Of a stretch of DNA of 64,000 nt, positions 1 to 64,000 are shown piece by piece. Location of the stretch: positions 2,361,640 to 2,425,639 of the forward strand of contig KV748181.1 of assembly GCA_001692895.1 (NCBI GenBank), given 5' to 3'. The stretch's first letter is position 1; the number at the start of each line of letters is the position of its first letter. The translations under genes were made by a program, and so were the position numbers. A model generated the notes under the pieces. That model ran no database searches. It was not told the origin of the DNA and saw only the letters and a program-made list of their open reading frames with translations. This DNA comes from Cenococcum geophilum 1.58. Its lineage: Eukaryota; Ascomycota; Dothideomycetes; Gloniales; Gloniaceae.

Positions 1-59
1 TTAGTTAATAGATAGAAAGCATTTTACGGTTCTATATATAGTATCTTAAAATAGATATA

Positions 60-350
60 AAGTTAATATAACCGCCCTTATTAACACTAAAGTAAATAAC
101 TTTACCTTTATAAACACTGCCTATATAAATAATATTGCCAAGTTTCTAAATATAGAAGCTATCTAACTAAAGAAGCTTATTTAGGTAAAAGGCTATAATA
201 GCTAAGTCGGTTAGCCCGTTACCTACGTCTTAAAGTTATATATCGCTCTTAATGGACGACGCTAATATAGTATTCCCTTTTACATCCTAGACCTAGGGTC
301 TTATAATATAATCCTTAAACGAAAATAGATGTCCTATTTTAATATTTAGT
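60..350 (+). pseudogene. A: aspartic protease remnant
   Basis: Translation gives a fungal gypsy protease pattern: a degenerate ALIDSG-like start near 74, then a segment resembling VKGYxxxVGxPVT near 190-225, and GRRxYSIPFYILDLGSxxIILxRK near 250-330, the conserved C-terminal half of retroviral-type proteases. It would mature the Gag-Pol polyprotein. It precedes the reverse transcriptase by about 0.8 kb, as expected. Broken fossil. Confidence 0.75.
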
Positions 351-1039
351 TAAATATATAATAAAGACAGTTTATCTAGCCGGAGGATAGACTAAGGTTA
401 CCCTCCTTTATTAGGGAGATCTAAACTAACCATAAGACACTAGCTGTAAGGGCTAATTTTACCTACTAGTAGGATGTCCTGGCCTGTAATCTAGCCTTTA
501 CCTAAAAAGACGCCCGCTATAAAGCTAGAAAGAACTCCGTACTAATAAAGACACTCTTTTAAAGCACTATATTTAAAGAGGACTCTATATATAAAAGTAG
601 GATAGATAGTAATATAGATAATATCTAAATCGCGTAGATCTAACCGGTATGGAAAAGAACGCATTAATAGGATATAAGGGATAACCTCTAAAAGATATAA
701 CAGGAGTTAAAAGGAGTAATAATAACGCTAGTGCCCTAGAAGTCCACAAAGTTATATACGCCCCTATTGTTATATAAACACCCCACTATAAACATCACCG
801 CAATTAGCGCTATAGCGTTTTACTTTAATATATACTAAAAGGATAATAAGGTCTTTACAACAAGCCTATATAAGATTAACTAAATTATTAATAATAGGGA
901 GGAAGAGCTAGCTAAGGAAAGTAATAAGGAACTAGTTAAACGCCTTCTTCCTACTATTTATACAAATTATAAGGATGCGTTCTTAAAGGCGGCTTTAAAT
1001 AAGTTACCCCCTTACCAAATATACGATTATAAGATTTAA

Positions 1040-1700
1040 TTAAAAGCCAATAACTTACTAGGTTATGGCCCCCTCTACTAATAATTAACGGATAAGCTAA
1101 AAGTAATAAAGTAGTACTTAATTAATAACCTAGATAAAGGGTTTATTAAGCCAAGTTAAGCCCCTTTTACCTCCCCTATTCTATTTATAAAAAAGCCTAA
1201 TAGAGGCCTCCGCTTTTATATTAACTACTAAAAGCTAAACGCTATTACTTAAAAGGATTAGTATCCTATTTCTTTAATTAATAAGACCCTTACACGTTTA
1301 AGCTAGGTAAAGATCTTTACTAAACTTAATATCTATTAAGCTTTCTACTGAATTAGGATAAACCCTATATCTAAAGATTTAACCATATTCCGTACCTATT
1401 ATAGCTTTTATAAATATAAAGTTCTTCCCTTTAGACCAATAAACGGACTAGCTATATACTAAAGGTATATAAATAACGTTCTTTTTAATTACCTAAACGA
1501 ATTCTACACGATATACCTAGATAATATTCTTATATACTTAGATAATAAACTTAAGTATTAAGTTTATATTAAAAAGGTCTTAGAGAGACTACGGAACGCG
1601 GGCTTATAAGTTAATATTAAAAAATATAAGTTTAGGGTAAAACGTATAAAATACCTTAGGTTTATTATAACTATAAAAGAAATTAAGGTCGACTCTAAAA
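1040..1700 (+). pseudogene. A: reverse transcriptase remnant
   Basis: Conserved gypsy RT blocks follow in order: fingers (GLRFYINYxKLNAIT, about 1205-1250), palm A (KIFTKLNI, about 1310-1335), the block with VLPFRPINGLAIY (about 1420-1460) and the catalytic motif C read as YLDNILIY (about 1513-1540). Function in the family: copies genomic RNA into cDNA. The spacing between blocks is normal, so the domain is not internally rearranged. Heavily RIP-mutated. Confidence 0.9.
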
Positions 1701-1899
1701 AGGTAGAGGCAATCTATAACTTAAAGCCCTTTTATATAGTAAAAGAAATCTAATCCTTCCTTAGTTTTTATAACTTCTACCGCTAGTTTATCCGCGACTA
1801 CGGAATTATAGTAAAACCTCTTATACGACTAACTAGGAAGGACACGCCTTTTATCTTTAATAATAACTATATAAAAGCCTTTAAAGAGATAAAGGATTA

Positions 1900-2103
1900 G
1901 CTTATCTCTTCCTTAATCCTTTATTACTATAACTTAGACTTTAAATTAATGCTTAAAACGAACGCCTCTAATAGGGTTATAGTGGGAATCCTATTACAGT
2001 TATATTTAGACAGTAAATAGTACCCTATTACTTTCTTCTTAAAAATAATAGACCTAGTTAAGTATAACTACAAAATATATAATAAAGAAATACTAGCTAT
2101 TAT
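1900..2103 (+). pseudogene. A: RNase H, first part
   Basis: The segment reads LDFKLMLKTNASNRVIVG and later KYNYKIYNKEILAI, the start of gypsy RNase H (the usual form is TDASxxAxG ... YDKELLAI). The domain stops at 2103, where the LTR of A2 begins, and resumes at 6201 with RIELKGTNF and the IYTDYKALEYF block. The 5 bp attat is found on both sides (2099-2103 and 6196-6200), which fits a target-site duplication and keeps normal domain spacing. Confidence 0.85.
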
Positions 2104-2312
2104 TGTTGGGTAAAACCTAAGTATATAGTTATATAGCTACGAGGCACAGGCAACTCGTATACAACTCGCCTATAAGGCACGTGCTCTATACATGCCTAGG
2201 AAAACCCCTTCCTTACCTTACACCTTAGACTCCTCCTTCTACCTTAAGGATTCGTCTACTGTACAATATACCCTATTGTTCTATTATTAGACTCCCTATC
2301 TATATCCTTACC
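2104..2312 (+). repeat. A2 left LTR
   Basis: Matches 5982-6195 over essentially its whole length, differing mostly by C/T and G/A changes. The exact right edge is uncertain, since the two copies diverge after ccttacc. Confidence 0.85.
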
Positions 2313-2356
2313 AATCCCCTTAGGAGGATAGCCGGTTTAATTTTCTACGATCCACA

Positions 2357-3560
2357 ATGCCTCCGAAGACAAAATTAACGCCTATACTTAACGGTAATAC
2401 GCCCGCAACACAACGGCAAAGCGCCTCAGCATCTAGTGCAGATAAAAACGCTAGTAGCACACTAGCAGAATCTAAGCCACCTCCTAAATCTTAAGATTAG
2501 ACATCTATAAACGCTAGAGACTAGTTTAACTTATATACCTAGGCTTAATAGGAGCTTAGTAAGGTTACTAGCGTCCTACCAAATACTGCTAACCTAAAGG
2601 AGCTAGATAAGCTGGCTAATAAAATAGCCAACTTATGGAGTATTATTAATTTAATAAAGCCCTTCTATTGTCTCTCTAGCGAAGAGTATAAGTCGCGCAG
2701 CGAACGTATATAACGAACGAATCTTAACGCCCTAGTTAAGAAGTTACCGCTTAATATTAGTGGCACTACTTAACAGAAGTTTAACCGGTAGATTGCTGCA
2801 ATTAAGAATTAATTTAAGATCTATAACGCTAACTATAACTGCAAGCAATATACGCGCTAGGCTATTAAAGGTCTTATAAAAAAGAAGATAGTCGCCTAAC
2901 TAGTATATTACCGTCTAGGCGCTAAAGATAAAGGTCCTCTACTATAGAATAAACTTAAGACTATAGTCCAAGACCAGATTAAGAACCCTATAGTAAGACG
3001 CTTTAAAAATGCTACTATATACTATATAACTGTAATAAAGGAGAACTAGAAGTTTAACACCTTTTTAGCCCGTATATATAGCTTAGAGAACCTCTTCTTA
3101 TACACCCCTTTTGTCGACCCTAATTAAGAGGTAGGCTTTTAGTTCTTATGCCTTCTAACCTACCTATAAGCAGAGCTCTTCCGCCAGAACTTCGCTATAC
3201 GGGTAAGAACCGCTAAAAACCTCTTTATAGAAATCCGCTATATAAAGTAACTACTCTATACTATAAAGCTCGCAGAAGACCGCGTAGCTAGTAGCAACAG
3301 ATCCTTATATTTAAAGCGCGGTCGTAGTATAGGCTTTATAGGGTTAGGTTTAGAGGACAGAACCCTAGAAAGGCAACGCTTTCCTAACTAAGCTCTAAGG
3401 GAGACTACTTAACAGCCGGACGGCTTTAAGGACCCCCTGGACGCTAGCGCTGTAAATATAAATTACTAGATAAATATAGCTTTCAGAAAACCTAAGGCCC
3501 TAGTAATATACCTCTTAGCTATAACTAGGGCCTAATATAGAGGGAGAAAAGGAACGCATT
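2357..3560 (+). pseudogene. A2: Gag-like protein remnant
   Basis: It begins with an ATG 45 bp after the LTR, reading MPPKTKLTPILNGNTPATQ, a basic/polar Gag-style N-terminus. Further on, segments such as LANKIANLWSIINLIKPFY, KELDKL and IVQDQIKNPIVRRFKNATIYY suggest a helical Gag body. No CCHC zinc knuckle could be seen. There is no pol behind it. The family role would be particle assembly, an inference from position and composition rather than from a named domain. Broken fossil. Confidence 0.6.
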
Positions 3561-3656
3561 GTGGTATATATTGCGATAGATACGCCCTAGCGAAGTCCGC
3601 CTATATGCTTAATACAATAATAGGTGCTAAATTAACCTTAATGCCAAGCTACCTAA

Positions 3657-3960
3657 GACTAGGATACCGCATACCCTAAATGCATATTATACGTAGGATA
3701 TCGCGACCCGACGTTAGATGAGAAGACTAGGATAACGCATACCCTAAACGCATTATGCGCAGGATATCGCGACCCAACGTCGAAGAACGAGACTAGGATA
3801 ACGTATACCCTAAACGCATTATGCGCAGGACATTACAACCTAACGTTAAAGAACGAGACTAGGATACCGTATACCCTAAACGCATATTATACGCAGGATA
3901 TCGCGACCCGACGTTAGTATAGGTAGAAGGCTCGGACACCGCATACCCCTAAATATATAC
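3657..3960 (+). repeat. Tandem repeat, 66-68 bp unit, about 4.5 copies
   Basis: The phrase gactaggata recurs at 3657, 3725, 3791 and 3857 (spacing 68, 66, 66), each followed by a cgcataccctaaacgcat-like segment and an aggatatcgcgacc segment. A fifth, degenerate unit follows. It lies directly downstream of the A2 Gag remnant. Copies differ mostly by transitions. Confidence 0.9.
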
Positions 3961-4462
3961 TTTATATAGTCGCATCGCGACCTGACTACGTCTATGCCTA
4001 TACTACACCAAAAAGTTACGGGTTATGGGCCTTATGGGCGGCCCTAGTGCTACTACACCAATAACCTAGCGCCGGCGGACTAAAGTGTTCTGCTATTCTT
4101 ATTAAGACTTTAACCAACCTAATAGCGCTAAACCCTTAACCTAAGCGACGGTCCCCTATAACAACCCTGCGAGTTACCTCGCTGGCATTAACTTTACGCA
4201 GAGTCTCGTGTTACAGTAAGAGTAGTGGTAGCTGCTTTAGCCGAAATAGCTTATAGAACACCCCTAAGTTACTAGTCTATCTGTAGAGTATAAGGGACGC
4301 CTTTATACGCTTTATACGTGACCACCTAGGGGCAAGCTCTTGCTAGTAATACTTAAGGACTCCTAAGGCATAATAAGGTCTAGCCTTACTAAGGACCTCC
4401 GTAAATACCTAGGTACTATAATACCTGCTAATGCTTAAATCGCGTCGCTATACACCTTATAG

Positions 4463-4649
4463 TGTCACGGCACTGACCTGACACGTTGTTATAATTCAGT
4501 GTTGTCATGACACGAGCACGGACCTGACCCCTGAGCGACGTGTATATATACCACCTCACCTCCTACATAGATCCTCACACGACATCGTTTGTCAATCATA
4601 TACAGTCACCTCGTACATCGTACCTTGACAGTCCGCACGTACTGTGACA
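4463..4649 (+). repeat. Solo LTR of family E inside A2
   Basis: This 187-bp sequence starts tgtcacggcac and ends actgtgaca, and is the reverse complement of the E LTRs at 55187-55366 and 56479-56665. It is flanked by a perfect 5-bp duplication, tatag (4458-4462 and 4650-4654), so it inserted on its own and lost its interior by LTR-LTR recombination. It keeps far more CpA/TpG than the E copy at 55 kb, so it looks younger and barely RIP-mutated. Confidence 0.93.
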
Positions 4650-4654
4650 TATAG

Positions 4655-5250
4655 TGAGCTGCAGCCCCTAAGGCCCCTACACAAGCCTAGCGGTATTACT
4701 TACTTAACTGTTACGGATCTCCCTAAGGCCAAGACACCTCCTTATCCTTATAAACCGTTTCATAAAACTAGTATACTACTACTCAGCCTTGTAGCTAAAG
4801 CGTAAGCGAAAAGCAAGCGCCGCTGCTAAGATAGCCTGTATTAAAGAAAGGCAGAGGACGTTCTAAGGGATTAAGGAGTAAGCTAACGCTTATAGTAAGA
4901 GTTGCGGTATATATATGGGGTGAAGCTTAATTTATTAATATCCTATATAGGCTACACTTTAACGCAACCCAGCTATGCTAGTGACTTATAAGCGACCCGC
5001 AGGTGACTTATAGGCGCACCGCTGGTGACCCTAAAGCAATTAAAAGTACTCTCCCTAGACCTAGTCCGTTACTCTATACTACCTTTATAGACTATTTATA
5101 TATTAAGTAATAGTAACCTATACTAACGATTTATACTAGATAGGTCCGTTTATAACTAGGGTCCTTTAACTAGGGTCTTCGACTCACTAGTAACCTACTA
5201 GTAGTAACCTACACCGACGACTTATACTATTCTACGTATATGCTATACAA
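4655..5250. other. A2 interior, unassigned
   Basis: No domain recognised. A stretch at about 4780-4900 is rich in Lys/Arg/Ala codons on the plus strand (KAKTPPYPYKPFHKTS upstream), possibly the tail of the Gag-like product, but it cannot be assigned. Confidence 0.4.
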
Positions 5251-5256
5251 ATAACG

Positions 5257-5625
5257 CGCAAGGCTAAAGCATGGGTTAGCGGTAGGTTTAACGGGCATAT
5301 AGCCTTACCGTCCTAAACTGGCTGTATATAAGTAACTTATAACCTACCCACGAAGTATATACGGCGCTACGCCTATATAGCGTAAGGCTAAAGTAAGGGT
5401 TAACGGCGGGTTTAATGGATATATAGCCTTACCGTCCTAAACTGGCTGTATATAAGTAACTTATAACCTACCCACGAAGTATATACGGCGCTACGCCTAT
5501 ATAGCGTAAGGCTAAAGTAAGGGTTAACGGCGGGTTTAATGGATATATAGCCTTACCGTCCTAAATCTGGCTGTATATAAGTAATTTATAACCTACCCGC
5601 GAGGTACTAGCGACCTACTTATATA
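5257..5625 (+). repeat. Tandem repeat, 124 bp unit, 3 copies
   Basis: The phrase cgcaaggctaaag / cgtaaggctaaag starts units at 5257, 5381 and 5505, an exact 124-bp period. Each unit contains tagccttaccgtcctaaa and ggctgtatataagtaa. Copies 2 and 3 are nearly identical; copy 1 has more CpG/CpA, so RIP differs between units. Confidence 0.92.
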
Positions 5626-5702
5626 AGCGAGCTTTTGGAATATTTCTTATTTACTAAATTTAGGCAATAGTATTAAGCTATTAGCTCTACCTATTAAATA
5701 AA

Positions 5703-5745
5703 CTAATTAGGATTTTCTATACCGGGCATACAAAATCGCTATTAG
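5703..5745. repeat. Palindrome P1 (copy in A2)
   Basis: Core 5711-5737 is a degenerate form of the 27-bp palindrome seen intact at 10191-10217, with outer arms ctaat ... attag (RIP forms of CCAAT ... ATTGG). It is followed 51 bp later by palindrome P2. Confidence 0.85.
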
Positions 5746-5795
5746 CTTGGTGAAATATAGGGAAGTCTTAGCAAGCTAAATCTAACTAATTAGAC

Positions 5796-5818
5796 AACTT
5801 TAACCGGCGGTCAAAGTT
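5796..5818. repeat. Palindrome P2 (copy in A2)
   Basis: The 23 bp has arms aactttaaccg / cggtcaaagtt around one centre base. The preceding ctaactaattaga and the following tccttaacatctt are shared with the copy in G at 28117-28139. Confidence 0.85.
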
Positions 5819-5981
5819 CCTTAACATCTTCGCGCCGCAAGTGTACTACCTATCTCTCTATACGCAAAATTAGGACGCTCTTTCCCTTCTAATTTTTTCC
5901 CTTATTAAGGTTTTTATAGGGTTTTATTAAGGCCTAAGTATATAAAGGATTAGGGACGACCCTTTTTAAAGGGGGGGGCAT

Positions 5982-6195
5982 TGTTAGGTAAAACCTGAGT
6001 ATATAATTATATAGCTGCAAGGCACAGGCAACTTGTATATAACTTGCCTATAAGGCACGTGCTCTATATATACCTAGGGAAACCCCTTCCTTACCTCGTA
6101 CCTTAGACTCCTCCTTCTACCTTAAGGATTCGTCTACTGTATAATATACCCTATTGTTCTATTATTGGACTCCCTATCTATATCCTTACCTTATA
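5982..6195 (+). repeat. A2 right LTR
   Basis: Preceded by a run of eight G (polypurine tract, 5968-5979). Repeats 2104-2312. Followed by TSD attat (6196-6200), after which the RNase H of A resumes. Confidence 0.88.
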
Positions 6196-6200
6196 ATTAT

Positions 6201-7000
6201 TTAATTACTATTTTAATAGCGCATAGAGCTTAAAGGAACGAACTTTTAAATTAAGATATATACAGACTATAAAGCCCTAGAGTACTTTATAACTATAAAG
6301 TAGGTTATTAAATAATAAGCCTAGTAGGCTAAAATACTCTCCTAATTCTTTTTTATAATTATATATCGTTCTAGTAAGTAAAACTCTAAGGCTAATACTT
6401 TAACCTAAAAAGAATAAGATATAGGACCCTAGGATAAGCTAAAGACCTAATATTAGACGCGCGCCCTTCTTTATCCTAAACAGCTTAACCTACAGATTCT
6501 TAAGGAGCTAGACTCCCAGCTAAACAAGCTAACATTAATAAAGAAGACCTTAAATAAACTAATAGGGCTAATTAATTACCTCCTAACTACAAACCGCATG
6601 GCTAACGCCTTAAAGGCCCTCCGCGATTAAGCTGTAAAAGGAAACCCCAATTTTAAAGTAAAGGAAGGGTTACTCCTATATTAGGAGCGGCTTATAGTCC
6701 CTAACATCAATAATCTACGGACTAAACTAATCCGCGAAGCTTATTACTAAGTTTCTACGGCATACCTTAGTAAAAACAAGACCCGTAAAATTATTAACTG
6801 CCACTACTACTAGCTAAAAATAGTTATAAATATTAATCGATATATACGGAACTACGAAGACTATAAGAGAGTTATAATCCTACGGGATAAGACCTTAGGA
6901 CTACTTAAGCCACTCCTAATACCAAAGCGCCCTTAGCAGTATATTTTTATAGACTTTTATAAACTACCTAGGGACCGTAACGGATACGATATAGTTATAG
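6201..7000 (+). pseudogene. A: RNase H end and integrase start
   Basis: RNase H continues with RIELKGTNF and IYTDYKALEYFI (about 6222-6290). The integrase zinc region follows: LIREAYY, then INCHYYxLKIVININRYIRNYEDYKR (about 6725-6880, a fungal HHCC domain). The start of the core reads FIDFYKLPRDRNGYDI (about 6945-6993). At 7000 the core is cut by element B1; it resumes at 13361 with VNCFSKRPFLIPYYK, and removing one atag copy restores the usual spacing. Confidence 0.88.
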
Positions 7001-7243
7001 TGTGGGAGGGTACGACCACTCTCAGATGGGAAAGTCACAGTGCCGTCTGTCTGTCTGTCGGTCGGTCGGTCGGTCGGTCGGTCGGTCGTCAGTCGTAATC
7101 AATCAGTAGGAAAGCAGTCAGTAAGAAGAAAGGAAAGAATGTATTCCGGTAGGTCATGATGTCTAAGAAGGAGGGAAGCCGAAGACTCTATAAATACAAG
7201 AGAATGCCAAGGTACTAGGCGTGAGCCATTTTACCCCACCACA
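7001..7243 (-). repeat. B1 left LTR (3' LTR of the element)
   Basis: Contains a (GTCG)n tract at about 7055-7088, within a ctgtctgtcggtcgg context. Near-identical to 13110-13360. Confidence 0.95.
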
Positions 7244-7264
7244 TACCTCCCCCACCAAGAACGT
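7244..7264 (-). promoter_or_regulatory. B1 polypurine tract
   Basis: Read on the minus strand it is ggtgggggaggta directly before the LTR start TGTGG. This is the expected plus-strand priming site of an LTR element and sets the orientation. Confidence 0.7.
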
Positions 7265-7439
7265 TGTCCCCTAACGTTCTATATAATAGAAGAATAGCCA
7301 AAAAAAGCATAGCGAAAGCAGAATAGAAAAAGGAAAGCACATCCCTAAAAGAACGCAGATAACCTCGTCCTCAGCTCTCCTATAGAACTGTTCTACGGCG
7401 TCCTTCCGTTATCCATAGCTAAGATCTAACCTAGTAACT

Positions 7440-8060
7440 AGGAGTAACTAGGACAGCAGTAAATCAGAAATAATAGCGACAGCAGCAATGGCAGTGATAG
7501 CAGTAACAACAGTAACAGCAGTAGTAGTAACGGTAATAGAAATAGCAATAAAAGCAGATATCTAGCGCAGTAAAATAAAACAGGACGGTCAGCGGTAGAA
7601 CGGTTAGTAACAGAATAGTCGGTAGAAGAACTCAGTCGGTATAGCAAGCAATAGGACATCTGGCAGTAGAGCTTTTAATAGCAGAACACTCAGTAACGGC
7701 AGACGGTCGATGGCAGTCAGTCAGTAGCAGTCGGTCAAAACAGCAGTAGCAGAACAATCGGAATAGTAGAACGGAACGGTCAAACAGCAGCAGTAGAATA
7801 GCTAGTCGGAACAGCAGTAGCAGTAGCAGTAGAACAGTCGGTCGGCGGCGGTCGGTCGGAGTAGCGCTCGGTAAAAACAGTAGAACGGAACAGGTCGGTC
7901 AGAGCAGTTGGGCGTCATAGCAGATCCAGCAGATCTAGCAGTAAAATAGATCTAGCAACGGTACAGATCTAAAACAATAGAGACAGAGCAGTCGGTTAAG
8001 ACAGTAGGACAAAGCAGTCGGACGGAATAGCAGCAGCAGCGGCGGCGGTAGTAGGGCAGT
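7440..8060. repeat. B1: AGC/AGT triplet-rich low-complexity tract
   Basis: Dense runs of cag, tag, aac and agt triplets, broken by short gtcggtcgg segments. Any open frame here (for example a poly-Leu frame on the minus strand) is a by-product of composition. The same tract, more decayed, lies in B2 at about 16680-17340. Confidence 0.85.
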
Positions 8061-8099
8061 CGATCAAGACGGCAGAGGCTATAACCCGACTCAATCGTT

Positions 8100-10120
8100 C
8101 GGCTGGTCATTTGATATTAAGACTCTGCATCTAGCTCTGCATCGGTCTGCATCGTACACGGCTCTCGATTAAGGCTCTATCCGTGGCATTGCATCAGGCC
8201 CTGCATCGTCAAGCTTTTACGTCCGCATAGCTCTGCATCTGACTGTGCGTCTGACTGCGCGTCAGTAGCTCTGCATTGCATAGTCTGTGTCCGTGTCTAC
8301 GTGGGTGCCTGCATGCCTGCTTTAACTGTCGGACGAAGACTGTCTAGTTGGTCGACGACGACGTCCTGCAACTGATCGTTCGGTCGGTCGATTAAGGTAG
8401 AAAGTCAGCCCGGTCAAAGGCTCTGATTGTCCTGATTTGAATGCGGAGACGGCGTTCAGCTGATTGAGATTTAATGAGGCCCTGGCTTGACTCAAGGTGT
8501 CTTCTGCTGCATGTACGACTGGGGCTTTGCATCCATAGACAATCGATCAAGGCTTCGCATATATAGGCGTCCAGTTAAGCTGCCGTGCTGTTGTCCAATC
8601 AAGGCTCTACACCTGTATGCTCCATATCCATAGACTCCGTGTATAACTGTGTGAGACTCCGTGTAAAGCTCCGTAACTATATCTACGGGAAAGATCATTC
8701 TAGTTAACTAGTCCGTAGGCGTTAAGACGGGCGGCAGTTAATCAATACGGAGGTAGGCAGTCAAGGGAAGAGGCACTCGCAGAGGCTCCAAAACGTTAAT
8801 TGACTGTGTTTCCGACATCCTTCTGGCCGTATACTAGTTTCCTAATTAGGTCTAGTGCCTGCGGTAATGCATCTTTGACTGCCGATCGAAGACATCTAAC
8901 GGCGACGGTAACTAATTCGGTTTGGCTGTAACAACGTACAATCGACTGACGTTCAAATAGGGTATTAGGCCGGCCCGACCGAAGCTCTAGTTAATCCGAC
9001 TTGACTATAGAGGCGGCATCCGATTGATCAAGACTTAACTAAGGCTCTAGCTTAACTCAAGGCGTCTTCTGCTGCATGTACGACCTAGGCTCTGCATCCG
9101 TAGGCTCTGCATCTGCAGACAATCGACCAAGACTCTGGCTGTGCAGTCGTTCGTCAAAGCTCTACATCCATGCAGTCGTTCAATTGGGGCCCTGCATCCG
9201 TAGTCGATTGAGGCTCTTAGTGTCCACCAGACGTCCAATCCAGAGACCTGTCTTAAGACTTCCTCCTTCGCGAGCATAAACGGCAGCTTCCAGTAGACTA
9301 TTTCTGCAGGCCCGTTGCTTTCCTAGGGCGTCTTTTATAGCTGCTTTCTTCCCTTTCTAAGCCGTCCTTGCTTGACTCTTTCGGCATATCCTTAGGCTTT
9401 TGCGGCTGCTTCTTTGCCCCCGCTACTGGCAGTACGCTCACGTATCTTTAATCTTCTTCTAGCTTAAGAGCCTTCTAGGGACTATCTTCTGCTTCCAGTC
9501 TCTTTGTTATCCGGTGGCAGCTTCTCGGCTATTGTGACTACTTCCGTCGCATATCCCTTGCCCTTGCGTCCATAATACAGTCCTTTCGTCAAGACGATCT
9601 CTGAGAAGTGCTGGCTCCTATACGTCCAATTCCTGTTTCCCTTATATCCTCGATAAGGCCCTTCACTAGCTCAGCCAGACACGGCTCGGTACTGTCTTCA
9701 GTCGCATAAAGATGGCTTAGGTACGCGGTGCTTTGTTACTGATATCGTGCTGCTGCCTTTATGTAGGTCCCTTCCTTGCCGCGGTGTCTGTTCTTGTCGT
9801 GCAGCTGGCGCAGTACTGAATTCGGATGGCAGTGACAGTTGTGCTGCGATTATTTGTCGTTCGAATAAGGAATAAGGTCGGCCCGGTCGAAGGCTCTAAT
9901 TTAACGACATTCGACTGATTCGATGCAGTGACGTGACGTGCTGGTATCAAGGCTCTGGCTTGATTCGACTCTTCGACTAGTCGCGGCTTCTATGCAGTTG
10001 TTCGATTGACCAAGGCTTCCGTGTAGTCGTTCGATTAAGGCACTGTATACAGCTCTGCATCATATAATCGGCTCTGTATCCGTGCAATCAATTAAGGCTC
10101 TCGGTATCCGTTCTCGTTGT
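8100..10120. repeat. B1: degenerate short repeats (ctctgcatc family)
   Basis: Irregular recurrences of ggctctgcatc, aatcgatcaag and gtcgttcg-like words at roughly 20-45 bp spacing, especially 8100-8290, 8520-8660, 9050-9210 and 9950-10110. I see no protein domain. B2 carries the same region, decayed, at 17380-19600. Small open frames here do not look like genes. Confidence 0.7.
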
Positions 10121-10182
10121 GCAACTACATCATCGAATTCTAGGGGCGGTGTAGAGTTCTGCCGGCTCTATTGCTAAATAGA

Positions 10183-10225
10183 CCAATCAGGATTTTCCAT
10201 CCCCGGGATGGAAAATCGCTATTGG
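10183..10225. repeat. Palindrome P1, intact copy
   Basis: Core 10191-10217 is a perfect 13+1+13 palindrome, with arm gattttccatccc and its exact reverse complement around a single C. Outer arms CCAAT (10183-10187) and ATTGG (10221-10225) extend it to 43 bp with 3-bp loops. It could form a strong cruciform or hairpin. Confidence 0.95.
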
Positions 10226-10890
10226 CTCGGCGACAGGCGGTAAGCTAAGCTGATATCTTTACAGCAGTAGGTCGTCGCAACTAACGCATCTCGACACGTT
10301 GTAATCAAGAAAATAAACAAGAAAAGGAGCTTTAGGAAATATAGTAAATAAGCAGACAAATAGAAATCTTTTATACGGTCGTCACCTGCGTCCCCTCCCC
10401 CACCTTAGAGCTTGACTGTCCCCTAGTCGAACATCCTACACCTGCGGTGGAGCCTGCTTCGGAGCTTGCTGCGGAGCCTAGTTACACGGTCGTCTCTAAG
10501 GTCGCGGCCAAGGGTCGGACGATCCGTCCATAGGTACCACTTGATAATAGTCTTCCCTAGCTTCAGCTGCCTTATCCGTAGGCCGTGACCTAATCTGGAC
10601 GTAATCTCCTAGTCTTACATTGTTCTCCTGCGGCTTCACAGCTGTCCTAGTTGCATAGCTGTCTTCAAGGGTTAGGCGATTCTAATAGTAGTCCCCCCAG
10701 TTCATACTTTTCTCATCACTAATTTTTAGCGCTGCTCCGTTATGGAAGGCCCGCTGCTGCGTCTGTTCTTTCTTCGGTCTGTCTAAGTCTACTCCTTGGT
10801 ACGTACGGAGCCAGTTCTTAATACCTTTCAGTCGTCCTTTATTGCCGAGCCACGGAAGTACTGGTCCAGGTCAATCGCGCGTCCCCGCTA

Positions 10891-13128
10891 CTAGCCTTCC
10901 TCGATCAGACAGATGTACAAGTCCTTACTAGATAAGATCCTTAAGCCCTTAGCATTCGTACTTAGTGAAACGGTGACTTCCTCCGCATCCAAAACAGGTC
11001 TGCAGGCCTTATCCTCGCGTACCTTGCTAACCCCGTGCGTCCCGCTACGGTCGTCCAAAGGCAGTAGAATCTTGCGGATATCGACAGTCTTGCGGATATT
11101 GAGATTCCTGCGGAGGTTGAGAGTCATGCGGAGGTCGGAAGTCCTGTGGATATTAAAAGTCTTGCGGAGGTCGGGTGCTATTCTGCCAGTCTTTATATCC
11201 TGGTGCCAGGCCATATCCTTATGCTAGGCTTTAAACTGTAGCTTAATTCGTAGTAGGCGACTGCTGCTGCACTAGGGTTCCTCCGTGTACACCTGGTTTA
11301 ACTAGGTCAAGAAGTCTGCCTTCTTTCCTACGGTCAAGCTCCTTAAGTTCTAGGCCCGTTTCCTGGTTGGCTTAACGGGCATCGGCTGTCTTATTTGGCT
11401 AAAAGATCGTAGGTAGTCGAAGGGTAGCATCTTTACTTATAACTGGCTGCTGATTACAGAACTACTTAACCAGCTAACGAAGGCTCTGGTCCTTGGGGTC
11501 CATTTTTAACAGACGATCTGCGCCCTTATATAAACTAAGTCTGTCTTCTACCGCTCTCAGTAACTAATAGAAGTTAAAGGACTCTCGTCTATCTAGATCA
11601 GCTCCCGTTTTAGCCATAGCGTGTCTTTAATATTTAAGCGGAAGTCCTTTTATAAACCAGTATCCTCGCTAACCGTTCTCTAGGTTGCCTGCTTCGGTAG
11701 CCTTTTAGAAGATTAGTATAAACTGCCTACAGTACTCGCGCACGTTAGGTGGGCTACTCCTACACTATAGTACGTAGGCCTCCAAGAATTCTACCGTCTC
11801 CATTTCACAAAAGCGGTTACTTCCTCGGTATTCTGCCCTAAGCTTCCTTACAAGCTCCGTCCAATTGCCAGCTATAAATTCAGGTAGACTTCGGATCCAC
11901 ATTCCTATCCAGTAATCGCAGTATTCCGGAAGACCCTGGTGCTTCTCCTTGCTCGTAACATAATATCGGGCGCATAGTCTTTCGTACTGCTCGATAAATT
12001 GTAACACGTCTTATCCTATAAAGTACGGAGATCCAACAGTTCCTAGGGCTGGCAGAGGCTGGGTTACAACGTAGATCCTATCTCAAGTCGTCAACTGCTG
12101 GCTGTAGGGCGCATCTAGAGCTTCCTTGGGAGCTTGCAGGTAGTCCTTGCGGTTCTTGTCCTTCATCTGCTAAGGGTTATCGGTCCTAGGTATCACGGGT
12201 GAATGCTGCGGTAGGTCTGCTTGCATTGCCGCCTAAGGTAATAGTGTCCTAGACGGCTGTCCTAGTATTGGTTTATACTCAGCAAAAGAGGTATAGGCTT
12301 CGATTCCTTCTGGCTGCTTCTTAACGCCTAGAGGTCGGTCTTCCTAGGAGAGCACAGAATCGCCATCTTCTACTACTGCCGGGTCTCGATACGTCCGTCT
12401 ATTTTGGCCTGCCGTTACTCCGCGCAGTAGGGTGCTGCTAAGCCTTACGCTTCTACTTACATCTACTTCTTCATAGAACGCCTCTAAAGCTGCCGCTGAT
12501 ATAATCCGAATAACTCAAAAGAAGATAAAGCTAAGCCAAAATAGGAAGCTTTCAAGGAGAAATCCGATCTCGTATGCTTGCGACCTTGCTCGGTATTGTC
12601 CCTGTTCTTAAAGGGCAGTGCTAACTTCCTCTGCTGCCAGATGCCTTAGATCTCGTTTCCATCTAATTGACTAGCCCTTGGCTACCTATCGTCTCTGCAT
12701 TTTCAATAAAGCTCTGGCCATGCTCGTGCGCAGGTAGGAGAAATATCGGCCGCCGTCGAAGTTGTCTGATTGGCTCACTGGTTCGCCTAACGTCCTTGCT
12801 CGTAACTTTCCGAGACACTCTTTTACCACTCTTGTTGCCACTCTTTGGCCTATGCGTAGAGTCTGGCTATCCTATCTTTTTCCGATACTACCTGGTTCCC
12901 CTCGTTGTCCGATACTACCTAGTACTCTTCTACTGTCTCATCTGTCTGGCTGGCGGTTCTTCTGCAGCTAGTCGTTCTTCTACAGCTAGGTGTTCTTCTG
13001 TAGCTATAGTATATTCCTGCGCATCTCCTGTGTATATAGTTGTGTATAGAATGCCAGACTTCTAATCCAAAGGGCTTGCCGTCGTCCCCACATGGAATGC
13101 CATAAAATATATGGGAGGGTACGACCAC
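10891..13128 (-). pseudogene. B1: Gag-like coding region, partly open
   Basis: Read from right to left just inside the 5' LTR. The clearest piece is 11765-12007 (80 aa), with QYERLCARYY, DYWIGMWIRSLPEF and GNWTELVRKLRAEYRGSNR, which resembles the helical capsid part of a retrotransposon Gag. Piece 10891-11214 (107 aa) has a nine-residue-like repeat of the type DLRKT / NIRKT / DIRK, a basic repetitive tail. A third open piece (12919-13128) starts inside the LTR and may be non-coding leader. Family role: particle formation (inferred). Broken. Confidence 0.6.
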
Positions 13129-13360
13129 TCTCAGATGGGAAAGTCACAGTGCCGTCTGTCTGTCTGTCGGTCGGTCGGTCGGTCGGTCGGTCGGTCGGTC
13201 GGTCGTCAGTCGTAATCAATCAGTAGGAAAGCAGTCAGTAAGAAGAAAGGAAAGAATGTATTCCGGTAGGTCGTGATGTCTAAGAAGGAGGGAAGCCGAA
13301 GACTCTATAAATACAAGAGAATGCCAAGGTACTAGGCGTGAGCCATTTTACCCCACCACA
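13110..13360 (-). repeat. B1 right LTR (5' LTR of the element)
   Basis: Repeats 7001-7243 with two more GTCG units. Followed by TSD atag (13361-13364) and then the integrase core of A. Confidence 0.95.
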
Positions 13361-14180
13361 ATAGTTATAGTTAACTGCTTTAGTAAACGCCCGTTCTTAA
13401 TTCCCTATTATAAAAACATTAATACTAAAGAGGCAGCCTAACTATATATCTATTATATCTACTAAATCTACAGACTACTAGATACTATTATATCTAATTA
13501 TAGGCTATAGTTTATATTAGCCTTTTAGAATAAGTTTACTCAGATCCTAGGTATTAAGCTAAAGCTTTTTATAGCTTACTACCCCTAAATAAACGGCTAG
13601 ACGGAGATTATAAACTAGTACCTAAACTAGAGGCTTAGGCTCTTTATTAACTATTTCTAGGACAACTAGTTTAAACTACTACCCTTAATAGACTACGCCT
13701 AAGCAACCCTACCCTATAACTCCACAGGGTTTGCCCCAATTTAGCTAGAAATAGGATACTTACCCTATATAAGCTTTAACTAGAAAAGGCCAGAAGAACC
13801 CCAAACTGTATAAGAGAAGCTATCCTATATTAAGGCCTAATAGTACGCCAAACGCTTAGAGGAAGCCTAAATAGTAGCCTATAAGAACCTAAAAAAAGCT
13901 TAGAGGTTAATAGAATAGTAGGTAAACAAGCACCGTTAAGAGCCTGGCTTTACCCCTAGCGATATAGTCTAGGTTATAATAAGGAATTAGAAGACTAAAT
14001 AACCCAGCTATAAGCTAAACTACTAGATAGCAGGACCGTATAAGGTTTTTAAGAAGATAGGCAACTCGTATAAGGTAAAGCTCCTAGATTTAATTAGGGT
14101 TTACCCTATCTTTTCACCAGATAAGTTATGGAAAGCTATAAACAACTTATTGCCTAAACAAAAGAACAAGCTTCCCCTAC
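13361..14180 (+). pseudogene. A: integrase core and C-terminal part
   Basis: Continues the integrase core: VNCFSKRPFLIPYYKNI, then FxSNYRLxF- and FLxRLxKFTQILGIKL-like segments (about 13500-13560), and AYYPxINGxTEIINxYLN (about 13580-13625, the usual AYHPQTDGQTE motif). Later it has PVxGDIVxVI (about 13950) and YKLNYxIAGPYKVFKKIGNSYKVKL (about 14000-14085), the post-core GPF/Y-like module. Family role: integration of cDNA. Broken fossil. Confidence 0.85.
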
Positions 14181-14189
14181 CAGTTTAAG

Positions 14190-14405
14190 TAAACAGTAAC
14201 GATAAATAGAAAGTTAATAAAATACTAGCCTATAAGAGAGTACAGGGAATGCTAAAATACTATATCTAATAGAAGGGCTACAATCTAGACCTAATCTAGT
14301 ACCCTGTATAGAACTTTATAGGCTACCCCTAGAAGCTTAAAGAGTTTTATAACTAATACCCTAATACGCCTAGACCTCTAAAGTACCTAGACAAATAGAT
14401 GGAAT
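14190..14405 (+). pseudogene. A: chromodomain remnant
   Basis: Translation shows KVNKILAYKRVQGMLKYYI, then KGYNLDLI, then FIGYPxKLKEFYNxYPNTP, matching the chromodomain pattern (VExIL..R...YLVKWKGY....TWEP......LL..FH). It lies downstream of the integrase, the diagnostic place in chromoviruses, where it is thought to steer integration toward methylated-histone chromatin. Confidence 0.85.
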
Positions 14406-14541
14406 GCTAGTATAATAAAGATAATAAGTTACCGGAAGAATATAGAGATAAAAACGCCCTAAAGCCCTAATATAGCTATCTGCTAAATTCTGCTAAATTC
14501 TACCGTTTTCTGCTAGTACTATAAAATTTCAGATATCTAGG

Positions 14542-14564
14542 AACTTTAACCGCCGGTTAAAGTT
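14542..14564. repeat. Palindrome P2, intact copy in A
   Basis: A 23-bp palindrome with arms aactttaaccg / cggttaaagtt around one C. It is followed by atctaattagttagat, the same flank that P2 carries in G and A2 (here on the opposite strand from A2). No P1 is visible beside it. It lies between the chromodomain and the 3' LTR. Confidence 0.92.
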
Positions 14565-14781
14565 ATCTAATTAGTTAGATCCGTGCTAAGACTTTTAGCG
14601 GCTACTCTTTCTAGCCTAGTGCTTCTATTTAGCCTATAATTGCCTTTTATACTTAGTCCGGACGTACTCGTGTCCCCTTTATCTTCTTATCTTATATTTT
14701 ATAATCCTATATTTATAAGCCTAGTATTACCCTATTTCTAACTAAGCCTAAAGGTAGGCTTTCTTTTAAAGAGGGGGGTGA

Positions 14782-14991
14782 TGTAACGGCGCTATTGCAC
14801 GTTACCTGCCAAATTCTACTATATTCTGCCGACCTATAATTAGCTTACCCGGAGCTAGCGCCTTAGCGGCTTACTTTATATATTTATTTACATCGGTCCT
14901 AGCGACCCCTTTTTTCCCTTTTTCTTAGCTTAGTATCTTTGTAATACAGCATTCTATAAGCTTTGGTTTAGAGGTATTTATATAAGCCGTA
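14782..14991 (+). repeat. A right (3') LTR
   Basis: A polypurine tract aaagaggggggtga (14768-14781) precedes tgtaacggcgc. The right edge is not certain: either ttgtaataca (14948) or gccgtaata (14991). I prefer 14991 because C1-homologous sequence starts immediately after it. No partner LTR is in the window. Confidence 0.65.
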
Positions 14992-15455
14992 ATAGGTTTA
15001 GTATTAAGTATAAAGTTAGTATTAGATTTAGGTTTAGGTTCTTTAAGTATACTCTTTATAGTAAAGTACTAGTCCTTTTAGTATTTTTGTATAGTAAGCT
15101 TAAGCTTTTATCTAGCGCGGGGTAGTATAGTACTTAGGGTCTATTTATAGGGTTCAGTGGAATTTTTAAATCCTTAATAGATATTAGTAGAAGTCTTATA
15201 TTAATAGAATTCGGTAAAAATTCTTAGGCTAGTAGAATTAGGTAGACTTCTTAAATATAGGGTAGATATTAGTAAAAAATTTAAATTAGTAGATCTTAGT
15301 AGATTTTTTAAATTTTAGTTTAGGGTCTAAGTAGTAAGTTATAAGGCACTTTTACTTATAATAGAAGGCGGTAAATAGAAGCTTAAGGTTATTCTAATTA
15401 ATAGTTACCTTATATAGCTTTATCTAGGGTTATCTAAGAATTATTAGGTAACCTA
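14992..15455 (-). pseudogene. C1: gag/protease-border fragment
   Basis: Noncoding-looking after RIP, but colinear with 61058-61507 of C2 (shared ggtttagtattagattt, ggcggtaaatagaagcttaag, tagttaccttatatagctt). It ends exactly at the D insertion. Confidence 0.8.
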
Positions 15456-15876
15456 TGTTACGGACCTTATATCGGCAGTAGTATAACTACTAAGAAGAGA
15501 TATAAACGGGTTGGTTAAGATAGTACGGGAGGCGCTGGAACCGATCGAGCTATAGAATAAGGGGTAGCCGAGTTACGTGGCTAGTTACGTGGCTAGTTAT
15601 ATTATAAGTTTAGAATATAGGAACGTGGGAACGCAGGAACGCGACGTACTAACGTACTAATGTACTAAACCCTTACTATAGGGAGGAGTTATATATTTAA
15701 AGATATATGGTCTCTATAGATAGTTTCTCTTCTTTATAGTAATCTTAGAATATAATTAGAGTTAATCTGTTAGGTAGCCACTCTACTAGTTATATTTATA
15801 TTGTTAACTATTCTATACCTATATACCTAGCCCATTAATAAGTTTACCGTAGTATTTCCTATAAGGCTTTATTATA
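15456..15876 (+). repeat. D left LTR
   Basis: Repeats 52979-53396 end to end; differences are nearly all C/T or G/A. Confidence 0.93.
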
Positions 15877-16189
15877 TATTTACTACTATAGTTACGGTAA
15901 AAGAAGTTAAATAATATACTACTAAAAGCAGTAGTTATAACGCCGTTAACGGTAGCAACTATATTAGGATTAGGTAACGACACTAGTATAGCAGATACTA
16001 ACTCTTAACTAGTTACGGTTGGATAATTGCAGGCTATAGTTAATTAATTAATAGATAATAATAGGATACTTAAAGAAAGGATTAACGGAATTAGTGTAGC
16101 GAAGATTAAGCTACCATCTATTAAGCGATTCTTAGGTAAGAAGTTAAAACTTAAAGGATTCCTTACGCAGATACACTTTAAGGTTATAT
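15877..16189 (+). pseudogene. D: Gag N-terminal part
   Basis: Follows the left LTR. A recognisable segment near 16090-16185 reads ISVAKIKLPSIKRFLGKKLKLKGFLTQIHF, in short pieces the typical start of a fungal gypsy Gag capsid-like domain. It continues at 22950 beyond B2. Confidence 0.7.
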
Positions 16190-16455
16190 TGTGGGAGGGT
16201 ACAACCTCTCTAAGATAGGAAAGTCACGGTGCTGTTAGTCAGTCTATTAGTTAGTCTGTTAGTCGGTTAGTCGGTTAGTCGGTCAGTCGGTCAGTTAGTT
16301 AGTTAATTAGTCAGTTAGTTAGTAAGAAAGGAAGAAAAGAGTGTATTTCCGGTAACTGGTAGGGTCGTAATAGAAAGAAGGAGAGAAGCCAAAGGCTTGA
16401 TATATACAGGAAAATGCTAAGGCACTAAGTAGTGGCCCATTTTACCCCACTATAT
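16190..16455 (-). repeat. B2 left LTR
   Basis: The GTCG tract of B1 is here decayed to gtcagtc/gttagtt repeats. Ends ccccactata. Confidence 0.9.
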
Positions 16456-16679
16456 ACCTCCCCTACTAAGAACGTTGTCCTTTAACATTCTATATAATAG
16501 AAGAATAGCTAAACAAAAGTATAGTGGAAGCAGAATAGAAAAAAGAAAGCACATCCCTAAAAGACCGCAGATAACCTCGTCCTTAGCCCTCCTATAGAGC
16601 TATTCTACGGTGTCCTTCCGTTATCTATAGCTAAGATCCGATCTTCCTATTAGTAGCAATTAGGACAGTAGTAAACCAG

Positions 16680-19600
16680 AAATAATAATGGTATCGGTAA
16701 TAGCAGTAACAGTAGTAGCAGCAGTAACAGCAGTAATAGTAATAGTAGTAGAAACAGTAATAAAAGTAAACACTTAGCGTTGTAAAATAAAATGGAATAG
16801 TTAGTAGCTAAATAGTAAGTAACAGAACAGTCGGTAGAAGAACTTAGTCCGTATAGTAAGTAGTAAAATATACCCAGTAGTAGAACTTCTAATAGCAGAG
16901 CACTTAGTAATAGGTTAGTTAGTAGCTGTTGGTTAGCGGTAGTTAGTTAGAACAGTAGCGGTAAAATAGTTAAATCGGTGGAATAGAACGGTGGAATAGT
17001 AGTAGTAAAATAGCTAGTTGGAATAGCAGTAGCAGTAGCAGTAGCAGAAGCAGTAGAATAGTTAGTAGAAACAGTAGAATGGAACAAGTCGGTCGGAACA
17101 GTTAGGCGGCATTAGTCGGTTAAGATAGCAGCGGTAGAACATTTGGAATAGTAGAATAGAACGGTTAGAACGGCAGTTAGAATAGGATAGTTAAAAGAGT
17201 AGCAAGCCTAGAGCAGATCTAGCAGTAAAGTAGATTTAGTAACGGTATAGATCTAGAACAGTAGAGACAGAGCAGTTGGTTAAGACAGTAGGGATAGAAC
17301 GGTTAAACGGAATAGCAGCAGCAGCGGCGGCGGTAGTAGGGCAGTTAATTAAGATGGCAGAGGCTATAACCCGACTCAATTGTTCGGCTAGTCATTTAAT
17401 ATCAAAACTCTATATCTAGCTCTGTATTGGTCTGCATCGTACGCAGCTTCTTAGTTAAGGCTCTGCCCGTAGCTTTGCACTAGGCCCTACATCTAGCTAT
17501 ACGTCTAGCTATACGTCTAGCTGCGCGTCTAGCTGTGCATCTAGCTGTGCATTAGTAGCTCTATATTGCATATTCCGCGTCTATGTCTGCGTCCGTGCCT
17601 GCGTCTGTATCTGTGTGTATATACCTTAACTGCTAGCCAAAGACTGTCTAATTAGTCGGCGACGATGTGTAACTAATCGTTTGGTCATTTAATTAAGGTA
17701 GAAAGTTAGCCCGGTTAAAGGCCCTAATTGTCCTAATTTAAATACGGAGACAGCGTTTAGCTAATATAGACTTAATATGGCCCTGGCTTAACTTAAGGTG
17801 TCTTCTACTGCATATATTATTGGGGCCCTGTATTTATAGACAATCGATTAGACTTTTATATAGACGTATAATTGGTTAAGGCTCCTTATCTGCCGTTTAA
17901 TTAAGGCTTCGCATATATAGGCGTCCAGTTAAGCTGCCGTGCTGTTGTCTAATTAAGGCTCTATACCTATATGCTCTATATCTATAAATTCCGTATATAA
18001 CTGTGTAAGACTCCGTATAAAGCTCCGTAACTATATTTATAGGAAAGATTGTTTTAGTTAACTAGTCCGTAGGCGTTAAAATGGGCGGTAGTCAATTAAT
18101 ACGGAGGCAGGAAGTCAAGGGAAGAGGCTCGCGTAGAGGCTTTAAAACGTTAATTGACCGTGTTTCCGACGTCCTTTTAGCCGTATACTGGTTTCCTAAT
18201 TAGGTCTAGTGTCTACGTGCCTACAGTAATGCATCTTTAACTGCTAATTAAAGACGTCTAATGGCGACGGTAACTGATTTGATTTAACTGTAATAACATA
18301 TAATCGACTAACGTTTAAATAGGGTATTAGGTCGGCCCAACTAAAGGCTTTAATTTAACGACTTAACTTATATAGGCGGCGTTTGGCTAATTAGGATTTG
18401 ACTAAGGCTCTAGCTTAACTTAAGGCGTCTTCTACTATACGTATAACCTAGGCTCTACATCTATAGGCCTTATATCTATAGACAATTAATTAAAACTCTA
18501 GCTGTGTAGTTGTTTGGTTAAAGCTCTACATTTATATAATCAATTAAGGCTCTACATCGCATAATTAAGGCTCTTAGTATCCTTTAGACGTCTAATCTAG
18601 AGACCTATTTTAAGATTTCCTCCTTTATAAGTACTAATAGTAGCTTCCTTTAAACTAATATAATAGGCCTAGCGCTTTTATAAGGCGTCCTTAATAGCTA
18701 CTTTCTTCCTTTTCTAAACCGTCCTTGCTTTTGGCTTCTTTAGTATATCCTTAGGCTTTTACAGCTGCTTCTTTATTCCCGCTACTAGCAATATACTTAT
18801 ATATCCTTAATCTTCCTCCGTCTTAAGAACCTTTATAGAATTATCTTTTGCTTCTAGTCCCTTACTTACTATCTACTAACTCTATACTTTGTTTAAGTCG
18901 TCCTTTAAAACCATCCGGTAGCAGCTTCTTAGCTATTATAACTACCTCCGTCGCATATCCCTTACCCTTATATCCATAATATAGTCCTTTATTAGACAAC
19001 CTTTAAGGAAAAGCGCTGGCTCCTATACGTCCAATTCTTGTTCCCCTTATAATCCCTAATAAGGCCCTTTACTAGCTTAGCCAAATACGGCTTTATCTTA
19101 TCTTTAGTTGTATAAGGATAGCTTAGGCTTAATATAGTCAGCTATACCTTATATATAATCTCTTGCAGTGCCTTTTTATATACTACTCTACCGTTTCTAC
19201 GGTACTTTGTCACTGATATTATACTATTGCCTTTATATAGGTCCCTTCCTTACTACAGTGTCTATTCTTATCGTGCAGCTAGCGCAGTACTAAATTTAAA
19301 TAGTAGTAACAGTCGTGCTATAATTAGCTGTTGTTTAATTAAGGAACAAGGTCGGCCCGGTTAAAGGCTCTAATTTAACAACATTTGACTAATTTAATTT
19401 AGTAACGCAATGTGCTAATATCGAGGCTTTAGCTTAATGCGATTCCTTAACTAACCGTGGCTTCTATGCAGCCGTTCAATTAAGGCTTTATATACAGCTC
19501 TACATCTAGCTCTACATTGTATAATTGGCTTTATATTATACAATTAGCTCTATATCCGTACAATTAATTAAGGCCCTTAGTGCCGTTCTTATTGTATAGC
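16680..19600. repeat. B2: triplet tract and degenerate repeats
   Basis: Counterpart of 7440-10120 in B1, with the same order of words after C-to-T decay (ctctgcatc becomes ctctatatc, and so on). No protein domain seen. Confidence 0.7.
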
Positions 19601-19660
19601 TAGCGCAGCATCGAATTTTAGGGGCGGTGTAGAGTTCTACTGGCTCTATTACTAAATAGA

Positions 19661-19703
19661 CTAATTAGGATTTTCCATCCCCGGGATAGAAAATTGCTAT
19701 TAG
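19661..19703. repeat. Palindrome P1 (copy in B2)
   Basis: Core 19669-19695 keeps gattttccatccccggga and loses symmetry only through transitions; outer arms ctaat ... attag. Same place in the element as in B1. Confidence 0.9.
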
Positions 19704-20399
19704 CTTAGTGATAGGCGGTAAGCTAAACTAATATCTTTGTAGTTAGTCGTCACAACTAACGCGTCTTAACGCGTCGCGATTAAGAAAATAAATAAGAAAA
19801 AGGAGCTTTAGGAAATACTATAACTAAGCAGATAAATAGAAATCTTTTACGCAGCCGTTACCTATGTCCCCTCCCCCACCTTAGAACTTAACTGTCCCCT
19901 AGTTAAATATCCTACACCTAATGCGGAGCCTGCTGCGGATTAATAGCTTTAAGCGTCTGTCTCTAATAACCGTCTCTAAGGGTCGGGCGATTCTAATAGT
20001 AGTCCTTTTTAGCTTTAGCTGTCTTATTTATAGGCTATAACCTAATCTATATATAATCTCCTAGTTGTATATTATTCTCCTACGGCTTAGTAGCTATCTT
20101 ACTATTTCTAAAGGTTATACAATTTTAATAGTAGTCCCCCTAGTTTATACTTTTCTCGTTACTAATCTTTAGCCCTACTCCGTTATAAAAGGCCCATTAC
20201 TACATCTGTTCTTTCCTTGGTTTATTTAGGTCTGTTCCTTAATATATATAGAGCTAGTTCCTAATATTCTTTAACCGTTCTTTATTGCTAGGCCATGGAA
20301 GTTTAGGTCCAGGTTAATCGCGTATCCTAGCTACTAGTCTTCCTCAATTAGATAGATATATAAATCCCTACTAGATAAGGTCCTTTAGCCCTTAGTATT

Positions 20400-22660
20400 T
20401 ATACTTAGTGAAATGGTAACTTCCTCTATATCTAAAATATATTTACTAGTCTAGGCCAGACCGCATATTATACTACTACGGCCATTTAAAGGCAGTAAAA
20501 TCTTGCGGATATTAATAGTCCTGCGGATATTAAGAGCTTTATAGAGGTTAAGAGCCTTATAGATATTAATAGTCTTATAGAGGTCGAGAGTCTTACGGGA
20601 TAAAGAGAGCTTAGGCACTATTCTGCTAGTCTTTATATCCTAGTGCTAGGCTATATCCGTATATTAGGCCTTAAAATACAGCTTAATTTAATAGCATTGT
20701 AAACCTTTCTAGGTCCTTTTAGATTTAGTTAAGGAACGGCATTAACTATATAGCTGCCGCAAGCTCCATCTTGCTTAATCTTAGGCTTTTCAGCTAATTT
20801 ACTATCTCTTCCATTTTCTAGTCTGTAGTGGGCAACTGCTATATTAGGGCTCCCCCGTATATACTTAGTCTAGCTAGGTTAAGAAGTCTTCCTTCTCTCC
20901 TACGGTCAAGCTCCTTAAGTTCTAGGTCCGTTTCCTGGCTAGCATAACAGATATCGGCCGTCTCGTTTGGCTGAAAGATTATAAGTAGTTAAAGGGTAGC
21001 ATCTTTACTTATAACTGGCTGCTAATTACGGAATTATTTAGCCAGATAACGAAGGCTCTGCTCCTTAGGGTCTATTTTTAATAGATAATCTGCGCCCTTA
21101 TATAAACAAAGTCTGTCCTTTATGGCTTTTTGCAGCTAATAGAAGTTAAAGGACTTTCGTCTATCTAGGTTAGCTCCCGTTGTGGCCATAGCGTGTCTTT
21201 AATATTTAAGTGGAAGTCCTTTTACAAATAAGTATCCTCGCTAACCGTTGTCCAAATTGCCAGCTTTAGTAGCCTTTTAAGAGATTAATGCGAACTATCT
21301 ACAGTACTCGCATATTCTGTTTAGCGGATTATCCCTATACTGCTATATATAGGCTTCTAAGAATTCTACCGTTTCCATTTATCGAAATTAGTCACTTCCT
21401 TAGTATTCTGCCTTAAGCTTTTTTATAAGCTCCGTCTAGTCACTAGTTATAAATTTAGGCAAGCTTTAGATCCATATCCCTATCTAGTAATTATAGTACT
21501 CTAGAAGGCCCTAGTGCTTCTCCTTACTCGTTGCGCGGTATCAGACGCATAGCCGTTCGTACTGCTTAATAAACTATAATATGTTCTGTCCTGCGAAGTA
21601 GGGAGTTCTAATAGTTCCTAGGGCTAGCATAGGCTAAACTATAACGTAGATCTTGTCTTAAGCCGTTAACTATTAGTTATATACATCTAGAGCCTCCTTA
21701 AAAGCTTATAGGTAATCCTTACAGTTCCTATCCTTTATCTACTAAGAGTTATTGGTCCTAGGTATTACGAGTAAACGCTATAGTAGGTCTACTTGTATTA
21801 CTACCTAAGGTAATAGTGTTCTAGATAGCTGTCCTAGTGTTAGTTTATACTTAGTAAAAGAAGTATAGGCTTTAGTTCCTTCTAGCTGCTTCTTAACGCC
21901 TAGAGGTTGGTCTTCCTAGAAGAGTATAAAATCGCCATCTTCTACTACTGCCGGGTCTCGATACGTCTGTCTATTTTAGCCTGCTGTTATTCCGCGCAGT
22001 AGGGTGCTACTAAGCCTTACGCTTCCGCCTATATCTATTTCTTTATAAAATATCTCTAAAGCTGCCGCTAATATAATCCAGATAACTTAAAAGAGGATAA
22101 AGCTAAGCTAGAATAGGAAGCTTTCGAGGGCAGGTCTAATCTTATATACTTACAACCTTACTTAGTATTCTCTCTTCTGTTCCTAAAGGGCAGCGCTAAC
22201 TTCCTCTACCGCTAGATACCTTAGATCTTGTTTCCATCTAATTAATTAGCTCTTAGCTAATTGTCTCTACATCTTTAATAAAGCTCTAGCTATGCTTATA
22301 CGCAGGTAGTAGAAATCAGGTATCTCCGACTGCCTGTTAAAGCTATCTAATTAGCTCGCTAGTTCGCTTAACGTCTTTATATATAACTTTCCAAGACCTT
22401 TACCACCCCTTTTTACCTCTCTTTGGCCTGTGCATTAAGTTTAGCTATCTTATCTTTTCCGGGACTGCCTAGTTCCCCTTACTGTTCAATACTATAATTC
22501 TCTACTTCTACTATCTCGTCTATCTAGCTAGCGGTTTTTTTTATAGCTAGTTGTTTTTCTACAGCTAGCGGTTCTTCTATAGTCATAGTATATTCCTACG
22601 CGTTTCCTTTATATAGAGTTATATATAGAGTGCCAGACTTCTAATTTAAAGAGCTTTCTA
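20400..22660 (-). pseudogene. B2: Gag-like region, decayed
   Basis: Nucleotide-level counterpart of B1 10891-13128 (for example the segments at 21350-21600 and 22600-22680). No long open frame remains. It is identified only by homology to B1. Confidence 0.65.
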
Positions 22661-22688
22661 TCGTCCCTATATAAAATGCCATAAAATA

Positions 22689-22945
22689 TATAGGAGGGTA
22701 CAACCTCTCTAGGATAGGAAAGTCACGGTGCTATTAGTCAGTCTATTAGTCAGTCCATTAGTCGGTCAGTTAGTCGGTCGGTTAGTTAGTTAGTCAGTTA
22801 GTTAGTTAGTTAGTAAGAAAGGAAGAAAAGAGTGTATTTCTAGTAACTAGTAGGGTTGTAATAGAAAGAAGGAGAGAAGCCAAAGGCTTAATATATACAG
22901 GAAAATGCCAAGGCACTAAGTAGTGGCCTATTTTACCCCACTATA
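22689..22945 (-). repeat. B2 right LTR
   Basis: Repeats 16190-16455. Followed by atat and the Gag of D. Confidence 0.9.
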
Positions 22946-22949
22946 ATAT

Positions 22950-23760
22950 AAGAGGGAGTAAAGCTAGTAACACCTATAGATTAAATAGCCTACGTAGAAC
23001 TATTCCTAACGGGGAGGGCACTTAAGTGGTTTAAACCTTACCTTATAGAGGTATAGGAAAGCGGTATAGTAACTACTAACTAAGAAGTATAATATATGTT
23101 TGCTAGTTAGAACGGGTTCGCGGAATACCTAATATAAATATTTAAAGACCTAGAAATCACTAATATAGTAAAATAAAAGCTTTAAAACTTAATATAATAA
23201 ACCTTAGCAATCGAGTATATAATATAGTTTTAGATATTAGCTATATAAGTTAAATGGAATAATAAGGCGCTTATGGCATAGTATAAATAGGGACTTAAAG
23301 TAAAAATCTAAGACGTAATTATTCTAATAGAAGATACGGATACCCTTAGGGAATTAATTAATTAAGTAATTAAGATTAATAACAGGATCTACTAAAGGGA
23401 GTAAACTAAGAAAGGTTAAAATAGAGTTCTATAGTTGTATAAGATGTAAAGTATATAATAATAAAGTTAAAATTAGAAACTATAGTATAGCGCAAAGCTA
23501 ATAGACCTAAGTAGTACTGAAGAAAATAGAAAATAGAATAAGAAACTATAGAAACCTAAAGGATAAGAATTAAGTAATTAAAGGTTTAAGGAGTAAAGGC
23601 TAAACTAGGGATCTTAGTAGTAGAAGACATTTAGGCGGACTCTATAGTAAGAGAAATGGTTTAAAGAAGGAGCTTATATAAATTGCGAAAAATAGGGTTA
23701 TTTTATTAGAGACTATAGAAGTAGGTAGAGTTACTATATAATAAGAGGAATAAGACTAGT
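22950..23760 (+). pseudogene. D: Gag continued, with zinc knuckle
   Basis: Begins with VELFLTGRALKWFKPYL (about 23000-23050), a hallmark of fungal gypsy Gag. A CCHC knuckle lies at about 23672-23725, read as AYINCEKxGYFIRDYRSR, the RIP-decayed form of CxxCxxxGHxxxxC. Family role: RNA binding and packaging. It continues the Gag begun before B2, at 15877. Confidence 0.85.
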
Positions 23761-25555
23761 AAACGATATATACGTATAGAGGGATAATAATATACTATAA
23801 GGAACTAAAAAGTGTTTAATTAAGAGTTTTGCGTTCTATTATAGTAATATATACTAAATTTATAAGGACGCTAAGTACGGTATAAGCTATTAGCTATAAA
23901 AGCTAAAATTATTAAAGTTTAGAGGAACTAACAAACTATCTCGTAGATCGGATATTAAGGACGATAAATTTAATATAGGCGAAATATTTAGCAACGATAA
24001 AGTAATAAAGGTAGCTCACTAGGAGTATATAGGCCTTAGAGACGTTATATTAGAAGTAAAGATTAAAACCGCTATAAAGCAAGGATCGATAATAAAAATT
24101 ATAATACTATTAGATACGGTATCTATCGCTTAATAAGATAAAAGGAGAAATATCTAATTATTAAAAAAAAGGATTAAGTAAGTAAACGACTGCTAGTGCC
24201 AGCTTACTACTTAATAAAGGTAAAAGGCCATAGGCTTAAGATTCTTAAAAAGAGATAAAATATGCTTAAGGACCTATAATAGACAAGAACTAATAGAGTA
24301 GAGTAATAGTTTAGTTTAGTAATATATAAATAAGCTTAGGACGAAGTTTCTTAAAGGTATAAGATTCTTAAAGTAAGATAAGATAAGAATACTATAAAAG
24401 CCTAGTTGGACTAAGGCTAGAGCAAAACTTAAGGAGAAAGTAAGCTTAGGACTAAGACTTTAATATACAAATAAGGACTATTAAGAAAATTAACATTAAG
24501 ATTAAGAAGTAAGAAGACTTTAAAGATTTACTTATAAGGCGAAAAGTAAAAAAAAGTATAAAGGAATTTAGATAGAGAATCCTTATATAGTAAGAATAGA
24601 AACTAAACTAGAGATTTATTATATTAGGTTGTATAAGGGACAGAGCACCTATACGAAAAATAACTAATAGGCCTAGGGTAGGTATACTAAAAGTAAAATG
24701 GCTTACTAAACTAGATTAAGAAAAGGATTTAGGGATCCTTACTAGATTTAAAGAACAATATATAAAGGGCTATTACGATATAGTAATAAGAAGATACTTC
24801 CTTATAGATAAGCCGTATATACTCTAATAGCTATATTAAAAGTAGTATAGGCAGCGATATAACGATAAGTGGGAGGATTTCTATATATAGTTAAACGAAT
24901 AAGTTATTTAGGACTACCCTATTATAGAGAAGGCTATAAATTATATTAAGGGAGCCTTAATTATAATATTAAAGGATTTAGAGGAATAATTAGAGGACTA
25001 GAGGAGTAAAAGGTAAATCTTAGTACCCGTAAATAAAGTTATAACGTTTAGATTAACATAATAAAGGTTTAAACTTAAGAATAAAGACGAGTTAAGAGTT
25101 AACCTAAAGTACCTAGTATATTATACGCTATTATAGATTGCATGCGTGGATAATATATGCGATATATACAAAAATCTTTAAAAAAAGAATTAGAAGTACC
25201 CTATAAGAATATATTAGGCGCTAAATAAGTAGTAGTATAGAAATACTAAGTATATATATAGATAGCATTTAGTAAAAGTTTAGAAGTTAGGAGACTTAAT
25301 ACTTTAACTAGAAAGATTCCTTACGGAAAAATGCTTAGATGAATAATAGTAGTAGAAATTCTTAGAGAATATATGTCTATAGTATATAGAGGATAAAAAG
25401 TAAACTAGGTATTAGCTAAAGAGCGAGCTAAGTATAATAGGATTAAGTAGCTAATAGTTAGGAAAAGTAGAGGCCTATAGAACTAAAGGGAGCTAGTAGT
25501 AGACCCTTATACCCTTAAAGGAATTTAAGGATAATACCTAAATTTATAAGTTAAT
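23760..25555 (+). pseudogene. D: region between Gag and protease
   Basis: About 1.8 kb between the Gag zinc knuckle and the protease with no domain I can name. Codon texture is still Lys/Glu/Arg rich on the plus strand. It may be a Gag C-terminal extension or a spacer. No sign of a further insertion. Confidence 0.45.
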
Positions 25556-25559
25556 TAGG

Positions 25560-26443
25560 AAGATTAATAGTTCGAAGCGCTAATAGATAGTAGAGTAATA
25601 AGAAACTATATATTACTAGTAGTAGTTAAAAGAATAGGATTGCCTTATAGATAAAAGGAGTAACTTTACCTATTAATTATAATTTTAGGAGATCTAATAA
25701 CCTATAGAGGAGGGATTATTAATCTTAAAACAGGACCTATTTAAATAACTATTAAATGAAAATAAATTAAGATATCTTTTAATATTCTACTATTAGGACG
25801 AGATAAAGCAGTATTAAGAATTCCTTAGTTACAGGAATATAATCTAAAGATTAATTAGATTATAGGTTAGGTTAATATTGGAAATACTTAACGCCGTAGA
25901 ATATAATAATAAACTAAGCTAGTATAGTACTAAGTTAGAGTAATATATAAGGAGACTAAGTAAGGCTTAAGTTATATACTAAAAAGAAACTATAAGTATA
26001 GTAAGAAACTATAGAGTCTAGAAAGTAAGAAGCTATTAAATTATATAGTATAGAACTATAAAATAGAGTTAGAGCTAGGAATAAGTCTAAGGTTTTTTCC
26101 AACCTATAAGCTTACTTAAGAGGAGTTAAGAGCACTTAAGGAGTTTATTTAAGAAAACTTATAAAAAGGATACATTAGACTATTATAGTTATTAGTAGGA
26201 TATCTGGTATTATTTATACCTGAAAGTATGGAAAACTTAAACTATATATTAACTATAGATAGTTAAATAGTATTACTTAAAAGGATAGGTATCCTTTACC
26301 CTTAATTAGCGAAGTCTAAAATAGAATAGGTAATATATAAATCTTTACAAAGATAGACCTAAAATAGGCGTATTATTAGATTAGAATTAAGGAAGGCGAT
26401 AAATAAAAGGCAGTCTTTAGGTTAAAGGAAGGACTATATAAAC
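25560..26443 (+). pseudogene. D: protease and first half of RT
   Basis: The protease reads FEALIDSRVIRNYI (about 25565-25605) and later LLGRDKAVLRIPxLQEYN (about 25790-25840), matching ALIDSGATxNFI and LLGxxWLxxxNP. RT starts near 26110 with ALKEFIxENL and LVLFIPES, then ILTID and YP block forms up to REGLYKL-like sequence at 26443. There LINE F interrupts it; RT resumes at 48480. TSD actatataaac marks both edges. Confidence 0.88.
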
Positions 26444-27575
26444 TTTTTTTTATTTTTATTTTTTAATATCCATTGTATTATACTATATATAATACTACGC
26501 ATACAGCCTCTAGGCTATGGCGCTATAGTCCTATATATATAAATCCCTTATAGCAGCTTAATATATACTAGTAACTATATCCTAGTAGTTTATAAGCCCC
26601 TAAACTAGGGGTTTATAGTTTCTTAGTAAAATACTAAATTATAAGCAACTACTAGGTAATGAGAAAACGGTAGAAAACTATAAGAAATAAGAAATCCTAA
26701 CGCCTATCCCTATCCTTTTGTAATTTAATTCTGTCCTTTTGCTTACTAATATCTCTTTACTAAAAGCCTAGTAGGAGTTACCTCCTTCTATAGATCCTGC
26801 CGTTATTAGCCACTTTCTAGTAGCTATCCCTGTCCTACTTAGAAATAGAAAAAGCGCCTCTCTTCCTTTTTATATATAAAATAGCTTCTTTAAAGAGAGA
26901 GAAGAGCCTAGTTTTTTTTTAAATTTCTCTTCTTTCTTCTCTATATAGGTTATAGTCTAGTAGTAAATGCCTAGGGGTTTATAGTGCTCTATATTCTCTA
27001 AAGTATCTACTATCTTTATCCTCTCCCCCTATTACTTTAGAGAAGGATTTAAAATAGCCTTTTCCTAACTTTAGCTGGAAGAAGGCTGATTGTAGCCTTT
27101 TAGGATATTTATCCTTAGGGGCTTTAAGAGAAAAGGAATAGCTTCCTTTATAGATCCTAGTATAGTGTTTTCCCTTATTCTTATTCTGCTGCTAGTTATT
27201 TTCCCACTATTTTAGTATCTTTTCTCTTGCTGCTCTCCCTATATAGGCTAGAAAGGTATAAAAAGATTATAATTTTCTTTTAGAAAGGCCCTTTTTAGCT
27301 AGCTTATTTATTATTTTATTTCTATAGATTCCTAAATAGCTAGGAACCCAGTAAAAGTTAATAGAGATCCCCTTACTAGCTAAATAGGAACAGCTTTGCG
27401 TAATTTTAAAGACTAGTTCTTGCCCTCCTGTAAGAGATTTAAGCTATAATCTCTTAATAGCTGCTTAGCTATCTATAAAGATATAGACTTATTTCTCTTT
27501 TAGTCTTTATTATTTTAGGTGTTCTAGGGCCCTATAAACTGCATAAAGCTCTACGTTTATAATTTCCGTATAGGG
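26444..27575 (-). pseudogene. F ORF2: RNase H domain and 3' end
   Basis: On the minus strand, a VYIFIDSxAAI-like motif lies at about 27455-27490 (the usual form is YTDGS), and FYWVPSYLGI with KIINKLAKKG at about 27290-27350, the conserved end of LINE RNase H. A Cys-poor tail and 3' UTR follow to the poly(A) at 26444. The domain is typical of Tad1 and I clades, where it removes RNA from the RNA/DNA hybrid. In-frame stops are frequent (TAG/TAA at former CAG/CAA/TGG). Gypsy G cuts the domain at 27575. Confidence 0.85.
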
Positions 27576-27877
27576 TATAAGGGCGTAAAGAGACTTTGGG
27601 AAGATTTAAAGGAATGATATAAATTCTATCTAAATCTAAGGGTATATAGCTCTCGCTAAGAACAAGACGTTGGGTAAAGAAGAGAAAGGAATAATAAGAG
27701 AATTATATAATTAAATAGTTAGGGGCTTGGTGGTTAATGCGTGCGTATATATACACGCGGTTTTTAACAGACTTTGGTAATTCGATTAATCTAGCAGATT
27801 TTAGTTAAAGCGTTAGAATTTAACTGTTAAGTGTTTTACTAAGACATTCCTACTATAACTAGGCTAGTTCTATTATA
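27576..27877 (-). repeat. G left LTR (3' LTR of the element)
   Basis: 302 bp, repeats 33247-33548. The tcaatgcgtacgcatat region differs mainly by C-to-T changes; this copy is the more decayed of the two. Confidence 0.93.
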
Positions 27878-28001
27878 GTACCCCCCCTTTTGGCCGAAGG
27901 TTTAAATAATTTAATTTTAGTTAAGACTTATAACTTATTGTGTGTTATATTTTCGCGTCGGGTAGCGGTATAGGGTTTTGCTAATTTTATCGTTAAATGG
28001 A

Positions 28002-28139
28002 CTAATTAAGATTTTCTATCCCTAGGATAGAAAATCACTATTGGCTTAGTTAAGGCGGTAAGCAGAACTAATATCTTTATAGTAGGTCTTAGTAAGACAG
28101 ATCTAACCAATTAGATAACTTTAACTGTTAGTTAAAGTT
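28002..28139. repeat. Palindrome module P1+P2 in G
   Basis: P1 spans 28002-28044 (core 28010-28036: gattttctatccc and its inverse around a T). P2 is 28117-28139 (aactttaactg / tagttaaagtt). The 72 bp between them include aggcggtaagc and ttagtaagacagatctaacc, the fullest copy of the module. It lies between integrase and the 3' LTR. Confidence 0.92.
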
Positions 28140-28249
28140 CCTTAACATCTTATATATTATATAATTGTATTATAAAAATCGTGATATATTTTAAGTCTTT
28201 TTTAATTTTAAGCTTCCTACTATTATGTTTTATATATTTATATTAGGTA

Positions 28250-31200
28250 GTAATTATTTGCTTTTATATTGTATCCATTTAGCTAAAGTAGGCCGCGAAA
28301 GATAGTCCTTATAGAATTCTTTTACCAGGGAAGGCGCATTGGTCTTAATCTAGTTATAGGTTTCCTAAGTTTATATTTTATATTCTTCCTATTTAATAAG
28401 AAGTTTAAATTATTTAGATTATATTTTTTATTATATATTATTAATTAAGTTAATAAAGTAAGAACTGTTGTCATTATTAATAATTATAGAAGGTAGCAGT
28501 GGTACTTTACGAGTTATAGGTTTACCCTTTAAGGGTTATATTAAGTTTACGTAAAACGTTAGATATATTTTTATCTTAGTTAGTAGTTTAAGTTTATAAG
28601 CATACGGGCTTAGTTTCTTCTTAACTTAGTATAGGCCTATAAACTTCCAGTCTAATTTCTTTAAAGGTTATTAAGTCTTTAGGTTTCGTATATTTAGGTA
28701 AACTATATTACCTTCCTTAAAGTCTTACGTGGGAGCTCGTCCTTTATTTGCATGCTATTCCTATACCGTTTAAGCGTACGCTAATTTACTTTATAATAGT
28801 TCTATTAACTACTTTATTTAATTAGCGAAGTTATGCGTGTTAATTAGTTAAATCCTCTTAATTATAGGTTTTGTTATATCGATTTTAGGTTATAGTTTAA
28901 ATCTAAGTTAAGGGTCTTATCTATAGGTTGCGTAGAACGGCGTTACGCCTATTAATTTATTTCTTGTATTATTTGCAGTAAACTTAGCTAACGGTAGCTA
29001 TTTTTCCCAGTTGTTTTATAGGTAGGAGTAGTATATTTATAGGTATTGTTCTATAATCACGTTTGTAATTTTGGTTTAACTATCTATTTCCGGATAAAAT
29101 ATAGTTAAGAGTTATATTTATATACTTAATTGTTTATATAGGGCTTACTAGAAGTCTAAAATAAACTGGCTTCCGTAGTTAGATATTATTAAATTAGAAA
29201 GTCTATATAGCTTAAAGACGTACTTAATAAAACATTTGGCTACTAATATTATATTAATTAAGTCTATAGGAATTATATATCGCATTTTTATAAGACGGTT
29301 AATAACTACTATAACATTCGTAAACCTATTACTGTTAGGTAGGTTAACTATAAAGTTAATTAAAATATCTTGCTATCTTTATATTAGAATTAGTAACGGT
29401 TAAAGTACTTCTTACTTCTTTATATAAAAGGTCTTCCTACACACGCATATTCTGCATACTTAAACGTATTTTTATATATAGTCGTGCATTATAGGCCAGT
29501 AATATACTTATTAGATAATCTTATAGGTCTTTATATAGCTAGGATACCCTACTATAGGGGAATTGTGTACAAATTCGAGTATCTTAAATTGTAAGGGTTT
29601 GGAATTTGGGCCTACTATCTTCTATTAATAGTATAACCAATTATTACGGATTTCGCATTTAGCGAGTATAATATCCTTATATTACTGTTTCCCTATTTAA
29701 ATTACTTTTATTATATCTACTATTTAGGGGTCGTTCTTATATTTATACTTTATTAATTTATTAATTTCCAATTTATTCCTATTAAGCTCCGCATCTAAGA
29801 ATATAAGGCGTAGTTTTTTAAAGCGTTTAGGGGGCAGTAGAATTTATAATTAATTTATAATCTATTCGTTAGAGGCGTTTGTAAGTAAGTCCTATAATTA
29901 TTATATTAATAAGTTAGGCTTCTAATTAAGTTTGCTAGGTTAGTATATAATCTTAAAATTAAATTATAAAAGGTATTTGGCCTAATAAATTTAGCGCTGC
30001 GTTAATTGCTTTATAGTTATAAAGTACTATAGGTTTTTATGGTCCATTAATACGCGTATTAAAAATAATAATCCTTTAAGTTTTAGGCGCTATTATTTAA
30101 AGCATCTAATAATTATAAGCAGTTCCTTATCGTATATCTTATAGTTTAATTTAGCAGGGGTAAGTTTCCGAGAGAGGAAGGCTACTAGGCGTAGCTCGCC
30201 GTTCTTATTATATTGCGATAACACTCCTCCTAGTATATAGTTAGACAAGTCTATTTTAATAATATATTTAAGGTCCGGATTAAAGTAGGTGAGAATTAAA
30301 GTAGTTATAAAACGGTATTTTAGGTCGGTAAAAGCTTATTTATATTTAGTAGTCTATTTAAATCTTATATTCTTTCTTGTTAAGTTTACTAATAGCTAAA
30401 TGATTTTTAAGAAGTGATTAATAAATCAACGGTAGAAATTTATAAATCTTAAAAATCCTTAGATGTCTTATATACTACTAGGACTTTCCTAGTTTATAAT
30501 TATAGCGATTTTTTTAGGGTCTATTTTGATTCCGTTGCAGGATATAATTAGGCCTAAGTATATAACTTTAGACGTATAGAACTTGTATTTCTTAATATCG
30601 CATTATAAGCCCGCGTTTTATAGGCGTTTAAGAACTATTTAAACGTGCTTCTAATACTTAAAAAGTAAAGATAAATAAATTAAGATATTATTAATATACG
30701 CGGTAATAAATATATTAAGGAATTCGTAAAGTATGTTATTAATGTATTACTAAAATATACTAGGACCGTTCTTTACACTAAACGGTATTACTAGGTATTT
30801 AAAAGTCCCTATTATATATAGAAAGCTATATACTTCTTATCTCCTTTATAAACACGGATTTAATTAAAGGCAGCAACTATGTTAAGCTTTATAAAGTATC
30901 GTGCTTTTACTAAGCGGTTAAGCGTTTCTTAAATTAAAGGAATTGGATATCGGTTTTAAATCGTAATTATATTTAAGGCTTAATAATTAATATAGAACCT
31001 TAAGCCTTTTTTAGGTTTTTTTAACGAATAGTATAAGTAAGGTAAATAGTAATTAACTAGGGCGAATAAATCCTTTTTCTAGGTGCTTTTTAAGGTATTG
31101 CTGTATTATAAGTAGCTCTTTTTATAACATACCGTATAACGGGCCGAACTTTAGCGTTATACCAGGTTTAAGTTCTATCTTAAAATCGTACTTATCTTAG

Positions 31201-31950
31201 TGTGGGGGTAGTTAGTTTATAAATTATTTCTTAAACGTATTAATTATTTCTTAAACGTATTAATTAGATTGTAATATTCTTTAGGTATAAGAGGTCGGGG
31301 GTTAATATATTACTTCGGTTTTAACGCCTTCTTAATATCTTCTAGTGTTATAGTAAAGATCTTATAGTTTTGTTTTCTTGCTAATAAATAAAAGGGTGCG
31401 GCTTATACTATATAAATTTTAAAGGGTTTTAATATATTATCTTCGCATTCTTTACCGTAATTAGTAGTTATAACTTTATTATATTAGTTCAAGGTTTGTA
31501 GTAAGGGTAATTTATATTATATTAAATTTAAATAGTTGTGTATATATTTATAGGGCAAGTAGTATTTTAAGTAATAACTTCAGCAGTAGGTTATACGGAA
31601 TTTTGGTATTTCTTTAACCCAGCTAATTAAAGGGTTGTGTTATTTCAGCTATCCGTATCTAAGTATTACCTTATAATACTTTAAGGGTATTATAAATAGG
31701 GAAANNTATTTAAGNTATTCGCCTATCNNNATCTTNATAAGAGCGTAGTNNNTNAGTTTACTATATATTAAAGGCTTACTATTAAAGCCTTATAGGCCTT
31801 AGGGCTTATTAAGTTTCTTTAAATTTAAGCGTTAAGTTTTCGCGTAGTTTATATTAATAAAGCCTATACTAGTGGCTCCGCTGTCTATAAGGATTTATAC
31901 TTTCTTTTATTTTTTAAGTATTTAAATTTCGCCGAGTATATTAAGGGAGT
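28250..31950 (-). pseudogene. G: protease-RT-RNase H-integrase remnant
   Basis: Minus-strand blocks: the RT catalytic motif reads FITAYINNILIYLS at about 30680-30725 (usual form YLDDILIYS), and an ALKYYKAIN-like RNase H region lies near 30000-30050. Integrase segments occupy about 28450-29500. The order is normal and one domain grades into the next without an inserted element. A patch of unknown bases lies at 31705-31754. Broken fossil; whether a chromodomain follows integrase could not be decided. Confidence 0.82.
31705..31754. other. Patch of ambiguous bases (N)
   Basis: About twelve scattered N characters in a 50-bp stretch; single Ns also occur at 33852, 47825 and 47838. This marks uncertain assembly or consensus in collapsed repeats. 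Confidence 0.95.
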
Positions 31951-32099
31951 TGTATTATATATTAGTGCTAAAAGAGCCTAGACACTTATACTCTTCTACT
32001 TCTTATTCTAAGGCGTGACTTAGCCCTAAGATAATTTGTTTTCTAAGTTAACTAAAGGTAAGATACTTTATAGCGACCAAGTATAATTTATAAAATAAG

Positions 32100-33240
32100 T
32101 ACGATTTATAGAATGAGTGCGACTAAAGGACTAAGAGGAGCTATAGCGAACCTTTTTAAAAGGGTAAGTTCGGCAATCCCTTTAAATATATCCCCTTTTT
32201 CTATATCCAAAACATTCTCTATTTATAACTTGTGTTCTTTATTTATTGGTTTCTAAGGGTATATAGGATTAAGCGGTATTAAGGTCTATAGGGTTATATA
32301 TAGGGCTTTTAGGTCTTAGAGACGGATTGTGCTTTAGGGTATATATTAGTTTTATAAAGTTTTAGGCGTAAGATATGGTTAGCTTTAGAGAATGAGTCTA
32401 TTTATTATATTGGAGACCTTTATTAATTTATTAATATATTATAGCAAATTCGGGTAAGTCTTTTAGCAGTTCTCTACCTATTAACTATGCCCTAATTTTA
32501 TCTAAAATAGCTTAACGGAGAGCAGTAACTTTAGCGGCTTTATTCTAATCTAGTTTACTAATAAGGCCTAAAAATTCTAAAAAGAAGCTAGTAAAGTCTT
32601 GGTTCTGTTATTATTGGTTTTTAAGTTTAGTAACAGCTATATATTTGCGGCTAGCGTTATTATACGTTTGTTCTAATAGAGAGATAAAGATTTTAAAATT
32701 AATAAAGGTGCCGTTACGGAAGAATAGGTCCATAGTTTATATAGCGTCTTTACTTAAACAAGACATTCTATAGCTAATCTTACTAGCTTTAGTAGGGTAT
32801 TAGTTATAGTTTATTAAAAGTTTAAGACGGAGCTTAGTTATAAAGGGACGTAGGTTATTTCAATTTCTATTAAACATTGGGGGGTTAAGGAGCTTTTTAG
32901 ATTTTATAGTAGGTACTAAGTTTATTATAGGTACGGGTTAAGCTACCGTTACTAGTTTGGGGTTTATATTTGATGGGTTAGGTTCGCATATAGTTATTTT
33001 GATTTTATTTACAGGTATTATTATTAAGGTTTCTAACGTAAGTACTTTAGCGTTGTAGAGTTCTTTATGTATTACTTTAATTAATTGCTAATGCTAAGCT
33101 TTTAGTATAGTTTGTTACTGGGCCAAGGCATCTATAAAGGATTATTATATTATAGTTATTTGTTCCCTAACTAGGGCCATAATAGTTAACGTGGCGGATT
33201 TAAGTTTGTTTACTATTTTAAGGGTATTAGTATTAACGTA
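32100..33240 (-). pseudogene. G: Gag with CCHC zinc knuckle
   Basis: The minus strand reads LRPFITKLRLKLLINY and SCLSKDAIxTMDLFFRNG, then FINFKIFISLLEQTY (about 32640-32880), the fungal gypsy Gag capsid region. It goes on with FTSFFLEFLGLISKLD and a RELLKDLPEF motif (about 32450-32600). The knuckle at about 32190-32235 reads CFGYRKRGYIxRDC. Family role: particle assembly and RNA packaging. Among the better-preserved Gag sequences in the window, but broken. Confidence 0.88.
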
Positions 33241-33246
33241 ATATAA

Positions 33247-33548
33247 TATAAGGGCGCGAAGAGACTTCGGGAAGATTTAAAGGAACAATATAAATTCTAT
33301 CTAAATCTAAGAGTATATAGCTCTCGCTAAGAACAAAACGTTGTGTAAAGAAGAGAAAGAAATAACAAGAGAATTATATAATTAAATAGTTAGGGGCTTG
33401 GTGGTCAATGCGTACGCATATACGCACGCGGTCTTTGACGGACTTTAGTAATTCGATTGATCCGGTAGATTTTGGTTAAAGCGTTAGAATTTAACTGTCG
33501 AGTGTTTTACCGAGACATTCCTACTATAACTGGGCTAGTCCCGTTACA
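33247..33548 (-). repeat. G right LTR (5' LTR of the element)
   Basis: 302 bp, less decayed than its partner at 27576-27877. Followed by TSD taggg. Confidence 0.93.
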
Positions 33549-33553
33549 TAGGG

Positions 33554-36500
33554 TCCTAAATTTCAGTTTATTACATATTTAATCCTATTTCTCTCCCCTA
33601 TCTTACATATAGCAGCTATATTTAATTTATTGTCTTTAGAGCTATCTATATAGTATATATCTACTAAGTCCCACTTTTGGGATTCTTATAGATTTTCTAC
33701 TAGTCTTAAATGTTCTTATATAGCTTCTTCCTTACTACCTTTTAAGATAGAAAAGGATGCGGAAATGGGAGGAGATTACAGTTTTTGCCAATCTAGAGAG
33801 ATTCTCTCTATTTTCTAGTTTTAAATTAGCTGCTAAACTCTAGAGGCTAGANATAGTAGCTATATCTTTAGCTGTAAGAGGTGCTTTATAGTAGAGTTTT
33901 TAGGGCTAGAATTAGAGCTAGAACTAGCTGCTAATTTGTCCCTATCTTTGTTAATCTCTTCTATATAGACCTTCTTAATTGCGTGGTTTTCCTTAAATTT
34001 TAGGATTCTTATTACGTAGTTATTATAAAGCTTTTTAAATCTAATCCTAGGAGGGGGAATAGAGGCTTCAGTCTCTATAGCTTGGCTAGGAGATCCTCTA
34101 AACGCTCCTAGAACTAGTTTTAGAGCCTTATTTTATAGAGATTAGTACCTATCTAGTAGGTAATCTCTAGATTTACTTTTCCACTAGCATCGTACTCCGT
34201 AGTCTGCTATAGTAGTAACGCAAGCTATATAGAGCTGTTGTAGGGCTTATAGAGATAGACCTCTTTATATATTACCTAGTCTTCTAATTAAATAGAAGGC
34301 TGCCTTTGCTTTAGAGATTTGTATTTCTATATATTGTTTAAAAGTAAGCTTAGAGTCTAGGAATACCCCTAACTACCTAACTAGGGGTTTAGGGGATATT
34401 TCTACGTCTCCTAGCTTAACCCTTCTTCTATATGGTACGTTTACTATAGAAGTGTATAAGCTCTGTTTTGCTAATGCCAAAACTAATAGCAGCTTCTTTG
34501 GCTTTAGATATTAGCTCTAGCGCTATTCTCTCTAGCTTTTTGCAATTAGATTTAGCTGAATTTAAAGTAACTATAATTGCAAAATCGTCTATATAGCTAA
34601 GAGAATAGGCTCCTTCTATCTATATGCTGTAGATATTATATATATATAGTAGAAATAAAATAGGGGATATAGGCGATCATTGTGGTATCCCTATTTCTAG
34701 TTCTACTTTTTCTTATATTTGCCCATTAAAGGAAAGTTATAGCTTTCTATTGCTAAGGAAGGTGGCTACCTATTATATAAGCGCTATAGGTAGTCCTAGT
34801 TCCTTATAGATAGATAGAAGCTAGTTTTTAGAGATATGGTTAAAGGCCCCTTTTACGTCTAGGAATAACGTAGTAGCTATCCTTTATCTAGCTTTTTTCC
34901 TACTATTTTTAAATTGGATATTGTTTAGAAGTAGTAGGACTAGGTCTATTACGGACTGCTATCTTCTTCCTCCTAGCTGCGAATCTTAAAGTAAGCTAGT
35001 AGTACTAGCTAGATATCCTAATCTAGTAGTAAATATCTTCTCTAGGGTTTTTCCTAGGCAGTTTAATAAGGAGATAGGTCTATAGGACTTTAGTAAAGAG
35101 TAGTCCCCCTTATTTGCTTTAGGGAGGATAACTCCTTAAGCTTCTCTCTAGGCTTTTAGTTAATAGCCTAGGGTAAATAAAATCCAGTAAATTCTATATA
35201 GAAGATCTTCTATAATAGGGTAGGCCTTTTATAAAATTGTAAAGGATATTTTGTCTAGCCCTAGGGCTTTTTTATTAGAGCTAGAGAAGATTGCCTATTT
35301 AACTTCTATTTTTTTCAATTTTGGCCATTCCTATTTACCGTCTATAGTATAGTCCTTCCACTCTATAGGGCTAGTAGAAGGGGGGGGGGTTAGGAAATAG
35401 AGTAGTTATAAAGGCTTTATACTGATCGTTAAAGCTTTCTACTAGTCTCGTAGTCCCATCTTTACTATACTTTAGACTAGGAATTATTCGCAATGTTTTA
35501 TCCTTTAAATATTTTAGGGCAGTAAAGATTTCTTTTCCTTATACTTTTTCTAGGAAGCTATTCCAGCAGCTAGCTTTAGCTTCTCTTATTATATAGTCTA
35601 GAGCTTCTAGTAGGTTATTCCTCTTAAAGTCTTCCTAGTTTTGCCATTTTTTGTCTTTTCTATAGAAGCTCTTTATTTCACCATAGTTTAGAAAATTCGC
35701 AGGTTCTAGATTTAGGGATAGCTTTCTCTACTACTAGCTTTATATAGCTAGTAAGATCTTCTATTAGGTTATCTACTAGTATGCTTAAGCTCCTATCCCT
35801 AGTTCTATACAAATCCTCTAGGGAGGCTAAAGGGCCCTTTTCTCCTGTCTCTATATAGGGGTTTTCTCCTACTAGTTCCTCTAGTATTAGAACCTTTACT
35901 TCTAGTTCTAGTTCTTAAACTTGCTCTACTAAAGAAGTAAAAAAGAGCTCCTAGTTTGCTTTTTTTATAGAGAAAGGAGTTTCTTAAAGAGGGTTTAGGT
36001 ATCTTTACGTCTCTCTAGTAAATAGGGAAAAGGCTATAGTTTTGTAATTCGATCCTATTTCTTCTATTATAGTCTAATTATCCTAGGTATTTTCTTAGAA
36101 GTTTCCTAAGTGGAAGGCTAGGTCGATAATAGACTTTTCCCTTATATTAGATCTATAAAAGGTCCCTTCTTATTTATCTAAATTTAGTAGTTAGCAGTTA
36201 TATATATCTAGCCAGCCTACTAATTCTTTAGCCTCTTTAGTCGGATTTCTAGCCGATGCGTTCTACTATATATAATATAAATTATAGTCTCCTATTAGTA
36301 TAAAGGGGAGATCTAGTTCTAGTTCTAGAATGGCTCTAGAGATAGTAGTTATACTATTTCTTTAGGTTCTAGAGTTCTCGTCTAGTTGTCTCTTATTATA
36401 GATATTAAGTAATAGAAATCTTTTAAATTGGCCATAGATTTCTAATGCTATAGTATCTATGTCTTTGTAAATATCCTCCCTATTTCTATATTGTAGAAAG

Positions 36501-36800
36501 CTAGAACTAGTTTTCCTTATATAGATAGCTACCCTAGGGCAAATAGCTAAATTGCTAGGGAGGATAAGATTGAATGCAGGATGCGGAATAGAGAAGTAGA
36601 ATCCTTTTTGTCTGTCTTTCCAGGTACTAGGTTCTTATACTAGGATAATATCCGGTTTTCTTCTAAATCCTATTTCTAGTAGGGTTTGCTATACTTCTTA
36701 TCTTTTTCCTACATTATGCTGTATAAAGGAGACTTCTCCTCTAGCTTTAGAAACTAGGGAGATATCTTCTTCTTCCTATATAGAACCTTTTAAGCTTATA
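33554..36800 (-). pseudogene. F ORF2: endonuclease and reverse transcriptase
   Basis: Read right to left. The AP-type endonuclease starts near 36760 with FIQHNVGK, then PDIILVxEPSTW (about 36640), AIYIRKTSSS (about 36500) and FILIGDYNLYY (about 36270-36300), the metal-binding GDFN motif. RT follows: TLFLDVKGAFNHI (about 34850), FLSNRKLxLSFNGQ, GIPxxSPISPILFLLYI (about 34640-34700) and the catalytic SLSYIDDFAIIV (about 34570-34600). This order is typical of Tad1/I-type LINEs. RIP has turned many Trp and Gln codons into stops. Confidence 0.92.
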
Positions 36801-36804
36801 CTCA

Positions 36805-37408
36805 TTAATATACTAGTTTAGCTGCTTTAAGAGACTTATAGTCTTTACTATTAGCAAAGTGTTTTTCCCTACAATTACTACAAAGAGGGGTAGTATGCTT
36901 ATAAGGTCTTCCTATTATATTATAAATGGAACAGAAATGGTCCTTAGATAAATATACTGCTATATAAAATCGACAGGCCCTAGTAGAGTATCTATCTCCT
37001 ATATGGCCAAATTTTTGGCAGCTTATATACTGTATAGTAGGAGAGACTTCTAGGTATTTAACTACCTTAGTAGCTACCCCTGCAATTAGGATTTCCTTCT
37101 ATTTAAGAATTTCCTATCTTTTCTCCTTATTTTTTATAATAAATACTATAGAGCCGAACCTAGTTTGTAGATTATATCTCTTTGCCCTAAAAGAGATCTA
37201 TCTAGGTTGTCCCTATATCCTAATAGGGTTAAAGGTCTCTATTTCTTCCTTTAGAAGTTTAGAGCCTCCTTCTTCTATAAAAGGGGGGGTAGGGACGCTA
37301 TAAGCTACTATTTAAGCCTAGGGCTCTAGTTTTTGTTCTCTTTTAAAGGAGAAGCAGCTAGACTAGACTTCTTTATATTTAACCAGAAAATCTACATTAT
37401 ATTCCTCT
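36805..37408 (-). pseudogene. F ORF1: C-terminal part with zinc knuckles
   Basis: Minus strand; about 36840-37030 gives SCQKFGHIGDRYSTRAC, then CSIYNIIG ... PLCSNC and REKHFANSKDY, a series of CCHC-type knuckles as in Tad1 ORF1 proteins, which bind the element RNA. Two consecutive stops (TAA at 36805-36807, TGA at 36802-36804) close the frame just before ORF2. The N-terminal part lies beyond copia H1, at 44958-45509. This stretch is surprisingly open for RIP-affected DNA. Confidence 0.9.
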
Positions 37409-37413
37409 GTTAT

Positions 37414-37586
37414 TGTCAGAAATCTATATTCTTAGAGGCGCAGGACGTATACGAGTTATGTGTATAGGTCACGTGTATTATAAATATCTTCGTCTAAGCC
37501 TAGGGGCCCTAGGTTGACCAACGATCAAAATTATCAATTAATTAACCCATTTTATTAATGAATAGCTTTATATAAACTATCTAACA
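37414..37586 (+). repeat. H1 left LTR
   Basis: Repeats 44781-44952; shares tataaatatcttcgtctaag, ctaggggccct and taacccattttattaat. The same sequence is inverted at 43925-44098 (H2). Confidence 0.92.
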
Positions 37587-37849
37587 GTTATAAGCCCGGT
37601 CCGCCAACATAAGAAGCTTTTCAGCTACTACTTAATTATTTGAAGAAATTCTACCTTATCGTTAGACTCTAACACCTTATCGTCTTAGGACGCAGACTCT
37701 GATAGAAATCCTACCTTAATTGTCACAGGACGAGATTCTACGAGATTCCACCTCAATTGTTATAGGACGATCCTAATAATAAGGACGATCCTAACAAAAA
37801 ATACCATCTCAATTCCTCCTTTGCCTATCAGTTAAATGACTCTACTAAT

Positions 37850-39355
37850 AAGTTTATTAACTACGATTATCCTTAATAAGCCAGAAGACTGGGAACCATG
37901 GCTATAGCAACTCCGAGCCCTCGTAGATTAGCGAATTTGGGCTCATATTGACCTAGACAATGCAATATCTTAATAAGGTCTACTATAAGAACCAGCCTAT
38001 TTAAAAGTTATAGATTTTAATAAGAATGCAACCTTATATATACAGCTCTTAACGAATTAATAAAAAGCGTACAAGAATAGTAGACGATACTATGACTAGA
38101 ATATAAAGTATTTCCTAAGATAGGAAGATCATCTTTAATAGATCCGCACCTAGATTACGTCTATAGTATCAATTTAGAAGAAGCTACTGCTTAACCCTTT
38201 TCTTATAGTTAAAGAATGGCTATCTTAATTAAAGGAGAACACAGAACCTACCTTATTATTTATTAGGAAGAAGGTATAACACTAGTATACGGAAGCCCTT
38301 AAGGGGTTAACACACTTATTAAAATTAAATTAGTGGCTAGATTAATAGGAACATATAATAATGCTAGGAGAGAAGTATAAAATACCCTAAATGTCTAATA
38401 GAATCTGGCTTTAAGAATTGGCAGAAGTTATTCAACCTTTTAGTAATGCCTACTGTATAAAGTATATAATTAAGTTAAATAACCTATAGAAGTTAAGATC
38501 TTCCAAATACCGCAGAGTAATAAAGGAGCTGTAAGAAGGGCTTAGAAGACCCTTAAAGAAAGCTAATGCTACTATAAGAGGGAGTACCTTTGATATAGAC
38601 TTTGTAGAGTAAGCTATTAAGGATTACTCTAATACTACTAAAGGTTTATAGAGAGAAAACACCTTAGCATATACTAGCCGCTTAAAGAGAGCCGGGTTAC
38701 TAGTTAAGAAGACGTCCTAAAAGAAGCTAATACCTAAGTACTTAGCGTGCGAAAGACGAGGACATTTACTTCGGGATTGTTAGTATTTATTTAAAGATAA
38801 GAGACCTACAGGAGTTAAGATTAGAGATAATTGTATTAAAAAGGCACTAAGGAAGGTAGAATAAAATAAGGATCTTACTAATCTAGTTACTAAAATTAGA
38901 CTTAAATAAGAAGATAAAGCTTAATAAAGATAAGACAAGAGTAAGGGAGTCCTACGTCTTAAAGACGTTGCCTTTTATATAGACTTTAACACAAATATTA
39001 CGAATAATAGACTATTAAATACGTCTAACTAGGAAGTCTATTAGCATTTAATATAAGCCGACTACTACGCCGCTAACGGAAGCGCAGAGTATCGTTAAGA
39101 GACATTCGTCTAGATGCAATAGGTAATATATAACTATAGTATCTGCGTCTAAGTTATCTAGGACCTATAAGCCTTTATTATTTAGGTATTAGCGCCCTAG
39201 GAGTTAAGCTTTAAGGCCCTAAGACGACGGAATGTTAATACTATAGGCTTACTAAAATTAAGCGTTAGGTCTTACGAAGGTTCTTAGATTAGAATATCGA
39301 TAAACCCTATTTTAACCTCTATATTTAACTAGACTAACCTTAAAGAAAGCTTAAA
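37850..39355 (+). pseudogene. H1: Gag and start of integrase
   Basis: Starts with PEDWEPWLxQLRALV and RIWAHIDLDNAI (about 37880-37970), the conserved opening of fungal copia Gag. The zinc knuckle at 38743-38790 reads YLACERRGHLLRDC. A linker and the protease/GAG-pre-integrase region follow (about 38950-39355, with SVQALGVKLxGPKTTEC-like residues). Sequence stops matching the copia order at 39355, where inverted DNA begins. Confidence 0.87.
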
Positions 39356-42300
39356 AAGCAATTAAGGAGCTAATTAAGGAATACTAGATAAATATACTTA
39401 GAGAGCTAAAATGGTTTCTAGAAATCTCTATACTCTGTTTATTCCTTCCTTATCTCCTCTATAGTAGATTACTCTACTCCTCGTACTATATAGGTACTAG
39501 ATTACTCTATCTGCCGCTTAATAGTGCTTTTAGCTTAGGTTCTAATTAAACCTTACCAGCCGTAATACTATAAAAGCAATATCTGGACGCGTTATAGTGG
39601 CTATATAGAGTACTAAACTTAATTTTCTCTAATATAGCATTATAGAGGCTAGTAGGGATATAGAATGGACTAATAGGTCCGTATTAGGGGACGGACGCGT
39701 TAGATGGATTAATTAGTAATTAGTAGGCAGGAGTTCCGATTCTGCTATAGGAGTATTTAAAAGACGCCCTTTAAGATCTATCTTATACTAGTTAGCTATC
39801 TTCTTAATATAGGCTTCCTAGGATAGCTATAGGAGCCTCTAGCTATAATTATATAGCATATAAATTCCTAAGAACTATTTTAGCTCGCTAAGGGTACTCA
39901 TCTAGTATTCCTTGCTTAGCTCCTTAATTCCTTCTTAAGCTTTCTTCTTACCTATCTTTTGGTAGCAGAAGACAATATCGTTAATATAAAAGAAGACGAT
40001 TATTTTACCTTTTAGTATAACGTATGGCTTTTAAGGGACCTCTTTAAAACCTAATTCGTTTAAGGAGCTCGTAAGGTTCTTTTACTATAACAGTGGTAAT
40101 CGTTATAGTCCGTAAAGGACTTTTCTTAAGCGTAGTACTTTATATATCTTTCCTTTATTAAACCCTGGCGGTAGCTTTATATAAACAACTTCGTCGAGAT
40201 CGCAATAGATAAACGCGTTAACTATATCTATCTATATCGTCTCTAAGTTAAACTTTGCGGTAATTACTATAAGGGTTTAAAAGGTCGTACTCGCCAATAT
40301 AATAGCTCTTATAAGTAGGTCTCCTAGGGCCTATTAATTTCCGTATACTACTAAGTATGCCTTATATTTCTATAGGAATCCGTGCTTGTCCATCTTATAG
40401 ATAAACACCTATATTAAGCTAAGAATCTACTATCCCTTTATATACTTCTTATCTGTTTCTTAAAATAACCTTATTTAATAATGGGATTAAAGGTAGGCTC
40501 GTTAAGCCTCTTAAAACTAATCTCGAAGAGGATATATATTAAGGTCCTTAATTAACTAAGGTAGAAGAAGTAAGTTCTTCCTATATAATCTAACATCACG
40601 TATTTTACTTAATTTCGGCTTACTATTATTAAGTTAACTATTAAGGTTAAACTTTTTTCCTGCTAAGAAGGCGTTATAATAGGCTAAAGTAATCCTTTTA
40701 GTAATAAAGTCTTTAAACCTATAATCGCCGGCTTTCTTAAATAAGTCTTTAACCGAGTTGTTAAACACCCCCTAAGTATTAAACCCGTCTCCTATTAGTT
40801 AGATAATGTCCTAATCTTATATATCTAACTTTATAGGATACTTAACGTAAAAGGTATATAGAGATTCTTTATCTTCTTTTATTGGAGGTAGCGTATAATA
40901 TACGTCTTTAAGAGCTCTTACAAGCTTAAGGTTTGCTAACTTATTAAAGGTTTAAACTAACTTATTAACATCATCGTCTTCCTCTTAAATTAACGGTTTA
41001 AATACTTCTTTATTATCTTCTAGAAGGACCTTGTTCTTAGTTAGGATATTAAGGAGTTAAATTTTCTTAATTAGCGTATCTAATTTAGCGTATAGATCCT
41101 TTAAAATGTCTATTCGCTTGCCGTTAAAGAACATCTTTTTATTAAAGATAACGTCCCTAGTAGAGATAATAATACCCTTATATAGAATCCAGATCCTATA
41201 GATATTAGTAGAGTTATAGCTAATAAGGTAGTTAATATAGGATCGCGGATCTAGCTTACTTAGCCTTTTCTTCTTTAGCTAGGCATCTAACGTTATCGCG
41301 TACGCCCTACAGCCGTAGGCTTTTAGGTGCGTCAGTTACGGTTTTTTTAATCTCTTATTAGCTAGGAAGGTATAAAACCTCTTATATAGCGATTTCCATC
41401 CATTGCTTTCTTATAGTGTTTAATCTTAAAAATAGACTGTATAGTTAATAATCTCGTCCTATAAGTTATATAGTAAATTAGCAGCAATTCTTATTACCCG
41501 TGCTCTCTTAATAATTACACCCCCTAAGCGTTTGGCGGTACCGTTCTAAGCTTAGGTATATAGCGCTAAAGGCTTAAATATAATCCCTTGGGACCATAGC
41601 TATTTAAAGGTTATCCTTTTCCCTAGTTCGTTATCTAATCTAATAGTATTAACTTTAAGGTTATACCTTAGATAAATCCACTTAATAAAATCTTTAAGCA
41701 CTTATAGTGTCTCCTTTTCCTTACTATACGTCGTTATAAAGTACAGGAAGGATCTTCCTAAGTAGGTGTTATAGATAAGTATAACTCGTATAAATCCGGC
41801 ATGCGCTTTCTTAAGGTTAGTCTAGTTAATATAGAGGTTAAGATAGGGTTTATTAATCTTCTATTTTAAGAACCTTTATAAGACCTAACGCTTAATTTTA
41901 GCGAGGCTGTAGTGTTAATATTCCGTTGTCTTAGGGCCTTAAAGCTTAACTCCTAGGGCGTTAATACCTAAATAATAGAGGCTTATAGGTCCTAGATAAG
42001 CTAGACGCAGGTATTATAGTTATATATTACCTTTCGCATCTAGACAAATGTCTTTTAACGATACTCTGCACTTCCGTTAGCGGCGTAGTAATTAGCTTAT
42101 ATTAAACGCTAATAGACTTTTTAGTTAGACGTATTTAATAGTTTATTATCTATAACGTTTTTCTATTTAATATAGGATTATCTTATCCTTCCGAACTAGA
42201 AGATTATTATCTCCTTTATTGTCCTAGTAGTATTCTTATTTTTAAAGTAGACGGAATAATACTAGATTTATATTAAAGTCCGTATAAAAGGCAACGTCCT

Positions 42301-44098
42301 TAAGACATAGGATTCCCTTACTCTTGTTTAGTTTTATAACTTAAACAGTAACGTCGCCGTAGCCTAGTATAGGCACTTCTAAGCTGCTAGCGATAATATA
42401 TTTGTATCTTAAAGCTTTCCTAAAGTTATAGAAATAAGAGAGGTTATTAAAGATATAAAGAGTAGTTCCTAAGTTAAGAATAGTTAATAGCTTTAATAAA
42501 TGGAGTTAACCGGCATAAAATAATTCTAGGAATATTGTATTAGCTTCTCCCTTAATCTTAACTTTCTAACTCTCGTCCTATTGTTATTAAGTCTTATCTT
42601 CTTATTCTTTAAGTCTGATCTTCGTAACTTGGTTAATAAGATTCTTATTCTTTTTTACCTTCTTTAATGCCCTTTTAATGTGAGTATCTCTAATTATAAC
42701 TCTTGTAGGTTTTTTATCTTTAAATAAATACCAATAGTCCTAAATGGAATGTCCTTATATTCTATACGCTAAGCACTTAGGTATAGGCTTCTTATAGGAT
42801 ATCTCCTATCTACTAGTGTCCTAGTTCTCTTTAAGCGTCTATTATATACTAAGGCTCGTCCTCTTCGTGAACCTTTAGTAGTATTAGAGTAATCCTTAAT
42901 AACTTGCTCTGCAAAGTCTGCATTAAAGGTACTCCCTCTTATAGTAGTATTAGCTTTCTTTAAGGGTATTCTAAGTCCTTCTTACAGCGCCTTTACTACT
43001 CTATAATATTTGGAAGATCTTAACTTCTAAGGGTTATTTAACCCGGTAGTGTACTTTATATAGTAGGTGTCGCTAAATAGTTAAATAACTTTTGCCAAAT
43101 CTTAAAGCTAGATTCTATTAGATATTTAAAGGATCTTATACTTCTCTCCTAGTAATATTACGTGTTCCTATTAATTTAGCCATTAATTTAATTTTAATAC
43201 GTGTTTAAACCCCTTAAGGGCTTCTATATACTAGTGTTATATCTTCTTCCTAATAAACGACAAGGTAGGTTCTGTGTTCTCCTTTAATTAAGATAGCCAT
43301 TCTTTAACTATTAAGGAAGGGTTAAGCAGTAGCTTCTTCTAAATTAATATTATAGACGTAATTTAGGTGCGGATATATTAAAGGTACTCTTCTTATTTTA
43401 GGAAATACCCCATATCCTAGTCGTAGTATCATCTACTATTCTTATACGCCCTCTATTAATTCGTTGAGAGCTATATATATAAGGTTACATTCTTATTAAA
43501 ATCTATAACTTCTAGATAGGCTAGTTCTTATAGTAGACCTCGTTAAGGCGCTATATTATCTAGGTTAACGTGGGCCTAAATTCGCTAATCCATAAGGGCT
43601 CGGAGTTGCTATAGCTATTATTCCCAGTCTTCTAGCTTATTAAGGATAATCGTAGTTAACAAGCTTAACCTTAGTGAAGTCATTTAACTAATAAGCAAAG
43701 GGGGAATTAAGATAAGATTTTGTCAATAGGATTATCCTTTAATAATTAAGGTGGAATCTTATAGACTTTCGTAGAATCTCGTAGAATCTTATAGAATCTC
43801 GTCCTGTAACATTTAAGGTAGAATTTCTATCAGAGTCTGCGTTCTAAGACAATAAGGTAGAATTTCTTTAAATAATTAAGTAATAGCTAAATAGCTTCTT
43901 ATGTCGGCGGACTAGGCTTATAACTGTTAGATAGTTTAGATAGAGCTATTTATTAATAAAATAGGTTAATTAATTAATAATTTTAATCGTGTCTTAACCT
44001 AGGGCCCCTAGGCTTAGATAAAGATATTTATAATACACGTGACTTATGTATATAACTTGTGTATATCTTACGCCATATAGAATATAGATTATCTAACG
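39356..44098 (-). mobile_element. Element H2: copia copy in reverse, one LTR only
   Basis: A minus-strand copia of the same family: 5' LTR at 43925-44098, Gag about 43670-42650, zinc knuckle about 42725-42775, integrase about 41400-42330. RT lies at about 39800-40900 (catalytic FFYINDIVFCY at 39965-39998). It runs out in the RNase H region near 39400-39560 and then meets H1. I find no 3' LTR at the left edge, so the copy is partial, or arose by an inversion between copies. Many RIP-type breaks. Confidence 0.8.
43925..44098 (-). repeat. H2 LTR (inverted relative to H1 LTRs)
   Basis: Plus strand reads tgttagatagtttagata at the left and gattatctaacg at the right; it is the reverse complement of the H1 LTRs. 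Confidence 0.92.
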
Positions 44099-44780
44099 GC
44101 TTCTATAATGCTATATTAGAGACCAGTACCTATATAGTATAAGAAGTAAAGCAATCTACTATAGAGGAAATAAGGAAGGAATAAACGGGAAAGGAAGAGA
44201 TAAAGGAATAAGCGATAAAGGACGAGATAACGGAGACGGTAGAAGTGAAGCGCAATTATTTATTTATACCAGCGATGCATTGCTTATAAACAATTCCGTT
44301 AACAAAGAGAGCTTATAAGGATATATTATAAAGCTATTTGGGGGACCGATTATATAGAGAGCAAATAAGCAGGATACGCGAAAGAAGCTATCTTTATTAG
44401 TAGGCTGTTTAAAGCAATAACGTTACAGCTAAATAAGCTCTTAATTATCAACTTTCTAATATATTGACATCTATTAATACGGGTTGCGTTAAGAATACGC
44501 AATAAGACGAGTGGTATTTTAATAGAAAGTAACGAAGGAGATAATTGCCGATAGACTTACGAAGGCCCTGCCTAAGTAAAGGCTTTAGAACTTCGTTAAC
44601 CTAGTTAGAATAGTGGATATTAAGGAGCGGCTAGATAAGGAGAAGTAACTAAAGGACCTAAGCGAGAAGGTTAGGGGGTGAGACGGAGGGATTTAGATAA
44701 GATTATAGTTTAATTAACATATTAACGAACACAAGAAGGTAGTTAGCTTCGTCCTTAACTAGGTTAAAGCTAAGGGGGTA
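44099..44780 (+). pseudogene. H1: RNase H end and 3' leader
   Basis: Contains TADRLTKALPK at about 44548-44580, the highly conserved end of copia RNase H (ADGLTKALP), then about 200 bp to the polypurine tract. The part around 44110-44180 matches, inverted, 39430-39500 in H2, so the two copies overlap in RNase H. Confidence 0.85.
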
Positions 44781-44952
44781 TATTAGATAATCTATATTCT
44801 TAAAGGTGTAGGACGTACACGAGTTACGTATACGAGTTACGTATATTATAAATATCTTCGTCTAAGCCTAGGGGCCCTAAGTCGACTAACGATTAAGATT
44901 ATTAATTAATTAACCCATTTTATTAATAAATAGCTCTATATAAAATCTAATA
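44781..44952 (+). repeat. H1 right LTR
   Basis: Repeats 37414-37586. Followed by TSD gttat and the ORF1 of LINE F. Confidence 0.92.
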
Positions 44953-44957
44953 GTTAT

Positions 44958-45509
44958 TATAAGGAAAATATTCTACTTTTCTCTAGTTCTAGCTATAGAA
45001 GCTATAACTAGCTTCTCTATTTACAATTTAGACATAAATCGTTAATTAATTATATTTTATATAGAGAAGATATCTAGAGGCTAGTCCTTTTAGTCTAACA
45101 CTAAAACTAGTCCTCTTTCTTATAGCTACTTCTTTTTCCCTTTAGTAGAGGTAGGGCTTGTAGAACTAGCAGTGCTACTAGCTGCCTTACTAGTAGGGGG
45201 AATTAAAGAGGTAGTAGAAGAAGAGAGGCCCTTCTTTAACTTTTTTGCGTAGGTTTTAGGGGCTACCTCCTTACGGAGGGCTCTTACTTCTTCTACTAGT
45301 CCTTTTAGGATATCTGTCTCCTATTTTTCCTTTTCTGTTTCTTTTATAAAAGGATTTTCTCCTACTATAATTTTTTATACATTATCCCTAATATATTTAA
45401 CTTGCTCCTTACTTTCTCCTTCTAGCCTTAAATAGGCCTAGGTTAGGCTTTCTAGGGCCTTTTCTAGGAATTGTTTTAAAGAAGGAGGGGGGAAGTATAA
45501 ACTAGCCAT
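44958..45509 (-). pseudogene. F ORF1: N-terminal part
   Basis: Minus strand from the ATG at 45509: MASLYFPPPSLKQFLEKALE, then EGESKEQVKYIRDN, ENPFIKETEKEK and LVEEVRALRKEVAPKTYAKK, followed by a Ser/Thr/Pro-rich linker. This is the coiled-coil-like N-terminus of a Tad1-type ORF1 protein, which would assemble the RNA particle. It stays open over long pieces with few stops. H1 interrupts it at 44957; the zinc-knuckle end is at 36805-37408. Confidence 0.85.
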
Positions 45510-46121
45510 AGAGGACCTCATTTTTACTAGGTTTCTTTTTAAGTCTTAGCTATCTTTTTTAGAAGACAATAGGGAGTGGTTTCTTTTTCTTTTTCTTTAG
45601 TTCTTTATATAAGCTAGAGACGGCTTATCTACTTCTTCTATATCTTTATCTTTCCTAGATAGGTATAGAGAAGATAGAGAAGAATAGGTAGAAGAGGTAG
45701 ATAAGAATTTGTCATCGCTTATCTCTATAGGAGGCTTTATTTTAGGCTTAGTAGCCTTTACCTTTAGTATTTTATATCTTATAGCTTATAGCTTATAGCT
45801 TATAGCTTATAGCTTATAGCTTATAGCTTATAGGGGGGGATTCCTAGTTTTTTCAGTAGATAATAACCTCTTTAGGTCTCTTATCTCCTAGTACAGAGGT
45901 AAAAAACTAGGTAAAAAGCCTTCCTAGTTTTTACTATCCTTCTATATCCTTTTTCCTTACTAACCCTACTAGAGAGCTTCTGGGGAAATTAGAGTAAAAG
46001 GTAGTAGAAAAACTAGGTAAAAAGACTATAGTAGTTATTTTCTTCTCTATTAGAAGTAGAAAAAAAGGACTTATTAGGCTTTTACTAGTAAAAAAGCCCA
46101 AAAAGGCAATCCTTCTCTTAC
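45510..46121 (-). other. F leader (5' UTR), with heptamer repeat
   Basis: Upstream of F ORF1. It holds a (cttatag)n array of about eight units at 45777-45833, and twice the phrase aaaactaggtaaaaag (about 45903 and 46008). No protein seen. LINE leaders of this type usually carry the internal promoter, but no motif here is diagnostic. Confidence 0.65.
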
Positions 46122-46327
46122 TACATCAGGATTTTTTTTTGTGGTAGGTTGTTGCGGTTTGCCGCAAATTGCGGCAAACTATACGATCGCGGCGGTCGTA
46201 TATGGTCGTTAGCGATTTGTACAAACCGCGCATTTCGCAGTAAGTTTACAGCGTCTACTAGCAAATTGCGGCAAAATACTTAACTACTAAACTAATACTA
46301 GCTTTTTGCTACCCTACAAATATATAG

Positions 46328-46455
46328 TGTGCAAACTGTACGAACTGTACAAACTGTACAAACTGTACGAACTGTACAAACTGTACAAACTATACAAACT
46401 GTACAAACTGTACGAACTATATAAACTATACAAACTGTAAAAACCGTACAAATTA
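46328..46455. repeat. 9-bp tandem repeat (aactgtaca)n
   Basis: About 13 units of aactgtaca / aactgtacg with a few transitions. A valine/cysteine-rich open frame on the minus strand is only the translation of this array. Confidence 0.93.
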
Positions 46456-46504
46456 TATATTCCCATAGATTGCTATAATACACTTTTAAATATATTTATA
46501 TTAT

Positions 46505-46812
46505 AACTATCGTCTACCTATCTATCTGTCTGCCTATCTGCCTGTCTACCTGTCTGCCTATCTACCTATCTGCCTGTCTGCCTGTCTACCCGTCTACCCT
46601 TCTGCTCGTCTGCCCGTCTGCCCATCTGCCCGTCTACCCGTCTGCCCGTCTACCCGTCTGCCCGTCTGCTCGTCTGCCCGTCTGCCTGTCTGTCTACCTG
46701 TCTGTCTGTCTATCTGCCTATCTGCCTATCTACCTATCTATATATCTACCTGCCTGCCTACCTACCTACCTGCCTGTCTATCTGCCTACCTACCTACCTA
46801 CCTGCCTGCCTA

Positions 46813-46843
<31 letters not shown>

Positions 46844-46935
46844 GTCTGCCTATATCTACCTGTCTATGCCTACCTGTCTATGCCTATCCGTCTATATCTG
46901 CCTACCCGTCTGCATCTACCTACCTATCTGCGTCT
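46505..46935. repeat. Tetranucleotide array (ctgy/ctac)n
   Basis: About 430 bp of ctgtctac, ctgcctat, cccgtctg and similar 4-bp words on the plus strand, strongly pyrimidine-rich. Confidence 0.93.
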
Positions 46936-47060
46936 GCTTATAGTGTCTAATTCGATTTAGGGGAGAGGTCGGCCCGATTGAAGGCTCTGGTTTGATTCGA
47001 TCGATTGATCGAATCATTCAGTGTTCGCTGGCTGGGTCGTTCGAACGGTTGGCAGTTATC

Positions 47061-47258
47061 TAGCTCTGGCGACGGTCGTCTGGCTCCGGCGACGGTCGTC
47101 TGGCTCTGACGACGGTCGTCTGCGGACGGCGACGGTCGACGGTCGTTTGGTTCTGGCGACGGTCGACGGTCGTCTGGCTCCGGCGACGGTCGGTCTGGCT
47201 CCGGGCGACGGTCGTCTGGCTCTGGCGACGGTCGACGGTCGTCTGGTTCTGGCGACGG
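47061..47258. repeat. About 21-bp tandem repeat (gacggtcgtctggctctggc)
   Basis: Roughly nine to ten units, some with an extra gacggtc insertion. GC-rich and CpG-rich, unlike the surroundings. The open frame across it is repeat-derived. Confidence 0.9.
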
Positions 47259-47416
47259 TCCTCAGCTGGCTGCCGTTCTGGTGCCTCCCTAGGTAGGGAG
47301 GATGTAAGGAAGGAAGGGTAAAAAAATAAGGTGGCTACCTAGGTGTATATGTAGAGGCTATCGGGAATATAGCGGGGACCCGATAGTAATGTGTTATGCG
47401 GAGCTTTATTTATGCA

Positions 47417-47888
47417 GAGCCTCCGTACGCAAAGCTTCGCGCAGAGCCTCGTGCAGAGCCTCCGTACGTAGAGCTTTGTGTAGAGCTTCGTATAGAGCTT
47501 TATGGAGAGCTTTCGTGTAGAGCTTCGTGCAGAGCTTCGTGTAGAGCTTCGAGCAGAGCTTCGAGCAGAGCTTCGAGCAGAGCTTCGAGCAGAGCTTCGA
47601 GCAGAGCTTTATGTAGAGCTTCGAGCAGAGCTTCGTGTAAAGCTTCGTGTAGAGCTTCGTGTAGAGCTTCGTGTAGAGCTTCGTGTAGAGCTTCGTGCAG
47701 AGCTTCGTGTAGAGCTTCGTGTAGAGCTTCGAGCAGAGCTTCGAGCAGAGCTTTATGTAGAGCTTTGAGCAGAGCTTCGTGTAAAGCTTTGTGCAGAGCC
47801 TCGTGTAGAGCTTCGTGCAGAGCCTNGTGTAGAGCTTNGTGCAGAGCCTCGTGTAGAGCTTCGTGCAGAGCTTTGTGCAGAGCTTTGT
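47417..47888. repeat. 12-bp tandem repeat (agagcttcgtgc)n
   Basis: About 39 units of agagcttcgtgt / agagcttcgagc / agagctttgtgc. All frames stay open on both strands because the unit is a multiple of three without stops; these should not be called genes. Two N bases lie in it. Confidence 0.95.
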
Positions 47889-47896
47889 GGTTATAG

Positions 47897-48130
47897 TATT
47901 AGGATTTTTTTTTGGGCGCGTTGTTGCAGCCAAAAATTAGGGTCTGCAAAACCTGCGTAAGCCGCGATTTCAGCAATTTGCAGCAATTTGCAGCAATTTG
48001 CACGAGTAGCCTGTGTATTTGTAGCAAATTGCCGCAAGTTGCCGCAAATCGCTAAAATTGCGACTTACGCAGGTTTTGCAGACCCTGATTTTCGCTTGCG
48101 ACAACGTGCCCAAAAAAAATTTTCCTGATG
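47897..48130. repeat. 234-bp foldback (MITE-like) at the right end of I
   Basis: The left arm begins tattaggattttttttt and has gggtctgcaaaacctgcgta. The right arm mirrors it with tacgcaggttttgcagaccc and ends aaaattttcctgatg. The arms are about 70-80 bp with good pairing around a centre of repeated gcagcaatttgc words. It looks like a complete small inverted-repeat element sharing its right end with element I. Confidence 0.88.
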
Positions 48131-48132
48131 TA

Positions 48133-48468
48133 AGGAAAATCTGACTAAAGGAGATATAGAAAAGTACCTACACCCCCTATTTTATTAGGCTTTTGCTTTA
48201 TTAGAAGAAAAGCCTAGGAAAAGTCTATATTTTAGTTTTAGTATTCCTATCCTTATCTTCGCTTAGAAGCTAAGACTACCCCTTTAAAAAAATTCTCTTA
48301 GGGAAAGGGGGTAAAAGGGTAAGTAGATCCACCTCTAGCTCGCCAGGCAGTAGGAATTTGGTCTTAAAAGTTGGAAAATCGGTTGTTTTTGATAGAAAGA
48401 TGGGTATATGTAAGTTTTGAGGTGCGGCGCTACCTTTTAGTAAGGTTGCATGTGCGGTAAAGGTTTTA
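48133..48468 (-). other. F 5' end
   Basis: The outermost leader of LINE F, from the TA next to element I to the TSD at 48469. It contains an about 75-bp less AT-rich part (48330-48450). No coding signal. Confidence 0.7.
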
Positions 48469-48479
48469 ACTATATAAAC

Positions 48480-49156
48480 TATTAGTTATACAATTCGGGT
48501 TAATAAATATACTAATAATATTCTAAAAACGAATTAATAGTGTGTTAGGAGAATACCTTAACGAGTTTATTATAGTATACCTTAACGATATTATTATCTA
48601 CTTAATAACTAAGGAAGAACACAGAGAACACGTTAAATAGGTCTTAAAGAGGCTATAAGAAGAATAGATGCTAGTAGCAATTAAGAAATATAAGTTCTTT
48701 ACTAGGAAGACCAATTTTATTAGATTTATTATTAAATAAGGTTATATTAGTATGGACCTAAAGAAGATTAAAGCTATAGTAAGTTAGTAAGAACTAGAAA
48801 ATATAATATAGTTGAGGTTATTTTTAGGGTTTTGCTACTATTATAGAAGGTTTATAGTATAATAGTTAAAAAATATTAAACCGTTTACTAGACTTATAAA
48901 GAAAAAGGAACTATAGGTATAGGGAAAGAAATAAAAAAAGTTATTTAAGGAATTTAAAGAATTGTTTACTAAAGAACGAATCCTTAAAATCTATTAACTA
49001 GGACTAGATACGGTTGTAAATATAGATATATTAGACTTTACGCTAGAAGTATACTTACTATAAAAGTATGGGAATATATAGCACCTAGTAGCGTACTATA
49101 GTTAGAGGATAATACTACTAGAATTAAACTATAATATCTATAATAAGGAGTTATTA
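48480..49156 (+). pseudogene. D: RT second half and start of RNase H
   Basis: Resumes after LINE F with KLLVIQFGLIN, then EYLNEFIIVYLNDIIIY (about 48560-48605, the catalytic YLDD box), KKYKFF and GYISMDLKKIKAI. RNase H follows: FLGFCYYYRRFI (about 48825-48860), YLLxKYG and LELNYNIYNKEL (about 49125-49155). It is cut at 49156 by LINE J; the 15 bp aataaggagttatta is present on both sides. Confidence 0.9.
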
Positions 49157-50760
49157 ATAATAAATTCAATTTACCGCCCGTCCTGGTCCCCCTAGTGGGT
49201 CTATACAGGCTAATACCTTCTATAGGAAAAACTCTAACTTAGAGAAAACCCCACCTTAGGCCGCGCTAGAGAGATAGCAGCGTTCCGATATCGGAGCGCC
49301 AGCGGCTCGCCTTCTACCTGCCTTTAAGTCTGCATATTAAGCTAACTGGCCGCGCTTCGCGGATAATCTCACTCTACCCCCTTCTTTCCTTATCCTTTTA
49401 CCCTTATTCTTTTACTAGTCCTCTAGGCTTTAAAAGGGCTGGTATCCACTTATATCCTCTATATCCATTGCCTTTACTACCTAAAACTAGGGTAAAACAC
49501 CTAACTATACCAGCTATTTTGCTGCTACTTAGGCGCTTTCTTTATTATTTAAAATATCCTAAAGGCGTTTAAAGGCGCATTTTGCTATAAAGTCTGCCCT
49601 TTAGTAGTGTGGACACTAGAATAGCATATAGTAGATTATCTACCTTATCTAGCCACATTCGCACCGTGGGAGAACCGCTAGTATACCGACGGATACAAGC
49701 CATATATTAAGCCCTATTACCTCTATACGAAGGAGAAATAGTGCTATAGCCTCTGCTTTTATTAGGCCTTTATATAATAGGATTATAGGTTTCCCCTATA
49801 GGGTCTTCTACGTGGTTTCTGTGCGGTCTTTAGCCTTTACCTACTACCGTCGTCGCTATTTTAAATCTACCCATTTCGCGATAAAGGTAGTTGCCTACCT
49901 TTGGTGCTGGTGACCTCCTATATAGTAGCGGCGCTCCGCCTACGCTCTACTAGCGTTCCGCTGGCCACACTTACGGGGGTTTATTGTAGCTTTTTACTCT
50001 ATATAGTCCTTCTAGTACGCGAGAAAGCCTTATATCTTATTTTTACGGTCCTTTACGCGTTCCCTAAGCGCTTCTAATAGTACTAGTAGCCGTTTTATTT
50101 TTTACTAGCGCTTTACTAATATATTCTAGATACCGTTAAGTGCCTCTGCTAATTCCTTTTCTACTCTATTAGAGGCCGTCTTAGCGGCTCTTTAGAGGGC
50201 TGTCGTTTTAATATAGAGTTGGATTAGGGGAATAGCCGCTTCCTTCTCCATTGCAGCTATTAGTGTTCGTTGGTATGCCTCTATAACCCTACGGAGACAC
50301 TAGTTCTAGACTTTCTATAGTAGTTTAAGCAAGCTTTTCGCTAGCGTTCCGCCGTTGTCCCGTACTCCCCACACTTAGGCGCCATACAGCATTGCTAGTC
50401 GGACGGTGGCTGTATATAGGAGGCGTGAGCGGCGCATTAATGGGCCCCATGTAGACGTGGTAATCCTTAACATCGCTTTAAAGGCTACTGAGCCCTTACT
50501 CGCGGCCTTTTTAACCTGTTCTTTCCATTAGAGCTTAGGGTCTACCCAGATCCCTAGGACTCGCATGCTGGTTTTCTGGGGGGCTGTCTCGCAGCCGGCG
50601 ATACGCACGGTGGACGCAAGGTCTGCGGTGGCGTGGCGCCGTCGCCTTGTGAAGTGCATAAGCTAGTACTTCTTAGGGGCGAACGCCGCCCCGTATCGAT
50701 TTGCCCATGCAGCGCAGCAGTTGTGGGCGGCCTCCAATTGTCAACAGTTCTCTGCCGCGG
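49157..50760 (-). mobile_element. Element J: 5'-truncated LINE, little RIP
   Basis: Minus strand, flanked by a 15-bp TSD, aataaggagttatta (49142-49156 and 50761-50775). At its 5' edge (50760) it starts inside ORF2. Reading on: RYGAAFAPKKY and LMHFTRRRRH, then TSMRVLGIWVDPKL (about 50540-50570), LRITTSTWGPLMRRSRLLY and a late CECG ... CPHY zinc motif (about 49600-49680). This is the RT thumb and C-terminus of an I/Tad-type LINE. A few stops (TAG/TAA) are present. The tail is short and A/T-rich rather than poly(A). CpA and TpG are frequent, so J is young. Confidence 0.9.
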
Positions 50761-50775
50761 AATAAGGAGTTATTA

Positions 50776-52075
50776 GGTATAGTTATAGTATTTAAAGAAT
50801 AGAGAGCGTTATTATAAGGCGTAGAGAAACTATTTATAGTTAAGATGGATTATAAGAACCTAATAGGGTTCCTAATAGTAAAAGAACTTAATTATAGATA
50901 GGTTAGATAGGTAGAGATACTTATAAATTACTATTTCGAAATTTAGTATACTAAAGGCACCAAGAATATAAGAGTAGACGCACTTAATAGAAAGGCTAAA
51001 CTATAGAATAATAAGAAACCATTAGAAGCAATACTACGTAAAGATAAGAATGGATTAATTAGGTATAATTACCCTAAACTAGTAATAACCCAGAGGATAA
51101 AGAACTAAAAAGAATCTACAAAATACTAGAAAGCTTTTAGGTATAAAGAATTCTAGAGGTATAACTAGAAGATCTATAAATAGATATATACGAAAACTAA
51201 GAAGCGAAGTATATCCTAAAAAGTATAATAGAGCATTTTGTAGAAGATTTCTATAAGGGAATAACTTAAGGACATAATAGAGTAATAGGCTTAGTATTAA
51301 GACTTTAGGAAAAATATATTATTAATAGAATCTAGGGTATAGCTAAAAAAAAGTAATAAAAAAATATTTAAATTACTAAAGGAATAAACTAACGAGGTAT
51401 AAGCCGTATAGAGGGCTATAATCTATTAAAATACTAAAGAGACTATAGGAGGTCATATTATAGGACTTTATTATTAAGTTACTAAAGTTAAAAAAAATCC
51501 TATTACCGAATAGGAGTATAATGTAATCCTTAGAATAATAGATAAGTTAACTAAATAGGGCTACTTTATAGCATGCATAGAAGAAATCTTAGTGGAAGAT
51601 ATTGCTAGAATCTATATTAAGGAAGTGTTTATAAGATATAGAGTATTAAATAAGATTATATTAGATAGAGATTTAAGATTTATAGCAGTATTCTAGGAGG
51701 TATTTTTAGCAGAATAAGAAGTTAGAGCAGCAACTTCTACTATATATTATCTATAGACGGATAGATGAATAGAAAGATTAAATTAGACGCTAGAACAGTA
51801 TCTAAGATATTATATTAATTACGCACAGAATAATTAGGTCTTAAGGAGGGGGATAAAGTATAGCTACTATATAAAATTTTCAAGAGTTAACGACTAAGTA
51901 AGAAGTTAAACTACGTTAGGCTAGGACCTTTTAAAGTTATATAGAGGATTTTACTGGTTATATTTAAGTTAAACCTACTAGCTAAAATAAAGATCTACCC
52001 TATATAGTATATTATAATACTAGAGCTAGTATATAGGAATATTAAGCCACTAATTTATAAGGCAGATATATATAG
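50776..52075 (+). pseudogene. D: RNase H end and integrase
   Basis: RNase H ends with YTKGTKNIRVDALNRKAKL (about 50950-51000, usual form GxxNxxADALSR). The integrase core has RIIDKLTKxGYFIACIEE (about 51530-51590) and LDRDLRFIAVFxEVF (about 51660-51710). The C-terminal module is LKEGDKVxLLYKIFK and RLSKKLNYVRLGPFKVI (about 51840-51950). Family role: strand transfer of the cDNA. Normal domain order; broken fossil. Confidence 0.9.
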
Positions 52076-52978
52076 AGGATAAAAAGAGGACAAATAGTAA
52101 GTTTTAAAGATCGTTAGTTATAAGGACATTAATAATAAAATATAGTATAAGGTAAAGTAAATAGGCTATAATAAGACTACCTAGGAGCTACTATAAAACT
52201 TAAAAAACGCTATAGGAAAGATATAGGAGTATTAGAAGGGAACGGGTTAGGTAATATTAAGAAGGAGCTAAAGATAAAAGGATTAGTTAAAGGTAATAGG
52301 CAAGCTAGATTATCTAAAGGATCCACTACTAGCGTATTAGTTGTTTCTACCTTACCTTAATTAGAATTCTTTTTAGCCTCTTTAGCCTTAAGCTTAGAGA
52401 GACCTTATTTAATAAGACGTAACTCCTTTAAGCATACCTTTTTGCGAACCTTTATTAGACGGCTTAGGCGAGTATAAGCATCTAGTTAAACTTTTAGAGC
52501 CTAAGATACTTTATTAAAACAACGTTAAACTTTAATAAGGGCCTTAGCTAGCTTACTCTTTAGTTTTTTAGCCGCTACTAATATATAAAACCCTAAGGCG
52601 GATTAAATAAGAAACTAGACGGTTATAAGAAATAACAAAACGTATATACTTAGCGTTAGAGATAGATTAAATATTATAGAACAATCGCATATTTGCCCGC
52701 GTACACTTAGTATAAAAAGAAGGTTAGCGACTAAATAGAGCTATAATTATAATATATACTAACTTCTTCTCCGTATAATAAGAATAGGACGGTATAACTT
52801 TACTAAGGGATAAAATTAACGTTACTAGCTAATTATAATGATTAGACGCAGAGGATCTAATAGAAGGTATTAGGAATAATAAAGGTCATTAAATTAAAAA
52901 TGGAAATACTATACCTCTAATAAACGACTTAGAGATAGGAGATATCTTTAGGGACGAAGATAAAGAGGAGGAAGATAG
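52076..52978 (+). other. D: 3' tail after integrase, unassigned
   Basis: About 0.9 kb between the integrase C-terminus and the 3' LTR. No chromodomain seen. On the minus strand, about 52330-52650, the composition is basic and leucine-rich (LSLRLKRLKR, KALIKV), which could be an antisense remnant or chance. The polypurine tract is at 52962-52978. Confidence 0.5.
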
Positions 52979-53396
52979 TGTTATAGACCTTATATTAGTA
53001 GTAGTACAACTACTAAGAAGAGATATAAATAGGTTAGTTAAGATAGTATAGGAGGCGCTAGAACTGATTAAGCTATAGAATAAGGGGTAGCTAAGTTACG
53101 TGGCTAGTTATATTATAAGTTTAGAATATAAAAATATGGAAATATAGGAACACGACGTACTAACATACCGACGTATTAACGTACTAAACCCTTGCTATAG
53201 GGAGGAGTTATATATTTAAAGACACACGGTCTCTATAGATAGTTTCTCTTCTTTATAGTAAATCTTAGAATATAATTAGAGTTAATCTATTAGGCAACTA
53301 CTCCACCAGTTATATTTATGTTGTTAACTATTTTATACCTATATACTTAGCCCATTAACAAGTCTATCGTAGTATTTCCTATAAGGCTTTATTATA
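52979..53396 (+). repeat. D right LTR
   Basis: Repeats 15456-15876; followed by TSD accta and then C1 sequence. Confidence 0.93.
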
Positions 53397-53401
53397 ACCT
53401 A

Positions 53402-54947
53402 AGGTGGTAATAAAAAGCCTAATTAGTTTTTTATAGTTTAGGTATTAGAGTCTTAGGTATACTATATAGGTAATTTAGCCTAAAACTATACGTTTGCTAT
53501 TAAATCTAAATACATTAATATACCGGTTAAGGGGGGTTAGGGTAAAACTATTATCTTATATAAAGATTTTATTAATAAATCCTATGCTACTAGCTCCTAT
53601 ATTAATTAGGACTTAAGTATTAGCCTATTAATTATTCTACTAAAGATAATAGTTAACGGTTATACTATAATCTTAAGAGTTAAAGTTTATAATATCTAAA
53701 GTATTTAATAAGATCCTAAGGTAGAGCTATTTTAGAGAGCGACTTAACTCTAAAATATACCTTTTAGTAATAAGCAGGAAGGAGTTTCTATAAAATATCG
53801 GTTATAGCTTTGCCTTTATAAGTAGTGCTTATTAAATATAGGGCTAAAACTAGGTAAAGATTAGGGATAGTAACTAGAAGATTAATATAGTGAACGGTTG
53901 CTAGTATTAGCCATTTATAAATTATATTTAGGTATAGGGATAAAATAGTAGTTAGAGAGGTAGGAGTTACTTTTATATTTAAAGTAGAGGCCTAGCTTAA
54001 TGCGTTATTCTTATTTAAAGGACCCTAGTAGGGCGTATCCTAGGGTCCTAGTATTAATATTTATAGCGTTAAGGTACTTAAGCTAAGATAACTTAGTAGA
54101 CGTTTATAGGGCTATTATATTATATTAAGGAGCGTGTTTTAGTATTAGGCGTAGTATTATTATACTATTTATTAATAACGTTTATATAGGTATTAAGGAG
54201 GTTTTTAGTTTAGGTCTTAGAGATTTTATAAGGCTATTAACTAGTATAAAGTTATTTCAGCCAGTTTCCTTTACCTAATAGTTAAATTTGGAGAAGTATA
54301 CTAGGAAACTTTTTATTTCTTAAGCTATATAGTTTATTTTCCTTTAAGTAGTAACTTAGTAGTTTAGGTTACCATATATAGCTTTAAGAAGTATAACTAG
54401 GCTTTATACTAAGTTTGGCTAAAGAGGTTTAATAAGGTTAGCTACCTTTTCTCCTAGTTAACTTAGGGCGTAATAAAGTTAGTTAGCTTTAGTTAAATAG
54501 CAGTTAATATTACCGGTTAGCTTATTTTTAAGCTAGCTTAGAAATAATTAGAGCTCTTATTATTTATTAGTAAATACTAGGGGATCTAGTAATTATTTGG
54601 ATTATTATAGTATAGTAGTTGGCTTAGGGTAAGAGATTTCTATAGGTTTAGGGCTTATATTCCGCGTGTTTATCTTTAAAAATAGCGTTTAGTCTTGGGG
54701 TCCTAGTATAGGTATCTTAGGGGTACGAATTTTTTCTTAGGGGTTTTTAATTAATTACTAGTATCGTACTTCTTATTCGGCTCATTATTAATTTAAAATA
54801 GCTTAGTTCTATATAAGGGCGTCTATAAAAGACTTCTATATCCCTACTAATTATCCTTAAAGTGTAGATATAATACTAGTAGCCGTTATAGGAGTTTTGG
54901 GTTTGTTCTGAATATTAATAGTAGTATAGGTAGTTAATATAACGTAG
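53402..54947 (-). pseudogene. C1: Gag region
   Basis: Colinear with 61508-63091 in C2 (shared gttaaggggggttagggtaa, attaataaatcctatg and others). Coding texture is lost to RIP in both copies, so the Gag assignment rests on position between the 5' LTR (right) and the pol of C2. Confidence 0.8.
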
Positions 54948-55186
54948 TATTACAGAGTAAGTATACGCGGCAATAATATATAGTAAGGTAGATATTATTA
55001 AGCTATATATATATAATATATAAGGAGGTTAAGACGTTATATAAAGAAAGAAGGTAGGAAAATAAAAAGAAATGGTATATATTATGGACTTAGTTACTTA
55101 GTTAATATATATATAAAGTAGAATAGAATTTAGGTAGTAATCCTAGCAGAACTTAGCAGGATTTAGTAAAACTTAGTAAAACTTAG

Positions 55187-55366
55187 TGTTATAGTACATA
55201 CTAACTGTTAAGGTATAAGGTAACTGTATATTATTAACAAATAATATCGTATAAAGATCTATATAGGAGGTAAGGCGGTATATATATACGTCGCTTAGGG
55301 GTTAGGTCCGTGCTCATATTATAACAATACTAAGTTATAATAATATATTAGGTTAGTGCCGTAATA
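55187..55366 (-). repeat. E left LTR
   Basis: Repeats 56479-56665, and inverted the solo LTR 4463-4649. Confidence 0.93.
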
Positions 55367-55660
55367 GTATATCCCCCTTTTAAGGCGAGCTCCTATAAGC
55401 TAAGTAACGGTAGTAAAAATACGGAGGTAAAAAAAATAGACTATATATCCTTATCCTTCTAGTTTTTAAAGGTTCTCGTCCTTCTAGTCCTTAAAGGTCC
55501 TTATCCTTATAGTCCTTAGACCCTCTTACCTATATCCCTACTATATTACTCTCCGTTAGTGCTTATTTTAAACACTAAATAAAGCTAAAGGCAAAGGGGT
55601 AAAACGAAGGAAATAAGAAAAAATTTATCTACGGGGTATATGGCGGATATTAATATTTAA

Positions 55661-55880
55661 AAGGCTTAAAGTTGCGGAGATTGAGGTTAAGGCGTAGACT
55701 TAAAAGGCTTGGGGTGCGGAGATCGAGGTTAAGGCGTAAACTCGAAAGGCTTAGGGTGCGAAGATTAAGATTAAGGCGTAGATTTAAAAGGCTTAGGGGT
55801 TACGGGGATTAAGGTTATTGCGTAGACTTAAAAGGCTTAGAGTATGGAGATTAAGGTTAAAACATAGATTCTTATTGCGG
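55661..55880 (-). repeat. E: 42-44-bp tandem repeat, 5 copies
   Basis: Units start with aaggctt at 55661, 55704, 55746, 55788 and 55832, each followed by a tgcggagat-like part and ggttaaggcgtagac. Confidence 0.9.
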
Positions 55881-56478
55881 TAAACTTAAAGTACTATCTG
55901 TATAAATTTAAAGATGGAGACAAAGATAAAGATAGAGACGAGATTGTAACCTATAGTCTTATACTGTAATTAAGATATAAGGAACATAGCCCGCAGGGTA
56001 TCTCCCTGCAGCCGACTTAGAACTTAAAACGTAAAGTAGAAGTATAGTTAGAAATAGACTTAGAGACGGAGACAGAGATTAATAATATATAACTTCTAAG
56101 ATAAGAATATAGCCTATAGGGGGAACACCTAGCGTCCTAGTCTACCCGCAGCTAGCAGCTCCTATTCTTCCCGCAGGCTTAAAACGGCATACTCTGTAAC
56201 CAGTAGCTTACGGCCCGCTAGTGTATAAGGCCCGTAGCCAGCTTATAAAACTTAGGACGGAAGCAGTAGAATATTGGCTTGTTGGAGACAGGTACAGAGA
56301 CAGAGACGGCTTAGAAACTCGAATAATTTGACGTGACGTGCAGAGATTTTACTAGGTCGGCATTGTCGTAGAACGGGGGTAAGAATCCCGCCCGGGGTAG
56401 GGTCGTAGCTTTGGAAATATAGCTTTAGGACGGTGGAAACAAAGCCCTACCAGGGGCGTAAGAGATGACATGACATAC

Positions 56479-56665
56479 TGTTATAGTACGTGCCGACTAT
56501 CAAGGTACGAGGTACGAGGTGACTGTATATTATTGACAAACGATATCGTGTAAGGATCTATGTAGGAGGTGAGGCGGTATATATACACGTCGCTCAGGGG
56601 TTAGGTCTGTGCTTATGTTATAACAATACTAAGTTATAACAACGTGTTAGGTTAGTGCTGTAATA
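56479..56665 (-). repeat. E right LTR
   Basis: 187 bp, less decayed than the left LTR and the same length as the solo LTR at 4463-4649. Confidence 0.93.
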
Positions 56666-56811
56666 CTTAGTAGAATATAGCAGAATATAGGAGGTTGCCG
56701 TTAGATTGCTATAAATTACTATTAAATTGCCGTCCTATGGTCGGTCTTTAGTTACTAAGTTAGTAGAAATAGGTGGACGTATATAAGGTGTTACGGGGGT
56801 ATCCTATAACA

Positions 56812-57502
56812 GCCCCTAAAAACCCTTAACCTTAGCTAGATTATTAAAAAAATATTTTAGCCTAAATTAAACCCTACTAGATCTAGATTTGCCCTTAAAG
56901 AGTTTTAATATATTTATTAGTAGCTTTCTCCTATATAGCTTCTAAGAGCCTTATAATAGCTTTCTAATATTTATTTTAAAGAAGATTAATATAGAGCTTT
57001 TAACTTTCTAAACTTAAGCTTAGGGAAGCTCTAGCTATAGAGGTAGTATTAGTATTAGTAACTAATACGGGTTTCCTAATAAGCCTAAGGTCTTAAGTTA
57101 GTACTTAGGTTAAATTATTTAAAGGGGTAGGCCCGCTTAGCTGATAAGTAGTTTATATACCGCTACTATTCTAATTATAGGCTAGTAGTCTTCTAGAAGG
57201 ATTCTAGTTAGGTCCTTAGTTAAATATATTAGTATATTCTTTTAGTATTTTTAGCTTAGGGGAAGATCTTAAAATTACCTTTAGTGTTTAAGATTTTAAT
57301 TAGCCTAGGTAGGGCTAGAGGGGTTCTAGCTACTTTTTAGTAGCGTTATAGCTATTATAAAGGATATCTGCGTTTTTTTAGCGTTATTGGTAACTGTAGG
57401 TATATAAGAGTCTTTAAGCTCCTAGTATATCTAGGTATTAGGGCTTATTTAGCTATCTTACCTAAGGGTTTATATTACCACAATCTCTTACTATTAAAGG
57501 GA
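56812..57502. other. Unassigned RIP-like DNA between C1 and C2
   Basis: About 690 bp, TA-rich, no open frame, no repeat partner seen in the window. Probably an older, unrecognised repeat. C2 inserted at its right edge (ccctc, 57503-57507). Confidence 0.5.
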
Positions 57503-57507
57503 CCCTC

Positions 57508-57878
57508 TATTATAGAGTAAGTATAAGCGGCGATAATATATAGCAAGGTAGATATTATTAAGCTATGTATATGAACTGTATAAGGAGGTTAAGTTGTTAT
57601 ATAAGGAAAGAAGGTAGGAAAATGGGAAGAAAGGGCATATATTATTAACTTAGTTGCTTAGTTAATACATATATAGGGTAGAATAGGGTTTAGGTTATAG
57701 TCCTAGCAGAACTTAATAAAATTTAGTGGAACTTGGTAGAATATAGTAGAATACCGTAGATTGCCGTTAGATTGCTATTAGATTGCCATTAGATTGCTAT
57801 TTTACAGTTGGTCTTTAATTACTAAGTTAGTAGAAATAGGTGGACGTGTGTAAGGTGTTATAAGGGTATCCCGTAATA
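57508..57878 (-). repeat. C2 left LTR (3' LTR of the element)
   Basis: 371 bp, repeats 63092-63462 closely, including aggaaagaaggtaggaaaat and the gattgccattagattgcc series. Confidence 0.95.
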
Positions 57879-57894
57879 GTACCCCCCCTTTAAA

Positions 57895-58115
57895 CTTAAG
57901 CTTCTACGAGATGGGGCTATAGTAGTTCTAGGTAGAGTTTATAAAAGTCTTCTGCAGCTTATATAAGTCCTATAAAGTTAACGGGTTCCTATAAGGACTT
58001 AGTAAAGCCTCTCTATTTTATAAGATATATATATTAGTGTTTCTGTTTGTCGTACTTAATATTATTAATTCTTTTAATAAAGTACTCGTTCTTACCATCC
58101 ACTTTAACTAGTGGG
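57895..58115 (-). pseudogene. C2: chromodomain remnant
   Basis: Minus strand reads KNEYFIKRINNIKYDKQKH, then YIYLIKxRGFTKSLxEPVNF and AAEDFYKLY. This matches the chromodomain layout (EYEVExIL, YLVKWKGY, TWEPxxNL, FH). It lies at the C-terminus of Pol next to the 3' LTR, so C2 is a chromovirus. Confidence 0.85.
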
Positions 58116-58199
58116 GGAGGGTCCTATATCTGTTTAGGTAGGGCGTTTAATATAGGGGTAGTAGGATAGAGGACTGACGTGTAGAATATGGGGTGGATT

Positions 58200-61050
58200 T
58201 TAACCGTATTAGGGAGCTTTAATTAGTAGGAGTAAGAGAAGATAACCTTCTCGACCTTATAAGGGCCAGCGTTCTTTTAATTAAGTTTCTTAGTAGGTCG
58301 TTTTATGTTTAGATTTCTTATATCTAGCTAGACGAAGTTACTAATTTAGTAAGCTAGTGCTAGGGTTTATTTCTTATTTACTGCGGCTTTATAAACAGAT
58401 TGGGCCTATATTATTTCGTTAGTAAGGAACTATTATAGTTCCTCTATCTTCTTTATAAATTTGTTTGCTTTTATAATTTATAAGACTTAATAAGCGGGGT
58501 GAGGAACGTTGCTAATGGGTTTAAAACCTATTTATAGATGCTAGCCGTAGTTAGCCAGGAATAGGGAGACCTTTGTGGTTTTTAAAACGGAATTATTCGC
58601 TATAAACTTGGCGAATGTAAGCTAGTTAATCCAGTTATCTTATAAGTACGACGTGTATATCTAAATATACTGCTCTATTATAGCATTTACATATTCCGTT
58701 TAACCATCCGTTTCTAGGTAGTATGCTAAAAATAATAGTGCTTTAATGCGGAGTTAGGTAGTTAGTTTTTTCTAGAATATAGAGATAAACTAGCTACCTT
58801 TATTAGAGATAATCGTTTTAGGGAGTCTATAGAGTTTTTATATATAATTTAGGAATAGCTAGGCGACGGTAGGTGTTAATATGTTAGGGCAGGCGATTAA
58901 GTGTCTTATTTTAGACAGTTGGTCTATAACTACTATAATATTTATACAGCCTTTACTTACGGGGAGATTAATAATAAAGTTAATTAAGATATCCTTTTAT
59001 CTTCGGTCTGGAGTAGGTAGTAGCTTTAGAAGGCCGTTATACATCTTATACGAAGCTTTAGCTTATCGGCAGATATAGCAACTAGAGATATACCTTCATA
59101 TTATATTATATATATTCGGCTAATAGTATTTTTATTAGAGTAGTTTTAGGGTTTTTTCTTAGCCTAGGTAGCTGGCTACTAGTAGATTATATACGTGTTT
59201 AAGGAGCTTGAGCTTAAGCTTATTATAATTAGGGATAACTAAACGGTTCTGGTAATATAGGCGGTTTCTGTAAGCTTTATATTTACTTAGAGAAATCTTT
59301 CTAAAGCGTCTAATGCTATTTTACATTAGTTTAAGCGTCTCTTAGATAAACTCGTTATTTAGGTATTTGTTAACTATAACCTGTTTAATTAATTAATTAG
59401 TTATTTTAAGGACGTATACCGTAAGATCTTTAGTAGGAGGGTTAAATAGTTTAGGGCGAAGTAGGGTCTAATTTTAGTAAGAGCGCGCTTTTTTTAGGGC
59501 TGGCGCGTTTTGCAAGCGTTAGGTTAGGGCATTAGGCTTCTAACCTTAGACGCCTAGGTGGTACGTAATTAAGAATTGGAAGCGTAATAGATATTCTAAC
59601 TAGTAAGCCTAACGATAACTTAACTGTTTTATAGTTGTAAAGTACTATAGGTTCTTATAGTCGCTAAGGACCTTAATTAGAAATCCGGCGCCTTCTAGTT
59701 TAGGTTGCTATTGCTTAAAGCATCTAATAATAGTTAGTAATTCTTTATTGTAAATCTTGTAATTGTATTTAGCAGGGCTTAGTTGCTTTAAGAAGTATAC
59801 TATAAGGTATAATACTCATTTTTTATTATATTAAGATAGAATGCCTTTAGTAACGTAATCGGATAAGTCGGCTTCTATAACACTTATTTACTCTAGGTTA
59901 AAGTGTTAGAGTATAGGTACAGTAGTAAATATAACCTTTAGATAAGTAAAGGCCTTCTTACATTCTTTGTTAAAGATAAAGGTTTTATCCTTTTAGGTTA
60001 GAATAATAAGGGGTAAAACTAAGGCGGAGAAGTTATTAATAAACCGTTAGTAGAAATTGGCAAATCCTATAAAGGCTTTTATATCCTTAATGTTCTTAGG
60101 TTCCTGCTAGTTTATAATTACTTTAACTTTCTTTAGGTCTATTTATATACTATTTATAGAAATAAGGAGTTTAAGGTATAGGACTTTCGTTTTATGGAAC
60201 TTGTATTTATCTATATCTAATTATAAACTGGCTCCGTATAGGGCTTATAAAATAAGGTTAACGTATTTCCGATATTTGGTTAGGTTATTACTATATATTA
60301 GGATATTGTTAATATAAGCAGTACAGAAGATATCTAGGTAGGGACGTAGGGTATTATTTATATAATGTTGGAACGAGCTTGGGGTATTTATAAGGCCGAA
60401 TGGCGTTACTAAATATTTAAATAATTTATACTGAGTACGGAATGCAGTAAGCTATTTATCTCCTTTTGCTATATAGAGGCGGTTAAATGTAGAGATAATA
60501 TTAAGCTTTGTATAGTAGCGAGCCTTATTTAGTTGGTTTAGTATCTCCTATATTAACGGGATTAGATATTAGTTCTTAATAGTAACGGCGTTAAGAGCTT
60601 AGTAGTTTATGTAGAAGCGTAAACTGCTACTAGGTTTCTTAACGAAGATTACTAATACGGTTATAGGTAATAAGCTCGCTCTAATAAATCCTTTGCTTAG
60701 GTTCTTATCTAAATACTTCTATAGTATTTAGAGTTTGTTTTAGAATATCTTATATAGGGGTCTAAATTTAGGCTGCTTTTCGTCTTTAAGTATAATCTTA
60801 TGGTTGTATAATTGGTGTTTTGGTAGCTTATTAGCTTCCTTTTATAAGAATGCCTCTAAGCGGTTATAGTACTCTACTAGTATCTTTATAGCAGGGTTAG
60901 TGTACTTCTTTAGTGCTAAGGCCTTCTTAATATTAGCTATAGTGACAGTAAAGATTGTATGTTTAGGTTTCTTAGTAAGTTATGCTAATAGAGTAGCTCT
61001 AATTATACGGATATCTAGGGTGCTAAGCTCGCTCGGATTGTTTATAGTTT
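58200..61050 (-). pseudogene. C2: protease, RT, RNase H and integrase remnant
   Basis: Minus strand. RT: RYYTKLNIISTFNRLYI (about 60460-60530), LFKYLVTPFGLINTPSSFQHYIN (about 60360-60430) and the catalytic YINNILIY (about 60290-60320). RNase H covers about 59550-59950 and integrase about 58200-59450. Domain order and spacing are normal. Two open frames on the plus strand in this region (58881-59078, 60900-61124) are antisense shadows. Confidence 0.88.
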
Positions 61051-63091
61051 CTTATTTAGGTTTAGGTTTAGTATTAGATTTAGGTTTGGGTTCTTTAAAA
61101 ATCCTTTTTATAGTAGAATACTAGTTCTTTTAGTATTTTCGCGTATTAAGCTTAAGCTTCTACTTAGCTCGGGGTAGTGTAGTGCTTAGTAATAGCTTAT
61201 AGAATTTAGTAGAGTTTTTGGATCCTTAGTGGATGTCGGTAAAATTCTTATGTTAGTGGAATTTAGTGGAATTCCTAGGTTAGTGGAATCTGGTAGATTC
61301 CTTAGGTATAGAGTAGATAATTATAGAAATTTTAGACTAGTAGATCCTGGTAGATTTTTTAGATTTTAGTTCTAGGTCTAAATAGCGAGTAGTAAGGCAC
61401 TTCTGCTTATAACGGGAGGCGGTAAATAGAAGCTTAAGGTTGTTTTAATTAATAGTTACCTTATATAGCTTTATCTAGGGCTGTTTGAGGATTACTAGGT
61501 AACCTAGGGTAGTAATAAAAAGCTTAATTGGTTTTTTATAGTTTAGGTATTAGAGTCTTAGGGCTACTATATAGGTAATATAGCCTAAGATAGTGCGTTT
61601 GCTATTAAATCTAAATACGTTAATATGCTAGTTAAGGGGGGTTAGGGTAAAACAATTATTTTATATAAAGATCTTATTAATAAATCCTATGCCGCTAGCT
61701 CCTGTATTAATTAGGATTTGAGCGTTAGCCTATTAACTATTCTACTAAAGACAATAGTTAATGGTTATGCTATAATTCTAAGAGTTAGAGTTCGTGATAT
61801 CTAAAGTATTTAATAAGATCCTAAGGCAGAGCCGTTCTAGAGAGCGACTTAACTTTAGGATATACCTTTTAGTAGTAAGCGGGAAGGGGTTTCTATAGAA
61901 TATCGGTTATAGCTTTACCCTTATAAGTGGTACTTACTAGATATAGGGCTAGAACTAGGTAAAGATTAGGGGTAGTAACTAGAAGATTAATGCGGTAAAT
62001 AGTTGCTAGTATTAGCCGTTTATAAATTGTTTTGGGGCGTAGGTAAGGGGATAAGATAGTATTTTAAGATGTGGTTCTTACTTCTGTACTTAAAGTAGAG
62101 GCCTAGCTTAATGCGTCTTTCTTATTTAGGGGACCTTAGTAGGGCGTACTCTAGGGTTCTAGTGTTAATATCTATAGCGTTAGGGTGCTTAGGCTAAAAT
62201 AATAACTTAGTAAACGTTTATGGGGTTACTGTATTATATTAGGGGACGGACTTTAATATTAGGCGTAGTATATTATTATACCGTTTATTAATAACATTTG
62301 TATAGGCATTAAGGGCTTTTAGTAGGTCTACGCCTATTAGGGAGGTTTTTAGCTTAGGGCTTAGAGATTTAATAAGGCTATTAATTAGTACGGAGTTGTT
62401 CTAGCCTGTTTCCCTTATATAACGGTTAAATTTAGAAAAGTATACTGGGAAACTTTTCGTTCCTTAAGCTATATGGTTTATCTTTCTCTAGGTAGTAGCT
62501 TAGCGGTTTAGGTTACTATATAAGGCTTTAAGAAGTACAACTAGGCTTTATACTAAGGTTGGCTAAAGAGGTTTAATAAGGTTAGCTACCTCTTCTTCTA
62601 GTTAACTTAAGGCATAATAGAGTCGGTTAGCTTTAGTTAGGTAATAGTTAGCGTTACTAGTTAGCTTATTTTTAAGCTGGCTTAGGAATAATTAGAGTTT
62701 TTGTTGTTTACTAGTAAATACTAGGGGATTTAGTAGTCGTTCGGATTATTTTAGTGTAGTAGTTGGTTTAAGGTGGACAGTTACTATAGGTTTAGGGCTT
62801 ACGTTCCGCGTATTTATCTCTAGAGATAGTATTTGGTCTTAAGGTCCTAATATAGGCATCTTAAGTATATAGATTTCTTCTTAAAGGTCCTTAATTAATC
62901 GCTAGTATTATACTTCTTATTTGGCTTATTATTAATTTAGAGTAGCTTAGTTTTGTATAAGGGTGTTTATAAAAGACTTCTATATTTCTGCTAGTTATTT
63001 TTAAAGTGTAAATATAATACTAGTGGCCGTTATAGGGGCTTCGGGGTCGTTTTATATTTTGGAGGTGGTATATAAAGTTAACGTAACGTAG
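61051..63091 (-). pseudogene. C2: Gag region
   Basis: Lies between the 5' LTR (right) and Pol. Near the LTR, fragments such as SIIFTLKITSRNIEVFYKH (about 62970-63030) look coding. No zinc knuckle recognised. Homologous to C1 at 53402-54947 and 14992-15455. Confidence 0.7.
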
Positions 63092-63462
63092 TATTACGGA
63101 GTAAGTATAAGTGGCGATAATATATAGCAAGGTAGATATTATTAAGCTATATATATAAACTGTATAAGGAGGTTAAGTTGTTATATAAGGAAAGAAGGTA
63201 GGAAAATGGGAAGAAAGGGCATATATTATTAACTTAGTTGCTTAGTTAATACATATATAGGGTAGAATAGGGTTTAGGTTATAGTCCTAGCAGAACTTGG
63301 TAGAATTTGGTAGAACTTGGCAGAATATGGTAGAATGCCGTAGATTGCCGTTAGATTGCCATTAGATTGCCATTAGATTGCTATTTCGTAGTTGATCTTT
63401 AATTGCTAAGTTAGTGGAAATAGGTGGACGTGTGTAAGGTGTTACGAGGGTGTCCTATAACA
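63092..63462 (-). repeat. C2 right LTR (5' LTR of the element)
   Basis: 371 bp, repeats 57508-57878. Followed by TSD ccctc. Confidence 0.95.
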
Positions 63463-63467
63463 CCCTC

Positions 63468-63707
63468 CTACTTTAAGGCGACGGCTTTCTATTAAGTATT
63501 TATAGAGTTTCTATTTAAGTTATAATAGATATAAATAAAAGATATAAATAAATAATCTAGTCCTTAAAGCTAACTACCCTTCTAAAAAGAAGTAGAAAGG
63601 ATTTAAATATAAGAGGACTTTGTAAATAGGGGGCTATAAGGTATAATTATAGGAATAAATAAATTATAGAGGAGACAAATTCTTAAAGAGATAAGGCCTT
63701 TAAAATA
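63468..63707. other. Unassigned DNA right of C2
   Basis: About 240 bp, A-rich. The first part, ctactttaaggcga, resembles the polypurine-tract side of element E (cttttaaggcgagc at about 55376-55390) and may be a trace of a related LTR element. Weak. Confidence 0.35.
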
Positions 63708-63710
63708 TAT

Positions 63711-64000
63711 AAGATTTAATTTACCGTCCAACCTAGTCCCTCTAATGGGTCCACACAGACTAATTCCTATGGGAAAAACCTCCTTACTAAGAAAAACCCC
63801 ATTTTTAAGTATATAAAAAAACCCCAGGGGAGACGTAAGAGGTAATATTCCAGATAATATCCATACTATATTAACGGGAGGAAAAACACTGTTAGGTTGC
63901 TGCTTTAAGACTCCCTTTATATAGGAGTGTCTAAATGCCTATCTTGCCCTATCTGCTATTTAAACTATCTTTACTATATTTATATATTGCTTGTTTAAGT
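63711..64000 (-). mobile_element. 3' end of a J-related LINE, cut by window edge
   Basis: The first about 110 bp match the 3' end of J (49167-49275): aatttaccgtccaacctagt against aatttaccgcccgtcctggt, then gggtccacacagactaat and ggaaaaac. Beyond that the two differ. Minus orientation, as for J. The element presumably continues right of the window. Confidence 0.65.

What the first reader, a model, noticed from the sequence alone, without database searches (positions are those of the whole stretch)
5703..28139. Two-palindrome module (P1/P2) shared by unrelated LTR elements
P1 (27-bp palindrome gattttccatccc-C-inverse, inside inverted CCAAT boxes) occurs at 5703, 10183, 19661 and 28002. P2 (23 bp, aactttaaccg-N-inverse) occurs at 5796, 14542 and 28117. 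A2 and G carry both in the same order with similar flanks. The hosts are a Gag-only element, the B family and two gypsy lineages, and orientation relative to the host is not constant (A2 is opposite to G). Possible explanations: a tiny hairpin-type mobile unit, a shared protein-binding or regulatory cassette captured by many elements, or a recombination/replication signal. I know of no named element with this layout.
Basis: partly seen in the sequence, partly recalled or inferred. Interest (0 to 1): 0.85.

Follow-up and report, generated by a model that had tools for sequence, protein, structure and literature searches.

The report
Palindrome cassette shared by fungal retrotransposons
A roughly 200-base stretch with two near-perfect palindromes sits inside several otherwise unrelated, mutation-riddled retrotransposons and most likely served as a shared control switch that they exchanged by recombination, although no experiment or genome-wide count backs this yet.

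Summary
P1 (13-N-13) and P2 (11-N-11) are real, far above chance, and belong to one homologous cassette of about 200 bp (best copy 27932-28161). It is complete in a gypsy element (G) and a pol-less element (A2). Its P1 half is in two copies of another pol-less family (B1, B2), its P2 half in a truncated gypsy (X14). Paired LTRs mark A2, B1, B2 and G as separate insertions; only G has a clear target duplication. The cassette is antisense to its host in G, X14 and B, sense in A2. In G, X14 and A2 it lies just upstream of the polypurine tract (PPT); in B it is mid-element. A related gypsy, H, lacks it. Between families the palindrome blocks carry fewer transversions and gaps than the linker (13 of 276 columns against 23 of 131). 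I read it as a DNA-level regulatory cassette (CCAAT boxes around dyad sites) passed between LTR families by recombination, comparable to plant Sirevirus palindromic motifs. RNA-hairpin and passive-mosaic readings remain open. A small transposon is unlikely but not excluded. No fungal genome could be searched; copy number, empty sites and function are untested.

The parts
2104..6190 (+). Host A2: LTR element without detectable pol (LTRs 2102-2312 and 5980-6190, 92% identical; Gag-like ORF by position; PPT 5968-5978 by eye; target duplication unclear)
5640..5844 (+). Cassette copy in A2, sense to host, just upstream of the PPT
5711..5737 (+). P1 in A2 (11 of 13 pairs, decayed by transversions)
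5796..5818 (+). P2 in A2 (10 of 11 pairs)
7002..13360 (-). Host B1: pol-less LTR element (LTRs 7003-7243 and 13112-13360, 96% identical; flank match ATAGT in a locally repetitive flank; gag-type reading frame; no RT/INT domain)
10131..10280 (+). P1 half of the cassette in B1, antisense to host, after the gag zone
10191..10217 (+). P1 in B1, perfect 13-1-13, inside symmetric CCAAT/ATTGG boxes (10183-10187, 10221-10225)
16191..22945 (-). Host B2: second copy of the B family
19609..19765 (+). P1 half of the cassette in B2 (P1 19669-19695, 11 of 13 pairs)
13361..14782 (+). Host X14: 3' end of a gypsy element, cut by B1 (SH3_Tf2-1-like at 13961-14116; PPT 14768-14778 and LTR start about 14782 by eye)
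14516..14690 (-). P2 half of the cassette in X14, antisense to host, between the end of pol and the PPT
14542..14564 (-). P2 in X14, perfect 11-1-11
27576..33548 (-). Host G: gypsy element (RVT_1, RNase H, Integrase_H2C2, SH3_Tf2-1; target duplication TAGGG; PPT 27881-27891 on - by eye)
27932..28161 (+). Most complete cassette copy, antisense to host G
28010..28036 (+). P1 in G (12 of 13 pairs)
28117..28139 (+). P2 in G (10 of 11 pairs), preceded by two small dyads 28086-28098 and 28101-28116
57508..63461 (-). Comparison element H: related gypsy without the cassette; the end of pol runs up to the PPT (by eye)

Best explanation
The unit is a cis-acting regulatory cassette at DNA level. P1 and P2 are dyad-symmetric sites for dimeric DNA-binding proteins. 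P1 sits exactly in the middle of two inverted CCAAT boxes, and P2 follows a third CCAAT box 5 bp on. The P1 block reads nearly the same from either strand, so it can work in either orientation, as an enhancer, insulator or bidirectional/antisense promoter near the 3' LTR or inside the element. It was transferred between LTR families by recombination or template switching and kept because it helped expression. Shown here: homology, positions, orientations, block conservation. Inferred: protein binding, transcriptional effect, route of transfer.
For: Homologous cassette in four families, recovered with each left out. Against G, over B1, A2 and X14, the palindrome blocks with left arm carry 13 transversion or gap events in 276 columns and the linker 23 in 131 (Fisher p 4e-5); with left arms and ragged ends left out, 7 in 196 (p 2e-5). 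B1 and G differ by no transversion or gap over 81 bp of left arm plus P1 block; the differences there are transitions, which RIP can make. The CCAAT boxes are symmetric about the P1 centre in B1. Orientation to host varies (A2 sense; G, X14, B antisense). No paired change in P1 or P2 other than transitions was seen, which fits sequence-specific binding better than a pairing constraint. Published precedent: palindromic CGG-CCG boxes in Sirevirus LTRs and upstream of env, proposed as regulatory (PMC2829016, passages read).
Against: No binding, expression or genome-wide evidence. Singly, the block-linker contrast is weak for A2 (8 of 130 against 5 of 30, p 0.07) and modest for B1 (p 0.02). In the B1-B2 comparison the cassette is not unusually conserved (139 of 573 overlapping windows have as few transversions and gaps). 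A2 has two broken P1 pairs, B lacks P2 at the cassette and X14 lacks P1, so neither palindrome is indispensable. The blocks were chosen after the palindromes were seen, and columns are not independent. Full CCAAT on both sides of P1 is present only in B1 (G keeps the right one; B2 and A2 read CTAAT and ATTAG), and at P2 only in G; the rest is inferred from the direction of RIP.
Confidence: 0.42

Rival explanations
1. Passive mosaic: the cassette is an old piece of one LTR family's 3' linker or U3 that was carried into others by recombination or nested fragments and has no function of its own; the palindromes look preserved because they are short and recently shared.
For: G and X14 have it at the same place and in the same orientation; X14's linker just upstream of P2 resembles repeats in one H LTR copy (E 1.5e-4, 0.001), though weakly the other copy (E 0.54); B and X14 keep only halves; the cassette is not unusually conserved within the B family.
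Against: Block versus linker contrast between families; H, closer to G than X14 is (131 of 310 against 97 of 286 identical), lacks it; three separate contexts.
Confidence: 0.25
2. RNA-level signal: hairpins in the 3' UTR of the genomic RNA act in packaging, dimerisation, export or priming, and let pol-less elements share an autonomous element's machinery.
For: Position between last ORF and PPT in G, X14 and A2; strong hairpins on both strands in B1 (z -3.3 and -3.2), P1 of G z -5.5, P2 of G z -3.7, P2 of X14 z -2.3; whole G cassette in host sense z -2.6.
Against: The whole A2 cassette folds no better than shuffles (z -0.1), A2 P1 z -0.8 and A2 P2 z -1.7; opposite orientation in A2; mid-element position in B; paired changes in G are transitions that RIP makes, so covariation cannot be claimed.
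Confidence: 0.2
3. Small mobile unit (MITE, Helitron-like or other hairpin element) inserted independently into several LTR elements.
For: Several hosts, two orientations, length of about 200 bp, hairpin near one edge.
Against: Edges differ between copies; no terminal repeat, and by eye no target duplication, common to the copies; homology runs past the possible Helitron-type end after P2; no further copy in the 64 kb window.
Confidence: 0.1

Closest known systems
Sirevirus repeated-motif (RM) palindromes, plant Ty1/copia (PMC2829016, passages read)
   Same: Palindromic dyads with a CGG-CCG core, some nearly identical in elements of very low sequence homology, located in non-coding regions and proposed as regulatory.
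   Different: RMs are short, in many clustered copies, in LTRs and upstream of env in plant copia elements; here single P1 and P2 in a cassette, in the pol-PPT linker or mid-element of gypsy and pol-less elements with RIP-type mutation; the core is CCG-N-CGG or CCC-N-GGG.
Dyad-symmetric activators of retrotransposons: Tnt1 box I and the activator in the copia 5' UTR (named in a passage of PMC2829016; details recalled)
   Same: Internal or LTR sites with dyad symmetry.
   Different: As recalled, described in single families; not shared by unrelated families in both orientations.
TR-GAG and other non-autonomous LTR elements (seen in search listings only)
   Same: LTR element with gag but no pol, depending on a partner; A2 and B look like this.
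   Different: As recalled, partners normally share LTR, PBS or PPT sequence; here LTRs differ and only the cassette was found shared.
Retroviral constitutive transport elements between last gene and 3' LTR (recalled)
   Same: Structured cis element at the same genomic place as in G, X14 and A2.
   Different: Act in sense RNA; here mostly antisense and in B mid-element.

Membership tests
Sirevirus RM boxes | Palindromic core CGG-CCG | tested here: inconclusive
   P2 has CCG-N-CGG and P1 CCC-N-GGG in the best copies: related in kind, not the same core
Sirevirus RM boxes | Multi-copy cluster in the LTR, in Ty1/copia | tested here: not met
   The cassette profile has no hit above noise in an LTR of the window; the pol-bearing hosts have gypsy-type domains
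MITE or small DNA transposon | Constant ends with terminal inverted repeats and target duplication | tested here: not met
   Edges differ between copies; no shared terminal repeat or duplication seen by eye
MITE or small DNA transposon | Solo copies and empty sites elsewhere | not testable with these tools
   No genome is held for the window; no further copy in 64 kb
Helitron-type element | 3' hairpin followed by CTRR end (recalled) | tested here: not met
   X14 has CTAG after P2, but G and A2 have CCTTAA and homology runs beyond
Old internal part of one LTR family | All hosts monophyletic, homologous position | tested here: not met
   LTRs of A2, B1 and G find only their own family; B position differs; the A2 and B1 gag regions find no relative outside their own family among 39 translated frames
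Non-autonomous gag-only LTR element (B) | LTRs and gag, no pol | tested here: met
   In-frame gag zone shared by B1 and B2 and no RT or INT in three frames of B1; gap runs multiple of 3 in 9 of 14 against 7 of 26 in the 3' zone, but transversions show no clear codon phase in either zone (25/17/19 and 31/26/25); gag named from an ORF and a zinc-knuckle-like motif by eye, no Pfam match
Non-autonomous gag-only LTR element (A2) | LTRs and gag, no pol | tested here: inconclusive
   LTRs and no RT or INT in three frames; Gag by position of the ORF only
Gypsy with Tf2-type integrase tail (G, H, X14) | SH3_Tf2-1 downstream of integrase | tested here: met
   G 32.4 and H 37.6 bits above the cut-off of 30; X14 20.8 bits, below the cut-off but collinear with G and H
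CCAAT-box regulatory site | Bound by a CCAAT-binding complex and active | not testable with these tools
   Sequence match only; the CCAAT-box reading is recalled knowledge

The most novel reading that the evidence does not exclude
A shared palindromic cassette works as a mobilisation or expression tag that links pol-less parasitic LTR elements to autonomous gypsy elements of other lineages, exchanged as a unit in either orientation and kept by selection although LTRs, gag and the rest of the elements are unrelated.
Probability: 0.15. Interest if true: 0.75.

Novelty: new variant of a known kind. Interest (0 to 1): 0.5.

Why it matters
Non-autonomous LTR elements are usually thought (recalled) to be tied to partners through shared LTR, PBS or PPT sequence. 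A cassette shared only in the linker, across LTR families and orientations, would be a different link between parasite and helper, and a concrete case of modular exchange of control sequences between retrotransposons in a genome with RIP-type mutation. Its hallmark (mainly transitions in the blocks, changes of other kinds mainly in the linker) can be checked in any fungal assembly.

Tried and rejected
Other copies: a profile of all copies finds no further full copy in the window. Weak P2-like blocks appear in B on the - strand at 22311-22356, 12738-12775, 17623-17659 and near 8.3 kb. With the A2 block as query the first three score 29.0, 26.5 and 27.5 against a null maximum of 24.9 in 40 windows; with the X14 block the best two (27.5 and 27.1, both in B2) pass the null maximum of 25.3 and the third (24.9) does not; with the G block the best is 25.5 against 26.5. 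One lies inside the gag frame, and B1 and B2 copies are not independent. Left as suggestive.

Public DNA: P1 and P2 exact or RIP-degenerate patterns gave 0 in viral contigs in 4 of 4 answered pattern scans; a protein scan with G's RNase H piece matched 22 stretches by pattern, none a relative. P1 gave 0 in genome contigs; P2 gave 2 bacterial Aestuariibacter contigs with a shared palindrome, taken as unrelated. These collections hold no fungi as such.

tRNA or known RNA family: none. RNA covariation: changes in P1/P2 arms that keep pairing are transitions RIP makes, so no claim. Within-B conservation: not exceptional. Loose transition-tolerant alignments over the whole linkers were dropped because shuffles scored highly. 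A first pooling of block columns (7 of 230, p 3e-6) had counted the left arm for B1 but not for A2; it is replaced by the even counts.

Literature: 62 papers hold at least one of six motif strings; the 20 listed are on unrelated subjects, probably primers, and were not opened. Searches on palindromes in fungal LTR elements and related terms (up to 20 rows listed each) showed no such cassette in titles or starts of abstracts. Two papers were opened, at passages only (PMC2829016; PMC3248453).
Full report
What the window is. It is repeat-dense DNA with 7 stop-to-stop ORFs of 120 aa or more, 6 of them in the simple repeats at 46.5-47.9 kb. In all ten stretches tested TpA/ApT is 1.38-1.95 and (CpA+TpG)/(ApC+GpT) 0.26-0.90, the signature of RIP (repeat-induced point mutation). 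I take it as a filamentous ascomycete; this is inference, as no genome is held and no source is given.

The observation. P1 and P2 are at the stated places and are among the best dyads of the window. Perfect odd palindromes with arms of 11 or more number 3 against a mean of 0.12 in 50 local Markov windows. They are parts of one longer homologous stretch: BLAST pairs A2-G (E 2.7e-14), B1-G (6e-16) and B2-G (5e-23) are direct, and profiles that leave a family out recover it in all four cases. X14 shares only the part from the P1 right arm to P2. B shares only the left arm, P1 and most of the linker. The most complete copy, in G, spans about 27932-28161 (left edge by eye) and holds P1, two smaller dyads and P2 in a row.

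Hosts. A2 (2104-6190) has LTRs 92% identical, an ORF right after the 5' LTR and a PPT before the 3' LTR, so it reads on +; no Pfam family matches in its three frames. Its target duplication is unclear (TTAT, or longer matches with a shifted edge). B1 (7002-13360) has LTRs 96% identical and flank match ATAGT, in a locally repetitive flank. It reads on -: an ORF of 81 aa that I take for gag lies at 11768-12010, the B1 and B2 gag zones align in frame over 745 columns at 58% identity, and gap runs are multiples of 3 in 9 of 14 cases there against 7 of 26 in the 3' zone; transversions, however, show no clear codon phase in either zone. No RT or integrase matches in B1's three frames, although it has the weakest RIP indices of the ten stretches. 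B2 is a second, more mutated copy. G (27576-33548) reads on -, with RT, RNase H, integrase zinc-binding and SH3_Tf2-1 domains and target duplication TAGGG. X14 is the 3' end of another gypsy on +, with SH3_Tf2-1 at 20.8 bits, below Pfam's cut-off but collinear with G and H. H (57508-63461, -) is a further gypsy. At E 0.05 the LTRs of A2, B1 and G find only their own family; the H LTR finds its own copies and, weakly, the X14 LTR (E 0.003).

Position and orientation. In host sense the order in G is end of pol, P2, P1, PPT; in X14 end of pol, P2, PPT; in A2 P1, P2, PPT (PPTs and the chromodomain-like ends of pol are read by eye, no Pfam chromodomain was listed). The cassette is thus antisense to the host in G and X14 and sense in A2. 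In B it lies about 3 kb upstream of the PPT, after the gag zone, antisense. H has no room for it: the end of pol runs up to the PPT (by eye) and the profile lists nothing there up to E 50. In the shared integrase region G-H identity is 131 of 310, H-X14 109 of 289, G-X14 97 of 286, so the two gypsies with the cassette are not each other's closest relatives by identity; with three unrooted sequences this does not decide between loss in H and separate gain.

Block conservation. Relative to G: B1 has 0 transversions or gaps in 81 columns of left arm plus P1 block, 2 in 4 ragged columns where its homology ends, and 7 in 53 linker columns. A2 has 3 in 32 left-arm columns, 4 in 47 of the P1 block, 1 in 51 of the P2 block, and 5 in 30 linker columns. 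X14 has 1 in 10 columns of the P1 block, 2 in 51 of the P2 block, and 11 in 48 linker columns. Together 13 of 276 against 23 of 131, Fisher p 4e-5; P1 and P2 blocks alone 7 of 196, p 2e-5; singly B1 p 0.02, A2 p 0.07, X14 p 0.006. B2 was left out as it is not independent of B1 (0 in 81; linker 7). The blocks were drawn after seeing the palindromes, and columns are not independent. Against this, the cassette is not exceptional between B1 and B2 (139 of 573 windows as low).

DNA or RNA. P1 folds strongly on both strands in B1 and on the strand tested in G, weakly in A2; the full A2 cassette is at shuffle level. Changes that keep pairing in G are C to T and G to A at mirror positions, which RIP makes on its own, so pairing constraint cannot be inferred. 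Letter conservation outside the hairpins (33 of 47 P1-block columns in four copies and 40 of 51 P2-block columns in three copies invariant, hairpin arms included) is easier to explain by protein binding to DNA. The P1 block, CCAAT boxes included, is nearly symmetric, which would make it blind to orientation, as the varied orientations require. The CCAAT reading itself leans on B1 and G; elsewhere the boxes read CTAAT or ATTAG, as expected after RIP.

What it works like and what it is. The nearest described thing I found is the palindromic repeated motif of plant Sireviruses (PMC2829016, passages read): dyads with a CGG-CCG core, some nearly identical between elements of very low sequence homology, in LTRs and upstream of env, with regulatory function proposed but not shown. 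It is not a member: element type, position, copy pattern and core differ. It fails the tests for a MITE or Helitron-type end. I rate it a new variant of a known kind.

Limits. All evidence comes from one 64-kb window. Without the genome, copy number, empty sites, phylogenetic spread and expression are unknown. In the searches listed under Tried and rejected I found no description of this cassette in titles and starts of abstracts of the held papers; most subscription papers are not held.

Noticed in passing
46157-46202: Two abutting 23-bp odd palindromes (46157-46179, 11 of 11 pairs; 46180-46202, 10 of 11), near poly-T/GTTGTTGC sequence that looks like a DNA-transposon end; not homologous to P1/P2.
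   Followed up: partly
47906-48119: Foldback element of about 214 bp, arms 83% complementary, probably a MITE-type DNA transposon.
   Followed up: no
22311-22356, 12738-12775, 17623-17659, near 8320 (all -): P2-like blocks dispersed in the B elements in host sense; three exceed 40 null windows with the A2 block as query, two with the X14 block, none with the G block.
   Followed up: partly
14479-14525: Linker of X14 just before P2 resembles repeats in one H-family LTR (63279-63324, E 1.5e-4; weaker), hinting that LTR sequence was copied into the linker.
   Followed up: partly
7045-7088 and 13154-13205: B1 LTRs contain a GTCG/CGAC tetranucleotide array.
   Followed up: no
1-2100 (+) and about 26236-26540 (+): Further gypsy pol fragments next to A2 and G respectively, probably cut by nested insertions.
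   Followed up: no
L001 1399-1421; L002 231-253: Two Aestuariibacter genomes share a palindrome aaactttaaccgatggttaaagttt with similar flanks, probably a bacterial operator, unrelated.
   Followed up: partly
47406-47900: Array of short repeats (GCAGAGCTTCGTGTAGAGCTTC-like), by eye similar to short repeats inside B; contains N bases.
   Followed up: no
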